DNA of 64,000 bases from Akebia trifoliata (Eukaryota > Streptophyta > Magnoliopsida > Ranunculales > Lardizabalaceae), in NCBI GenBank assembly GCA_017979445.1, contig CM030708.1, positions 30,599,613-30,663,612 of the forward strand, in the 5' to 3' direction. The number at the start of each line of letters is the position of its first letter. Positions within the stretch are counted from its first letter, which is position 1. This document shows, piece after piece, positions 1 through 64,000 of this stretch. The position numbers were made by a program, and so were the translations under genes. The notes beneath the pieces were generated by a model. The model ran no database searches and was not told the origin of the DNA. It saw nothing but the letters and a program-made list of their open reading frames with translations.

Positions 1-308
1 AATATTTCTTAGTAGCTCACGTGGGTGGATGGATCGAGGAATCAAGAATTGAGAGAGAAGCAAACCTACGACCCAAATCTACAAATCAAAACATGTTTGT
101 TGGTCTTTGGACGGCTTGGTCGGACATTTGGACACTCTGATGACGTGTGTTACTTAGCCATATAGCAGTACTGTACTGTAGTAGTTCTCAAACCTTATCT
201 TCTTTTTTTTTTAACAAGCATTCTTATCTAAAAATAACTTCCTCAATTTACAACTACTTATTAAACCTTAAGGTGGGGTCATATTATTTCAGAGTGTAAT
301 GATTTTTT

Positions 309-414
309 AACTCAACCTGACACAATAATTCAAAAACTCAGTGACGTGGTAAAAAATATATGATTCTTTGCACATGCCACGTCTGTGAGTTTTTAAGTTA
401 TTCTGTCAGGTTGA
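309..414. mobile_element. MITE-like inverted repeat, 106 bp
   Basis: The left arm reads AACTCAACCTGACA and then CAAAAACTCAGTGACGTGG. The right arm is its imperfect reverse complement, ending CTGTCAGGTTGA. The arms take up most of the element, so it is a foldback-type non-autonomous DNA transposon. A relative lies just downstream at 453, and half-copies of the arm recur near 14250 and 41205. Seen directly; the superfamily is not determined. Confidence 0.65.
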
Positions 415-452
415 TTTACAAAATCAACATTTTTAAATTGAAATGATTTTAT

Positions 453-640
453 AATTAAACCTGACACGATAATTTAAAAACTCATCGACGTGGCATATGC
501 AAAGAATCATAGATTTTTTTACGTCAGGATGTATAACTGCACATCAATTGTGTATCCTGAAGCAAAAAAAAACAAAAAAAAAATTTACAATTCTTTGCAC
601 ATGTCACGTTGATGAGTTTTTGAGTTATTAAATTGAGTTA
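453..640. mobile_element. MITE-like inverted repeat with nested palindrome
   Basis: This is a second member of the family at 309: left arm AATTAAACCTGACACGATAA, right arm GAGTTTTTGAGTTATT followed by AAATTGAGTT. A smaller palindrome (GGATGTATAACTGCACATC against CAATTGTGTATCC) sits in its centre, like the short palindromes near 14170, 15656, 37805 and 41125. A nested insertion is the simplest reading. Confidence 0.5.
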
Positions 641-1302
641 TATCAACTCTTTATTTCAAAAGATTAAATGTATTTAATACTCTTTTTTTTTTTTTATAAA
701 TCAAATACATATTATATTCTCTCTCATTTCAACACCACTCTTTCTCCAAAATTATCATTGAGTCCACAACTACATTGTCAATCCAACATTACAATCCTAA
801 ATTTCATCATAAAAGTCAGAATTTTTTTTTAATTAATAATTTCATCTTCTTCATCCATGTTTTTGGAGAGAATTGCTATTGAGAGGAGAGGAAATATTCT
901 AAATAACAATTTAAAGAACTCAAGGGTAATACATGTATTTAATCTTTTGAAATGTTGTGAGTCTCACTAAGGTTTGTGAAGTAACAAATATCATCAAGTA
1001 AGGTTCCCTTGTCAAAATTCAAAGGGATTTAAAAAAATAAAATAAAATACAACATATGGATTTGCCCTGTAAATCTCTTAAATTATAATTATTTATAGAA
1101 AATTCTTCTGAAGTATTAGTTGTTAGATAGAAAATTCTTCTAAAGTATTAGTTGTTAGATATAATAATCATAGGTAGCATGACTTGAATTAATAGCAACA
1201 ATATTTACTAGGTCATAGTTGTTAAAATCAACTTTATAGTTAATGTCAAGGTATTTAAAAGATTTAAATTAATAATCTAGCATTATAATTATTTTTTGTA
1301 AT

Positions 1303-1468
1303 CGAGGTGTCCAAGCCTCTTAGAGCATCCTAATAATTCTTGGGCATGTGCAGTCCACTCCCCCAAATGCATTGGGTAATTTCTAGGATAAATCCTTGAG
1401 GGTAGTTTCGAACATGAGATCTCTACTTCTTGAGGTGTAGTCTTAGCCATCTCTCTAACTCTTTAGGG
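1303..1468 (-). mobile_element. tRNA-derived SINE-like repeat
   Basis: On the minus strand an A-box-like GATGGCTAAGACTAC is followed by a B-box-like TCATGTTCGAAACTACC. The element ends with GGACACCTCG, close to the end of the repeat at 20260-20416. This pol III box pair without a tRNA cloverleaf is typical of plant SINEs. It resembles the Au-SINE group, but that assignment is from memory. Confidence 0.5.
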
Positions 1469-2933
1469 TTAATTTAGCATTGCAATATATTGCTTCATTT
1501 AATATTATGCCAAATCATTTTAATTTGTGATGTAAGAAATTAACTGATGTGGATATGCATAATCAATATCCACCCTTCTATTATTATGTATATAATATTT
1601 CTATAAAGACATAATTATCCTTTTTTCATTATAATATTAAAAAATTAATCTAACATAGATATTTCTTTAAATTACAGGTGTAATTTACACTTGTTTTCAT
1701 CTCCACTGTTGGTCTAAACTTGAGCTTAGTGGAAAAAAATAAAATAAGCGGAACATCTTCTAAACAATAAAAGATGTAAAGAGAATTTAAAGATAATAGA
1801 AAAATAAAACAATTACTTTTCTTATTTTCAATAAGCCTAAGAAACAATGTGGTTCCTGTTGTTGAAAAGTGTGGAATATAATCTCTCTTACTAATTCCAC
1901 CCAATAAAAATAGAGGAAGAGTTGGACTTTAATTACTTTCTACAGTTGGAATATTTTTCTACCATTAAATATTTTTTTTCTTAAATAATAATTTAACTTA
2001 TTTGATTTGATTTTATGATCGTTATCTATTAATTAATGCTAATTTATATAATAAAACACAATAGTGGAACTCACATGTGCTACAGTTTTATAGGGGATAA
2101 AGCTCTCATCAACTACAATTTGTGAGATATACCTCCAACAAACTATAATTTTGTGGGGCCCACTTTATTTTTTTTACTTTTTACCTCCTCTAATTTTACT
2201 ATATTTTCTATTTTACCCTTTTAACATATTTTATTATTTTTCATCATTTACCCCCTTAACCTCAAAATTTTAATAATACCCTTCTAACTTTAATTTTTTT
2301 TTTTTTTTACATTTTTATCTAAAAAGAGGATGCTTATGCCATATGCACAGGCGAGTTCTAATCTAAATAAAACATAATAGTAGGTCTCATTCTAGTTACA
2401 ATCGTGGGTATAAATGTCACACTCCAGTTACAATAGAGTGGTCACTTTGTTGTCTTTCCTCTTTAGCCCTTTTAACTTTACTGTATTTCCTATCCTCCCC
2501 TTCATTTTTTAAATAATGTCTTATATAATAAAAAGATAAAAAGAATTTCTCACTTTCTTTGTCTCAAGATTTAGTCATAAACAACATTTCTCAAGGACAA
2601 GTTTTATCCTTTATCTTCTTCATCGTTTCAAAAATAGCATTAATTCTATTATCTTTCTTCTTCTACCATTTTTCAATATTATCCTTCTAACATTATTATT
2701 TTTCCTCTTCTAATTTGTCTCTTTTACCCCCCTTAACCCTAAAAAGGATGCCACACGACACAGACAAACTCTGTTCTAATCATAAAAAGTATTGCTCTAA
2801 CGTATAAGGATAGTATAGTTGGATATATTTCAATATAAAATGATGGACCCACTTTATTATTTTATATGCATAACCATCCTAATTGGGTAAGGTGTTCTTT
2901 ACAAAAAAAATAAAAAAATAAAAAAAGAGGATT
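1469..2933. other. AT-rich intergenic DNA
   Basis: I see only short open frames without family features, many T-rich tracts, and weak internal repetition around 2060-2160 and 2380-2450 (text of the type ACTACAATTTGTG / TTACAATCGTGGG). No supported gene. Confidence 0.55.
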
Positions 2934-2972
2934 GGGGGGGGGGGGGGGGGGGGGGGGGGAGAGAGAGAGAGG
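2934..2972. repeat. G26 homopolymer plus (GA)n tract
   Basis: An uninterrupted run of 26 G residues is followed directly by about seven GA dinucleotides. On the plus strand it could form G-quadruplexes. Run length in an assembly is unreliable for such tracts. Confidence 0.9.
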
Positions 2973-5340
2973 GATGATTGAGATATACCCTCCCTTATTT
3001 TTGAATATTTGAAATGAGCCATTGTTTTCAAACTCATGATATACTCCTTTGTTCCCCACTCAGAAAAGGAGCTAAAATGTCATTGTCTATGGATGTGTAG
3101 TCTTAAACTCATGACATACTCCTTGAAAAAAATACAAAACGGTGGATTTTTTAATATAAAATCAAGGATTTTCTTTAAGAGGTTAAAATATATTTTGGAA
3201 CTTGTCAACCTTTTCTCCTATCATCAAGATTGACCTTTTACAACCGTTGAGATAAATGATTATAAATCGCCTATCTCCACATTTGAATATGATACATTGA
3301 GATCAATGATTCAAAATGTTCAATCAATGGTTTGAATGATTAATCTTGATCTCAATGATTTAAATTTGTCGTTTCATAGGAGAAAGGGTCATTAAGAAAA
3401 AAAGTTGTTTACCAATCAAATTGTTAAAAGTTACCGTCCAAAAACTCAGGGTGCATTTAGAAAAACATTTCTAATGCATGTTGATAAAGATTTACTCTAT
3501 TGCAACACTAGCTTTTACTAAGAGCACCCCAAATCATGTGATATCAAAGAAGAATATAGTACACATATTCGATTGCTCTTAGTAAAAATTGGTGTGGCAC
3601 TAGAATCTCTCTTTGTAAAATTCAACGAACCAACCACATGACAATTGCGTCCTAACGACATTGGTTTTATCATTATGTTTTTTGTTGGTTGGTAAGTTAA
3701 CAAAAAACACTAACAATAAATACAACCGAGAACTCAGATTATTTCGTGTAATATCGCGAGAGGAGAAAACTGTGAAACGTTTTTTTTTCTTCCTTCTTTT
3801 TGGAATCCAGGACTGAAGGGTCAAATCAAATAATGAAGAGTAGTTGATGCTCCTGTTTTCCCCAGCATGACAGGTTGTTAGGGAACCTCTAGGAATTGCA
3901 ATTCGATTGGCTTTATTATCCTCTCATCTCCCCTTTTATAAAGCTGGAGGGTAGGTGACATAACTCAAAAACTACTCAGTCACTAACTCACGAGTTAATT
4001 TAAATGTTAATAAAATATAATAAAAATATGTATTTTTGGTATGAGTGTTATTATGTAATGGGGATGATGCATCCATTCCTTTAAGTGTTAGCAGGCTCTT
4101 CTCTCTTTCATGGCACCTAATTTATATCTGCTTTGGCTCCAGTTTGACCCACATATGTGGGTGTGTTGAGTTTAATCCCTCAAATTTGTCAGTTGTAATT
4201 TATGTTATTTTGATATTATATAAGTTGTATATATGTTTGTTAATATAACAATTTTGTTTGTTGATAGTCCATCATGCTTGTCACATGTTGGAATGATGTC
4301 ACACTTCTATCCTATCATCCTCCAATTCGAGATTTGTGCTTCATGGATTCGTGACTTTCTAGGAGTACTGGTATGAAGTCGTTTTTATCTCTAGATCTTG
4401 AATTAACACATAACTCAACTACTCAATCTTGTTTGCATTATTGCCCCTTGGAAGAGATCTTAGGATCTTTCGTAATTCTTTAGGGATGATGTTCTTGGGA
4501 ATGTACTTTATCTTGGAATCACCCAACTATATATGTCTTAAAATTGATATATATATATATATTTCCATTCTCCCACATAACCGATAAGGCAGTCGATTTG
4601 AAAACAAAGGCATTTACGTCATTTTATATTAGGCTTTGCATGGATACCTAAGTCAAGAATAACATGTCATTAATTTGGAAAAAGAAACATAGATATCTCT
4701 AATATTGATCAAAAGGTGGAGGAGTATGTAAAAATCACCCAAAAAAACCAAATTTGAATCAGTAGCCTTTTGCCCTCAAAGGAATTAAGCAAATCCTTCA
4801 AGACTTTTTATAGAACCTCAAGTTTTAGAAACACCAACAAGTTTAATTTTGGATCTCAAAAAGACTGCCACTTGGCATTTTTGTGGGTGTGGGAGTGTGT
4901 GTATGTATATGCGTAGAACATATTGATCCACATCATCCACTCACTCTTCCTTCTAATTATAAAATAGTTCAATATTTAATTTTGGATAAGACTTCAGTTT
5001 CAAACCAAAGTCACTTCTTGCTGCGCTCCAATATAAACTACAACGTGAAAACCTATATTTTGATGACCTTAACCCGTCAAAATTTTCATTGTCATTTTTT
5101 TTCCTTGCAGTTGAAACCATCAAATATGGAGGATGGGGGAAATTTGATGGCTCTAAGTTGTTGACTTGGGGAACATAAAAAAAGGCCATTGGTTGTCGAA
5201 ATTCAATTTCTAAAATCTCAATGCCCATTGAATTTTCTTGTCAAAAATTTTCAGTATTCACATAGTAATTATGTTATAGTAATGTTTTCAATTTTAATTT
5301 TTTTAATTTTTGGTCATTTACTATCACTATTGATTGTGGT
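2973..5340. other. Intergenic DNA without recognised features
   Basis: No homology-bearing reading frame, RNA gene or clear transposon end is seen. A short (TA)n run lies near 4547-4562. Confidence 0.5.
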
Positions 5341-7951
5341 TAGGGCTGTTAATCGACGAATTGAGATCGGGCTTGGATGAGACCTTACCTGACCCTAAAG
5401 AGGTGGGCCGTACCTAAATAGTCTCCAAAGCCTCATCTGATATAGGTCTGCTAAGCTCGAGCCTAACCCTTAATGGGTTGAGATTGATATTTGGGCACTA
5501 CAAAAATATAATTCATGCCCTCTTAATGTTGTTTGGTGCTATTTTAAATCAAAATAATGGGTTAATCCCCATCCTAGTTGAACAAGATAGGAGGTAGGGT
5601 GTAGATATGTGATTTTTGAATTCGAAAATCACTTCTACGAGGATTTGAAGTCGTCGCCATTCCTTTTTATAAAAGACTATGAATGATCACCCGGAAAGTA
5701 TTTGAGAAAAAAATGTCATTTTGGTATCTTAATGATTCTCGTACGGATTTGATTTATTGGTTTACCTAAGATCTAGATAAATGATTCGATTAGAGAGAGG
5801 GGAAGGTATTAGACACCCCTTTCCCTCCATCAAATGATGGTAACGTCGAAAGATTTAGTCATTTTCACATAAAACGAAATAAATAAAGAAAGAAAAGAGT
5901 CGAATGATTGACGACTTGTATCCTAAGAAGGGATTTATTATCAATTCAAATTATAGGGATCATCTCATTGAAAGATGGCGTAGCGGAAGCTTATGAAGAA
6001 GTGGACACTGCCTGTTTCTTGGAAAATCGTTCGAATCCACAAACCACAAGAGTAACACACTTGAATCCACGAGCTTAGAAAATAATATCTTAGAAAAAAA
6101 ATATTCTTTATTGAATGAAAAGTTCCCCTTACAATGAAAAGAAACAACCTTTATATAGGCTGCAAAATCTACTTTTACTGAAACTATAACTTTAGGAAAG
6201 AAATAACTAAACTAAGGAAAAATACTAACAATTCCAAAAATAGGAAAATTCTAATTAAAAGAGTAAATCAAAAGTCTTAAACTTAAGCAGCAATCTAGTG
6301 AAAAGGACAACTCCAAACGACAACTTCCGAAATTAAGCAGCACATTATTGCCAAAAATAGCAAAATGAAGGAACTTGCTGGAAAAGCATCATAGATCCTG
6401 GCCAACAACAAGAGTATTGGACAACACATTGAGTTTAAATTACCCACCAAATTTCATGCAATCTGTTCTACATCAAAAGAGTTGATCCATATAGAAATCT
6501 AGCCTTGGGAATATACTTTTTGAAAAATATTGGCCAATGGTTGTGGGCCCATTCTCATGGGTTGAGAAGGGTTCAATCACTGATGGCCTTAAAATTAGTT
6601 GAGTTATATGAATTTCTTTTTTAGATAAAAAGGTAGTTAACAAGAGAAAATGTGAGTTAAGTAGAATGAGATTGAGAGAACTTTTTTTGAGTTTTTTTAG
6701 GGGTTAACAGTATAGGTCCTTTTTGATAGGCAATGAAGGGTATTTATAGGATTTGTGAGTTGCTTTTAAGGTTAGAAATGTCAAAGGAAAATGTTAGAAG
6801 ATAATGGAATGAGGTGTAGGTATGAGAGAGATGTTATTTGGAGGTTGAAAAATGGGTATTTATGTAAGGTGATGGGAATGGATCATTATTGACCCTAATG
6901 AGTTGGACTTTTCTATCCATATGGGTTGAATGTTAGGTAGGGTTAAGAAGTGTTGTATTTGGTTAAGATAATGGATTTTGTAAGGGATTAGGTGGTTAGA
7001 TTTTAGGAGGGTAGAGGAAATGGTGACATGTGTGCGTGTGTGTGTTAGGTGAGTTGATTAAGGAGAAAGGGTGTGGGTTGATTACTTTTTGATAGAATGA
7101 TGGGGATATGTTATGACATGAGTGTAAGTTGATTTACTTTTTGAGGGTGATGATAGGGTTGGTTAGAAGAATTTGGAAGGTGAAGGGAGGTGGTGACAAG
7201 TGTCAGCCTTGATGATCAAGGATTGCATAGATCTTGATTGGTTTTGATCAAAAGTATGGATATGGGTGAGTGTATGGACTTTAAGTTTATAATTGATTGG
7301 GTTGGATTTGTGTTTTGATGAGTGTTTGAGTCTTAGGATTGACTTGAGCCTAAGGTTTGAGTTGGAGTTGAGTTGCATGAGATTATGATTAAGTTAGGGT
7401 AAGGTATTGGCTAATAGTGATGCTAAAATGGTTGTTAGGGAGTTGAAGATTGATGGGTTTTAGGTGAGTTTAGGACGTTTTCAAATTTAGAATTGGAGTG
7501 GTGAGAGATGGAGGAGGTAATTAAGGGCTTATGAGACTTTATTGTGGGTCAATGAGACACTAGGGGTTTTAGGACATTTTGATTTGATCAAAAAGCTGAA
7601 TTTCAAAGATTTGGACTTTTTAGGCCATTCAATGAATTTTGCTAGAAAATTAATTTTTTTGGATCCTTTCGAGTGGGGGCTGTTCAAATTGGGGTGTCTA
7701 CATAGGGAATGCATTTTTGTTATTTTATGTTATATTTTAACTATTTTTATCACAAAAACAAAAAAATTATATATAACATACAAATGTAGTACAGTAGCTA
7801 TTAAATCAGTTCGGGCTGGACTTTGTAAAGCCCTACGCCATGTTTAATAGCATGAAAAATTTTAAGCCCATCTTACCTTGTTGGGCTAAATGAAGGCCCT
7901 AAAGCTTTTTTCTTTTTCAGATGGGCCAGCTAGCCCAAATTTGCAGCCCTA
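5341..7951. mobile_element. Possible hAT-like element hosting an LTR insertion
   Basis: The left end TAGGGCTGTTAATCG and the right end, read in reverse complement as TAGGGCTGCAAATTTGG, share the TAGGGCTG terminus common in plant hAT-type non-autonomous elements. Both flanks carry GGGCT-rich subterminal text. A clear 8-bp target duplication is not visible, so this is tentative. Most of the interior is the later LTR-type insertion at 5600-7702. Confidence 0.35.
5600..7702. mobile_element. LTR-type insertion, 2.1 kb, probably a solo LTR
   Basis: The element begins TGTAGATA and ends TGTCTACA, a matching terminal inverted repeat with TG...CA. It is flanked by a perfect 5-bp direct repeat TAGGG (5595-5599 and 7703-7707), the expected LTR-retrotransposon target duplication. 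No gag or pol frame is present and no second LTR was noticed, so a solo LTR or a large non-coding derivative fits best. Termini of this GTGTCTACA type occur in plant Ty3-type elements; lineage is an inference. Confidence 0.65.
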
Positions 7952-8494
7952 AATTTTGGTCAATCCTTAATTTTCACAACACATTGATCAGATCAGTCAG
8001 AGTGTGTAACCATCCAGCGACCATTTACCGAATCCACGCTTCATGCATGCCACGTGTTAGCAATGTAAGGATAATAGCTAGAGAGACTAAAGAGGGTGAC
8101 CCACATGTTGGGGTTGGTAACACGTGTCATCTGAATATTGGAATGGGCCGGGTCAAACTTGTTTTATTGGATGTCTCATGTGTGTGACCATTTCTCCCAA
8201 ATTACATTCTTTAACATGTAACATAAAAAGGTTGACAAACATAAACATGTCAATCAAGCTTCAAACATTCAAAGCTAAGGGTATTTCCATGAAACGTCCA
8301 AGATATTATTAAATAATAATTTAATTAAAACAGTAAAAAAGTTCAAATCAAAACCTTGGGTTAAGATTCAAATCCTATTTTCTTTTTTTAGATTTAGATC
8401 CATTCAATCTTTATTCTTGTTCAAAACCCGAGTAGTCAACAGTCAAATCCTAAATCCGTTATTAAACCTTAAAACTAGGTTTTATAAAGAGCTG
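7952..8494. other. Upstream region of the first peptide gene
   Basis: Probable promoter region of the gene at 8579. It contains a CCACGTG motif at 8050-8056 (G-box core) and further CACATG/CACGTG-like words near 8101-8126. No gene is supported here. Confidence 0.45.
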
Positions 8495-8504
8495 TATATA
8501 AATA
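8495..8504 (+). promoter_or_regulatory. TATA box of peptide gene 1
   Basis: TATATAAATA lies 75-84 bases before the ATG at 8579, a normal plant TATA-to-start spacing with a short 5' leader. Confidence 0.65.
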
Positions 8505-8578
8505 CTCTCCCACACCTTCACAAATTAATATTACATTGCATGTGTCACCTTATAGTTTTGTTGATATTTGCAAACAAG

Positions 8579-8911
8579 ATGAGGTTCTTAAGTATGGTTT
8601 TGGCAACTGTAGTTGTTCTTCTAAGTGTCCAACCACACAAAGCTAGTAGAGTCATGAAGGAAGAAGAAGAACAATGGATGGAGAGAGGCCTTGTGTTAGG
8701 TTCTCTTCAAAGGGGTCCTGTCCCTCCTTCTGGACCTTCTGGGTGTACCTATATCCCGGGACGCGGTGGACCCGATTGCCCGATCAAGGTAAAGAAGCTT
8801 GCTGGCAATATTTTGGCTCATGTTAACGCTTACCCACATCTCGTTGTGCCGTTTGGAGTCGCTATCAATCGGAAATGTAGCTCACCATCAACCATAATGG
8901 AAATCCATTGA
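8579..8911 (+). CDS. SCREW/CTNIP-like secreted peptide precursor, divergent member
   Basis: Predicted 110-residue precursor of an apoplastic signalling peptide. Residues 1-22 form a signal peptide (hydrophobic MVLATVVVLL core, small residues before SRV). Residues 25-41 are an acidic propeptide with a run of Glu. The family box GSLQRGPVPPSGPSGC follows, then CTYIP at 56-60 and a second Cys at 67 (CX10C). The ATG at 8579 is chosen over the in-frame 8417 because it lies just after the TATA box and starts the signal peptide. The family is perceived by the receptor kinase HSL3/NUT (published work in Arabidopsis). It differs from the other copies: its tail after the second Cys is basic then hydrophobic, contains a third Cys (100), and lacks the PPFP ending. 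It sits outside the duplicated units and may be closest to the ancestral gene; that is inference. Confidence 0.75.
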   Translation: MRFLSMVLATVVVLLSVQPHKASRVMKEEEEQWMERGLVLGSLQRGPVPPSGPSGCTYIPGRGGPDCPIKVKKLAGNILAHVNAYPHLVVPFGVAINRKCSSPSTIMEIH

Positions 8912-9048
8912 AGTTAGAACTCTCAGGCATCAACTTGCCTAGAGAGTTTGAAAAGGAAGATATTACAAGTGAATCATGTCTTCAAGAACGTCAAAAACGA
9001 TCTTTCTCTCTCTTGTTTATGTTTTTTTTTTTTTTTTTCAAACATGTA

Positions 9049-9079
<31 letters not shown>

Positions 9080-10063
9080 TTAAATTTTTTGGAATTGTAA
9101 CTTCTTGTGACATGTACATATGTTTCAATCTTACTTCTAAGATCTTCGTGTAAGGTGTATATGAACTCACTCCCAGTAACGATTGAAAGACAGAATTGAA
9201 TGGTGGTGATATTTGAGATAGTGATTTTACGTTAAATTATTTTCATAAATAACAAGAAATATATATTTCAAACGTTTACGTAGAGAAAATTATGTAAAAG
9301 GTGAGAGGATTTGAGCTTAGCGATCTTTGCTTTCGTTTGTGTTGCCAAACTTCAATTCTTATTCGATGACTTGACAAGGATGGGTTGACAAAAATGGTTT
9401 TGTTGACTGAGTTGCTGTTTGAAGTTTGAACTGCTAACGTCATTGTATGTATACTTGTATATTGTATTTGACAGAGGAAGGTTGAGCGACGTAATTATGT
9501 CATAATCATAGTTTTAAAACTCATCGAGTTGACTCAATTTTAGACGAGTCAATTTGACTCGATAGAATTAATATTGAGGCAACTCTACATCTAGATTTAA
9601 TGGAACTAACTTGCTGAGTCAATCATTAACTCATTAGACATAAAGAAAAGTAGGCAAGTCACCTAAGCTTGAGCTGTATTAAGACCTCATTCTTAGGTGC
9701 TGCTTGTTAAACTGAAAACAATATGTGCTGAATAGTATTAAACACTGAAACTTATAAGAGTTGAATTTAAGTACTAAAAAAGTTGTTTGTTTAGATGCAG
9801 AATCATATTTGTTACATATTGTTGAAATTGGTAAATTATATTTTTTACTTTTACAATCATATTATACATTGTTTGCAGGTTTCAAATGCCTATTTCTTAT
9901 AAAATTAAAATACAATTCATTTTTAAACAATAAGTAATACTCAAAATTTCAATTTATATATAATAATTTTTATTTCTAAAAGCCTACAAATTTCAAATTA
10001 AAAACAATTTCAAAGGGTGAGATGAGATGTAATCTTGGGGGTAAACCACAAAAATTTGAGTCG
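8912..10063. other. 3' flank and intergenic DNA
   Basis: It contains a T14 tract (9023-9038), a (TTA)n microsatellite at about 9049-9080, and a diverged repeat arm starting TTTTAAAACTCATCGAGTTG near 9513 that resembles the inverted-repeat element at 18195. No further gene is supported. Confidence 0.5.
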
Positions 10064-10232
10064 TGCTGGGGTGACACAAGATTTACTATGATTCTCACAA
10101 TTCTGACGTGGATATGCATACATAACCATAGATGGTTTTTACTTGTATTGCGAGAAAACACATCTATGGTTATGTGCACATCCCATATCAGACTTGTGAG
10201 AATCACAATAAATACCCTGTGTCATTCCAGCA
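10064..10232. mobile_element. MITE, 169 bp
   Basis: Ends TGCTGGGGTGACACAAG and its reverse complement (TGTGTCATTCCAGCA on the right). The arms continue as GATTCTCACAATTCTGACGTGG against ACTTGTGAGAATCACAATAAA. Copies of exactly 169 bp occur at 14345 and 41298, so the ends are well defined; the superfamily is not. Confidence 0.75.
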
Positions 10233-10658
10233 TTTTCCCTAAAATTTTAATGAGGGAGTTTTGAAAAAGACAAAGGTGTATTAGTATTTTTACATAATAA
10301 ATGCTTGTCATTTACGTGATAAATGGTAAGAGGATTTAGTCTTTAAATTTAAGAATAACGATTTTCTGACACTCCTATGTTACATGTGCTAGAACCATAA
10401 ATTATTTCCTCATGATACACAATTGCATATATTTATGGGGATGTACAATTGTATATTTTGATGGAAAAATCAATGGTTCTAACCCACGCCACTTCAGGGG
10501 GTGTCAAAAAATTACAACTCTAAATTTAAATTTCTTATTTGCAATAAATAGTTTGGAAATCAACGCAAACAAACATTTATTACGTAAAAATCTAATATAC
10601 ACCTTTTTATTTTTTATTTTTTATTATAGTTAAAGACAAAATGGGTAGAGGGTAGTGA

Positions 10659-11279
10659 TAAGGGTCTCAATGGGTTAGTTCTGGTTCGGATCCTATAGAA
10701 CTTGGAACCATAACCATTATATTTAGTTCGGTTTTAGGTTTGGTTTCACCATAAATGGAATTAGAACTGCCAAAAATCAAGGGTACCCATCAGTTCCGGT
10801 TCTCAAGAATCGAATGAGAAATTTTTTTTTTCAAATCATTGTAAATCTTTTTTCCTTTCAAAAAATTAACATATTATCAACATCATCATTAACTTAGTCA
10901 TAGTTTGTTGTACCAAAAATACAGATTAATGATTTTTTTTCAAAACTAAAAATTTATCTTAGTTAAAAATAATAAATTTTTAGAAGATAACTCATTTTAA
11001 GCTCCAATTAATAATTTATATGAAAAATTGAAGAATTTTATATAACGTGCATTTATTTTAAAATAAAAATACCTTAAATCATCTATAGTATGAAAATAAA
11101 TGACAAATTAAATCAGTTCTGGGTACCCGCAAGTTCCCATTGAATAGAACCTAACAGTTTCGATTTCTATCGATTCAGTTCCATTTTAAATTTGGCTTTA
11201 ATCGATTCCAATAAAAAGGGAATCGGAACCAGGGTTTTCGATTTGGTTTCGGTTAAATGGGTAGCCATTGACATCCCTA
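10659..11279. mobile_element. hAT-like non-autonomous element, copy 1
   Basis: The left end TAAGGGTCTCAATGGGTTAG and the right end (reverse complement TAGGGATGTCAATGGCTACC) form imperfect terminal inverted repeats of the TAGGG-type. The interior is non-coding with GGTTCGG/CCGAACC-type words. Copies are at 15897-16510 and 49543-50166. It lies well upstream of each A-type gene, so it was present before the block was duplicated. Confidence 0.55.
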
Positions 11280-12051
11280 GTCAGTACTTCACACTACGTG
11301 AAAACTGAAAATTTTGAATAGAAAATATGACGGGCTATGATTGATGAATTTTAGAAATTGAATTTTGACAGCTCTTTTTTGTCAAAATTGTTGATGTTCC
11401 CTAGTTTTGACGGCTTAGAGCCTTCAAATTTCTCCCATCCTCTATTAATTCTATACCAAAATAATTGATGCCTTGATCCATCAAATTTTATTCAATTCGA
11501 CGGCTTTAGGCCATCGAATATGGGCTTTTTTGACGATGTATCACTGACTTCCTATAAGACTACCTCCAGCGTTATTTATGCAAAGAACAATCAATTTTCC
11601 TCAGGTCTAAAATCTCGTATCTTAGGGAGAAGTGTCGCAGAGTCCGTTTAGCATTTTTCTAGAAAGAATCTTCCAATCTTGGAAAAGATGATACCGGATG
11701 ATCTGGTATATTCCACGTGGCACTCATGATGGTGGGTCAACCTTTCAAGTTAAGACCTCAATGGTAGACCAACTAGGTCAAGCTTTCAGGCGACATTGAA
11801 AGAATGTCTGATTCTATTCCGAGGATCCCTCCTTTGATACTGTTGTTGAAACTTGAAATCTGTATGGTCTTTACTTTTAGTCTTGTTCAAAAATCACGAT
11901 TTACGTCTAACATGAAACTTCAAAGATTTTGCTGCCACACGAAAAATCTGGTTTTGAAGTTCAACAATGATTCTAAACAAAATATGTTGCACACTTCAAA
12001 TTAAACTTAAATAATAGTATTTAAAATGTTATTTATGGCCTTTAATTTTAA

Positions 12052-12136
12052 TGGGTACCCGTACCCTGGACTTAAACCCATGACCTTAGAGTTGCTTCGC
12101 AATTTGTCAGACCAACTGAGTGAGGTTCTAAGCCCG
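12052..12136 (-). mobile_element. tRNA-derived SINE-like fragment in the A promoter
   Basis: The reverse strand reads CTCACTCAGTTGGTCTGAC (A-box-like) and, after a spacer, GGTCATGGGTTTAAGTCC (B-box-like). It does not fold as a full tRNA. The same fragment recurs near 17322-17404 and 50976-51060 as part of the A block. Confidence 0.45.
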
Positions 12137-12271
12137 TTGTTTATGGCTATTTTGTAATGTTTTTCTCATTTAATTTTGATTTTCACGTTTAATTTTAAAA
12201 TTGAAATTTCAAATTATAATTTATTCAATTTTATATTGTTTAAACCACGATTTAGTAATAACTCACAAATC

Positions 12272-12280
12272 TATAAATAA
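12272..12280 (+). promoter_or_regulatory. TATA box of A-type gene, copy 1
   Basis: TATAAATAA lies 80-89 bases before the ATG at 12361. The identical core occurs at the same distance in copies 2 (17538) and 3 (51195). Confidence 0.65.
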
Positions 12281-12360
12281 GTCCCTTCACTCATCAGCTC
12301 TATCAGCAAAACATCGTTCATTTTAACGCTTTTATTATAGTACTTTTATTTCAACATCAA

Positions 12361-12639
12361 ATGGGATCTTGCAAAAGTAATATCTTCACAGTTTCAATCA
12401 TTTTCATGATCATTATGTCATATTTCCAAACCCTAGAAACATCGAGACCTTTCTCTATCGAGGGGGATTGGTGGTCGAAGAAGGATGATATTGTCATCCA
12501 ATCTCTCCAAAGGGGTCCTGTGACACCGCCCTTACCGTCATTTAATTTTGATTTTCATTTTAAAGCTGAATATTCAAGTTTTCCCATACTAGGAAAAGTT
12601 GAAATTCTAGAATGCTTTGGTCTTTGCCCCGTTTATTAG
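12361..12639 (+). pseudogene. A-type SCREW/CTNIP gene, 3' end replaced by the next promoter
   Basis: Residues 1-60 match the intact A-type precursors: signal peptide with SIIFMIIMSYF core, SRPF, GDWWSKKDDIVIQSLQRGPV. After LPS the sequence switches at about 12537-12541 into DNA that elsewhere lies upstream of the B-type genes (compare 39496 and 46637). The frame runs on for about 30 residues of promoter-derived sequence to a stop at 12637. The CX10C core is lost, so an active peptide is not expected. The junction shares only TCA with both parents, suggesting an illegitimate deletion that removed everything between an A gene and a B gene. Confidence 0.8.
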
Positions 12640-12708
12640 TTGTCAAACCATATGTATGTTGAAACTTATACTCTACGTTTGAACCATGACTTGGTAAAGA
12701 TCATAAAC

Positions 12709-12726
12709 ATATATATATATATATAC
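12709..12726 (+). promoter_or_regulatory. (TA)n TATA region of B-type gene, copy 1
   Basis: A TATATATATATATATA run ending in CC lies about 95 bases before the ATG. The run length varies among B copies (12709, 39667, 63413). Confidence 0.5.
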
Positions 12727-12819
12727 CTTCACTGCTTTATAGCATCAAACCACACTTCGTTCATCAAACTCCAAAACCTGAAATCCCGCACCAAAGAAGC
12801 CCTTTTTCCTCCTTTTGAA

Positions 12820-13053
12820 ATGGGTTCTTGCGTAAGAAATCTTTTCACAGTGTCAATCATTTTTGCGATTGTTGTGTCATGTTTCCAAACCCTAGAAGCA
12901 TCAAGATCTTTCCCTCTCCAAAGAGGTCCTGTGCCACCCTCATTACCATCACCGTGCCACCCCAATCACCCCATTGGTGATGGTAACTGCCCATCACCTA
13001 GACCCAAGAACTTTGCAGATCACCCCCATGTTGGATCACCACCCTTTCCCTAA
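12820..13053 (+). CDS. SCREW/CTNIP-like peptide precursor, B type, copy 1
   Basis: Predicted 77-residue secreted precursor. The signal peptide (SIIFAIVVSCFQTLEA) ends near residue 27. SRSFP then runs straight into LQRGPVPPSLPSPC, because 16 residues of acidic propeptide found in other members are missing in frame. The CX10C core is Cys46-Cys57, but the CTNIP residues are replaced by CHPNHP. The tail ends in GSPPFP at the stop. The ATG at 12820 rather than the in-frame 12640 is preferred: it begins the conserved MGSC signal peptide, and the upstream frame reads through the TATA region. Downstream AATAAA-type signals lie near 13333 and 13420. Copies at 39774 and 63526 differ by a few residues. 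Receptor binding cannot be judged from sequence. Confidence 0.72.
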   Translation: MGSCVRNLFTVSIIFAIVVSCFQTLEASRSFPLQRGPVPPSLPSPCHPNHPIGDGNCPSPRPKNFADHPHVGSPPFP

Positions 13054-14344
13054 ATCCTCTTCAACTCTAAGAATGCTTGATGTCTTAATCTTCTTTGTGG
13101 GATGAGTTCAGTCTCTTTCAAAAATAAACAAAAGTTCAATACCACTATTTAAATTGGTGGTCATTGGTCTTTTTTTATCATTAATTTAATGGGAACAACA
13201 CAATGGCTTCCTAAAATGGTTGCACCATTGTTGAGGACCCTTGCAATTGATGCTAAAATATTTGGTGTGTAATTATTTTTATAAGGGTATTTAATTACTT
13301 GAACTCATTTATAATGTATGAAGGTTCGGAATAAAGGTAGGGGTTCCTTCAACCCCATCCAAAAATAAGAGTACTATTGCTTTCTTGTATGGGGTTTATT
13401 TGTAAGATTCTTAATCAATAAATTTGGTGACTCTATTGAAATAGAGACTTGTAACTTTTTATTATTATTATTTTGCTTTGGCATGCCGCATGTACCAATC
13501 ACCCTAGCACATGTTCAACATTTAAATGTATTTACTTTTATGTGGAGGGGCATATAAATATTTGAAGGTATAATCAGGGGAGCAAACCCAGTCACCCTTA
13601 TCATCTCAACTAACCCATGATAGTAACCTAAACCTGAGATACAAGAATTATTAGAATTATACATCTCCTTAAAAGTTGAACGGACTAGAATAATTCTTAC
13701 AAATTATGTTAATGTGTGGTGTTGCTGACATGTGTTTATCCAACTAAAACATTTGCAATAGTATACTAGAGAATTTTACGTTAATTGAATTTATTCTTTC
13801 TTTCTTATTATTCTTGTATTGTGTAAAACTTTATCTAGAGAGATTCATGAAAATAAATTCCAAAGGCGGGGGAGAGCTTAATGTACTTTCCTGATGTTGT
13901 AGATTACTCCATTGATTTCTGGCCTAAACACCCAAAAATAGTTTAAAAACTCAAATTAATATAAATCATCTATGAAATAGTCCAATCTCTCGGGAAGGTA
14001 GAGAGATCATAGCTATTTATTCTAAAACTCACACGAAATGGTAATTTATCCTTTATTAAATGTAGGAAGGCGTTGTCCCTAGATAAATACATCAATAATT
14101 AAAAATTAATTTTAATATAAAATTAAAAATAATATTTTATTATTAATATTGTTTTTTTTTTATATTTCCCTCAGGATACACAATTGCACATCCCCATAAA
14201 ATAGATGCAATTGTGTATCCCAAAGAAATCTAGAATTCTTACACCTGCCACATCGGTGAGTTTTTGAGTTACCCTATCAAATTGAGTTAGAGAATCAGAG
14301 ATCTATTTTGTATTCATCATAAATATTGTTTAAATTATGAAAAA
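13054..14344. other. 3' flank of B-type gene
   Basis: Conserved with 40008-41297 and, diverged, with 36208-37330. It holds possible polyadenylation signals, a (TTA)n run near 13461, and at about 14170-14222 a palindrome (GATACACAATTGCA against TGCAATTGTGTATC). No gene is supported. Confidence 0.55.
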
Positions 14345-14513
14345 TGCTGAAATGACAAAATGTATTTACTGCGATTCTCACAAGTCTGACGTGAGATGTG
14401 CATATAACCATTGATGTGTTTCCTTGCGATACGAGTAAAAATCATCTATGATTATATATGCATCTCCAGGTCAAAATTGTGAGAATCACAGTAAATACTG
14501 TGTCTCCCAAGCA
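14345..14513. mobile_element. MITE, 169 bp
   Basis: Same family and length as 10064-10232. Ends TGCTGAAATGACA and (right) TGTGTCTCCCAAGCA, with inner arms GATTCTCACAAGTCTGACGT against AATTGTGAGAATCACAGTAAA. The paralogous position in B copy 2 (41298-41466) carries the same insertion. Confidence 0.75.
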
Positions 14514-14537
14514 CGACTCTTAAATTATTAAAACAAT

Positions 14538-14855
14538 AGTGTTGGAGTGACTCAAGATCGACCTCAATGCACACTTGGCTGACGTGGAAGTGTGTACAGA
14601 ATCATAGATGCTTTGCATTGAGATTTGAGTGAAAAGTATTATGGTTTTGTGCTCTCCTCCGCATCAGCAAAGTGTGAATTGAAGTCAATATAGCACCACT
14701 CTTTTTTGAAAATTGACTATTTTACAACGAATAATGTTTGTTTGACCTTCATTCACACTTTGCTGACGTGGAGGTGTGTACCCAACCATAGATACTTTGA
14801 CTCCACATCAGCAAAATGTGAACTGAAGTCAATCTTAAGGTCACTAACACTATTC
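14538..14855. mobile_element. Two related MITE-like inverted repeats
   Basis: One repeat spans about 14538-14701, with arms CACACTTGGCTGACGTGG and GCATCAGCAAAGTGTGAATT. The other spans about 14739-14855, with arms CACACTTTGCTGACGTGGAG and CTCCACATCAGCAAAATGTG. Both recur at 41491-41808 in B copy 2. Confidence 0.6.
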
Positions 14856-15354
14856 TTCTTTTATCAGAGAAACTCACAATTGATTGAAGCCTAATTTTAT
14901 AAGACTCGGCCATACTTTTCTAAATATTTGACGAGTCATCTTGAATATCAGATGAGTCAATGTCTCAATTTTCCTTCTTTTCAATAGTGTAAAATCAATC
15001 GACTTCAACTTCAACGTACCCTAAATTGTAAGAAATTGTTCAACTCACTAGGCAACTCGTCCATAGAGTTGAGTTGAGCATTCAACAGTAATGATGAAAT
15101 GCCACTTGTCCACACAACAATGGCCACTGTTGAAGAGAAGGGAAGGGAATGGATTTGCTGTTAACATTTGATAATGTTTATAAGCTGTTGAATGGGCAAG
15201 GTTTGTTATAAAATTTATTTAGACAGGAGTTTCGAAGGACATTCAAGTCCAATCAAAATTTTCTAGTTTTAAAACGAAGAGGTCAAGGACGAAACATGAG
15301 AGGGTATCATAGTCATGTGGGCTCAAGTTAACCCTTGACTTTTAAAGTCAGACT
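14856..15354. other. Spacer between unit 1 and unit 2
   Basis: Sequence from 14963 on has no counterpart after B copy 2. It contains GACGAGT/ACTCGTC-type words and no supported gene. Matching to unit 3 begins at about 15355, at TGTGATGTCACCTGAGGTC. Confidence 0.5.
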
Positions 15355-15896
15355 GTGATGTCACCTGAGGTCTACCCATGACTTATAAAGTCAATAGCAA
15401 TTATTTTATTTGAAAACTATTTTTGCAAAAATCTAAAAGGGTGCGCGAGGGACTTTGGGTTGGATAAATTAGGTGAATTTCCAATAGAAAAGTCTAAATG
15501 TGGCTTTGATGCAGCTTTAAGAGAAAATTTGAAACCTAAAATTAAAGAAGAAAGATAATACAAAATGAAAGTAATTAGAAAAATGCTGGAATGACACAAA
15601 TGGAGACACAAAAGTGAAAAAAAAAAAAATGATGTGGTGGCATGCATATAATCCTCATGATACACAATTGCATATATTTATGGGGATGTACAATTGTATA
15701 TTCTGATGGAAAAATCAATGGTTCTAACCCACGCCACTTCAGGGGGCGTCAAAAAATTACAACTCTAAATTTAAATTTCTTATTTGCAACAAATAGTTTG
15801 GAAATTAATGCAAACAAACATTTATTACGTAAAAGTCTAGTATACACCTTTTTATTTTTTATTATAGTTAAAGACAAAATGGGTAGAGGGTAGTGA

Positions 15897-16510
15897 TAGG
15901 GGTCTCAATGGGTTAGTTTTGGTTCGGATCCTATAGAACTTGGAACCATGACCATTATATTCAGTTCGGTTTCAGGTCTGGTTCCACCATAAATGGAATT
16001 AGAACTGCCAAACATCAAGGGTACCCATCAATTCTGGCCGGTTCTGAAGAATCGAATGAGAATTTTTTTTTTTCAAATCATTGTAAATATTTTTTCCTTT
16101 CAAAAAATTAACATATTATCAACATCATCATTAACTTAGTTATAGTTTGTTGTACCGAAAATACAGATTAATGATTTTTTTTCAAAATTAAAAATTTATC
16201 TTAGTTAAAAGTAATAAATTTTTAGAAGAGAACTCATTTTAAGTTCCAATTAATAATTTATAAGAAAAATTGAAGAATTTTATATAACGTGCATTTATTT
16301 TAAAATAAAAATACCTTAAATCATCTATAGTATGAAAATAAATGACAAATTAAATCAGTTCTGGGTACCCGCAAGTTCCCATTGAATAGAACCTGACAGT
16401 TTCGATTTCTATCGCTTCAGTTCCATTTTAAATTTGGCTTTAATCGATTCCAATAAAAAGGGAATCGGAACCAGGGTTTTCGGTTAAATGGGTATCCATT
16501 GACATCCCTA
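15897..16510. mobile_element. hAT-like non-autonomous element, copy 2
   Basis: Ends TAGGGGTCTCAATGGGTTAG and (reverse complement) TAGGGATGTCAATGGATACC, 614 bp, homologous to 10659-11279 and 49543-50166. Confidence 0.55.
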
Positions 16511-17536
16511 GTCAGTACTTCACACTACGTGAAAACTGAAAAATTTGAATAGAAAATTTGACGGGCCATAACCGATGAATTTTAGAAATTGAATTTCGAC
16601 AGCCCTTTTTTGTCAAAATTGTTGATGTTCCCTAGTTTTGACGGCTTAGAGCCTTCAAATTTCTCCCATCCTCTATTAATTCTATGGTTTCAGCCTGTTA
16701 AAAACAAAAAAAATTCTACACCAAAATAATTGATGCTTTGATCCATCAAATTTTATTCAATTCGACGGCTTTAGGCCATCGAATATGGGCTTTTTTTGAC
16801 GATGTATCACTGACTTCCTATAAGACTACCTCCAGCGTTATTTATGCAAAGAACAATCAATTTTCCTCAGGTCTAAAATCTCGTATCTCAGGGAGAAGTG
16901 TCGCAGAGTCCGTTTAGCATTTTTCTAGAAAGAATCTTCCAATCTTGGAAAAGATGATACCGGATGATCTGGTATATTCCACGTGCCACTCATGATGGTG
17001 GGTCAACCTTTCAAGTTAAGACCTCAATGGTAGACCAACTAGGTCAAGCTTTAAGGCGACATTGAAAGAATGTCTGATTCTATTCTGAGGATCCCTCCTT
17101 TGATACTGTTGTTGAAACTTGAAATTCGTATGGTCTTTACTTTTACGTCTTGTTCTAAAATCACGATTTACGTTTAACATGAGACTTCAAAGATTTTGCT
17201 GCCACACGAAAAATCTGGTTTTGAAATTCAACAATGATTCTAAACAAAATGTGTTGCACACTTCAAATTAAACTTAAATAATAGTATTTAAAATGTTATT
17301 TATGGCCTTTAATTTAATGGGTACCCGTACCCTGGACTTAAACCCATGACCTTAGAGTTGCTTTGCAATTTGTAAGACCAACTGAGTGAGGTTCTAAGCC
17401 CGTTGTTTATGGCTATTTTGTAATGTTTTCCTCATTTAATTTTGATTTTCACGTTTAATTTAAAAATTGAAATTTCAAATTATAATTTATACAATTTTAT
17501 ATTGTTTAAACCACGATTTAGTAATAACTCACAAAT
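16511..17536. other. Upstream region of A-type gene, copy 2
   Basis: Conserved among the three A blocks. A CACGTG core lies at 16981-16986, about 640 bases upstream of the ATG; copies 1 and 3 read CCACGTGG, copy 2 has CACGTGC. Similar text around a CACGTGG core also occurs near 23691, 30570 and 57035, suggesting older duplications of the same promoter region. Confidence 0.45.
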
Positions 17537-17537
17537 C

Positions 17538-17546
17538 TATAAATAA
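17538..17546 (+). promoter_or_regulatory. TATA box of A-type gene, copy 2
   Basis: TATAAATAA about 81-89 bases before the ATG at 17627, conserved in all three A copies. Confidence 0.65.
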
Positions 17547-17626
17547 GTCCCTTCACTCATCAGCTCTATCAGCAAAACATCTTTCATTTTAACGCTTTTA
17601 TTATATTACTTTTATTTCAACAACAA

Positions 17627-17941
17627 ATGGGTTTTTGCAAAAGTAATATCTTCACAGTTTCAATCATTTTCATGATCATTATGTCATATTTCCGAACCCT
17701 AGAAGCATCGAGACCTTTCTCTATTGAGGGGGATTGGTGGTCGAAGAAGGATGATATTGTCATTCAATCCCTCCAAAGGGGTCCTGTGACACCGTCCTTA
17801 CCCTCACCGTGCACCAACATACCCAACAATGGTGGTGGTCACTGCCCCTCACTTGGCTCAAAGAACTTTGCAGGGCACCCCCACATTGAATCACCACCCT
17901 TTCCCAACATGATCAATTTTGGCTCTATCACTGTAGCTTGA
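17627..17941 (+). CDS. SCREW/CTNIP peptide precursor, A type, copy 2
   Basis: Predicted 104-residue secreted precursor with the canonical motif. Residues 1-27 are the signal peptide (SIIFMIIMSYF core, cleavage likely before SRPF). Residues 28-49 are an acidic/tryptophan propeptide (EGDWWSKKDDIVIQS). LQRGPVTPSLPSP follows, then CTNIP at 62-66 and Cys73 (CX10C). The tail contains NFAGHPHIESPPFP and ends ITVA. The CTNIP core and the Cys pair match the phytocytokine family that signals through HSL3/NUT with SERK co-receptors. That role comes from published work on the family, not from this locus. The gene is one exon behind a TATA box. Copy 3 (51284) differs by Ser32 to Tyr. A PIP- or IDA-type peptide was considered, but those lack the two Cys. 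Confidence 0.82.
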   Translation: MGFCKSNIFTVSIIFMIIMSYFRTLEASRPFSIEGDWWSKKDDIVIQSLQRGPVTPSLPSPCTNIPNNGGGHCPSLGSKNFAGHPHIESPPFPNMINFGSITVA

Positions 17942-18194
17942 TGTCTTGATCATCTTTATGGGATAATAGGTCTATTTTTCTTCATTTCGTGGGAACAGCA
18001 TAATGGCTTCCTAAAAGAGTTACACCATTGATGAGAACCCTAGCAATATTTGATGTATACCATTTTTTTCAATAATAAAGGCTATTTAATTACTTCAAAT
18101 CATTGATGATGTTTGTAAGAATAGTATTGCTTTCTTTTATATTATTTTTTTGTAACCTTCTCCTCTGCAAGTTTATATTTTGTTTCTAACCATT
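17942..18194. other. 3' flank of A-type gene
   Basis: Conserved with 51599-51840. The stop is followed by GATGTCTTGATC, a 3' UTR signature shared by most peptide copies, and an AATAAAG candidate polyadenylation signal near 18072. Confidence 0.5.
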
Positions 18195-18421
18195 AAACCA
18201 TGTTTTAAAAACTCGGCTCAGCATCTTGTCTCATCCATGTCTGATACCAAGTCGTCTCGAACGAGTTTTCCTATACGTTTGAGACATCTCATTCAAAAAT
18301 TAAAAAAATGAACATGGAATTGTAAATTTCATCCAATACATTGACTTGTCTGTCCGTCTCGTCCATGCCTAATATCGAGACGATTGGCAATCTCTATCTT
18401 GGATGAGTTTTGAAACCATGC
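18195..18421. mobile_element. MITE-like inverted repeat
   Basis: The left end ACCATGTTTTAAAAACTCGG pairs with the right end GATGAGTTTTGAAACCATG. The interior has repeated GTCTCGTCCATG/CGAGACGA words. Copied in unit 3 at about 51842-52069. An A-rich tract (18446-18475) follows. Confidence 0.5.
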
Positions 18422-18441
18422 ATTAAATACAAGAACCAAAA

Positions 18442-18477
<36 letters not shown>

Positions 18478-18802
18478 AGAAATCATTAAAAGGCCCAGAT
18501 CAAATGGTTAATTTTCTGTTTAGTATTTTTTATTGTTGTTTCTTAAGTAGAGTTATAGATCAAATGTGGAGTAGAGTTCTTGTTTGAATAGTCCTCGGTC
18601 AACCTTTTGAGCAATTTTAACTCTTTTCCAACAAAGTCCACCTGCCGTATTCTATTCCTGTAATTTCTTCAACACATATTGTTGAAAGTTATACGTTTTT
18701 TATTTTTTCATTAAAATCATGATTCGAGGCAAACACAAGACAAATGGCTGTCAATAGGAGGGTTCAGGTTGGACGAGTCGTGATAGATCTGTGCTCCTTA
18801 AG

Positions 18803-18972
18803 TCAATAGAGTTCCCGTGCCACCTCCTGGACCGTCACCATGCTCTTACATAAAACACAATGATGGTCCATGCCAATCACTAATTGGCTCAAAGAAATCT
18901 GTAGGTCAAGCCCATGTTGCATCATCGCCCTTTTCGGACACCGTTGTCAACTCTAGCACTGCTTGATTTCAT
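18803..18972 (+). pseudogene. 3' half of a C-type peptide gene, displaced fragment
   Basis: From 18808 it reads RVPVPPPGPSPCSYIKHNDG, then a second Cys and a tail ending DTVVNSSTA at the stop (18964-18966), without start, signal peptide or promoter. It matches the second peptide module of the C pseudogene (22488-22673). Unlike that copy it has CAA where the C pseudogene has a TAA stop, so it preserves an older, unbroken reading. Unit 3 has different sequence here (a small MITE at 52491), so the fragment was placed into unit 2. Confidence 0.75.
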
Positions 18973-19087
18973 ATTAATCCCTAGAAGATCAGAGCTGATA
19001 TCTAGGAAATCTGAGTTTTTCATCAAGTCCTAATGGTCATGCGATGACCTAGAAAAAATTGGTACGCCAGTTCTTTAGAGATTAAAC

Positions 19088-19596
19088 TAGGGGTGTAACT
19101 TGGTTCGGTTCAAACCGAGATCCAAACCTAACCGATAATTGTGGGTTGCTTTGATTCGGTTTGGAACAAGTTGTGGCTTAGTTCTAGGTTTAGAAAATGG
19201 AGAACCAATCAATTTGGTTTGGTTCCCATTTGAAACTTGTAATGAACCAAACCAAGCCCAGAACCGAATCTTACAAAATAAATAATTAAGTTTAGTTAAT
19301 TATATGAATTATTTTAGGAGTTAGGATATAGACTAATGACTTCTTTATGGATAAATTAATGATTCTTTTAATGAATAGATAAATGATTTATTATATAATT
19401 TTTTTTATTGTTTATATTTTCTATTAAAAATATGTCATTTTCAATTAAAGTTATAGGATATTGACAACCCATGGAATCGAACCAAGCCAAACCGACTTTA
19501 ATTTGGTTCTGATTCTTATTTGGTGGAACCAACTTATGTTGGTTCGATTCCAATTTAGCCACAAACCGAACCAAACTAAACCGAGTTGCACCCCTA
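19088..19596. mobile_element. hAT-type MITE, 509 bp
   Basis: Ends TAGGGGTGTAACTTGGTTCG and (reverse complement of the right end) TAGGGGTGCAACTCGGTTTA. It is flanked by an 8-bp target duplication with one mismatch, GATTAAAC and GAATAAAC, as expected for hAT elements. The unit 3 copy (52754-53297) has lost the left terminus and flank. Confidence 0.75.
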
Positions 19597-19604
19597 GAAT
19601 AAAC

Positions 19605-20259
19605 CCTATGAGTTCATAGTGGGGCCCACCGTTTTCTTGTAAAAAATTTGCCTCTGCTTTGAAGATGACAAGAGAAGATCTTTGTCAAACTACCTTAAAT
19701 TTTCCTTCTTTACGACGGTGTAAAATCAATCAACACGGCCTTTTAGAGACTACATGTCTCGTATTTCAGAAGTCAAACTACATCCTTCCATAGTTTCAAC
19801 TTTGAATTGTGACTTAAAAAATAAAGGGTGTATAAACTTTAACCACAAACGATATAGTTGTTAAAAAAAAAGAGGAATTATCCCTCATGAAATTATTTAC
19901 AAAATAAGGCATTTATGTATTTTGGGAAATAAATTATTGACGAAAAACAAATATAGATTGGATGCAATAAATATAAATTTGTTTTTATACTCCTTTGGTA
20001 TAATTAGAATATTAGGGTAAATGATTATTATTTTAATTTCAAATTAAAAAAAATATCATTTACACTAGTATTCTCATAATTATTTGAAAAATAATGGTAA
20101 TTGTTAAAGGCTAGAGTAAAGGTATTCATCTAATATGATGTTATTTATTTATTTATTTTTAATTTAAATTATTTTGGTGTAGAATTATAAACTATGATTT
20201 AGTTTCATTTTGTAAATTATTGCCATTTTCACTCTTATTATTGTCCTTATTTGATTATA
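19605..20259. other. AT-rich spacer
   Basis: Conserved with 53306-53960 in unit 3. No gene is supported. Confidence 0.5.
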
Positions 20260-20416
20260 GAGGTGTCCATACCGGTAGGATTGACTAGCTGGGACAAGAC
20301 AACTGGCATGTTAGAGCACCGTACAATGCCCACAAACCACATATGCCAAGTAAGGGGGGATAAATCCCTAAGAGTGGCCAGCTAAAGGGCTTGAATTCAA
20401 GACATTTCCCACGTGT
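20260..20416 (-). mobile_element. SINE-like repeat fragment
   Basis: The minus strand ends GGACACCTCT like the SINE-like repeat at 1303-1468 and carries a B-box-like AATGTCTTGAATTCAAGCCC. Copied at about 53960-54115 in unit 3. It lies some 280 bases before the C gene, so it is part of its upstream region. Confidence 0.4.
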
Positions 20417-20539
20417 TGCTTAATTTTTGTAAAGGGATGAGTTGTCATTTTCAGTAAATAAAATGAAGGTTTTTGGAATTTAGATATGTCAATTCATAAA
20501 ACTTTATATCCCTTTTGGTAATTCATTCTTTCGTAAATT

Positions 20540-20549
20540 TATATATAAG
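20540..20549 (+). promoter_or_regulatory. TATA box of C-type gene, unit 2
   Basis: TATATATAAG about 150 bases before the ATG at 20698, giving a longer leader than in the A and B genes. Confidence 0.5.
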
Positions 20550-20697
20550 TCTCTTCGCTCAACTTCTTTAGCATCAAACCTTGAAACCCTACTCTTCTCT
20601 TTGAAACCCCATATTCATAAACACATCATCTCTCATCAAACTTCAAAACTTGAAATCACCACACCAAAAAAATGATCTTTCTTTATTCGATAACAAA

Positions 20698-22673
20698 ATG
20701 GGTTCTTGCAGAATAATTCCCTTTACAGTTTCAATCATTTTGGCGATCGTTATGTTATTTTTCCAACCACTTGTGTCTTCAAGGCCTTTTAGTTTCGATG
20801 GAGATCAATGGTTGATGAATAATGAAATTTTTTTTATTTTTTATTTTTTTATTTTTTTATTGATAAACTGGGGTTAAAGGGACCCCACCCTAAAACACTA
20901 CTAGCGAGTGTAGGTACAGATTAAGTCTTCCTCAACAATTCTCAAAAGTTCAAGAGGAACATTACATATATCTTCAATAACGAAAAAACCCTCTGAATAA
21001 GTACTCAATTTTGCTAAATAATCCGTTGTCCGATTTGTTTCTCTCCACAAAAAATCAAACTAATAACTCACAAAATTTTGGCTCTGTTCTGCAATTTCCA
21101 GCAGCATTTCCTCATATTTCCATGATGAAACGATTTCATTCTTTATGCATTTAATAGAATATAACGAATCGGAGGAAATCAGAATACGATTCAGTCCCCT
21201 CACCTTTGTATATCTCATAACTTCTAAAATTGCTTGCAACTCAATTTGGATAATGTCATCTGCAGAAATATTGCTCCAGCCTACAAAAAGTAATGTAGCA
21301 TCGCTATTTCTGTCAATAAACCCCAAACTCGAGCCTTGCACTGATCGAGCCCCATTAGTATTAATTTTCACCACATCCACCTCTGGTTTCGATCAAGAAA
21401 TGAGCTTTAAATCTGAATTAACAATGGAGTAACAACAACTCCAATTGTTTAAAATCTGCCCATATACACGACTAAATCTTTCCTCAATCAATAAGCCATC
21501 AAACCAATTTTGTATCACCTCTCTAATATGTTTCAAAACAACTTCCTTTGGGGAATTAATTTCTACAAACACTCTCTGATTTCTTTTCTTCCAACAGTAG
21601 TAAATCACTATACAAAAAGAAGTATAAAGTAATTGTTTTATCTGTTTGCATTAAAATCTCACACTCTTAATCACCTGAATTTCCGCCTCTATTGAGTCCA
21701 CTCCTACTCGAAAAATTTCAAACTTCTTCAAACACTGAATTCAGATCCATCTAGTATATGGACATCGAAAGAACAAATGATCATTTGTCTCTTGATGGCT
21801 ATAACACAAATAGCATCGAGACACCCACTTGAATCCCCTCTTATTTATATTTTCCACTGTAAAAAGCCTCTTCGGAACCGCTAACCATGCAATAAAAGAA
21901 AATTTTGGAATACAATTACTCCAAATAATTTTCTTCCAACCAATAGACTCTTGCCTTTCACATAGCGCCTCGTGAGCTGATTTAGACGAGAATTGGCCAT
22001 TTGACGTAAGTTTCCAAATTGTTCTATCCCTCATCAACATCTTAGGGATTGGTCTCTCTGAAATGATATCAATAATTGTTTGCATGCGATCATTATATGG
22101 TTTTGGAAACACCCACCTTCCGTCCACAATAAAATTATGAAGAACTACATTTAAGTCACTATCGAACTGATTTATAACTCGGTTGCCAAATCTGGAAATA
22201 ATGCTCTCTTCTTGTAACCATGGATCCTTCCATATGTACATGTCTTCCCCATTTCCAATTAAAAATCGGACGTGCTTTCTAACAAATTCTCTCTCATTTA
22301 AAATACCTCGCCATGCCCAAGACACAATATTTGGGGGTTGCCACCTTCTAGACCATCGGAGTGCACCAATATTCCCAAAAGTGGTGGTGGTAACTGTCCA
22401 TCACTTAATTCAAAATATTTTGCCAGCTTCAAACCTTTCGCCACGTCATCAAAATCTTTATTAGATGGAGATATATTGCTGAAATAGGATGATATTGAGA
22501 TTCAATCCCTCAATGGAGTTCCCGTGCCACCTCCAGGACCGTCACCATGCTCTTACATAAAACACAATGATGGTCCCTGCTAATCACTAATTGGCTCAAA
22601 GAAATCTGTAGGTCAAGCCCATGTTGCATCATCGCCCTTTTCGGACACCGTTGTCGACTCTAGCACTGCTTGA
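20698..22673 (+). pseudogene. C-type SCREW/CTNIP gene split by a LINE, unit 2
   Basis: The 5' part (20698-20827) encodes a signal peptide of the family type (MGSC, SIILAIVMLFFQPLVSS, then SRPFSFDGDQWLM). It is interrupted by a 1.5-kb antisense LINE. The 3' part resumes at 22338 with LPPSRPSECTNIPKSGGGNC, a perfect CTNIP CX10C core, and runs to an in-frame TAG at 22485. In the same frame, with no gap, follow DDIEIQSL, a second peptide module PVPPPGPSPCSYI with a CX9C core, a TAA at 22581, and a tail ending in STA at 22673. The ancestral gene may therefore have been a two-module precursor, or a fusion of two neighbours. About 40 bases of propeptide/QRGP coding sequence are missing at the insertion. 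Shared with unit 3. Confidence 0.75.
20828..22332 (-). mobile_element. 5'-truncated L1-type LINE
   Basis: Minus-strand frames show, 5' to 3': a zf-RVT-like reverse-transcriptase C-terminal region (22325-21741; WRGILNEREFVRKHVRF, IGNGEDMYIWKDPWL, and Cys-rich CYLCYSHQETNDHLFF-type residues); a linker with IYYCWKKRNQRVF; and an RNase H-like domain (21380-21060; KINTNGARS, IQIELQAILEVMRY, ISSDS). The element ends in an A-rich tail, seen as T-rich DNA at 20828-20860. Frames are broken, so it is inactive. Antisense insertion, 5' truncation and A tail fit target-primed reverse transcription. No target duplication is visible. Confidence 0.85.
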
Positions 22674-24716
22674 TTTCATGATCTTCTTTGTGGGATATAT
22701 GAGTTCAGTTTCCATTTCAAAAGTAGTGAACAAGTTCAGTAACATGGACTATATAATTTGTGGGTATGGTTTTGTTTTTTATCCTTGCATTTGATGGGAA
22801 AACACAATGGCGTTCCAATAGATTTGCACCATTGTTGCGATCCCTTTCAATTTATTTGATGTGTGTATTTTTTATTATTATTTTTTCAATAAAGAAAAGA
22901 TATGTTGGATGATGTTTGAAGGTTCCACGGTAGAACTTTTAGGAATTTTTATAAGGATTGTATTGCTAAATTTCTTTGATATGGTTCATTTGTAAGCTTC
23001 TTCCACCCCTTTTGCAATCAAATTAACATATAGGAAATGATGCGCAAACTTATCCCTAATTGATTGGTTGGGCTCAGACCCTTAGCTCAATTGATTTGAC
23101 ATGTTGCAAAGAAACTGAGGTCATACGTTCAAGTCCAAGCTCTTGTCCATAAAAAAAAAAAAAACAAAGAAAATAAGATTCCCGGTTGATATGGGTTTAT
23201 AGACCAAAAGAGGATATTAGACGCAAAACCTGATTGATCACCCACTAATCACTAACCACTGAATTGAATTCCCGGTGTAGAAGAGAAAAAAATGTGCATT
23301 TTGTTACAAAAGCAGAAAAAAAAAATGCATTTTAGTCTCCCCATAACAACATGACTTGATGTGGAGCAGAAAATTTTGAGAACTTTAACAAAATAAAATT
23401 TAAAAACAGTTACTGTTGGATTTATATTGGGCTCTCAACGAATTACATCATGGAGCTAGGATCTTGTCTAGGCGGGGGCATGGATTTTATTTTTCACTGT
23501 TGTTATCTGTCGCAATAGAATATGAATCTTAATATTTTTTAAAAACTGAAAATCTGTCACACATCAATTCAACAGAGTACATTATGAACCTAACATGGGA
23601 TAAAAAATGTTAGTTGTAGAATTTTTATTCCCTTATCGTCAAACAAGACCACCTAGGTATGGACATGGACCCAAAACATTCCACGTGGAACTCATGGACG
23701 TAGGGAATAAGTCTTGACCATGAGAGTAAAGGAACATGCAAGCCTCAACCCATGGGTTTAGGCTCCCCATATCAACATGACCATTGGGATGTTAGAGATT
23801 CCTAAGAAATATGTATCCCTAAGAAATTGTGTGTTCATACTTGGAACATCGAAATTGATTGCTAGAGAACCTGTATTTTTCCTTCAAATCTTAATAGTCG
23901 TGTTGAAGGAGACTAGAAAAGTTTCAAGTGTCAAGCTTTATAACGAGAAATGAAGAAGAAGAGGCAGTTGTTGGTAACAAATAGGAAGCGGATCCTCTGT
24001 AGCGCATGTTTCGTGTAGCTCTTTGTAACATTGTTTGTACGTTTGAAAGAGCACAACATTAGTGATAATAAAATCCTTCTCTCAAAAAATTGGGAGTATA
24101 GTAGCCGTTCATTTTTAAAGACGTGGATCTATAAAAAATAACTTATTATTTTATAAAAAAAATTAGATCTAAACAATAATCACATGTTATTTTTTATATT
24201 TTTTTTTATTATGGCTCTCTCATCCATGGAGAGAGTGCTACAGGGAACTACAAGAAACTTTCTTTACAGAGAAACCACTACTCCTTCATAACAAATAACA
24301 GTGTTAAGTTGTTAATTCAACATCATATTGCCACATGTCAAAACATTAGTCGAGACCATGAAACCACAACTTCATGACGATCTCGATTCACATTAGATTT
24401 CGAGTAGCCAAGTACTAAAATTCTCTTGAACTAAACTGGCGGAGAGACTTTGAAGCCTGGTATAATTGACTTAAAATTTTCTCGAGTTGACCTAGAAATT
24501 AGTTAAGTTGACTGAACTCACATGACATTGAAGTCGAATAAAGTTTTTAAAGTTTTAAAACGTAGCTATGGAGGGGGAAACATGGACTCACAAATTTGGT
24601 ATGATTAAGATTTGATCAAGATTTACTTTCAAAAGGTGTACTCCTTTCTTTACATTTCGCTTTTTTTTTTTCCTTTTTCTAGAAAATTTGAAGCATTCTT
24701 CCACCTACCTTAAATG
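22674..24716. other. 3' flank of C pseudogene and spacer
   Basis: It begins as a peptide-gene 3' UTR (GATCTTCTTTGTGGGAT). It then holds a SINE-like repeat (23066-23174) and a diverged promoter-like stretch with CCACGTGG near 23691. Everything from about 22909 on is conserved with 56266-58020 in unit 3. No gene is supported. Confidence 0.5.
23066..23174 (+). mobile_element. tRNA-derived SINE-like repeat with A tail
   Basis: An A-box-like CTTAGCTCAATTGATTTG and a B-box-like GGTCATACGTTCAAGTCC are followed shortly by an A-rich tail at 23151. Copied near 56416-56520 in unit 3. Confidence 0.5.
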
Positions 24717-24987
24717 AAGAGAACTGCTATTGGCACACCAACTTTTAGTTATTACACTCACTACAGTAAAATAGGGCTATAGCGACGGTCGTGACCGTCG
24801 CTGTAAGTCCAAAATACCGTCGCAAATGCATCTAGCAACAGCCAATGGGGCCGTCGGTAGTCGTCGCTAATAGTCCCATCGCTAAATGTTATATCGACGG
24901 CCAACACAGAAACGTCGTTAGGTATATGACTTATAGCGACAGCCGCTATTGGCCGTCGCTATAGGGTAGTCTTTTTAAAAAAAAAAT

Positions 24988-25368
24988 GGGTCCCGTTCAG
25001 CACCCTAAGTTTTACCACACACTTTAACAAACGTGTTTTGTCTTACATGGGTTAGAAGTTTTGGAGTGGGCTGATTTTTGGTGAGGATGATCTCTATGGT
25101 GAGGAGATCATCCTCACCAAAAATCAGCTCATTCCAAAACTTCTAACCCCATCAAAAATGGTTTACAAAAAATGGACGGTCCACGATTTTTCAACGTGTA
25201 AACATGGGGCTAAACATTTCGGAATGGGCTGATTTTTGGGGAGGATGATATTCTAATCATAGAGATCATCCTCACCAAAAATCAGCCCATTCCAAAACTT
25301 CTAACCCATGTAGGACAAAAAACGTTTGTTAAAGTGTGTGGTAAAACTTAGGGTGCTGAACATTTCCC
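24988..25368. mobile_element. 381-bp foldback MITE inside the CACTA left arm
   Basis: Ends GGGTCCCGTTCAGCACCCTA and (right) GGGTGCTGAACATTTCCC. Internally, arms of the type GGTTAGAAGTTTTGGA / GGGCTGATTTTTGG / GGATGATCTC occur four times in alternating orientation, making two hairpins inside one long inverted repeat. Identical length (381 bp) at 34757 and 45112. Confidence 0.85.
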
Positions 25369-26580
25369 AAAAAAAATTTATCCTTCAGCTACGGTTTTGG
25401 CTTGGCCGTCGCTATAGAAGCTTTTGAAGAAAAAATTTTAATTTTATACCAACCCAGTTGCTGAATATCGGAGATACCCCAATGTTTTGAAATAGATGAC
25501 CTGGACCCCCAACTATCAATATAAAAAGACTCAAATACCCACTCTACTAGAGCTCATAGGGTTACTATTGCAGACTAATATAAATTCTCACAGAATCCAA
25601 CTCACACATTATAAGATGGTCACCGGAATCCAACTCACGTGCACACACATACACACACGGGCGCACACATACACACATGCGCACAAACACACAAACATGA
25701 GCACACACACACATAAAATATTGTTCTTTTCTGTAAAAACACTTATTCATCAATAAATCCCTAAAAAATAGTGAAAAAAAGAGAGAGATACATAGAGTTA
25801 AAGATGAAGATACATGAAACTTTCAAATATTAATAAATTTAGCTCAAATGAAGTCCAGAAAGTCTCACAGACTACTTATAAGATACAAATAAGAAAAAAT
25901 TGAAAGAATTTGAGAAGTTGTTACCCGGAATCAGTGGAGTAGTCATAGAGCTTTCCTTTACTTGAAAAGACAATCAAAGAAACATCAGCATCGCAAAGAA
26001 CTGAGGTCTCATGAGCTTTCTTCATTAATCCTGACTTTCGTTTCGAAAACGTAACTTGTCGATTGATCTTGTTTTCAATCCGCTTCAACTAAACCTTACC
26101 TCTCCCCATTCTTTCTCTCTCTTACTCTTCTTTCTTTTTTTTCTAGAAATCTCACAAAGAGAGATTAAAAAAACATGGAAAAATCAAAGTGAAGGAAGAA
26201 AGTTTGCAATGTTTAATAGCATATACCTTAACAGTTTTTGCCATCAAACATCTCCATCAGTTAACCAAGTTTGCAATGTTTAATAGCATGATCTTCAAGG
26301 TGGGAAAGTAAGGTTATGGCACCACAACGAAGGTAGAAATGGGATTTGTATAAATACAAACCGGGCAATCCTCATATTTTCAGATTCTACAAATGGGTAT
26401 CCTAATTCTTCTAGTATGAATTATACATCAGAGTCATAATGGGTTAACTGTAAATTCTATATGTTAATCTTGGTTAGATTGGTGTACGACTACAAACAGA
26501 TCTTCTTAAGCATTAGGATCAACTTCCAAGTTCCAACTTGAAATTTAAGAAGATTGTTCAGGGTGGCGAATGTTAGTTAC
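25369..26580. other. CACTA interior, no recognised coding sequence
   Basis: It contains a (CA)n-type microsatellite at about 25638-25712 and a poly-pyrimidine tract near 26100-26145. On the minus strand it lies downstream of the DMC1 exons and may include their 3' intron or trailer. Nothing else is supported. Confidence 0.45.
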
Positions 26581-27570
26581 CTTGGTTGGTCATGTAGACT
26601 GCAACGTTGAACTCCTCAGCTATCTTTGTTAGACGAGAGAGCATCTGCGCCAGCTTTTGCTGCAAATTTGTGTGCGAGTCAGCAAATAGACAAGACATGT
26701 CATGAATTTCATAAAATTCAGAAAAATATATTGATGAACTAACTTGGCGCTCTGCAAGTTCACCTCGTCCAGTTAAATCCACTCGAAAGAGGGCGATGAC
26801 TGAATCAACAATCTGCAGATGCAAAGATACATGTCACTCAACATGGTTAGGAAAACTAATTTGAAGTTTTCCATCAAACAGTTGAGATGGGAAATTACGC
26901 CTAGCGGTTCCCAAGAAAGTTTATCCCTTAGGACTGACCCTGGAAAGAAGTACTGATCTCTAGGAAATCTGTATTTTTTTTTAAATGTTAGATGGAGGCC
27001 TCTTACGAAAATAATACAAGTAATGACTCACCAGTAGTCTGAAAGGTTCTTCAGACATTTTGGCAGCCAGTCCAAGGAGCAGGTTGTACTGGTGCTCGTA
27101 AGTGTAAGCACGAGCATAGATGATCTTTAAGCATTCACAAGCAACAAACATCGTTAATGGTTTTACAGAGATTTTGATCTTACTCTGAGCAGGGCATCGC
27201 TTCCAGTTATGTAACCAAAATTCTGGGGGAAAATGAAAATTAGTTAAGACAGTAATGCAGATGCATACAGAACTGAAAAGAATCGCAAATTTAGCTTATA
27301 GTTTTGGAGAGTTTTGAGCTCTAACCACTATTTTTTCGGCCGCTTCACAGATCTTATCGACCTTCGCCTCCGATAATCCCTTTATACCAGTTAAGTTCTG
27401 CAGAAAGATCTTAATGCTTAAAAATCTGGCTAAAATTTTCACTGAAATTCCGACATCAAACTCAGAACTCTTTTTCACCTTTTTCGTGTGCATCATCAAG
27501 CCATTGCAGGTGTAGATCCCAGCATCTTGAAGTTTCTTGATATCGCCAGCATTGATTCCCTGTGCAATTA
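26581..27570 (-). pseudogene. DMC1: Captured fragment of meiotic recombinase DMC1
   Basis: Six exons read on the minus strand, each with GT-AG borders: 27570-27479 ([19 protein letters not shown]), 27397-27326 ([19 protein letters not shown]), 27222-27184 ([13 protein letters not shown]), 27124-27032 ([20 protein letters not shown]), 26812-26744 ([19 protein letters not shown]) and 26659-26581 ([16 protein letters not shown]). DMC1 is the RecA/RAD51-family strand-exchange protein of meiosis. The central part with the Walker A ATP site, normally between [13 protein letters not shown] and ARAYTYEH, is missing, as are the N-terminus and the C-terminal end. It cannot encode an active recombinase. 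Introns are kept, so capture was at DNA level. The frames stay open, suggesting recent capture or use. Confidence 0.9.
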
Positions 27571-27788
27571 CTGCAAAAGACGCAGAATGTTAGACAGAAA
27601 TGCTAAAAAGAGAGAAAAATTAGTTGAAGTTATGCTGATTCGATTAAATGAAGTAAAATCTGTTGAATTTCTACGGATCCAGATCGATCGGATTAAAGTT
27701 CAAGATCTCCATCGATCAATGCAGTTTAAAGTGAAATTCTACTTCATAGGAAAGCTATATTGATTGAACTGGATTCCATGTGCATTTT

Positions 27789-28263
27789 TCAAGGTCTAAA
27801 GGGGATTTGGAAGTGTTGATGTTCTTCTAACCAACTTCCAAGAAGATTATCCATTTCCTTGGCGACACGCTTCATTGTGCTTATATACCCTTGAAAGTCC
27901 AGCCATTGGACACATGGAACTGCATCTGACACAACGAACACCCCCCGAGAGGTACATACATTCTGTAATAGCCCTTTGTACACCATCTTGGGCTTCTGCA
28001 CTACCTAAATATTTCTTCCCAGCCATCAACATGGTGATCACATTCAAAGTAAAATCCTCGAACCACTTCTTCATCTCAACCTTGATCGGTTGACCTTGTA
28101 ACAAATGAAGGTGACCTATAAATGGCCAAGCACCAGCCGGTTCTGGGGCTTCAATACCCTTAGGTTTAGGACGCTTAGTACTCTTTCTCCATATATTGTA
28201 GAAAAAGATTAGGGCAATAAGAACACCAGCAATTACTTGTGGAATTAGGAGAAGAAGAGCCAT
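27789..28263 (-). pseudogene. Captured, rearranged 5' part of a CYP82-like cytochrome P450
   Basis: From the ATG at 28263 (minus strand): N-terminal membrane anchor (LLLIPQVIAGVLIALIFFYN), basic hinge, and the proline-rich EAPEPAGAWPFIGHLHLL typical of CYP82 enzymes. It jumps directly to MKKWFEDFTLNVITMLMAGK, so roughly a hundred or more residues are deleted. A frameshift near 27960 moves to a second frame with VVSDAVPCVQWLDFQGYIST and LGSWLEEH. The I-helix, ExxR and haem-binding Cys regions are absent, so it is non-catalytic. A TATAAAAAA on the minus strand (28311-28319), about 50 bases upstream, suggests the core promoter was captured too. It lies directly upstream of the DMC1 exons on the same strand. 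Confidence 0.85.
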
Positions 28264-28530
28264 TACATTTACACAGGAAATTGATATTTTTTGGAAGACA
28301 AGCCTTTTCTTTTTTTATAGACAGAGTGGGAAACCTCAATTCCTGGAGTTGGTAATTTTATCCAACTCCTTGTTCTCTTTTTGCCATGTGGTATAATTTT
28401 GGAGCCCATTTATAAATAGATAAACAAAATAGAGAGACATACAAACAAGTTTACTCTAGAACTGAAATTAGATTTCTAATTGATTTAAAATAGAAACTAA
28501 TTGCAATTTTCAACAAAATAAATTACTGAC

Positions 28531-28802
28531 CTTCACGCTTTCCATGAAAATTCTCCTCTTTGGGTGAAGAAATTGGTTCGTTTTCAGCTTCTATGTTGTC
28601 TGCATTAGTCGAGGTGACTGATGCTTCTGAAGGTTTGTTTGGTTTTTCAATATCAATAGTATCTTGCTCTGCATTAATCCATTAGTAACTATTAGCACAT
28701 TATGAGTTCTGATTTTAATTAGTTGTGAACTTGAAACTGAATAAACAGTTGACCATCATCGAATAACATACCTTGCAACCCAGACACATAGTTGTTGTCC
28801 AT
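28531..28802 (-). pseudogene. Captured two-exon fragment of an unrecognised gene
   Basis: Exon 1 (28802-28772) reads MDNNYVSGLQ and ends at a GTATGT donor. Exon 2 (28668-28531), after a TTAATGCAG acceptor, continues in frame as an acidic Ser/Glu/Asn-rich segment (EQDTIDIEKPNKPSEASV..., later SSPKEENFHGKRE) and ends at a donor-like GTCAGTAA. A further donor-like GTGAGT in minus-strand sequence near 29360 could mark a 5' leader intron. I do not recognise the parent gene. The preserved splice sites and open frame argue that it is a third captured gene piece and not random sequence. Confidence 0.55.
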
Positions 28803-29696
28803 CTCATTGAAAAAAATTCAAAAACCAACTTATATGAAAAAAGTTGAGATGGATGAGTGGTTAAACCAGGGAAAAATTAGAATAAAACCTAATAGAGTCA
28901 GTTAAGATAGGTCTGATCATATGCAAAGAAGACTAATAATAACATCAATGAGAAGCCCTTTGGTGCAAGAAATTCTCTAAAGGAAGGCTGAGAATGATGT
29001 GGATGGCGATAGTAAGAAAATTTATGAACACACATGCCTTACAATCAGGAACTTATTCGAAAGATGTGAAAAATAAATTTTCAACTCTTAAATTACTTCA
29101 AGAACTTAGAAAATTCTTACACTAAAAAGCAAAACAGACATAAATAGTTTCAGTAGAATTGAAATCAAAAGCATCAGAAATAACAGATATTAGAATTATA
29201 ATGCTTTACATTGGTCTACAAGCTAGAAAGGTGAATCTACTATTTCGAGAAATGACAATGAACTATCAAATTCAAGTAAATAGATTTACCATAAACAAAA
29301 AATAATAAAAAGCAGCTGCACATTGCATTTCGGGAAAGAAAAAAAAAATTTAACCATAAACTCACCTGAAATCTGATTTCGTCCCAAAATCCATTGAAAT
29401 CAGATCTGAAGTACAATCAATAAAATCTTTAAAAACCTGTATTTCGGTGCTGAAACTCAACTGAGTTGATCCCCTCTCGATGTTAAAAACCTAGAAAATG
29501 AAATCAAGAGTTTAGGGTTCGATTGCTACACCGTAATCAAAAGTACCACTTTCTATGATTAAAATCTTAGCTATAAAAATGAGAAATTAGGGTTTTGGTT
29601 TGAAACTGAATCAAAAATTAAATTAAAAGTATAGAAATTGGGATTTTGGTTTGCAATCGAACCAAAATTTGAATCAACACTATAAAAATTATGATT
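28803..29696. other. CACTA interior upstream of captured exons
   Basis: AT-rich. On the minus strand it may contain the 5' leader of the captured two-exon gene. No supported coding sequence. Confidence 0.4.
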
Positions 29697-30090
29697 GTAC
29701 AGAGAGAGAGAGAGAGAGAGCTCAACCTATAGAGATCAGTGAGGAGTTTGAGATGAGAGAGAGATCGAGAAATCAGCATCGATGTCGAGTTTGAGATGAG
29801 AGAGAGATCGAGAGATCAGCGTCACAGAGAGATCAGCGTCGATGTCGAGTTTGAAGATGAGAGAGAGATCGAGAGATCAGCATCGATGTCGAGTTTGAGG
29901 ATGAGAGAGAGATCAAGAGATCAACGTCGATGTCGAGTTTGAGGATGAGAGAGAGATCGAGAGAAGAGAGAGAGATCGAGAGATCAGCGTCAATGTCGAG
30001 TTTGAGGATGAGAGTCGAAGACATCAGCGTTGATTTTTGAGGGTAAGAGTGAGACGGAGAGATCGGTGTTGATGTCAAGGGTGAGAGACT
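29697..30090. repeat. (GA)n and about 43-bp tandem repeats in the CACTA right arm
   Basis: A (GA)n tract (29701-29720) is followed by imperfect repeats built from GAGAGAGATCGAGAGATCAG and CGTCGATGTCGAGTTTGAG, at about six positions up to 30005 with diverged versions to 30075. Minisatellite arrays in subterminal regions are common in CACTA elements. Confidence 0.75.
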
Positions 30091-30423
30091 GTTTCCGTCT
30101 GAGACGAGAGTGACTGAGTGGGTTGAGTTTTAGATGACTCTACAACGACGGTCAAAATATGACCGTAACTAAAAGTCGTCCTTATAGCTAATTTTTCCTG
30201 TAGTGACTCCAATTTCTTAAATTATTTATCATTCCAATTAAAGATTACATTACACTATTCAAACGTTATAAAGGTTTGGCTCAAATAATTTTCACTACAG
30301 CATAACCATCGTTCAACAATTTAGGCTCTTGTAATAGAAATCTTATTTTCAGTCATTCATTTATTTTCTTTATTTTTAATTAGGGTGTAATAAGTAAAAG
30401 TTGGCATGCTAATAGTAGCTCTA

Positions 30424-32107
30424 CAGTGACGGTTTGTTTTGCACATACTCGTACTGTACTCACAGAAATTTTCTTAAAATCAGGTCACTTGGTGATTCCA
30501 AAACGTTGAATCCAAGAAAAGAAAAAGATTTCCCACCTTTGGTATGGACAGACATGGATCTGGTGCACTTCACGTGGCACTTATGAACATGGGTCACGCT
30601 TTTAAGTTACGACCTCCATAGTACATCGTTACCCCTGTCTAATTCTACTTCGACAATTTCTTCTTTGACAAGTGTTGTTGGGAAAGACATTTGATACTCT
30701 TCGTCAAACATTCTACGGTTGAGATGGGATTTCCCTATTAGGAATCCATGTTCGTTGAGTCTCAAATGTTGTTTCAGACTTACTCCACAGACCTACATGG
30801 GCCACGTATATAATTTAGAGAGATTTGCCGGACAGACCTATATGTTGCAGTTTTATTACAAAAACTCCCTTACTTAATCAAATTTGTTATTGAGCAAACC
30901 TTACTTTATGAATCAGACTAACAATATCAACTTAATAAGATTTCAAATCTTACTAAGAGTGGATGGTCCCATGGATTATCAACTTGGCAATCCAACATCA
31001 CAATCTTCTAGATTTAATGGAAATACTCAGATTCAAGGAAAAAAAAATCCTTTTTATTTTGATCAAAGGTGTTGAAAATGGATGGTGGTCGAACTCCCAA
31101 ATTAAAAATTAAAATTCGGCAATGAGAGTTAACATTTTTTTTGGAATTTTTTTTTCCAGAGTTCTTAGAATTTTTTTCCTTTATAATCCTATGACATGAT
31201 CATGTTTTTCGATGTCAACAATTGATACAGTTAAGACCAGTATGTTAAGTGACAAAATAATTGTATCAAGCTGAGTTTTATGACGTGGATCCCCACTCTA
31301 AGGTTTGTTGGGTAACTAACTTAACAAAATAAGATTTGGTGGGTAACAACCTTCATAAATCTCTCCGTAAGTTTTATTGGCCCCTTCTTCATGGTTAGAA
31401 CTTTGGAAGGCTTAACAAGAAATCCCTTTGGGGATTTTCTTCAAACATCCAGTGAACAAGCCTATTTATTTTATTGGGTCGTAAGCAATAGATGCTTAAC
31501 ATGTAACACCTTTGAGCTTTTTCTTCAAACACAAAGTGAATAAGTTTCTGCACAATAAATCTATTTTTCCTTCTTCAAATAAACATAAATAAAATCGTAA
31601 ATATTAATAAAAAGGCATAGAAAATACATTAAAAATATAAACGATGATGGAAAAAAAAATAAACAATAGATGTTTAAATGTGATAATTTCATAGCTATAA
31701 TGACAGAAAAAAACCCAAAAAATTCCCAGTTTGTCCTTATCTATATTCATTAACGTGGAAAAGAACATGTTAATTAACGTGGAGAAGATAGGAGTTCAGA
31801 GAAAGAGAAAGAGAACTCTCTATTTGATTTTTTTTTTTAATTCTGTGTAGTCGCCCAAATCTTCCAATAGAGGAAGGAAGAAGATGAAGTGTAAGAGCTG
31901 GTTCCAACGCAAATCTTTCAGCAAATCATCGTCGCTGTCACAAATTGTCAGTGAGTCATCGTCTGTTGTCGAGAGAGACAGAGAAGGAATGCGAGTTAGG
32001 GAGAGAGAGAGATGAGGAAGAAGACGAAGAATGAGAAGAGCAGATTTGTTTTTATAGGGATGTAAAAATAATTTTAATTACAATAGATCTGGACCGCAGA
32101 TCTACAT
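30424..32107. other. Spacer with unit-specific indel
   Basis: From about 30653 on it matches 58166-59633 in unit 3; about 340 bp (30313-30652) is missing there. It includes promoter-like text around a CACGTGG near 30570 and a GA-rich stretch near 31985-32040. No supported gene: a short plus-strand frame near 31884 loses its ATG in unit 3. Confidence 0.5.
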
Positions 32108-34121
32108 TAAATCAGATGGGTTCTATAGACACATAAAGCTACAATGTTTTTGTCTTATATGGTTAAAAAGATTCAGAATAGGCTGATTTTTTTGTGAGGA
32201 CGATCTCTATGGTGAAGGGATCATCCTTGCAAAAAATCATCTCATTCCAAAACTTCTAACCCCATCAAAACTGATTTATAAAAATTGGGCGGTCTAAAAT
32301 TTTTCAACTTGTAAATGTGGGGCTAGAAGTTTCATAATGGGATGATTTTTAGCAAGGATGATCTCCTCGCCATAGGGATCACCCTCACAAAAAATCAGCC
32401 CATTCCAAATATTTTTGCCCATATAAGACAAAACACGTTATAGTTTTATAAGTAGCTATATATGGATTAGGATCCGTATACACATAAAGCTACTCATAAA
32501 ACTACAACGTGTTTTGTCTTATATGGGCAAAAATGTTTGGAATGGGCTGATTTTTTGTGAGGGTGATCCCTATGGTGAAGAGATCATCCTTGCCAAAAAT
32601 CATTCCATTATGAAACTTTTAGCCCCATGTTTACAAGTTGAAAATTTTTAGATCGTCCAATTTTTGTAAATCACTTTTGATGGGGTTAGAAGTTTTGGAA
32701 TGGAATGATTTTTTGCAAGGATGATTCCTGATTAGTTGTAAAGCTTGCAATAGAGATGCAGAGATAAAGATAAGAACTAAGACTTTGGGCAAGTCGAATT
32801 CGTTCCACAGGGACAACGAAGATTCAAAGATTTATTCGGTTAGAAACCAAAACAAAGTTTTGAAACAGATTGATTTAAAAACAGAATTGATTAGTAGAAA
32901 CAAAGAAGCAAATAACAACTAATTTGTAAAAGAAATTGAAACTGAAAAGAAAGATTGAAAATCTAAGAGAGAGAGATTAGAGAAGTTAATCAAACCTTTA
33001 CAATTAATCCATAATGTAGATAAATTCGGAATATAACTCAATCCATGGAGCAAGTCATTGCTCATGGATCGGACGGTGGAACAATTAAATCCTTAAGAGT
33101 AATTAAAAGATATTCATGAAAACACTAGTATGATTGAGATTGTCCAATTTATCTTCTAATTTTTCACATAGCTTAGCCATTCTTGAACTTATCTAAGTAA
33201 TGGCTATCTAAGTTGGATCAGAATTATAAGTTGGATTACCTTAATCAGAAGAGAGTTTTCAGAATTAAAACATGTAAGCAAAACAAGAATTTAAATCTAC
33301 ACTAGAGGGATTAATTTGCTATGGCTTCCTTAACTTCTCTAATGAGAATTTAGCCAATCATTGCAAGCATTAAAATGGCAAAAATTAATAAAAGATCAAA
33401 GAACATGGGTGAAGAAGATGAAGATGATGATCGATTCGAATTGCTTCTTTTATAGCTCTCCCAACAATTACACAAACAATGAATGATTCCTCTTGATGTT
33501 CTCACTACACTCAAGATCTCACCCAAAGAAAAATTACAAAGAATTAAAGAGAGAAAAATCAAAAATTAGAGAAGAAGAGCCTAAGAGGGACCCAAGAGGG
33601 GACCCCTTCTTTGAAATCAACCCTGAAATTTATAATGTTTGTATTCGGGTAATCGGGGTGATTTGGTGGATAATTCGATTCGAATGGCCCAATCAGTTAC
33701 AACCACCGAAGCTTCTGTAAAAATCTCGAGGATAAATTCCTCGAAATGACCGCGGCGCGGTGACGTGGCGCCCAAAATCCTCGACATTTTGCCGGATGCT
33801 TCCTTTTTGCTCGCATGTTGTAACAGTAATTGTTATTTCTTTTGTTGGTTTCCGAATGTGCCCTTTTCACCTGAAATTAGTAACAAATTATTGTTAGCCA
33901 CATTAATTTGAGATTTAATAAAATTTATTATTATTTTAAGGGAACTAGTATTTATACGATGGTAATCTCGGTGAAATTACGGTCCCAAAATGATATTATT
34001 AGGACCTTATCAATTCCCTTACCACAAAGATCATTCTCACAAAAAATCAGCCCATTCCAAATCTTTTTAACCATATAAGACAAAAACGTTGTAGCTTTAT
34101 GTGTCTACAGAACCGACCCTA
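32108..34121. mobile_element. Two abutting foldback elements, second split by a solo LTR
   Basis: A subfamily of the foldback MITE with outer ends of the type GGTTC(T/C)ATAGACACATAAAGC and GCTTTATGTGTCTACAGAACC. The first spans about 32117-32460. The second starts near 32470 in opposite orientation and resumes after the solo LTR at 34013-34121. The inner arms are the usual AATGGGCTGATTTTT / GATGATCTC hairpins. The unit 3 counterpart is 59634-60325. Confidence 0.65.
32729..34012. mobile_element. Solo LTR, 1,284 bp
   Basis: Begins TGATTAGTTG and ends CCTTATCA (TG...CA), flanked by a perfect 5-bp duplication ATTCC (32724-32728 and 34013-34017). Unit 3 shows the uninterrupted site with a single ATTCC (60233-60237). 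No internal domain or second LTR is present, so it is a solo LTR left by recombination. The segment GTCGAATTCGTTCCACAGGG near 32796 is a text I associate with plant Ty3-type LTRs; lineage not proven. The open frames inside it are not genes. Confidence 0.88.
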
Positions 34122-34130
34122 TATATATAT

Positions 34131-34479
34131 GGGTCCCGTTCAATGACTAACTTTTTGGCAAAACATTTTTCAAAACATGAGTTAGAAGTTTTGGAATGAG
34201 CTGATTTTTGGTGAGGATGATCTCTACGATGAGGAGATCATTATCACCAAATATCAGCCCATTCCAAAACTTTTAACCCCATCAAAAATAGTTTACAAAA
34301 AATGGACGGTCCACGATTTTTCAACTTGTAAACATGGGTTAGAAGTTTTGGAATGGGCTGATTTTTGGCGAGGATGATCTCCTCACCGTAGAGATCATCT
34401 TCACCAAAAATCAGCCCATTCCAAAACTTTTAACTCATGTTTTGAAAAATGTTTTGCCAAAAAGTTAGCCATTGAACGC

Positions 34480-34485
<6 letters not shown>
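34131..34485. mobile_element. Foldback MITE, variant subfamily
   Basis: Ends GGGTCCCGTTCAATGACTAA and TTAGCCATTGAACGCTACCC. Outer arms contain TTTTTGGCAAAACATTTTTC. Inside is the common double-hairpin design. Flanked on the left by (TA)5 and on the right by (CT)n then (TA)n. Confidence 0.75.
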
Positions 34486-34529
<44 letters not shown>

Positions 34530-34533
34530 GTAT

Positions 34534-34742
34534 GGGTCAGGTTCAAGGGACATATGAGAAAACATATGTAAAAATAATGTAACATTAATAAATTTTCAAA
34601 ATATGGGTTAGAAGTTTTGGATTGAGCTGATTTTTTGTGAGGATGATCTCTATGATGGGAAGATCATCCAAAAAAAAAAAAAAAATCAGTCCAATCCGAA
34701 ACTTCTAACCCAAAAAAAAAATTAAGGGTGGCGAACGGGACC
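34534..34742. mobile_element. Foldback MITE, third subfamily, truncated
   Basis: Starts GGGTCAGGTTCAAGGGACAT with arms CATATGAGAAAACATATG. The second half is lost and it ends in GGGTGGCGAACGGGACCC, the terminus of the 381-bp subfamily, so it looks recombined. Flanked by (TA)n on both sides. Confidence 0.6.
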
Positions 34743-34756
34743 CATATATATATATA

Positions 34757-35137
34757 GGGTCCCGTTCAGCACCCTAAGCTTTACCACACACTTTAACAAA
34801 CGCGTTTTGTCTTACATGGGTTAGAAGTTTTGGAATGGGCTGATTTTTGGTGAGGATGATCTCTATGGTGAGGAGATCATCCTCACCAAAAATCAGCTCA
34901 TTCCAAAACTTCTAACCCCATCAAAAATGGTTTACAAAAAATGGACGGTCCACAATTTTTCAACGTGTAAACATGGGGCTAAACATTTCGGAATGGGCTG
35001 ATTTTTGGGGAGGACGATCTTCTAATCATACAGACCATCATCACCAAAAATCAGCTCATTCCAAAACTTCTAACCCATGTAGGACAAAAAACGTTTGTTA
35101 AAATGTGTGGTAAAACTTAGGGTGCTGAACATTTCCC
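34757..35137. mobile_element. 381-bp foldback MITE
   Basis: Same ends and length as 24988-25368 and nearly the same sequence, flanked by (TA)n on both sides. The close match to the copy inside the CACTA element suggests recent activity. Confidence 0.85.
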
Positions 35138-35155
35138 ATATATATATATATATAT

Positions 35156-35524
35156 GGGTCCCGTTCCCCACCCTAAGCTTTACCCTACACTTTAACAAAC
35201 GTGTTTTGTCCTACATGGGTTAGAAGTTTTGGAATGGACTGATTTTTGGTGAGGATGATCTCTACGGTGAAGAGATCATCTGCACCAAAAATTAGGTCAT
35301 TCCAAAAATTCTAACCCCATCAAAAATAGTTTACAAAAAATGGAAGGTCCAAGATTTTTCAACTTGTAAACATGGGGCTAAAAATTTCGGAATAGGCTGA
35401 TTTTTGGTGACGATGATCCTCTAATCATAGAGATCATCCTCACCAAAAATCAGCCAATTCCAAAACTTCTAACCCATGTAAGACAAAACACGTTTGTTAA
35501 AGTGTAGGGTGTTGAACATTTCCC
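35156..35524. mobile_element. Foldback MITE, 369 bp
   Basis: Ends GGGTCCCGTTCCCCACCCTA and GGGTGTTGAACATTTCCC, with an internal double hairpin, separated from its neighbours only by (TA)n runs. Confidence 0.8.
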
Positions 35525-35541
35525 TATATATATATATATAT

Positions 35542-35855
35542 GGAAATGTTCAGCAACAAACATTTTGGCAAAACATGGGTTAGAAGTTTTGAAATGGGCT
35601 GATTTTTGGTGAGGATGATCTCTACGGTGAGGAGATCATCATCACCAAAAATCAGCCCATTCCAAAACTTCTAACCCCATCAAAAATGATTTATAAAAAA
35701 TGGATAGTCCACGATTTTTCAACTTGTAAACTGGGGCTAGAAGTTTTGGAATGGGCTGATTTTTGGTCTCCTCACCAATAATCAGCCCATTCCAAAACCT
35801 CTAAGCCATGTTTTGAAAAATGTTTTGCCAAAATGTTTGTTGCTGAACGGGACCC
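35542..35855. mobile_element. Foldback MITE next to a peptide pseudogene
   Basis: Ends GGAAATGTTCAGCAACAAAC and GTTGCTGAACGGGACCC, with one internal hairpin shortened. Its right end abuts the (TA)n that serves as TATA region of the pseudogene at 35922, replacing the usual upstream sequence. Confidence 0.78.
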
Positions 35856-35921
35856 ATATATATATATACCTTCCAAAGCCTGAAATCCCGCACCAAAGAA
35901 GCCTTTTTTCCTCTTTTTGAA

Positions 35922-36207
35922 ATGGGTTCTTGCGTAAGAAATCTTTTCATAGTGTCAATCATTTTTGTGATCGTTGTGTTATGTTTCCAAACCCTAGAAG
36001 CATTGAGGTCTTTCCCTTTCGAGGGGGATTGGTTGTCTAAGAAGGATGTTATTGTGACTCAATCCCTCCAAAGAGGTCCTGTGCCACCTTCATTATTGTC
36101 ACCGTGCCACCACCCCCAAACACCCCAATGGTGATGCTAACTGCCCATCACTTAGCAACAAGAACTTTGCAGGTCACCCCCATGTTGGACCACCACCCTT
36201 TCCCTAA
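35922..36207 (+). pseudogene. B-like SCREW/CTNIP gene with frameshift
   Basis: Begins like the B genes (MGSCVRNLF, SIIFVIVVLCFQTLEA) but keeps the 16-residue propeptide (FEGDWLSKKDVIVTQS) that B1-B3 lack, then LQRGPVPPSLLSPC. Just after the first Cys an indel in a C-rich run shifts the frame. The open frame stops at 36134 as CHHPQTPQW. The second Cys and the family tail (NFAGHPHVGPPPFP, stop at 36205-36207) remain in another frame. The 5' leader is shortened, and the promoter beyond the (TA)n is a foldback element. It represents the likely ancestral form of the B genes. Confidence 0.78.
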
Positions 36208-38100
36208 ATCATCTTCAACTCTAACAGTGCTTGATGTCTTAATCTTCTTTGTGGGATGAGTTCAGTCTCTTTAAAAAATAAACAAAATTTTAATACCACT
36301 ATTTAAATTGGTGGTCTTAGGTCTTGGTTTTTTTTTTTTTTTCTGATTAATTTAATGGGAACAACACAACGGCTTCCTAAAATGGTCGCACTATTGTTGA
36401 GATCCCTTGCAATTGATGCTAAAATATTTGGTGTGTAATTATTTTTATAAGGGTATCTAATTACTTGAAATCATTTATAATGTATGAAGGCTCGGAATAA
36501 AGGTGGGGTATCTTCAACCCCATCCAAAAATGAGAGTACTATTTCTTTCTTATATAAGGTTTATTTGTAAGTTTCTTAATCAATAAATTTTGGTGACTCT
36601 ATTGAAATGGAGACTTGTAACTTTTTAATTATTATTATTATGCTTTGGCGTGTGCCACACATAGCAATCACCCTAGTTAGCACATGTTCAGCATTTAAAT
36701 GTATTCACTTTTACGGGGAGGGGTATATAAAAATTCGAAGGTGTGATTAGGAGAGCAAACCCAGTCGCCCTTACCATCTCAACTAAGCCCTGATAGTAAC
36801 TTAAACTTGAGATACAAGAATTATTAGAATTATGCATCTCCTTGAAAGTTGAAAGGACTAGAATAATTCTTATAGATTACTTTAATGTGCAGCCTTGCTG
36901 GCATGTGTTTATCCAACTAAAACATTTGCTGTGGTATACAAGAGAATTTTATGCTAATTGAATTTATTCTTTCTTTCTTATTATTTTTATATTGTATAAA
37001 ACTTTATCTAGAGAGACTCATGAAAATAAATTCCAAAGGTGGGGGAGAGCTCAATGTGCTTTCCCTATGTTGTAGATTATTCCATTGATGTCTGACCTAA
37101 GCACTGAAAAATAGTTTAAAAACTCAAATTAATATAAATCATCTATGAAAAAGTCCAATCTCCCGGGAAGGTAGAAAGATCATAGCTATTTATTCTAAAA
37201 CTCACCCAAAATGGTAATTTATCCTTTATTAAATGTAGCAAGGCGTTGTCCCTAAATAAATACATTAATAATTAAAAAATAATTTTAATATAAAATTAAA
37301 ATAATATTTTATTATTAATATTGTTTTTTCTAAAACTAAGCATATGCATATAATTCAGTCCAAGTTTTAAAGATAAAAACTAGTGAGATGGGTTTATTCC
37401 CTGTGAATGTTCGAAACTTGGTGAAGTCGTGGCTTACCTTGTTGCATGTTGGGATATCATGCATGTATTAGAAAAAATAGAAAAGAAAGAAAAATAAACA
37501 ATTTAGTTGAGTTTCTAATTTGACTCCATGTATTTTTTATTTTAATTGTTGCCCAAATTTTATGAATGAGTCAACTCACTCATTCGAATCAAATCAACTA
37601 AATTTTAAGATACATAATATGGTAAAACCGGATCCATTCGTGAATGCTTGATAAACTTTTGAACGACTTGGTACCCAAGAAAAAAGGGCTCCACTATTGA
37701 CTTTACAATTCTATAGTGGAGCCCATTTATGCAAGAGGTTGTTTAACATTGTAGTCCATTTTTTCTCAATTTTCCTTCTTTTCACTAGGTAATTTTTAGA
37801 TTATTTCCCTCAGGATACACAATTGTACATCCCCATAAAATAGATGCAATTGTGTATCCCAAGGAAGATTTACGATTCTTACAAAAGAGAAAAGCGGAAA
37901 AAAAAAAATCAAAATTTTTGTTAAAAATCCAAAACAAATAAAAAATCATGGAGTCACACCGATTTCACTATTCTCAAAGCCAAAAGAATAATTAGTCTTT
38001 TTCAGCTAGAATACTATAACTACCCCTCATGTTTTTGAGTTGGTAAACTACTCGGAAAAACAGATGACAGATCTTCTCCTCCAACTCCATCCCAATAAAA
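36208..38100. other. 3' flank and spacer
   Basis: The first 1.1 kb is a diverged copy of the B-gene 3' flank (compare 13054-14160). It includes AATAAA-type signals near 36498 and 36582 and a palindrome at 37806-37860 (GATACACAATTGTA against TGCAATTGTGTATC). Unit 3 lacks the sequence from the foldback cluster to about 37838. No gene is supported. Confidence 0.5.
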
Positions 38101-38624
38101 GAGAGCTGCTAAGAACCTCAACTTTTAGTTATTACACCTTAATTTCTTAAATTATTTATCAAATAATAATGAATGCATGCGGCTTTGGTATGCAGCTGAG
38201 AACTGCACATATTTTGCTTGTGTATCCCGATGAAGAAGATCTATGATTTTGTGCCCTTGCCAAGTCAGTTGCATATCAAAACAGTGTGTGCATTCATCAC
38301 GACTCTTATTTATCACACCTCAATTAAAGATTAAAGCACAATCTTCAAACATCACAAAGGTTTGACGATTAAATTATAAACTCAACATTACAAAATAATA
38401 TAACATTCATCCAAACAATTTTAGCAGATATTTGCAATTACAATTACACTCAAATAAAATCCTAACCCCAAAAAATAGAAATTTAGCACACAAAAGAAAA
38501 AAAAAAAAAACCGAGAGAGTTTCTATTGGCACCCCAATTTTACTTATTTGAAATCATTCATTTATTTTATTTATTTTTAATTGGGGTGTAATTAGTAAAG
38601 TTGGGAGCGCCAATAGCAGGTCTC
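38101..38624. mobile_element. Nested MITE pair
   Basis: Outer arms GAGAGCTGCTAAGAACCTCA and GGGAGCGCCAATAGCAGGTC, with ACACCTTAATTTCTTAAATT inside. A second inverted repeat (AATGAATGCATGCGGCTTTG against GTGTGCATTCATCACG) is inserted at about 38170-38300. The unit 3 copy is 61870-62383. Confidence 0.6.
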
Positions 38625-38770
38625 TAATAAAATGAGGAAGCTCTAGATCCAATAAAGAAAAAATTCATAACCTCAGCTTCCCGATAATTAAAAAAAAAAA
38701 AACTCATAAAAAAAAAACTAATCCCCACCAAAAAAATGAACAGCTCTTAAATTCAAGTCAACTTTTTCAA

Positions 38771-39023
38771 AACATTACAAGGAAGTGCTTTCCCTTGGAG
38801 AATTAAAAACTTGGTGGTAAGGAGTTTACATTTGCTGAAGGACATTCAATTGGAAGTTAAGCAAGTGTTTAGAGAGGCAAATCATGTGGTAGCTGCCTTA
38901 GCTTCCTTTGCTTCAAATTCTAAGTGTAACGAGCCTTTTTCTAATGTTGAGAGTCTTCTTTCTATAGCTCGACAAGCTTTTATGGGTGATCGGATGAATC
39001 TTTCATCTCCTAGACATTTGTAA
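38771..39023 (+). pseudogene. LINE RNase H C-terminal fragment
   Basis: Reads LKDIQLEVKQVFREANHVVA, then ALASFASNS, the C-terminal RNase H motif (FREAN-VA-ALA) of plant L1-type non-LTR elements, and ends HL at 39023. Only this 3' piece remains. Nearly identical copy at 62525-62777. Confidence 0.7.
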
Positions 39024-39221
39024 AATTGTAAATTTTATTTTCTATTAAGGAAAGTTCACTTGATTAGCAAAACCAAAACTTAGAATCATTGTTCCTTAAT
39101 TGGAAACTTGAAGGGTTCAAAAGTCAAGAATGATCATATCTAAAATATGTTTATGTTGCGCACAAATTTTTTGTTTTGGAAAAATAGTTTTCAAACTTAA
39201 ATAAAAGTATAAAATGGTGAT

Positions 39222-39434
39222 AATCTGACCACCCCATGTGGCACACTCAATCGACTTTCCTTATGTGACAAGTTTTGGAACCGTAGTTCTGTACACGTCG
39301 AGATACAAAATTGTACTTCCCCATAAAAATGTGAATCACGAGGGAACCATATATCCCAGGGCATACAATTCTATGGTTCCGAACTTATCACGTCAGGAGA
39401 GTCAATTCAGTGTGCCATGTGGGGTAGTCAGATT
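39222..39434. mobile_element. 213-bp MITE upstream of B-type gene, copy 2
   Basis: Ends AATCTGACCACCCCATGTGG and CCATGTGGGGTAGTCAGATT. The inverted repeats extend about 60 bp, including GGCACACTCAATCGACTTTC against GAGAGTCAATTCAGTGTGCC. It ends some 340 bases before the B2 start codon. An equal-length copy precedes B3 (62979-63191); the related gene at 46927 lacks it. Confidence 0.82.
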
Positions 39435-39666
39435 ATTACGACTCAATAGTATATTTAGAATGTTAACTAAACTTGTAATTTTGTAAAACTTTTTCTCATT
39501 TAATTTTAATTTTCATTTTAAAGCTGAATATTCAAGTTTTCCCATACGAGGAAAAGTTGAAATTCTAGAATGCTTTGGTCTTTGCCCCGTTTGTTAGTTG
39601 TCAAACCATATGTATGTACAAACTTATATTATACGTTTGAACCATGACTTGGTAAAGATCATAAAC

Positions 39667-39680
39667 ATATATATATATAC
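39667..39680 (+). promoter_or_regulatory. (TA)n TATA region of B-type gene, copy 2
   Basis: TATATATATATA run about 95 bases before the ATG, shorter than in copies 1 and 3. Confidence 0.5.
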
Positions 39681-39773
39681 CTTCACTGCTTTATAGCATC
39701 AAACCACACTTCGTTCATCAAACTCCAAAACCTGAAATCCCGCACCAAAGAAGCCCTTTTTCCTCCTTTTGAA

Positions 39774-40007
39774 ATGGGTTCTTGCATAAGAAATCTTTTC
39801 ACAGTGTCAATCATTTTTGCGATTGTTGTGTCATGTTTCCAAACCCTAGAAGCATCAAGATCTTTCCCTCTCCAAAGAGGTCCTGTGCCACCCTCATTAC
39901 CATCACCGTGCCACCCCAATCACCCCATTGGTGATGGTAGCTGCCCATCACCTAGACCCAAGAACTTTGCAGATCACCCCCATGTTGGATCACCACCCTT
40001 TCCCTAA
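39774..40007 (+). CDS. SCREW/CTNIP-like peptide precursor, B type, copy 2
   Basis: 77 residues: signal peptide to about residue 27, then SRSFPLQRGPVPPSLPSPC with no acidic propeptide. Cys46 and Cys57 form the CX10C core (CHPNHPIGDGSC), and the tail ends GSPPFP. It differs from copy 1 by Val5 to Ile and Asn56 to Ser. The start is the conserved MGSC. The upstream region carries the 213-bp MITE. Probably functional as a secreted peptide; whether it binds the same receptor as the CTNIP-bearing A type is unknown, since the T-N-I-P residues are replaced. Confidence 0.72.
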   Translation: MGSCIRNLFTVSIIFAIVVSCFQTLEASRSFPLQRGPVPPSLPSPCHPNHPIGDGSCPSPRPKNFADHPHVGSPPFP

Positions 40008-41297
40008 ATCCTCTTCAACTCTAAGAATGCTTGATGTCTTAATCTTCTTTGTGGGATGAGTTCAGTCTCTTTCAAAAATAAACAAAAGTTCAATACCACT
40101 ATTTAAATTGGTGGTCATTGGTCTTTTTTTTATCATTAATTTAATGGGAACAACACAATGGCTTCCTAAAATGGTTGCACCATTGTTGAGGATCCTTGCA
40201 ATTGATGCTAAAATATTTGGTGTGTAATTATTTTTATAAGGGTATTTAATTACTTGAACTCATTTATAATGTATGAAGGTTCGGAATAAAGGTAGGGGTT
40301 CCTTCAACCCCATCCAAAAATAAGAGTACTATTGCTTTCTTGTATAGGGTTTATTTGTAAGTTTCTTAATCAATAAATTTGGTGACTCTATTGAAATAGA
40401 GACTTGTAACTTTTTATTATTATTATTTTGCTTAGGCATGCCGCACGTACCAATCACCCTAGCACATGTTCAACATTTAAATGTATTTACTTTTATGTGG
40501 AGGGGCATATAAAGATTCGAAGGTATAATCAGGGGAGCAAACCCAGTTACCCTTATCATCTCAACTAACCCATGATAGTAACCTAAACTTGAGATACAAG
40601 AATTATTAGAATTATACATCTCCTTAAAAGTTGAACGGACTAGAATAATTCTTACAAATTATGTTAATGTGTGGTGTTGCTGACATGTGTTTATCCAACT
40701 AAAACATTTGCAATAGTATACTAGAGAATTTTACGTTAATTGAATTTATTATTTCTTTCTTATTATTCTTGTATTGTATAAAACTTTATCTAGAGAGATT
40801 CATGAAAATAAATTCCAAAGGCGGGGGAGAGCTTAATGTACTTTCCTGATGTTGTAGATTACTCCATTGATTTCTGGCCTAAACACCCAAAAATAGTTTA
40901 AAAACTCAAATTAATATAAATCATCTATGAAATAGTCCAATCTCTCGGGAAGGTAGAGAGATCATAGCTATTTATTCTAAAACTCACACGAAATGGTAAT
41001 TTATCCTTTATTAAATGTAGGAAGGCGTTGTCCCTAAATAAATACATCAATAATTAAAAATTAATTTTAATATAAAATTAAAAATAATATTTTATTGTTA
41101 ATATTGTTTTTTTTATATTTCCCTCAGGATACACAATTGCACATCCCCATAAAATAGATGCAATTGTGTATCCCAAAGAAATCTAGAATTCTTACACCTG
41201 CCACATCAGTGAGTTTTTGAGTTACCCTATCAAATTGAGTTAGAGAATCAGAGTTCTATTTTGTATTCATCATAAATATTGTTTAAATTATGAAAAA
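40008..41297. other. 3' flank of B-type gene, copy 2
   Basis: Same content as 13054-14344, including the palindrome near 41127-41176. No gene is supported. Confidence 0.55.
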
Positions 41298-41466
41298 TGC
41301 TGAAATGACAAAATGTATTTACTGCGATTCTCACAAGTCTGACGTGGGATGTGCATATAACCCTTGATGTATTTCCTTGCGATACGAGTAAAAATCATCT
41401 ATGATTATATATGCATATTCATGTCAGAATTGTGAGAATCACAGTAAATACTGTGTCTCCCAACCA
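41298..41466. mobile_element. MITE, 169 bp
   Basis: Paralogous copy of 14345-14513, with the same ends and length. Confidence 0.75.
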
Positions 41467-41490
41467 CGACTCTTAAAATATTAAAACAAT

Positions 41491-41808
41491 AGTGTTGGAG
41501 TGACTCAAGATCGACCTCAATGCACACTTGGCTGACGTGGAAGTGTGTACAGAATCATAGATGCTTAGCATTGAGATTTGAGTGAAAAGTATTATGGTTT
41601 TGTGCTCTCCTCCGCATCAGCAAAGTTTGAATTGAAGTCAATATAGCACCACTCTTTTTTGAAAATTGACTATTTTACAACGAATAATGTTTGTGTGACC
41701 TTCATTCACACTTTGCTGACGTGGAGGTGTGTACCCAACCATAGATACTTTGACTCCACATCAGCAAAATGTGAACTGAAGTCGATCTTAAGGTCACTAA
41801 AACTATTC
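41491..41808. mobile_element. Two related MITE-like inverted repeats
   Basis: Paralogous copy of 14538-14855. Confidence 0.6.
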
Positions 41809-41914
41809 TTCTTTTATCAGAGAAACTCACAATTGATTGAAGCCTAATTTTATAAGACTCGGCCATACTTTTCTAAATATTTGACGAGTCATCTTGAATA
41901 TCAGATGAGTCAAT

Positions 41915-42295
41915 GTGATTAACGATTTATAACCGTAGGCAGAGCCCAATATTTGTCATTCTTTTCAACGAAACTTACAGAAATCTGGAATCCACCAAGT
42001 ATCACATGTATTGAATGGCATTCCTAATTTACAAAAGTACCCTCGTTAGTTACAAAACTACGCTGAGGAGTTGTGCGCAAAAAAATGACTCCTTTTCAAC
42101 TGTTTGAATATATCAACATGCCATCACACACACACACTGTGTTTTTAGCAAATGTGGAATGTTGGTGTACTGCTGAAATTTACAACACATGGACGACTTG
42201 GTGGTCAATCTTAATTTGTTCAACAATTGTGAAATTTACAACACATGGACGACTTGGTGTTCGTTGAATCCTAACTTTCATAAACCCCATAAAAC
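41915..42295. other. Upstream region of signal-peptide remnant
   Basis: Not matched elsewhere in the window. Contains a short direct repeat (AAATTTACAACACATGGACG, at 42176 and 42230) and a (CA)n near 42126. Confidence 0.5.
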
Positions 42296-42304
42296 TATAT
42301 ATAA
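42296..42304 (+). promoter_or_regulatory. TATA box of remnant gene
   Basis: TATATATAA about 150 bases before the ATG at 42449, the same arrangement as in the C genes. Confidence 0.45.
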
Positions 42305-42448
42305 GCCTCTTCAATCAACTTCTTTAGCATCAAAAACCTGAAAACCTAATCTTCTATGTATTGCCCACACTTAAAGTCGCATCTTCTTTCATCAAACTTC
42401 TGAATCTGAACTCCCACACGAAAGAAACTGTTTTTTCTTTCATAGCAA

Positions 42449-42535
42449 ATGGGTTCTTCCATAGGATATCTCTTCACAATTTCAATCATTTGGATGGTTG
42501 ATGTCTTGATCTTCTCGAACAATTGGTGGGCTTAG
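42449..42535 (+). pseudogene. Peptide gene remnant: signal-peptide start joined to 3' UTR
   Basis: Reads MGSSIGYLFTISIIWM and then passes straight into GTTGATGTCTTGATCTTCT, the family's 3' UTR signature, ending at TAG (42533-42535) after 28 residues. The leader also matches (GCATCAAAAACCTGAAAACC). The end of the signal peptide, the propeptide and the CX10C core were deleted. No product is expected. Confidence 0.72.
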
Positions 42536-43539
42536 GATTTTTATTTTTATTTTTTCCCCCATTTATCACGCTTGTCAACCCTTGCAATAGATGCAAAATG
42601 ATTTGGATGTATTATTTTTAAATCATTGAATATGTTTCTTTTATATTGTTTACTAGAATGTTAGAACTTAGAAGTTTGTTAAATAGGCCAAAGATGGTAC
42701 TTCTAAAGTTTCCATCCTTGTATACTCTCTCTCTCTCTCTCTCTATAATGACAACTTACCAATAAAATATTTACATGATTGTGAGAGCCTCTATTAAGAG
42801 ATTGAGAGTTTCAAACTTGATTTTGCCAAGGGTAAATAAAAGTATAAAACAAATAAATATAATGATGATAGAACTAATAACAATCACCCTAGAAAAGATT
42901 TCATGAATAGGAAATATAAGAAGGAAACCTAAGAATAAAGTCCATCAATGTTCTAATCTTAAAAATATTAAACTAACTATTTTATATTCTAATAAGAGTT
43001 CATTTTGAAATAGTTTGTGATAAACTAAATACTGTCATTGGGTGTTCTTGACGATCTCCAGTGAGATTCCATAAAATAGAGAAAGGATAGGTACATCTAG
43101 TTTCCTAAGCACACAATTATCTTACTAACTTGATGGAGTCCTACTTAACATCAAGCGTGATTCAATGTATACCATACGCCTTTATTATTTCTTTTATTAG
43201 CTAAATAGGCAATGAGTATATTAAAGAATTACAAATCTGATTCGAGGTAGTTGAAGTCTATCGCCCGTAATATTTTTTTTCTTTCAATCAAAAGAAGGTC
43301 ATTCGCTCTAGAGAAAAAGAAGCAGTACTTCTAAGTTCTAACTCCAAAGGAATTTCTTTCTCTCCAAAAATGCTAAACTGTCCAAGAGATTTTTTGTAAT
43401 TAAAGAATTACAAATTATTTGGATCCATATAACTCTTAACTTGAAGGGATAGAGGCACTCCTTAAGCCATTGGCCACAAGCAACAAAAATAAGGGCCATT
43501 TAGGTTTAAAATTTCCAATGCATCTGCCAAAACTCTAAA
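42536..43539. other. Spacer
   Basis: Contains a (CT)n microsatellite at about 42726-42745. No gene, RNA or clear transposon end is seen. Confidence 0.5.
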
Positions 43540-43728
43540 TTATGGCCGCCACCCCCGAGAATTTAACCACGAAAATAAGTACAAATTACATATTTCATCA
43601 TAAGAATATTCTGCAACTCTTGTAGTAAAAACCGAAGATAGGAATTCACCTTCACTCCCTCTTAGGAAACTCCCAGCCCCTGTGAGGCCTGGGTTACTCT
43701 TAATTGCACCGTCCGCATTTAATTTCAC
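43540..43728 (-). pseudogene. LINE RNase H N-terminal fragment
   Basis: The minus strand reads MKLNADGAIKSNPGLTGAGS, then FLRGSEGEFLS, the start of the RNase H domain of plant LINEs (K-N-DGA-NPG-AG). It decays after about 45 residues. A different LINE copy from the one in the C genes. Confidence 0.6.
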
Positions 43729-43797
43729 CTAGTAAGTAAGAAGGTTTAACGATTTTAACACTAGACAAGTCCAATGAATTATAAGCTAAATTGAAGG

Positions 43798-43915
43798 AGC
43801 CCACTCAGCTAAGATGGTAAAGGTGTGTGGAGTATTTATCCCACGACTTAAGTTCAAAGCCTATTGAACCTACTTTCACGTTAACTAACCACCTTGTTTG
43901 CCTAGCAAAAAAATA
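43798..43915 (+). mobile_element. tRNA-derived SINE-like repeat
   Basis: An A-box-like CACTCAGCTAAGATGGTAAA and a B-box-like CACGACTTAAGTTCAAAGCC are followed by an A-rich end. No cloverleaf. Confidence 0.45.
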
Positions 43916-44155
43916 GAATTACATGATAAATTACTTAAAATAATATAACTAATTATGCATCAAGGATATCTAACACCACAGCCTTCTAGATTTTATAAAA
44001 AAACTCATCATATTTAAAAAAAAAAAAAAAAAACCTGTTCTTTTGCCATTGAATTTTAATTTTAAGTTTGGGTAGTCAATATTGAATTTAAGTCAGCAAA
44101 CTACTAAAAAGAACGTATGACCGATCTACTCCTACAAAACTCCATCATGATAAAA

Positions 44156-44517
44156 GAGAGCTACTATTAGTATCCCAACTTTTACTTATTACACCTCAAT
44201 TTCTTAAATTATTTATCACATCTCAATTAAACATTAAATTACACTCTTCAAACAATACAAAGGTTTGGCGATCAAATTATAATCTCAACATTACAAAATA
44301 TTATAACACTCGTTCAAATAATTTTAGAGTATGTTTGCAACTACAATCATATATTATCGTAGACCCAAAAAATAGAAATCTAGCAACCAAAAAAAAACCT
44401 GAGAGAGCTTCTATTAGCACTCCAATTTTTACTTATTCTAAACTATTCATTTATTTTCTTTAATTTAATTAAATTCGGGTGTAATAAGTAAAAGTTGGGA
44501 CGCCAATACAGATCTCT
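44156..44517. mobile_element. MITE, about 360 bp
   Basis: Arms GAGAGCTACTATTAGTATCC and ACGCCAATACAGATCTCT, with CCAACTTTTACTTATTACAC against GTGTAATAAGTAAAAGTTGG. A second left arm (GAGAGCTTCTATTAGCACTC) at 44401 shows a nested relative. Family of 24717 and 38101. Confidence 0.65.
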
Positions 44518-44714
44518 AATAAAATGAGGAAGTTACATATTTAATTAAAAAAAAATCATAACCTCGGCTTCCCGATTAAAAAAAATTGTAAAGAAATAAC
44601 TAATCCCCACAATTAAAACACGAAATCCAACAATCAGAATTTACTTAGGAATACGTGATTATGTGTAAATTATAAGTGTTTTTTTTTTCATGAGTTTATT
44701 ATATATATATATGT

Positions 44715-45074
44715 GGTCCCGTTCAACACCCTACGCTTTACCCTACACTTTACCCTACGTGTTTGTCCTACATGGGTTAGAAGTTTTGGAATAGGCTGAT
44801 TTTTGGTGAGGATGATCTCTACGGTGAGGAGATCGTCCTCACGAAAAATCAGCCCATTCCAAAACTTATAACCCCATAAAAAATGGTTTACAAAAAATGG
44901 ACGGTCCACGATTTTTCAACTTGTAAACATTAGGTTAGAAATTTCGGAATGGGCTGATTTTTGGCGAGGAGGATCTTCTAACAATAGAGATCATCCTCAC
45001 CAAAAATCAGCCCATTCCAAAACTTCGAACTCATGTAGGACAAAACACGTTTGGTAAAGTGTAGGGTGTTGAAC

Positions 45075-45078
<4 letters not shown>
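44715..45078. mobile_element. Foldback MITE
   Basis: Starts GGTCCCGTTCAACACCCTAC, ends GTGTAGGGTGTTGAACATTT, double hairpin inside, flanked by (TA)n on both sides (left 44700-44711, right 45079-45104). Confidence 0.8.
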
Positions 45079-45110
<32 letters not shown>

Positions 45111-45111
45111 A

Positions 45112-45492
45112 GGGAAATGTTCAGCACCCTAAGTTTTACCACACACTTTAACAAATGTTTTTTGTCTTACATGGGTTAGAAGTTTCGGAATGGACTGATT
45201 TTTGGTGAGGATGATCTCTATGATTAGAAGATCATCCTCCCCAAAAATCAGCCCATTCCGAAATGTTTAGCCCCATGTTTACAAGTTGAAAAATTGTGGA
45301 CCGTCCATTTTTTGTAAATCATTTTTGATGGGGTTAGAAGTTTTGGAATGAGCTGATTTTTGGTGAGGATGATCTCCTCACCATAGAGATCATCCTCACC
45401 AAAAATCAGCCCATTCTGAAACTTCTAACCCATGTAGGACAAAACGTGTTTGTTAAAGTGTGTGGTAAAACTTAGGGTGCCGAACGGGACCC
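45112..45492. mobile_element. 381-bp foldback MITE, inverse orientation
   Basis: Starts GGGAAATGTTCAGCACCCTA and ends GGTGCCGAACGGGACCC, i.e. the 381-bp element reversed relative to 24988 and 34757. Confidence 0.85.
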
Positions 45493-46174
45493 ATAAAAGA
45501 ATTTCTATCTTGAAAAAGATTACATAGGTTGACTCCACATGGCATTCGTGACTGTGGGTCACCCTTTCCCAAGCGTTAGACCAAGACACTGAAAGAATGT
45601 TAGTTATATTCGGACGACTGCTCCTTAATTTTAGTTTTATTTAAAAATTAAATTAAAATCATAATTTACGTCTTAGGAAAATGCTAAGTTGACTATAAAC
45701 ACTGCTTTTGACACTCAGCTGACATGGAGTAGTGCACGGAAACGGAACCAAAAATGCTTTCCTTTAGATATGAGATAAAAGCATCCAACGGTTCTACGTC
45801 TAATTCACGATGATGAAGAAAAATTCATCTAAATCGGAAAACCTCTTAGATAGATCCAAATTCGATTAATCGATCTTCTTAAATTGCTGCTTTGTCATTA
45901 AGACTTCACTCTCTTTAAAATCAATTTTGAAATGCAATCAAATTTCTTAAACACTGAGACCCAGTGTTGAAATTGGGATTAAACTTAGTATTAGAATTAT
46001 ATCAAAGTTTTCTTATAAATTCGGAGGATTAAAATGCAAATATTAAGATGTTCCAACTGAATGCAAATATCAGGAAACTATATACTTATTATTTAGTTTT
46101 TTTTTATAGTAAGCATACATTGGTCCAACTGAATTGAACCGGAGTAGGACCATATGGTTTTACCAATTTAATAA
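45493..46174. other. Diverged promoter-like spacer
   Basis: 45505-45680 resembles the A-block promoter (GACTCCACATGGCATTCGTG, GTGGGTCACCCTTTC; compare 11705-11850) but lacks the CACGTG core. The rest has no recognised feature. Confidence 0.45.
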
Positions 46175-46393
46175 AGGGTCATGATCCATAGATGTGTGAA
46201 AAGTGAACTCATATGTTCACACATAATCCCAGCCATGTATATGTGAGATCCAACTGTTGGGACAAAAGATGTATCCCAAGAATATATTATGGATCTCTAA
46301 GATACATTGCAACCGTTGGATCTCATAAATACATGGTCGTGATTGTGTGTGTACATCTGAGTTCACTTTCATGAGTCTATGGATCCCAACCCT
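46175..46393. mobile_element. MITE, about 219 bp
   Basis: Ends AGGGTCATGATCCATAGATG and CTATGGATCCCAACCCT. The arms continue through AAGTGAACTCATATGTTCAC against ACATCTGAGTTCACTTTC and span some 85 bp. TAATAA lies on both flanks and may be the target duplication. Confidence 0.65.
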
Positions 46394-46817
46394 GTAATAA
46401 ATATTTTGTCTTATCATCTATTCAATTTTAAAACTATATCCCATGATGATAATTTAACAACTTAGCTTCAACATTCCTTAACAGGAACCCAATGCAAGTT
46501 GTCTCAAAATTCGAGAATGTCAATATCTAAAATCTGTTGTACACAATTTTTTTGTTTTTGTTTTTGGAAAAAGAGTTTTCTAACATAAATAAAAGCATAA
46601 TTAGAATGTTAACTACAGTTGTAATTTTGAAACATTTTTCTCATTTAATTTTGATTTTCATTTTAAAGCTGAATATTCAAGTTTTCTCATATGAGAAAAA
46701 GTTAAAATTCTAGCTATTGTGTGGGGTCTTTGCCCCGTTTATTAGTTGTCAAACTATATGTTCAACCTTATATTGTACGTTTGAACTTTGAACCATGACT
46801 TGGTAAAGATAATAAAC
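46394..46817. other. Upstream region of the peptide gene at 46927
   Basis: Diverged version of the B upstream region (TTTAAAGCTGAATATTCAAG at 46662 matches 39518), without the 213-bp MITE. Confidence 0.5.
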
Positions 46818-46827
46818 CTATATATAT
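46818..46827 (+). promoter_or_regulatory. TATA box of peptide gene
   Basis: CTATATATATG about 100 bases before the ATG at 46927. Confidence 0.55.
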
Positions 46828-46926
46828 GTCCCTTCACTGCTTTATAGCATCAAAACATACATCGTTCATCAAATTCCAAAACCTGAAATCCCACACCAAA
46901 GAAGCCTTTTTTCCTCTCTTTTTGAA

Positions 46927-47214
46927 ATGGGTTCTTGTGTAAGAAGTCTCTTCACAGTGTCAATCATTTTTGCGATTTTTGTGTCATGTTTCCAAACCCT
47001 AGAAGCATCAAGACCTTTCTCTATCAAGGATGATATTGTGATTCAATCCCTCCAAAGAGGTCCTGTGCCACCTTCATTACCGTCACCGTGCTCCCACATA
47101 CACGCCAATCGTCATGGTAGTTGCCCATCACTTAGCACCAAGAACTTTGCAGGTCACACCCTTGTTACATCACCACCCTTTCCCTACATCAACTTTGACT
47201 CTAGCACTGTTTGA
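46927..47214 (+). CDS. SCREW/CTNIP-like peptide precursor, B-prime type
   Basis: Predicted 95 residues. Signal peptide 1-27 (SIIFAIFVSCFQTLEA), then SRPFSIKDDIVIQS, in which seven propeptide residues (EGDWWSK in the A type) are missing. LQRGPVPPSLPSP follows, then a CX10C core at Cys55-Cys66 with CSHIH in place of CTNIP, and a tail with NFAG and PPFP ending FDSSTV. It combines a B-like leader and promoter with an A-like propeptide start, so it looks like an intermediate or recombinant member. TATA box and leader are intact. Its 3' flank is cut by a Copia insertion about 415 bases after the stop. Confidence 0.75.
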   Translation: MGSCVRSLFTVSIIFAIFVSCFQTLEASRPFSIKDDIVIQSLQRGPVPPSLPSPCSHIHANRHGSCPSLSTKNFAGHTLVTSPPFPYINFDSSTV

Positions 47215-47628
47215 TGTCTTGATCTTTTTTGTGGGATGAGTTCAGTCTGTTTCAAAAATATAAAAAAGTTCAATAGCAGTATTTAAATTGGTTGTCATAG
47301 GTCAATGGTTGCGCCATTGTTGAGAACCCTTGGTATTGATGCTAAAATATTTGGTTTGTAATTTTTTTTATAGGGGTATTTAATTACTTGAAATCATTAA
47401 TAATGCATGAAAGTTCGAAATAAAGGTAGGGGTACCTTCAACCCATTCAAAGAAAAGTACCATTGCTTTCTTGTGTAGGGTTTATTTGTAAGTTTCTTAA
47501 TCAATAAATTTTGGTGACTATTGAAATGGTACCTTGTACCTGAGATACAAGAATTATTATAATTAGACATCTCCTTGAATGGACTAGAATAATTCTTTCA
47601 TGTTACGTTGTGCGGCCTTGCTGACTCG
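47215..47628. other. 3' flank of the peptide gene
   Basis: Diverged copy of the B 3' flank with AATAAA-type signals near 47421 and 47503. It is cut off after CTTGCTGACTCG (47628), where paralogues continue as GACATGTGTTTATCC. Confidence 0.55.
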
Positions 47629-47834
47629 TGTAACAGTGAGAAAATCAATTCTATTTTTTTTTTCATATACATTCAGCAGTAGTTAAATACACATACTAGA
47701 TAACAAACATTTGTTTGAGATCCTAAAATATAGGACAATTTGAAACTGCTTCCTAACTCTAAGGAACAACTAATTTGAATGAATCAGAAACTAATGAGTT
47801 GTTACAATTTGTTACAATCCTATGACTTATGACA
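47629..47834 (-). mobile_element. Copia 3' LTR
   Basis: 206 bp, TG...CA (TGTAACAGTG to TTATGACA on the plus strand). On the minus strand it directly follows a polypurine tract GAGGGGGCA and the end of pol, the right position for a 3' LTR. The 5' LTR is not found in the window. Confidence 0.7.
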
Positions 47835-47841
47835 TGCCCCC

Positions 47842-48609
47842 TCAAGATGGAGCTCGAGATAGAAGTCCAATCTTTGGTTTGAGATGAAGAAAGCGGGCAC
47901 GGTGAAGAGGCTTGGTGAGTGCATCGACAATTTGATCTGCTGAAGATACATAACCAACACGAAGGACACCATTTTGTACTTGGTCCCTAATGAAGTGAAA
48001 ATCGATGGCAACATGTTTCATTCGGGAGTGAAACATAGGATTGGAGCAGAGTTGGCTAGTACCAACATTGTCACAGTATAAGACAGGACAGCAAGGTAGT
48101 TGAACACCAAGATCAGTTAGGAGATAACATAGCCAGTTGAGCTCAGCAGCTGCATTAGCTACTGACCTGTATTCAGCTTCAGTGGAAGATCTTGCAATAG
48201 TTTTCTGTTTCTTAGAATTCCAAGAGACTGGATTGCGACCAAGATAGATGACATAAGCACTGGTAGATGAAAAATCATCCTTATCACCTGCCCAATCTGC
48301 GTCTGAATAGGCGAGCAAGTTCAATGGGGACTGGCGATGTATTTGGAGGCCTTCATTAATAATGCCACAGAGATAGCGTAATAGACGTTTAACAAAGCTC
48401 CAATGGTTAGTTGTTGGAGTATGCATGTACTGAGAGAGCTTGTTAACCACAAATGCAAGGTCTGGGCGTGTAATCAAGAGATATTGAAGGCTACCAACAA
48501 CTTTCATGTACTCTGTGGGATCAGACAAAGGAGAGCCTGATTTTAACATCAGAAGTGGGCTGGTTGGAATGGGAGTTAGTACGGGTTTGGCATCACTGAG
48601 TTTATGCAA
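47842..48609 (-). pseudogene. Copia polyprotein C-terminal fragment (RT end and RNase H)
   Basis: 255 open codons on the minus strand. The end of reverse transcriptase (YMKVVGSLQYLLITRPDLAF, VNKLSQYM) is followed by RNase H with LLAYSDADWAGDKDD, TSAYVIYLGRNPVSWNSKKQ, ARSSTEAEYRSVANAAAEL, and the terminal DALTKPLHRARFLHLKPKIG. These are hallmarks of Ty1/Copia elements. Integrase and the catalytic RT core are absent. The frame is open, so the insertion is young, but the element is a fragment. It abuts a gag fragment on the opposite strand. Confidence 0.9.
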
Positions 48610-48994
48610 ACTATCAAAACTCGAGCAGATGATATTGTTCTTCTTGGAGCCTCAATAGATGAAGAAGAAATCACAGACAAAATCTTAGATGGTCTTGGTG
48701 ATGATTACAAAGAATTAGTCCGCGCTGTCCAAGCAAGAGGTACCTCTATCACCTTTGAAGAACTTCACGAAAAACTCTTCAATTTTGAAGCCTTTCTTCA
48801 AACAATCCCACCCGAGCCACACCATTTTCCAGCTACTGCAAATCCCACATACCGAACCAACAACAAAAATTGGCGTTCTTCTCAACCACAAGGCACTACC
48901 ACGACCAACTGACGCCCATCCTTCAACTCAACCAGCCACCCACCTGCTGCAACCAAAGCAAGACCCCATTCATCACAAACAATTATTTGAAAAC
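48604..48994 (+). pseudogene. Copia gag (UBN2-type) fragment, opposite strand
   Basis: Open codons from 48604 to 48912 read KTRADDIVLLGASIDEEEIT, DKILDGLGDDYKELVRAVQ and SITFEELHEKLFNFEAFL, the gag region of plant Copia elements. The tail with Gln/Pro/Thr-rich residues continues in a second frame to about 48994. It is inverted relative to the adjoining pol fragment, so the element is scrambled by inversion or by two insertions. Unit 3 begins right after it. Confidence 0.85.
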
Positions 48995-49542
48995 ATGTGA
49001 TGTCACCTGAGGTCTACTCATGACTTATAAAGTCAATAGCAATTATTTTATTTGAAAACTATTTTTGCAAGAATCTAAAACGGTGCGCGAGGGACTTTGG
49101 GTTGGATAAATTAGGTGAATTTCCAATAGAAAAGTCTAAATGTGGCTTTGATGCAGCTTTAAGAGAAAATTTGAAACCTAAAATTAAAGAAGAAAGATAA
49201 TACAAAATGAAAGTAATTAGAAAAATGCTGGAATGACACAAATGGAGACACAAAAGTGAAAAAAAAAATGATGTGGTGGCATGCATATAATCCTCATGAT
49301 ACACAATTGCATATATTTATGGGGATGTACAATTGTATATTCTGATGGAAAAATCAATGGTTCTAACCCACGCCACTTCAGGGGACGTCAAAAAATTACA
49401 ACTCTAAATTTAAATTTCTTATTTGCAATAAATAGTTTGGAAATCAATGCAAACAAGCATTTATTACGTAAAAGTCTAGTATACACCTTTTTATTTTTTA
49501 TTTTTTATTATAGTAAAAGACAAAAAGGGTAGAGGGTAGTGA

Positions 49543-50166
49543 TAGGGGTCTCAATGGGTTAGTTCTGGTTCGGATCCTATAGAACTTGGAACCATAACCA
49601 TTATAATCAGTTTGGTTTCAGGTCTGGTTCCACCATAAATGGAATTAGAACTACCAAAAATCAAGGGTACCCATCAGTTCTGGCCGGTTCTCAAGAATCG
49701 AATGAGAATTTTTTTTTTCAAATCATTGTAAATATTTTTTCCTTTCAAAAAATTAACATATTATCAACATCATCATTAACTTAGTTATAGTTTGTTGTAC
49801 CGAAAATACAGATTAATGATTTTTTTTCAAAATTAAAAATTTATCTTACTTAAAAGTAATAAATTTTTAGAAGAGAACTCATTTTAAGCTCCAATTAATA
49901 ATTTATATGAAAAATTGAAGAATTTTATATAACGTGCATTTATTTTAAAATAAAAATACCTTAAATCATCTATAGTATGAAAATAAATGACAAATTAAAT
50001 CAGTTCTGGGTACCCGCAAGTTCCCATTGAATAGAACCTAACAGTTTCGATTTCTATCGGTTCAGTTCCATTTTAAATTTGGCTTTAATCGATTCCAATA
50101 AAAAGGGAATCGGAACCAGGGTTTTCGGTTTGGTTTCGGTTAAATGGGTATCCATTGACATCCCTA
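49543..50166. mobile_element. hAT-like non-autonomous element, copy 3
   Basis: Paralogous to 15897-16510, with ends TAGGGGTCTCAATGGGTTAG and (reversed) TAGGGATGTCAATGGATACC. Confidence 0.55.
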
Positions 50167-51194
50167 GTCAGTACTTCACACTACGTGAAAACTGAAAATT
50201 TTGAATAGAAAATTTGACGGGCCATGACCGATGAATTTTAGAAATTGAATTTCGACAGCCCTTTTTTGTCAAAATTGTTGATGTTCCCTAGTTTTGATGG
50301 CTTAGAGCCTTCAAATTTCTCCCATCCTCTATTAATTCTATGGTTTCAGCCTGTTAAAAACAAAAAAAATTCTACACCAAAATAATTGATGCTTTGATCC
50401 ATCAAATTTTATTCAATTTGACGGCTTTAGGCCATCGAATATGGGCTTTTTTTGATGATGTATCCCTGACTTCCTACAAGACTACCTCCAGCGTTATTTA
50501 TGCAAAGAACAATCAATTTTCCTCAGGTCTAAAATCTCGTATCTCAGGGAGAAGTGTCGCAGAGTCCGTTTAGCATTTTTCTAGAAAGAATCTTCCAATC
50601 TTGGAAAAGATGATACCGGATGATCTGGTATATTCCACGTGGCACTCATGATGGTGGGTCATCCTTTCAAGTTAAGACCTCAATGGTAGACCAACTAGGT
50701 CAAGCTTTAAGGCGACATTGAAAGAATGTCTGATTCTATTCCGAGGATCCCTCCTTTGATACTGTTGTTGAAACTTGAAATCCGTATGGTCTTTACTTTT
50801 ACGTCTTGTTCTAAAATCACGATTTACGTTTAACATGAGACTTCAAAGATTTTGCTGCCACACGAAAAATCTGGTTTTGAAATTCAACAATGATTCTAAA
50901 CAAAATATCTTGCACACTTCAAATTAAACTTAAATAATAGTATTTAAAATGTTATTTATGGCCTTTAATTTTAATGGGTACCCGTACCCTGGACTTAAAC
51001 CCATGACCTTAGAGTTGCTTTGCAATTTGTAAGACCAACTGAGTGAGGTTCTAAGCCCGTTGTTTATGGCTATTTTGTAATGTTTTTCTCATTTAATTTT
51101 GATTTTCACGTTTAATTTTAAAATTGAAATTTCAAATTATAATTTATTCAATTTTATATTGTTTAAACCACGATTTAGTAATAACTCACAAATC
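50167..51194. other. Upstream region of A-type gene, copy 3
   Basis: Conserved with 16511-17537. Carries a CCACGTGG motif near 50635 and the SINE-like fragment near 50976-51060. Confidence 0.45.
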
Positions 51195-51203
51195 TATAAA
51201 TAA
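51195..51203 (+). promoter_or_regulatory. TATA box of A-type gene, copy 3
   Basis: TATAAATAA at the same distance from the ATG (51284) as in copies 1 and 2. Confidence 0.65.
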
Positions 51204-51283
51204 GTCCCTTCACTCATCAGCTCTATCAGCAAAACAACTTTCATTTTAACGCTTTTATTATATTACTTTTATTTCAACAACAA

Positions 51284-51598
51284 ATGGGTTTTTGCAAAAG
51301 TAATATCTTCACAGTTTCAATCATTTTCATGATCATTATGTCATATTTCCGAACCCTAGAAGCATCGAGACCTTTCTATATTGAGGGGGATTGGTGGTCG
51401 AAGAAGGATGATATTGTCATTCAATCCCTCCAAAGGGGTCCTGTGACACCGTCCTTACCCTCACCGTGCACCAACATACCCAACAACGGTGGTGGTCACT
51501 GCCCCTCACTTGGCTCAAAGAACTTTGCAGGGCACCCCCACATTGAATCACCACCCTTTCCCAACATGATCAATTTTGGCTCTATCACTGTAGCTTGA
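51284..51598 (+). CDS. SCREW/CTNIP peptide precursor, A type, copy 3
   Basis: 104 residues, identical to the gene at 17627 except Tyr for Ser at position 32 in the propeptide (SRPFYIEGDWW). The mature region with CTNIP (62-66), Cys73 and the PPFP-containing tail is unchanged, so purifying selection on the peptide or a recent duplication is possible. Family role as for 17627: apoplastic phytocytokine precursor. Intact TATA box and single exon. Confidence 0.82.
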   Translation: MGFCKSNIFTVSIIFMIIMSYFRTLEASRPFYIEGDWWSKKDDIVIQSLQRGPVTPSLPSPCTNIPNNGGGHCPSLGSKNFAGHPHIESPPFPNMINFGSITVA

Positions 51599-52490
51599 TG
51601 TCTTGATCTTCTTTATGGGATAATAGGTCTATTTTTCTTCATTTCGTGGGAACAGCATAATGGCTTCCTAAAAGAGTTACACCCACCCTAGCAATATTTG
51701 ATGTATACCATTTTTTTCAATAATAAAGGCTATTTAATTACTTCAATTCATTGATGATGTTTGTAAGAATAGTATTGCTTTCTTTTATATTATTTTTTTG
51801 TAAGCTTCTCCTCTGCAAATTTATATTTTGTTTCTAACCATTAAACCATGTTTTAAAAACTCGGCTCAGCATCTTGTTTCGTCCATGTCTGATACCAAGT
51901 CGTCTCGAACGAGTTTTCCGATACGTTTGAGACATCTCATTCAAAAATTAAAAAAATGAACATGGAATTGTAAATTTCATCCAATACATTGACTTGTCTG
52001 TCCATCTCGTCCATGCCTAATATCGAGACGACTGGCAATCTCTATCTTGGATGAGTTTTGAAACCATGCATTAAATACAAGCACCAAAAGTTAAAAAAAA
52101 AAAAAAAAAAAAAAATCTAGAAATCATTAAAAGGCCCAGATCAAATGGTTAATTTTCTGTTTAGTATTTTTTATTGTTGTTTCTTAAGTAGAGTTATAGA
52201 TCAAATATGGAGTAGAGTTCTTGTTTGAATAGTCCTCAGTGAACCTTATGAGCAATTTTAAGTCTTTTCCAACAAAGTCCACCTGCCGTATTCTATTCCT
52301 GTAAGTTCTTCAACACATATTGTTGAAAGTTATACGTTTTTTATTTTTTCATTAAAATCATGATTCGAGGCAAACACAAGACAAATGGCTGTCAATAGGA
52401 GGGTTCAGGTTCGAAACTGTAGATCTGTGCTCCTTAAGTTAATGGACAGCCTAAACCGTGGGTGTTAGAGAAGTCCTGACTGAAACATTT
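51599..52490. other. 3' flank of A-type gene, copy 3
   Basis: Matches 17942-18800, including the inverted-repeat element (about 51842-52069) and an A-rich tract near 52094-52114. No gene. Confidence 0.5.
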
Positions 52491-52575
52491 AGAGAGATGC
52501 TATTGCCACACCAATTTCTATGTAAATCACCAAAATACACACAATTAGCAAGTTGGTGAGGCAATAGCAGCCCTC
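52491..52575. mobile_element. Short MITE-like inverted repeat
   Basis: Arms GAGAGATGCTATTGCCACAC and GGTGAGGCAATAGCAGCCC. It lies where unit 2 has the displaced C-gene fragment (18803-18972). Confidence 0.5.
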
Positions 52576-52753
52576 AAAATTTATCATGATAATGTTTTGG
52601 AAAAGGAAAATGCTTTCTGCCAACGTGAAAGTTGGGATGTTAAGGATTCCCAAGAAAAATGCATGTTAATCCCTAGAAGATCAGAGCTGATATCTAGGAA
52701 ATCTGAGTTTTTCATCAAGTCCTAATGGACATGCGATGACCTAGAAAAAATTG

Positions 52754-53297
52754 GTGCAACTTGGTTCGGTTCAAACCGAGATCCAAACCTAACCGATAAT
52801 TGTGGGTTGCTTTGGTTCAGTTTGGAACAAGTTGTGGCTTAGTTCTAGGTTTAGAAAATGGAGAACAAATCAATTTGGTTTGGTTCCGATTTGAAACTTG
52901 TAATGAACCGAACCAAGCCCAGAACCGAATCTTACAAAATAAATAATTAAGTTTAGTTAATTATATGAATTATTTTAGGAGTTAGGATATAGACTAATGA
53001 CTTCTTTATGGATAAATTAATGATTCTTTTAATGAATAGATAAATGATTTATTATATAATTTTTTTTTTATTGTTTATATTTTCTATTAAAAATATGTCA
53101 TTTTCAATTAAAGTTATAGGATATTGACAACCCATGGAATCGAACCAAGCCAAACCGACTTTAATTTGGTTTGGATTGGTTCGGTTCTATTGGCATTTTT
53201 AGTTAGGTTCTGATTCTTATTTAGTGGAACCAACTTATGTTGGTTCGATTCCAATTTAGCCACAAACCGAACCAAACTAAACCGAGTTGCACCCCTA
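52754..53297. mobile_element. hAT-type MITE, left end lost
   Basis: Copy of 19088-19596 without the TAGGGGT left terminus: a deletion joins TAGAAAAAATTGG directly to TGCAACTTGG. It contains an extra stretch (TTGGTTCGGTTCTATTGGCA) near 53175 that is absent from unit 2. Confidence 0.65.
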
Positions 53298-53305
53298 GAA
53301 TAAAC

Positions 53306-54242
53306 CCTATGAGTTCATAGTGGGGCCCACCGTTTTCTTGTAAAAAATTTGCCTCTGCTTCGAAGATGACGAGAGAAGATCTTTGTCAAACTACCTTAAA
53401 TTTTCTTTCTTTACGACGGTGTAAAATCAATCAACACGGCCTTTTAGGGACTACATGTCTCGTATTTCAGAAGTCTAACTTCATCCTTCTATAGTTTCAA
53501 CATTGAATTGTGACTTAAAAAATAAAGGGTGTATAAACTTTAACCACAAACGATATAGTTGTTAAAAAAAAAGAGGAATTATCCCTCATGAAATTATTTA
53601 CAAAATAAGGCATTTATGTATTTTGGGAAATAAATTATTGACGAAAAACAAATATAGATTGGATGCAATAAATATAAATTTGTTTTTATACTCCTTCGGT
53701 ATAATTAGAATATTAGGGTAAATGATTATTATTTTAATTTCAAATTTAAAAAAAATATCATTTACACTAGTATTCTCATAATTATTTGAAAAATAATGGT
53801 AATTGTTAAAGGCTAGAGTAAAGGTATTCATCTAATATGATGTTTTTTATTTATTTATTTTTAATTTAAATTATTTTGTGCAGAATTATAAACTATGATT
53901 TAGTTTCATTTTGTAAATTATTGCCATTTTTACTCTTATTATTGTCATTATTTGATTATAGACGTGTCCATACCGGTAGGATTGACTAGTAGGGATAAGA
54001 CAACTGGCATGTTAGAGCACCATACAATGCCCACAAACCACATATGCCAAGTAAGGGGGGATAAATCCCTAAGAGTGGCCAGCTAAAGGGCTTGAATTCA
54101 AGACATTTCCCACGTGTTGCTTAATTTTTGTAAAGGGATGAGTTGTCATTTTCAGTAAATAAAATGAAAAGGTTTTTGGAATTTAGATATGTCAATTCAT
54201 GAAACTTTATATCCCTTTTGGTAATTCATTCTTCTGTAAATT
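53306..54242. other. Spacer upstream of C pseudogene, unit 3
   Basis: Matches 19605-20539, including the SINE-like fragment at about 53960-54115. No gene. Confidence 0.5.
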
Positions 54243-54252
54243 TATATATAAG
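54243..54252 (+). promoter_or_regulatory. TATA box of C-type gene, unit 3
   Basis: TATATATAAG about 150 bases before the ATG at 54400, as in unit 2. Confidence 0.5.
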
Positions 54253-54399
54253 TCTCTTCTTTCAATTCTTTAGCATCAAACCTAGAAACCCTACTATTCT
54301 CTTTGAAACCCCATATTCATAAACACATCATCTCTCATCAAACTTCAAAACTCTAAATCACTACACCAAAGAAACGATCTTTCTTTATTTGATAACAAA

Positions 54400-56265
54400 A
54401 TGGGTTCTTGCAGAAGAATTCCCTTTACAGTTTCAATCATTTTGACGATCGTTATGTTATTTTTCCAACCACTTGTGTCTTCAAGGCCTTTTGGTTTCAA
54501 TGGAGATCGATGGTTGATGAATAATGAAGTTTTTATTTTATTTTATTATTATTGATAAATTGGGGTTAAAGGGACCCCACCCTAAAACACTACTAGCGAG
54601 TGTAGGTACAGATTAAGTCTTCCTCAACAATTCTCAAAAGTTCATGAGAAACATTACATATATCTTCAATAACGAAAAAACCCTCTGAATAAGTATTCAT
54701 TTTTGCTAAATAATCCGTTGCCCGATTTGTTTCTCTCCACAAAAAATCAAACTAATAACTCACAAAATTTTGGCTCTGTTATGCAATTTCCAGCAGCATT
54801 TCCTCATATTTCCATGATGAAACGATTTCATTCTTTATGCATTTAATAGAATATAATGAATCGGAGGAAATCAGAATACGATTCAGTCCCCTCGCCTTTG
54901 TATATCTCATAGCTTCTAAAATTACTTGCAACTCAATTTGGATAATGTCATCTGTAGAAATATTGCTCCAGCCTACAAAAAGTAATGTAGCATTGCTATT
55001 TCTGCCAATAAACCCCAAACCCGAGCCTTGCACTGATCGAGCTCCATTAGTATTAATTTTCACCACATCCACCTCTGGTTTCGATCAAGAAATGAGCTTT
55101 AAATTTGAATTAACAATGGAGTAACAACAACTCCAATTGTTTAAAATCTGCCCATATACATGACTAAATATTTCCTCAATTGATAAGCTATCAAACCGAT
55201 TTTGTATCACCTCTCCAATCTGTTTCAAAACAACTTCCTTTGGGGAATTAATTTCTGCAAACACTCTCAGATTTCTTTCCTTCCAACAGTAGTAAATCAC
55301 TACACAAAAAGAAGTATAAAGTAATTGTTTTATCTGTTTGCATTAAAATCTCACACTCTTAATCACCTGAATTACCGCCTCAATTGAGTCCACTTCTACT
55401 TGAAAAATTGCAAACTTCTTCAAACACTGAATTCAGATCCATCTAGTATATGGACATCGAAAGAACAAATGATCATTTGTCTCTTGATGGCTATAACACA
55501 AATAACATCGAGACACCCATTTGAATCCCCTCTTATTTAGATTTTCCACTGTAGAAAGCCTCTTCGGAACCGCTAACCATGCAATAAAAGAAAATCTTGA
55601 AATACAATTACTCTAAATAATTTTCTTCCAACCAATTGACTCTTGCCTTTCACATAGCGCCTCATGAGCTGATTTAGACGAGAATTGGCCATTTGATGTA
55701 AGTTTCCAAATTGTTCTATCCCTCATCAACATCTTAGGGATTGGTCTCTCTGAAATGATATCAATAATTGTTTGCATGTGATCATTATATGGTTTTAGAA
55801 ACACCCACCTTCTGTCCACAATAAAATTACGAAGAACTGCATTTAAGTCACTATCGAACTGATTTATAACTCGGTTGCCAAATCTGGAAATAATGCTCTC
55901 TTCTTGTAACCATGGATCCTTCCATATGTACGTGTCTTCCCCATTTCCAATTAAAAATCGGACGTGCTTTCTAACAAATTCTCTCTCATTTAAAATACCT
56001 CGCCATGCCCAAGACACAATATTTGGGGGTTGCCACCTTCTAGACCATCGGAGTGCACCAATATACCCAAAAGTGGTGGTGGTAACTGTCCATCACTTAA
56101 TTCAAAATATTTTGCCAGCTTCAAACCTTTTGCCACGTCATCAAAATCTTTATTAGATGGAGATATATTGCTGAAATAGGATGATATTGAGATTCAATCC
56201 CTCAATAGAGTTCCCGTGCCACCTCCTGGACCGTCACCATGCTCTTACATAAAACCCAATGATGG
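54400..56265 (+). pseudogene. C-type SCREW/CTNIP gene split by a LINE, unit 3
   Basis: Same structure as 20698-22673. The signal peptide and SRPFGFNGDRWLM end in LINE sequence with a stop at 54553. The 3' part restarts at 56030 (LPPSRPSECTNIPKSGGGNC), reaches the same in-frame TAG (56177), and continues into the second module (VPVPPPGPSPCSYIKPNDG). It breaks off at about 56262, where a deletion joins it to sequence equivalent to 22909. The TAG is shared by both units, so that stop predates the duplication. Confidence 0.75.
54530..56024 (-). mobile_element. 5'-truncated L1-type LINE, unit 3 copy
   Basis: Paralogous copy of 20828-22332 at the same site and orientation, with zf-RVT-like and RNase H-like frames on the minus strand and a shorter T-rich (A-tail) end. 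An extra stop near 55613 shortens the zf-RVT frame. Confidence 0.85.
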
Positions 56266-58020
56266 TGTTTGAAGGTTCCACGGTAGAACTTTTAGGAATT
56301 TTATAAGGATTGTATTGCTAAATTTCTTTGATATGGTTCATTTGTAAGCTTCTTCCACCCCTTTTGCAATCAAATTAACATATAGGAAATGATGCGCAAA
56401 CTTATCCCTAATTGATTGGTTGGGCTTAGACCCTTAGCTCAATTGATTTGACATGTTGCAAAGAAACTGAGGTCATACGTTCAAGTCCAAGCTCTTGTCC
56501 ATAGAAAAAAAAAAAACAAAGAAAATAAGATTCCCGGTTGATATGGGTTTATAGACCAAAAAAGGATATTAGACGCAAAACCTGATTGATCACCTACTAA
56601 TCACTAGCCACTGAATTGAATTCCCGGTGTAGAAGAGAAAAAAATGTGCATTTTGTTACAAAAGCAGAAAAAAAAATGCATTTTAGTCTCCCCATAACAA
56701 CATGACTTGATGTGGAGCAGAAAATTTTGAGAACTTCAACAAAATAAAATTTAAAAACAGTTACTGTTGGATTTATATTGGGCTCTCAACGAATTACATC
56801 ATGGAGCTAGGATCTTGTCTAGGCGGGGGCATGGATTTTATTTTTCACTGTTGTTATCTGTCGCAATAGAATATGAATCTTAATATTTTTTAAAAACTGA
56901 AAATCTGTCACACATCAATTCAACAGAGTACATTATGAACCTAACATGGGATGAAAAATGTTAGTTGTAGAATTTTTATTCCCTTATCGTCAAACAAGAC
57001 CACCTAAGTATGGACATGGACCCAAAACATTCCACGTGGAACTCATGGACGTAGGGAATAAGTCTTGACCATGAGAGTAAAGGAACATGCAAGCCTCAAC
57101 CCATGGGTTTAGGCTCCCCATATCAACATGACCATTGGGATGTTAGAGATTCCTAAGAAATATGTATCCCTAAGAAATTGTGTGTTCATACTTAGAACAT
57201 CGAAATCGATTGCTAGAGAACCTGTATTTTTCCTTCAAATCTTAATAGTCATGTTGAAGGAGACTAGAAAAGTTTCAAGTGTCAAGCTTTATAACGAGAA
57301 ATGAAGAAGAAGAGGCAGTTGTTGGTAACAAATAGGAAGCGGATCCTCTGTAGCGAATGTTTCGTCTAGCTCTTTGTAACATTGTTTGTAAGTTTGAAAG
57401 AGCACAACATCAGTGATAATAAAATCCTACTCTCAAAAAATTGGGAGTTTAGTAGCCGTTCATTTTTAAAGACGTGGATCTATCAAAAATAACTTATTAT
57501 TTTATTTTATTTTATAAAAAAAATTAGATCTAAACAATAATCACATGTTATTTTTTATATTTTTTATATTATGGCTCTCTCATCCATGGAGAGAGTGCTA
57601 TAGGGAACTACAAGAAACTTTCTTTACAGAGAAACCACTAGTCCTTCATAACAAATAACAGTGTTAAGTTGTTGATTCAACATCATTTTGCCACATGTCA
57701 AAACATTAGTCGAGACCATGAAACATTAGTCTTGAACTAAACTAGCGGAGAGACTTTGAAGCCTGGTATAATTGACTTAAAATTTTCTCGAGTTGACCTA
57801 GAAATTAGTTAAGTTGACTGAACTCAAATGACATTGAAGTCGAATAAAGTTTTTTAAGTTTTAAAACGTAGCTATCGAGGGGGAAACATGGACTCACAAA
57901 TTTGGTATGATTAAGATTTGATCAAGATTTACTTTCAAAAGGTGTACTCCTTTCTTTACATTTCGCTTTTTTTTTCCTTTTTCTAGAAAATTTGAAGCAT
58001 TCTCCACCTACCTTAAATGA
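56266..58020. other. Spacer, unit 3
   Basis: Matches 22909-24716 with a few small deletions. Includes the SINE-like repeat near 56416-56520 and the CCACGTGG near 57033. Confidence 0.5.
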
Positions 58021-59633
58021 AGAGAACTGCTATTGGCACACCAACTTTTAGTTATTACACTCCAATTTCTTGAATTATTTATCATTCCAATTAAAGATTA
58101 CATTACACTATTCAAACGTTACAAAGGTTTGGCTCAAATAATTTTCACTACAGCATAACCATCGTTCGACAATTTCTTCTTTGACAAGTGTTGTTGGGAA
58201 AGACATTTGATACTCTTCGTCAAACATTCTACGGTTGAGATGGGATTTCTCTATTAGGAATCCATGTTCGTTGAGTCTCAAATGTTGTTTCAGACTTACT
58301 CCACGGACCTACATGGGGCACGTATATAATTTAGAGAGATTTGCCGGACAGACCTATATATAGCAGTTTTATTACAAAAACTCCCTTACTTGATCAAATT
58401 TGTTACTAAGCAAACCTTACTTAATGAATCAGACTAACAATATCAACTTAATAAGATTTCAAATCTTACTAAGAGTCGTTGGCCCCATGGATTATCAACT
58501 TGGCAATCCAACATCACAGTCTTCTAGATTTAATGGAAATACTCAGATTCAAGGAAAAAAAAATCCTTTTTATTTTGATCAAAGGTGTTGAAAATGGATG
58601 GTGGTCGAACTCCCAAATTAAAATTTAAAATTTGACAATGAGAGTTAACATTTTTTTTTTGGAATTTTTTTTTCCAGAGTTCTTAGAATTTTTTTTATTT
58701 ATAATCCTATGACATGATCATGTTTTTCGATGTCAACAATTAATACAGTTAAGACCAGTATGTTAAATCACAAAATAATTGTATCAAGCTGAGGTTTATG
58801 ACGTGGATCCCCACTCTAAGGTTTGTTGGGTAACCAACTTAATAAAATAAGATTTGGTGGGTAACAAACTTCGTAAATCTCTTCGTAAGTTTTGTTAGCC
58901 CCTTCTTCATGGTTAGAACTTTGGAAGGCTTAACAAGAAATCTCTTTGGGGATTTTCTTCAAACATCCAGTGAACAAGCCTATTTATTTTATTGGGTTGT
59001 AAGCAACAGATGCTTAACATGTAACACCTTTGAGCTTTTTCTTCAAACACAAAGTGAATAAGTTTCTACACAATAAATCTGTTTTTCCTTCTTCAAATAA
59101 ACATAAATAAAATCGTAAATATTAATAAAAAGGCATAGAAAATACATTAAAATATAAACGATGATGGAAAAAAATAAACAATAGATGTTTAAAGGTGATA
59201 ATTTCATAGCTATAATGACAGAAAAAAAACCCAAAAAATTCCCAATTTTTCCTTATCTATATTCATTAACGTGGAAAAGAACACGTTAATTAACGTGGAG
59301 AAGATAGGAGTTCAGAGAAAGAGAAAGATAACTCTCTATTTGATTTTTTTATATTCCGTGTAGTCGCCCAAATCTTCCAATAGAGGAAGGAAGAAGACGA
59401 AGTGTAAGAGCTGGTTCCAACGCAAATCTTTCAGCAAATCATCGCCGCTATCATAAATTGTCAGTGAGTCGCCGTCTGTTGTCGAGAGAAACAGAGCAGG
59501 AATGCGAGTTAGGGGGAGAGAGAGATGAGGAAGAAGACGAAGAATGAGAAGAGCAGATTTGTTTTTACAGGGATGTAAAAATAATTTTAATTACAATAGA
59601 TTTGGACCGCAGATCTACGTTAAATCGGATGGG
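58021..59633. other. Spacer with CACTA empty site
   Basis: 58021-58165 is the left arm of the MITE that is split by the CACTA element in unit 2; the ACT at 58059-58061 is the unoccupied target. The rest matches 30653-32107. No gene. Confidence 0.55.
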
Positions 59634-60325
59634 TTCCATAGACACATAAAGCTACAATGTTTTTGTCTTATATAGTTAAAAAGATTCAGAATATGCTGAT
59701 TTTTTTGTGAGGACGCTCTATGGTGAGGGGATCATCCTTGTAAAAAACCATCCCATTCCAAAACTTCTAACCCCATCAAAACTGATTTATAAAAATTGGA
59801 CGGTCTAAAATTTTTCAACTTGTAAACATGGGGCTAGAAGTTTCATAATGGGATGATTTTTAGCAAAGATGATCTCCTCACCATAGGGATCACCCTCACA
59901 AAAATAACCTATTCCAAACATTTTTACCCATATAAGATAAAACACGTTGTAGTTTTATGAGTAGCTATATATGGATTAGGATCCGTATACACATAAAGCT
60001 ACTCATAAAACTACAACGTGTTTTGTCTTATATGGGCAAAAATGTTTGGAATGGGCTGAATTTTTGTGAGGGTGATCCCTATGGTGAGGAGATCATCCTT
60101 GCCAAAAATCATCCCTTTATGAAACTTTAAGCCCCATGTTTACAAGTTGAAAATTTTTAGATCGTCCAATTTTTGTAAATCACTTTTGATGGGGTTGGAA
60201 GTTTTGGAATGGAATGATTTTTTGCAAGGATGATTCCCTCACCACAAAAAATCAGCCCATTCCAAACCTTTTTAACCATATAAGACAAAAACGTTGTAGC
60301 TTTATGTGTCTATGGAACCGACCCT
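59634..60325. mobile_element. Abutting foldback elements, unit 3
   Basis: Counterpart of 32108-34121 without the solo LTR. The ATTCC at 60233-60237 is the unoccupied target. Confidence 0.7.
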
Positions 60326-60336
60326 ATATATATATG

Positions 60337-60859
60337 GATCCCGTTCAATGCCTAACTTTTTGGCAAAACATTTTTCAAAACATGAGTTAGAAGTTTTGGA
60401 ATGGGTTGATTTTTGGTGAGGATGATCTCTACGATGAGGAGATCATCATCACAAAATATCAGCCCATTCCAAAACTTTTAACCCCATAAAAAATAGTTTA
60501 CAAAAAATGGACGGTCCACGATTTTTCAACTTGTAAACATGGGTTAGAAGTTTTGGAATGAGCTGATTTTTGGTAAGAATGATCTCCTCATCGTAGATAT
60601 CATCTTCACCAAAAATCAGCCCATTCCAAAACTTCTAACCCCATCAAAAATGGTTTACAAAAAATTGAAGGTCCACGATTTTTCAACTTGTAAACTGGAG
60701 CTAGAAGTTTTGGAATGAGCTGATTATTGGTGAGGATGATCTCCTCATCGTAGAGATCATCCTCATAAAAAATCAGCCCATTCTAAAACTTCTAAACCAT
60801 GTTTTGAAAAAAAATTAGCCAAAATAATTGTCAAAATGTTTGTTGCTGAACGGGACCCA
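60337..60859. mobile_element. Composite foldback element
   Basis: Starts GATCCCGTTCAATGCCTAAC (the 34131 subfamily) and ends GTTGCTGAACGGGACCC (the 35542 subfamily). It has three instead of two inner hairpins, so two neighbouring elements have recombined with loss of the DNA between them. Confidence 0.65.
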
Positions 60860-60870
60860 TATATATATAT

Positions 60871-61612
60871 GGGTCAAGTTCAAGGGACATATGAGAAAAC
60901 ATATGTAAAAACAATGTAACATTAATAAATTTCAAAATATGGGTTAGAAGTTTTGGATTGAGCTGATTTTTTGTGAGGATGATCTCTATGATGGGAGGAT
61001 CTTCTGAAAAAGAAAATCAGTCCAATCTGAAACTTCTAACCCCATTAAAAGTGATTTAGAATGTGGACCGTCGTTTTTTATCAGTAATTTGTAAATCACT
61101 TTTGATGAATTTAGAAGTTTCTGATTGAGCTGATTTTTTGTGAAGATGATCTTCTCATCATAGTGACCATCCTCACAAAAAATCAGCTCAATCCAAAACC
61201 TCTAACCCATATTTTGAAAAAATTATTGTTTTTTCATATGTTTTTACATATGGCCCTTGAACCGCCCCATACATATATATATGGGGGCGGTTCAAGGGCC
61301 ATATGTAAAAACATATGAAAAAACAATGGTTTTTCAAAATATAGGTTAGAAGTTTCACATTGGACTGATTTTTTTTTCGGATGATCTTCCCATCATAGAG
61401 ATCATCCTCACAAAAAATCAGCTAATCAAAAACTTCTAACCCATATTTTGAAATTTTATTAATGTTACATTGTTTTTACATATGTTTTCTCATATGTCCC
61501 TTGAACCTGATTTTTGGTGAGGATGATCTTTACGGTGAGGAGATCATCATCACCAAAAATCAGCCCATTCCAAAACTTCTAACCCCATAAAAAATGATTT
61601 ACAAAAAATGAT
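60871..61612. mobile_element. Foldback elements of the third subfamily
   Basis: One complete element spans about 60871-61266 (GGGTCAAGTTCAAGGGACAT to ATGGCCCTTGAACCGCCCC). A second, in opposite sense, runs from about 61285 (GGGGCGGTTCAAGGGCCATA) to 61510. A partial piece of another subfamily then runs to 61612, where a deletion joins sequence equivalent to 37838. The outer arms carry CATATGAAAAAACAATG-type words. Confidence 0.65.
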
Positions 61613-61869
61613 CTATCAAAAAAATAGATGCAATTGTGTATCTCAAGGAAGATTTATGATTCTTACAAAAGAGAAAAGCGGAAAAAAAAAATCAAAATTT
61701 TTGTTAAAAACCCAAAACAAATAAAAAATCATGGAGTCACACTGATTTCACTATTCTCAAAGCCAAAAGAATAATTAGTCTTTTTCAGCTAGAATACTAT
61801 AACTACCCCTCATGTTTTTGAGTTGGTAAACTACTCGGAAAAACAGATGACAGATCTTCTGTTTTTCCG

Positions 61870-62383
61870 AGTTGCTAAGAACCTCAACTTTTACTTATTA
61901 CACCTTAATTTCTTAAATTATGTATCAAATAATAATGAATGCATGCGGCTTTGGTATGCAGCTGAGAACTGCACATATTTTGCTTGTGTATCCCGATGAA
62001 GAAGATCTATGATTTTGTGCCCTTGCCAAGTCAGTCGCGTATCAAAACCGTGTGTGCATTCATCACGACTCTTATTTATCACACCTCAATTAAAGATAAA
62101 AACACAATCTTCAAACATTACAAAGGTTTGGCGATTAAATTATAAACTCAACATTACAAAATAATATAACATTCATCCAAACAATTTTAGCAGATATTTG
62201 CAATTACAATTACACTCAAATAAAATCGTAACCCAAAAAATAGAAATTTAGCACAAAAAAAAAAAACCGAGAGAGTTTCTATTGGCACCCCAATTTTACT
62301 TATTTGAAACCATTCCTTTATTTTATTTATTTTTAATTGGGGTGTAATTAGTAAAACTTGGGAGTGCCAATAGCAGGTCTCTA
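61870..62383. mobile_element. Nested MITE pair, unit 3
   Basis: Counterpart of 38101-38624, with the left arm altered (GTTTTTCCGAGTTGCTAAG) and the same nested inverted repeat. Confidence 0.55.
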
Positions 62384-62524
62384 ATAAAATGAGGTAGCTC
62401 TAGATCCAATAAAGAAAAAATTCATAACCTCAACTTCCCGATAATAAAAAAAAAAACTCATAAAAAAATAACTAGTCCCCACCAAAAAAATGAATAGCTC
62501 TTAAATTCAAGTCAACTTTTTCAA

Positions 62525-62777
62525 AACATTACAAGGAAGTGCTTTCCCTTGGAGAATTAAAAACTTGGTGGTAAGGAGTTTACATTTGCTGAAGGACATT
62601 CAATTGGAAGTTAAGCAAGTGTTTAGAGAGGCAAATCATGTGGTAGCTGCCTTAGCTTCCTTTGCTTCAAACTCTAAGTGTAACGAGCCTTTTTCTAATG
62701 TTGAGAGTCTTCTTTCTATAGCTCGACAAGCTTTTATGGGTGATCGGATGAATCTTTCATCTCCTAGACATTTGTAA
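62525..62777 (+). pseudogene. LINE RNase H C-terminal fragment, unit 3
   Basis: Same encoded sequence as 38771-39023 (VKQVFREANHVVAALASFAS, ending HL). Confidence 0.7.
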
Positions 62778-62978
62778 AATTGTAAATTTTATTTTCTATT
62801 AAGGAAATTAAGTTCACCTGATTAGCAAAACCAAAACTTAGAATCATGTTCCTTAATTGGAAACTTGAAGGGTTCAAAAGTCAAGAATGATCATATCTAA
62901 AATATGTTTATGTTGCGCACAAATTTTTTGTTTTGGAAAAATAGTTTTCAAACTTAAATAAAAGTATAAAATGGTGAT

Positions 62979-63191
62979 AATCTGACCACCCCATGTGGCA
63001 CACTCAATCGACTTTCCTGATGTGACAAGTTCTGGAACCGTAGTTCTGTACACGTCGAGATACAAAATTGTACTTCCCCATAAAAATGTGAATCACGAGG
63101 GAACCATATATCCCAGGGCATACAATTCTATGGTTCCGAACTTATCACGTCAGGAGAGTCAATTCAGTGTGCCATGTGGGGTAGTCAGATT
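62979..63191. mobile_element. 213-bp MITE upstream of B-type gene, copy 3
   Basis: Same length, ends and position relative to the gene as 39222-39434. Confidence 0.82.
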
Positions 63192-63412
63192 ATTACGACT
63201 CAATAGTATAATTAGAATGTTAACTAAACTTGTAATTTTGTAAGCCTTTTTCTCATTTAATTTTGATTTTCATTTTAAAGCTGAATATTCAAGTTTTCCC
63301 ATACGAGGAAAAGTTGAAATTCTAGAATGCTTTGGTCTTTGCCAGTTGTCAAGCCATATGTATGTTCAAACTTATATTATACGTTTGAACCATGACTTGG
63401 TAAAGATCATAA

Positions 63413-63431
63413 ACATATATATATATATATA
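63413..63431 (+). promoter_or_regulatory. (TA)n TATA region of B-type gene, copy 3
   Basis: TATATATATATATATATA run about 95 bases before the ATG, the longest of the three B copies. Confidence 0.5.
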
Positions 63432-63525
63432 CCTTCACTGCTTTATAGCATCAAACCACACTTCGTTCATCAAACTCCAAAACCTGAAATCCCGCACCAA
63501 AGAGGCCCTTTTTCCTCCTTTTGAA

Positions 63526-63759
63526 ATGGGTTCTTGCATAAGAAATCTTTTCACAGTGTCAATCATTTTTGCGATTGTTGTGTCATGTTTCCAAACCCTA
63601 GAAGCATCAAGATCTTTCCCTCTCCAAAGAGATCCTGTGCCACCCTCAGTACCATCACCGTGCCACCCCAAACACCCCAGTGGTGATGGTAGCTGCCCAT
63701 CACCTAGACCCAAGAACTTTGCAGATCACCCCCATGTTGGATCACCACCCTTTCCCTAA
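63526..63759 (+). CDS. SCREW/CTNIP-like peptide precursor, B type, copy 3
   Basis: 77 residues with the B-type layout (signal peptide, no acidic propeptide, Cys46-Cys57, PPFP end). It is the most altered B copy. The RGP box reads LQRDPVPPSVPSPC, with Gly35 replaced by Asp where nearly all other members have Gly, and the core is CHPKHPSGDGSC. Either it is drifting or its specificity has changed. The MGSC start is chosen over the upstream in-frame 63346 for the same reason as in copy 1. Confidence 0.68.
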   Translation: MGSCIRNLFTVSIIFAIVVSCFQTLEASRSFPLQRDPVPPSVPSPCHPKHPSGDGSCPSPRPKNFADHPHVGSPPFP

Positions 63760-64000
63760 ATCCTCTTCAACTCTAAGAATGCGTGACGTCTTAATCTTCT
63801 TTGTGGGATGAGTTCAGTCTCTTTCAAAAATAAACAAAAGTTCAATACCACTATTTAAATTGGTGGTCATTGATCTTTTTTTATCATTAATTTAATGGGA
63901 ACAACACAATGGCTTCCTAAAATGGTTGCACCATTGTTGAGGACCCTTGCAATTGATGCTAAAATATTTGGTGTGTAATTATTTTTATAAGGGTATTTAA
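63760..64000. other. 3' flank of B-type gene, copy 3
   Basis: Same 3' UTR signature (GACGTCTTAATCTTCTTTG) and flank as the other B copies; cut by the window end. Confidence 0.55.

Follow-up and report, generated by a model that had tools for sequence, protein, structure and literature searches.

The closest described system to the locus analysed here is the CTNIP family of Arabidopsis, encoded by AT1G06135, AT1G06137, AT2G31335, AT2G31345 and a fifth gene, whose products CTNIP1-5 we take to be those that also bear SCREW names. In Arabidopsis, where it was defined, the CTNIP-HSL3 system comprises a single receptor and five ligands; the paper that defined it defers ligand-receptor co-evolution to later work. 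As excerpted, PMC9191895 identifies AT5G25930 as HSL3, filters CTNIPs for two cysteines at a spacing of 9-11, calls the residues of the CTNIP motif 'relatively conserved', which is a soft criterion, and places the bioactive CTNIP4 48-70 at the C-terminus of its precursor. Expansion of a phytocytokine family in one lineage is also seen in the SCOOP/MIK2 system of Brassicales, with 50 PROSCOOPs in Arabidopsis according to an excerpt of PMC11331138, but there the peptide has an SxS motif and the receptor is a different one.

We consider it very likely that a 64,000 nt window of chromosome 5 of Akebia trifoliata represents the opening half of an array of tandem CTNIP/SCREW precursor genes, a reading that includes HSL3-type receptors elsewhere in the genome and a history of duplication. 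As in Arabidopsis, the precursors are short, with a signal peptide, a QRGPV-type box, two cysteines and, in canonical copies, the CTNIP motif; the Arabidopsis genes also have neighbouring locus numbers in two pairs, resembling the clustering in Akebia. However, 37 open frames compare with five Arabidopsis genes, the loop between the cysteines is rewritten in four of seven intact window copies, a cysteine is shifted on chromosome 16 and, unlike CTNIP4, 29 of 33 amplified-type array copies extend at least 15 residues past the second cysteine. With both sides multiplied, Akebia offers dozens of natural ligand variants and several receptor variants, so that specificity can be tested directly on naturally occurring ligand-receptor combinations. 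No paper among the literature matches listed combines Akebia with CTNIP or HSL3.

CTNIP-type loci in the window

A six-frame regex and tblastn found 13 related loci in the window, each broken gene being counted once (20698/22338/22428 as one, 54400/56030 as another); seven contain an open precursor, of 77-110 aa. Both counts had been reached in an earlier sequence-only reading, whose description of the array as mostly intact amounts to these 7 of 13 loci, and whose view that most would escape annotation by length filters is half right, as a 100-aa cut-off loses four of the seven. All genes below lie on the forward strand. The array's 5' edge is marked by a single-copy, intact precursor of the CTYIP clade, 110 aa long (8579..8911). 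It is followed by the 5' half of a 17627-type gene (12361..12540), cut at a recombination junction (12538-12540), and by an intact 77 aa precursor with the core HPNHP, in which the motif is lost and both cysteines are kept (12820..13053). The intact 104 aa precursor at 17627..17941 has a canonical CTNIP core and a tail of the form NFAGH...PPFP...INFG; its duplicate, of the same length and differing by one residue, is at 51284..51598. An orphan core fragment, CSYIKHNDGPC, without an in-frame signal peptide, occupies 18832..18933. One broken gene has its signal-peptide half at 20698..20829 and its core half at 22338..22640, the latter containing a CTNIP core and then a second, stop-interrupted core (a two-core relic). 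The halves are separated by a retroelement remnant on the reverse strand, probably non-LTR (21060..22400; zf-RVT E 4.4e-21, RVT_3 E 1.7e-5), and a duplicate of this gene at 54400..56266 has the same remnant inside. There are also a frameshifted copy with extra bases within the core (35922..36204) and a signal-peptide fragment of the MGSSIGYLF subtype (42449..42514), which is open further along chromosome 5. The remaining intact precursors have the cores HPNHP (77 aa, 39774..40007), CSHIHANRHGSC (95 aa, 46927..47214) and HPKHP (77 aa, 63526..63759), the last with the box QRDPV, which departs from a glycine that all six rows of alignment A1 share.

Self-BLAST confirmed the three repeated units previously proposed. 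Unit 1 (10407..14963) is shortened, with its left and right ends fused at 12538; unit 2 spans 15354..41916, and unit 3 (48996..64000+) runs past the window end. K2P divergence between units is 1.6-4.0%. Gene content varies from one to another, and a dead gene has shared in the amplification of the unit, with copies at 20698 and 54400 in the window and at 30709889 past its end.

The claimed CX10C core is present in all seven intact copies, falling within the 9-11 range whether residues between the cysteines (10) or the position difference (11) is counted. All are under 150 aa with a predicted N-terminal signal peptide, the hydrophobic stretch having a best 12-residue mean hydropathy of 2.87-2.98. 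Other proposed signatures are less uniform. An MGSC start is exact in four copies, with MGFC in 17627 and 51284 and a different beginning in 8579, which is also the only one of the seven to lack the PPFP tail. To call the core 'often CTNIP' was generous, as T[NY]IP is kept in only three (8579, 17627, 51284), being replaced by HPNHP or HPKHP in 12820, 39774 and 63526 and by SHIH in 46927. A frameshift origin of the HPNHP core was ruled out, as the codons align without gaps. A motif regex composed after viewing the copies gave seven matches in the window and none in 100 resamplings under a first-order Markov model. An HMM built from 31 outside proteins, which had been collected using window queries, put 11 of 1516 window ORFs above the HMMER inclusion line with filters off, and matched nothing in Markov resamplings under default filters.

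Family assignment and the arrays of chromosomes 5 and 16

Assignment to SCREW/CTNIP, originally made by recognising the motif, now draws on PDB matches, plant protein matches and a tree. The homology search that had been suggested for the 8579 and 17627 precursors returned, as best solved-structure matches, the peptide chains of entries 9w1s and 9wum, co-deposited with Arabidopsis HSL3 (AT5G25930). PDB searches were run with four precursors against a library from which chains of under 20 residues are absent: 9w1s_C was matched by 8579 (E 3.3e-5), 17627 (E 2.5e-4) and 46927 (E 0.056), and 12820 matched no PDB chain at E<=10. IDA-type peptides, presumably of 12-14 residues, hence lie outside this competition. 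The outside-protein HMM reached inclusion level in four of the seven intact copies and gave E 0.011-0.16 in the three HPNHP/HPKHP copies; these three, with their weak HMM scores and, for 12820, no PDB match, are placed in the family through their relatedness to 46927 and 17627.

In protein searches, 8579 matched 30 of 35 candidates at E<=1 (best E 1.4e-40) and profile A2 matched 359 of 6051; named members were plants, both for the 30 and among the 120 listed of the 359. Viral contigs gave no match. In trees containing no Arabidopsis precursor, 8579 lies within a deep 'CTYIP' clade (96/96), whilst the other six intact copies form one clade (100/98) in the CTNIP branch. The eudicot CTYIP proteins Thalictrum P0002, Aquilegia AQUCO_01700662 and Vitis P0003 are of the same type as 8579, although Thalictrum P0002 has two cores per precursor and 8579 one. 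Judging from names and proteins only, AQUCO_01700662 may be adjacent to the CTNIP-type AQUCO_01700661, as the numbers are consecutive. A Pfam search of the precursors found no family; the same Pfam set misses even proteins tagged PF27884, a tag present only in the precomputed annotation columns of matched proteins.

The window covers about half of a chromosome 5 array of approximately 123 kb. A whole-genome search gave 62 matches at E<=1, with arrays on chromosomes 5 and 16, and 37 open two-cysteine precursors (14 in the chromosome 5 array, 21 in that of chromosome 16, one on chromosome 4 and one at 6.59 Mb on chromosome 5), a count that may miss CTYIP-type genes outside the arrays. The local expansion with pseudogenes and subtypes therefore exceeds what had been claimed for it. 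In the tree of array copies, 13 from chromosome 5 form one branch (96/87) and 20 from chromosome 16 another (97/90). Given that two cysteines are part of the counting rule, the spacing is 10 in 14 of 14 chromosome 5 copies and 8 in 20 of 20 open copies of the chromosome 16 amplified type, where the first cysteine lies one residue earlier. Such a shift was found in none of 149 outside proteins. The idea that C-X8-C occurs nowhere else was dropped, as outside protein P0134 also has eight residues between its cysteines, with the first in the usual place. Eight intervening residues are outside the 9-11 range, although a position difference would be inside it, and so a strict spacing filter may drop this branch; the excerpted passage of PMC9191895 leaves the definition of spacing unstated, and Arabidopsis 9w1s_C has nine residues between. 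A further open frame, 25886086, has no signal peptide and has lost the first cysteine.

A related gene flanks both arrays on the same side, the SSXT domain being shown on the chromosome 16 copy. The names CYP82, DMC1 and GIF are our own assumption, Pfam supporting just the Rad51 and SSXT domains. The CTYIP edge genes of the two arrays are 53% identical and not sisters: that of chromosome 5 groups with Stephania, Thalictrum and Aquilegia (99/83) and that of chromosome 16 branches deeper, which argues against the gene pair having been duplicated recently in one simple step. A 4DTv peak near 0.2, given in an excerpt of PMC7848005, suggests a whole-genome duplication in Akebia.

It is very improbable that these genes belong to another proline-rich family with a P-S-G-P core (IDA/IDL, PIP/PIPL or CEP). 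The box RGPVPPSGPS does resemble this core, which an excerpt of PMC11331138 describes as common to CLE, CTNIP, PIP, CEP and IDA peptides; however, the paired cysteines of all seven intact copies, the structural matches co-deposited with HSL3 and the letters CTNIP in 17627 and 51284 speak for CTNIP. Nor is it probable, though less remote, that copy number has been inflated by two haplotypes assembled end to end. Several chromosome 5 subtypes do occur in near-identical pairs, and a near-identical HSL3 copy lies on an unplaced contig (99.5% identity), but open copies of this array, 51284 and 8579 excepted, are 53-73% identical to 17627, such that several subtypes remain; furthermore, the HPNHP type occurs five times and the content of the units is not the same.

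Evolution of the loop between the cysteines

Diversification of the loop is suggestive, but no proof, of the rapid evolution proposed earlier and of positive selection. That such selection on the loop has yielded antagonists, or ligands whose receptor specificity is new, is a real possibility, if somewhat short of an even chance. By parsimony counts, the chromosome 16 core has 38 non-synonymous and 5 synonymous changes, compared with 278 and 142 in the rest (Fisher p 0.003), and the chromosome 5 core 24 and 5, compared with 13 and 14 in the box (p 0.010); core against box over both arrays gives p 0.0002. Whereas 122 of 131 outside cores retain the loop proline, 7 of 13 chromosome 5 array copies have lost it. 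Yet the core w above 1 is not significant by itself (p 0.10 and 0.82), the chromosome 5 core does not differ significantly from everything else (p 0.13), tree-independent pairs give p 0.16 and 0.09 (together 0.047), and loop change on chromosome 5 is concentrated on the branch of 46927 and HPNHP. The six non-synonymous and no synonymous differences among 12820, 39774 and 63526 are compatible with an absence of constraint, and so fit the rather less likely proposal that the array is mostly decaying, with only 8579 and the 17627/51284 pair mattering and most copies, especially those with rewritten loops, being neutral leftovers carried along as units duplicate. Decay would also account for the six broken window loci, the dead gene copied with its unit and the altered glycine of 63526. 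Against it stand the constrained chromosome 5 box (w 0.37, p 0.010), the uniform cysteine spacing of each array, qualified by the counting rule and by the lost cysteine of 25886086, and the 37 open frames, in our judgement many for neutral decay.

HSL3-type receptors and a possible history

Eight placed loci with an open ectodomain, in tandem on chromosomes 12 and 1, are the closest Akebia relatives of HSL3/NUT and closer to it than to HAE, HSL1 or HSL2 by PDB score and tree. Their ectodomains are 52-54% identical to AtHSL3, compared with 41% for the next full-length group; locus L061 scored 653 bits to HSL3, 452 to GSO1, 443 to HSL1 and 411 to RLK5/HAE, and, in a tree that also contained three other Akebia kinases, nine rows grouped with AtHSL3 in a single clade (100/100). 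The kinase region is in frame in three of the eight (C12_1917887, C12_1959735, C1_5517444), has a broken frame in C1_5444655 and is partial in C12_1827897. Unlike Arabidopsis HSL3, the receptor has tandem copies; for three of them (C12_1836924, C12_1845889, C12_1860871), the 1.25-1.4 kb that follow contain no match to a kinase.

Reading frames, homology, the structure of the array and the existence of HSL3 relatives are directly established. By analogy with Arabidopsis, each intact gene would encode a 77-110 aa precursor that is secreted and cut down to a peptide with two cysteines; HSL3-type receptor kinases would bind this through their ectodomain and recruit a BAK1/SERK co-receptor. Any role in immunity or stomatal control in Akebia would likewise be carried over from Arabidopsis. 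We infer that an ancestral adjacent pair of one CTYIP and one CTNIP gene may have been doubled by whole-genome or segmental duplication, after which the CTYIP gene would have stayed single on both copies and the CTNIP gene multiplied through unit-wise unequal exchange. This would have left a chromosome 5 branch with C-X10-C and partly rewritten loops, and a chromosome 16 branch with the shifted first cysteine and C-X8-C, HSL3 presumably also having multiplied in tandem on chromosomes 12 and 1. A more speculative extension, which we think doubtful, is that the two ligand arrays co-evolve with the tandem HSL3s as a private many-to-many hormone code, with kinase-less decoy receptors and loop-rewritten agonists or antagonists. 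Were this so, the rewritten ligands would be agonists of other receptor copies, or antagonists that bind without co-receptor recruitment.

Promoter motifs may provide a lead only. All seven intact copies, and 12361 as well, have TATA matches located 82-110 bases before the start; the window averages 3.0 such matches per kb, and AT-repeat stretches occur in some of these regions. G-boxes, for which the window mean is 0.35 per kb with the palindrome counted on both strands, and for which duplicate copies are not independent, number none in 12820, 35922, 39774, 46927 and 63526, two each in 12361, 17627, 20698, 51284 and 54400, and four in 8579.

Precursor loci in the window and their family

Thirteen loci in the window, all on the forward strand, were found by six-frame regular expression searches and tblastn to resemble one peptide precursor, at the positions given in a sequence-only reading that had counted at least thirteen, seven of them with full reading frames. 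Seven are indeed open and six broken. The open genes encode precursors of 110 aa (8579-8911), 77 aa (12820-13053, 39774-40007 and 63526-63759), 104 aa (17627-17941 and 51284-51598) and 95 aa (46927-47214). The broken copy at 12361 ends at a recombination junction, that at 18832 retains the core alone, that at 35922 has a frameshift and that at 42449 is a signal-peptide fragment; the copy at 20698/22338 is split by a retroelement remnant with zf-RVT and RVT_3 Pfam matches, and has a duplicate at 54400/56030, inside which lies a remnant with matching ORFs. Chance is excluded as the source of these motif copies: a motif regular expression, composed after the copies were known, matched seven times in the window and never in 100 resamplings, and an HMM of 31 outside proteins matched 11 of 1516 window ORFs, scored with filters off, and none in the resamplings, scored with default filters.

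That these genes belong to the CTNIP/SCREW family, as the same reading had recognised from the motif, is decisively supported by the matches of precursors 8579 (E 3.3e-5) and 17627 (E 2.5e-4) to chain C of PDB entry 9w1s, because this peptide was deposited with HSL3. Chain A of both 9w1s and 9wum is named 'AT5G25930 protein', which PMC9191895 equates with HSL3, the CTNIP receptor; no mention of either entry was found in the literature searched. The 8579 precursor had 30 protein matches at E<=1, 17627 alone had one, and the precursor profile A2 matched 359 of 6051 candidates at this threshold, 120 of them listed; all named members among the matches listed for these three queries are from plants. 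The core regular expression fits 131 of the 149 outside proteins found with window queries, with ten residues between the cysteines in 115, nine in 12 and 11 in four; among the other 18, a pair with 8 to 14 intervening residues is present in 14 and absent from four. Two outside proteins (P0114 and P0115, one from Carpinus) carry repeated QRGPV...PSAPNP boxes without a cysteine pair, and are possible cysteine-free relatives.

In a tree of 47 rows, comprising the seven window precursors and 40 picked from the 149 outside proteins, none of them an Arabidopsis precursor, 8579 lies inside the CTYIP clade (96/96), and the CTNIP branch contains the six others as a single clade (100/98). Amborella falls on different sides in this tree and in that including genome-wide copies. 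A tail of the form NFAGH...(A)PPxFP...(N)FG turns up repeatedly among eudicots (e.g. window 17843-17938; P0036, P0044, P0058 and P0075); both of its parts are found in 35 of the 131 regex-matched outside proteins, and it is missing from the solved Arabidopsis peptides. Two cores were seen in the broken precursor at 22338-22640 and in an open precursor from Thalictrum (P0002); judging by these, tandem cores within a single precursor do occur in the family.

Duplication within the window and two arrays in the genome

The three repeated units previously described were recovered by self-BLAST, at 10407-14963, 15354-41916 and from 48996 to the window end. Unit 1 is shortened, its left part matching 15652-17806 and its right part 39496-41916, with the join at 12538 within a 17627-type gene. 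The K2P distance is 1.6-4.0% between units, 9% for the stretch at 36066 against that at 39870, and 13% for 46591 against 39445; duplication thus took place in more than one round. Unit 2 contains pieces on the reverse strand at 26573-27589, which we take to resemble the meiotic recombinase DMC1 (Pfam Rad51, E 5.4e-7 for 26981-27295) and which have no self-BLAST counterpart in unit 3; beside them, 27847-28314 is presumably a P450-like fragment, for which a Pfam search gave no match. Units 2 and 3 are separated by Copia-type retrotransposon fragments at 47842-48912, with a gag Pfam match for 48580-48912; 47842-48651 had no match in Pfam and was assigned by eye. Inverted-repeat elements of approximately 260-400 bases, possibly MITEs, are present in many copies, some in tandem (24986-25379, 34000-35870, 44700-45500 and 59650-61440).

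The window occupies C5:30599613-30663612 of the 652.5 Mb genome. When this genome was queried with 17627, 62 matches at E<=1 emerged; 57 were examined (54 genome-wide and three pieces in the window), leaving five weak ones (E 0.16-0.43; C1, C4, two on C7, and C16). These 57 include 37 open precursors with two core cysteines, a count omitting a weak match on C7 in which 13 residues separate the cysteines. Of the 37, the chr5 array (30.608-30.731 Mb) holds 14, among them 30725335, which no longer has its usual start codon; 21 are in a second array on chr16 (C16:25825316-26027434; loci L033, L034 and L037-L059; the open copies at 25.825-26.027 Mb); and one each lies at C4:7484922 and C5:6587476. 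The local expansion with pseudogenes initially proposed is supported, and a further array exists on chr16.

Each array starts with one CTYIP-clade gene, followed by the amplified type on the same strand, and a related gene flanks both on the same side, an SSXT domain having been demonstrated for the chr16 copy. As this flanking gene is shared, the order is mirrored on that one side, and PMC7848005 suggests a whole genome duplication for Akebia (subsp. australis), the likeliest reading of the arrays is that they are duplicated segments. Against this reading, the CTYIP genes at the array edges share only 53% identity and do not pair as sisters in the tree, which has lowered our confidence, still high, that the window is the first half of a chr5 precursor array accompanied by multiplied HSL3-type receptors. 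The 13 copies of the amplified type on chr5 make up a single clade (96/87), and the 20 on chr16 a second (97/90); hence each array seems to have grown independently.

Shifted cysteines, box changes and the loop

In all 20 open chr16 copies of the amplified type, the first cysteine lies one residue nearer the N terminus, giving C-X8-C (e.g. SCDTNIPGKHC). This shift occurs in none of the 149 outside proteins, a set found with chr5-type queries; one of these, P0134, has eight residues between the cysteines with the first in its usual place. PMC9191895 describes a candidate filter of '9-11 amino acid spacing', which would discard the chr16 branch if spacing means intervening residues, and keep it if it means difference in position. 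On chr5, the HPNHP, SHIH and 17627 types (nine of 13 copies) have leucine or valine in place of the SGP-box glycine, as does none of the 131 regex-matched outside boxes.

There is suggestive evidence that replacements are concentrated in the inter-cysteine loop. Parsimony counts, which gapped tails may inflate outside the core, were N38 S5 in the chr16 loop against N278 S142 elsewhere (p 0.003), and N24 S5 in the chr5 loop against N13 S14 in the box (p 0.010; p 0.13 against everything else); a stricter check with tree-independent pairs gave p 0.16 and p 0.09, and p 0.047 combined. Copies whose loop has been rewritten could act as new ligands or antagonists, or could be relics.

Receptors and a proposed mode of action

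By analogy with Arabidopsis, the precursors would enter the secretory pathway and be trimmed, the cysteine pair closing a small loop in the peptide, which would dock on the HSL3 ectodomain and recruit BAK1. In Arabidopsis, both cysteines are needed for CTNIP binding and co-receptor recruitment, according to PMC9191895, and the outputs outlined in two reviews are immune modulation and counteraction of stomatal closure; the same outputs might be expected in Akebia. The CTNIP family and HSL3 are already known; as far as our searches reach, what is new is how large the expansion is, together with the branch carrying the shifted cysteine and the fact that HSL3 has multiplied in parallel. Larger families may exist elsewhere; a figure of PMC9191895 and its supplementary material give copy numbers for each species.

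Scoring 71 of 1388 candidates from a genome search with the Arabidopsis HSL3 ectodomain, such that receptor counts are lower bounds, revealed a top group at 51-54% identity, with the next full-length matches at 41%. HSL3-type genes lie in tandem at C12:1827897-1961570 and C1:5444655-5519273 (L060-L068). Full open ectodomains are present in at least six genes on C12 (1.828-1.962 Mb), in two on C1, and in one from the unplaced contig C447; the C447 gene shares 99.5% identity with one of those on C12, of which it is probably an allele. Three more pieces are partial or broken. Against PDB, one of these loci (L061) scored 653 bits with HSL3, 452 with GSO1, 443 with HSL1 and 411 with RLK5, which we take to be HAE. 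All nine open-ectodomain receptors cluster with AtHSL3 at 100/100 in a 13-row tree.

The kinase region is broken in C1_5444655 and partial in C12_1827897. No kinase match was found within the next 1.25-1.4 kb for C12_1836924, 1845889 and 1860871, the frames of which close after a hydrophobic stretch identified by eye. The kinase region is in frame in C12_1917887, C12_1959735, C1_5517444 and the C447 copy, where the frames stop just past GYIAP, as would be expected at an intron.
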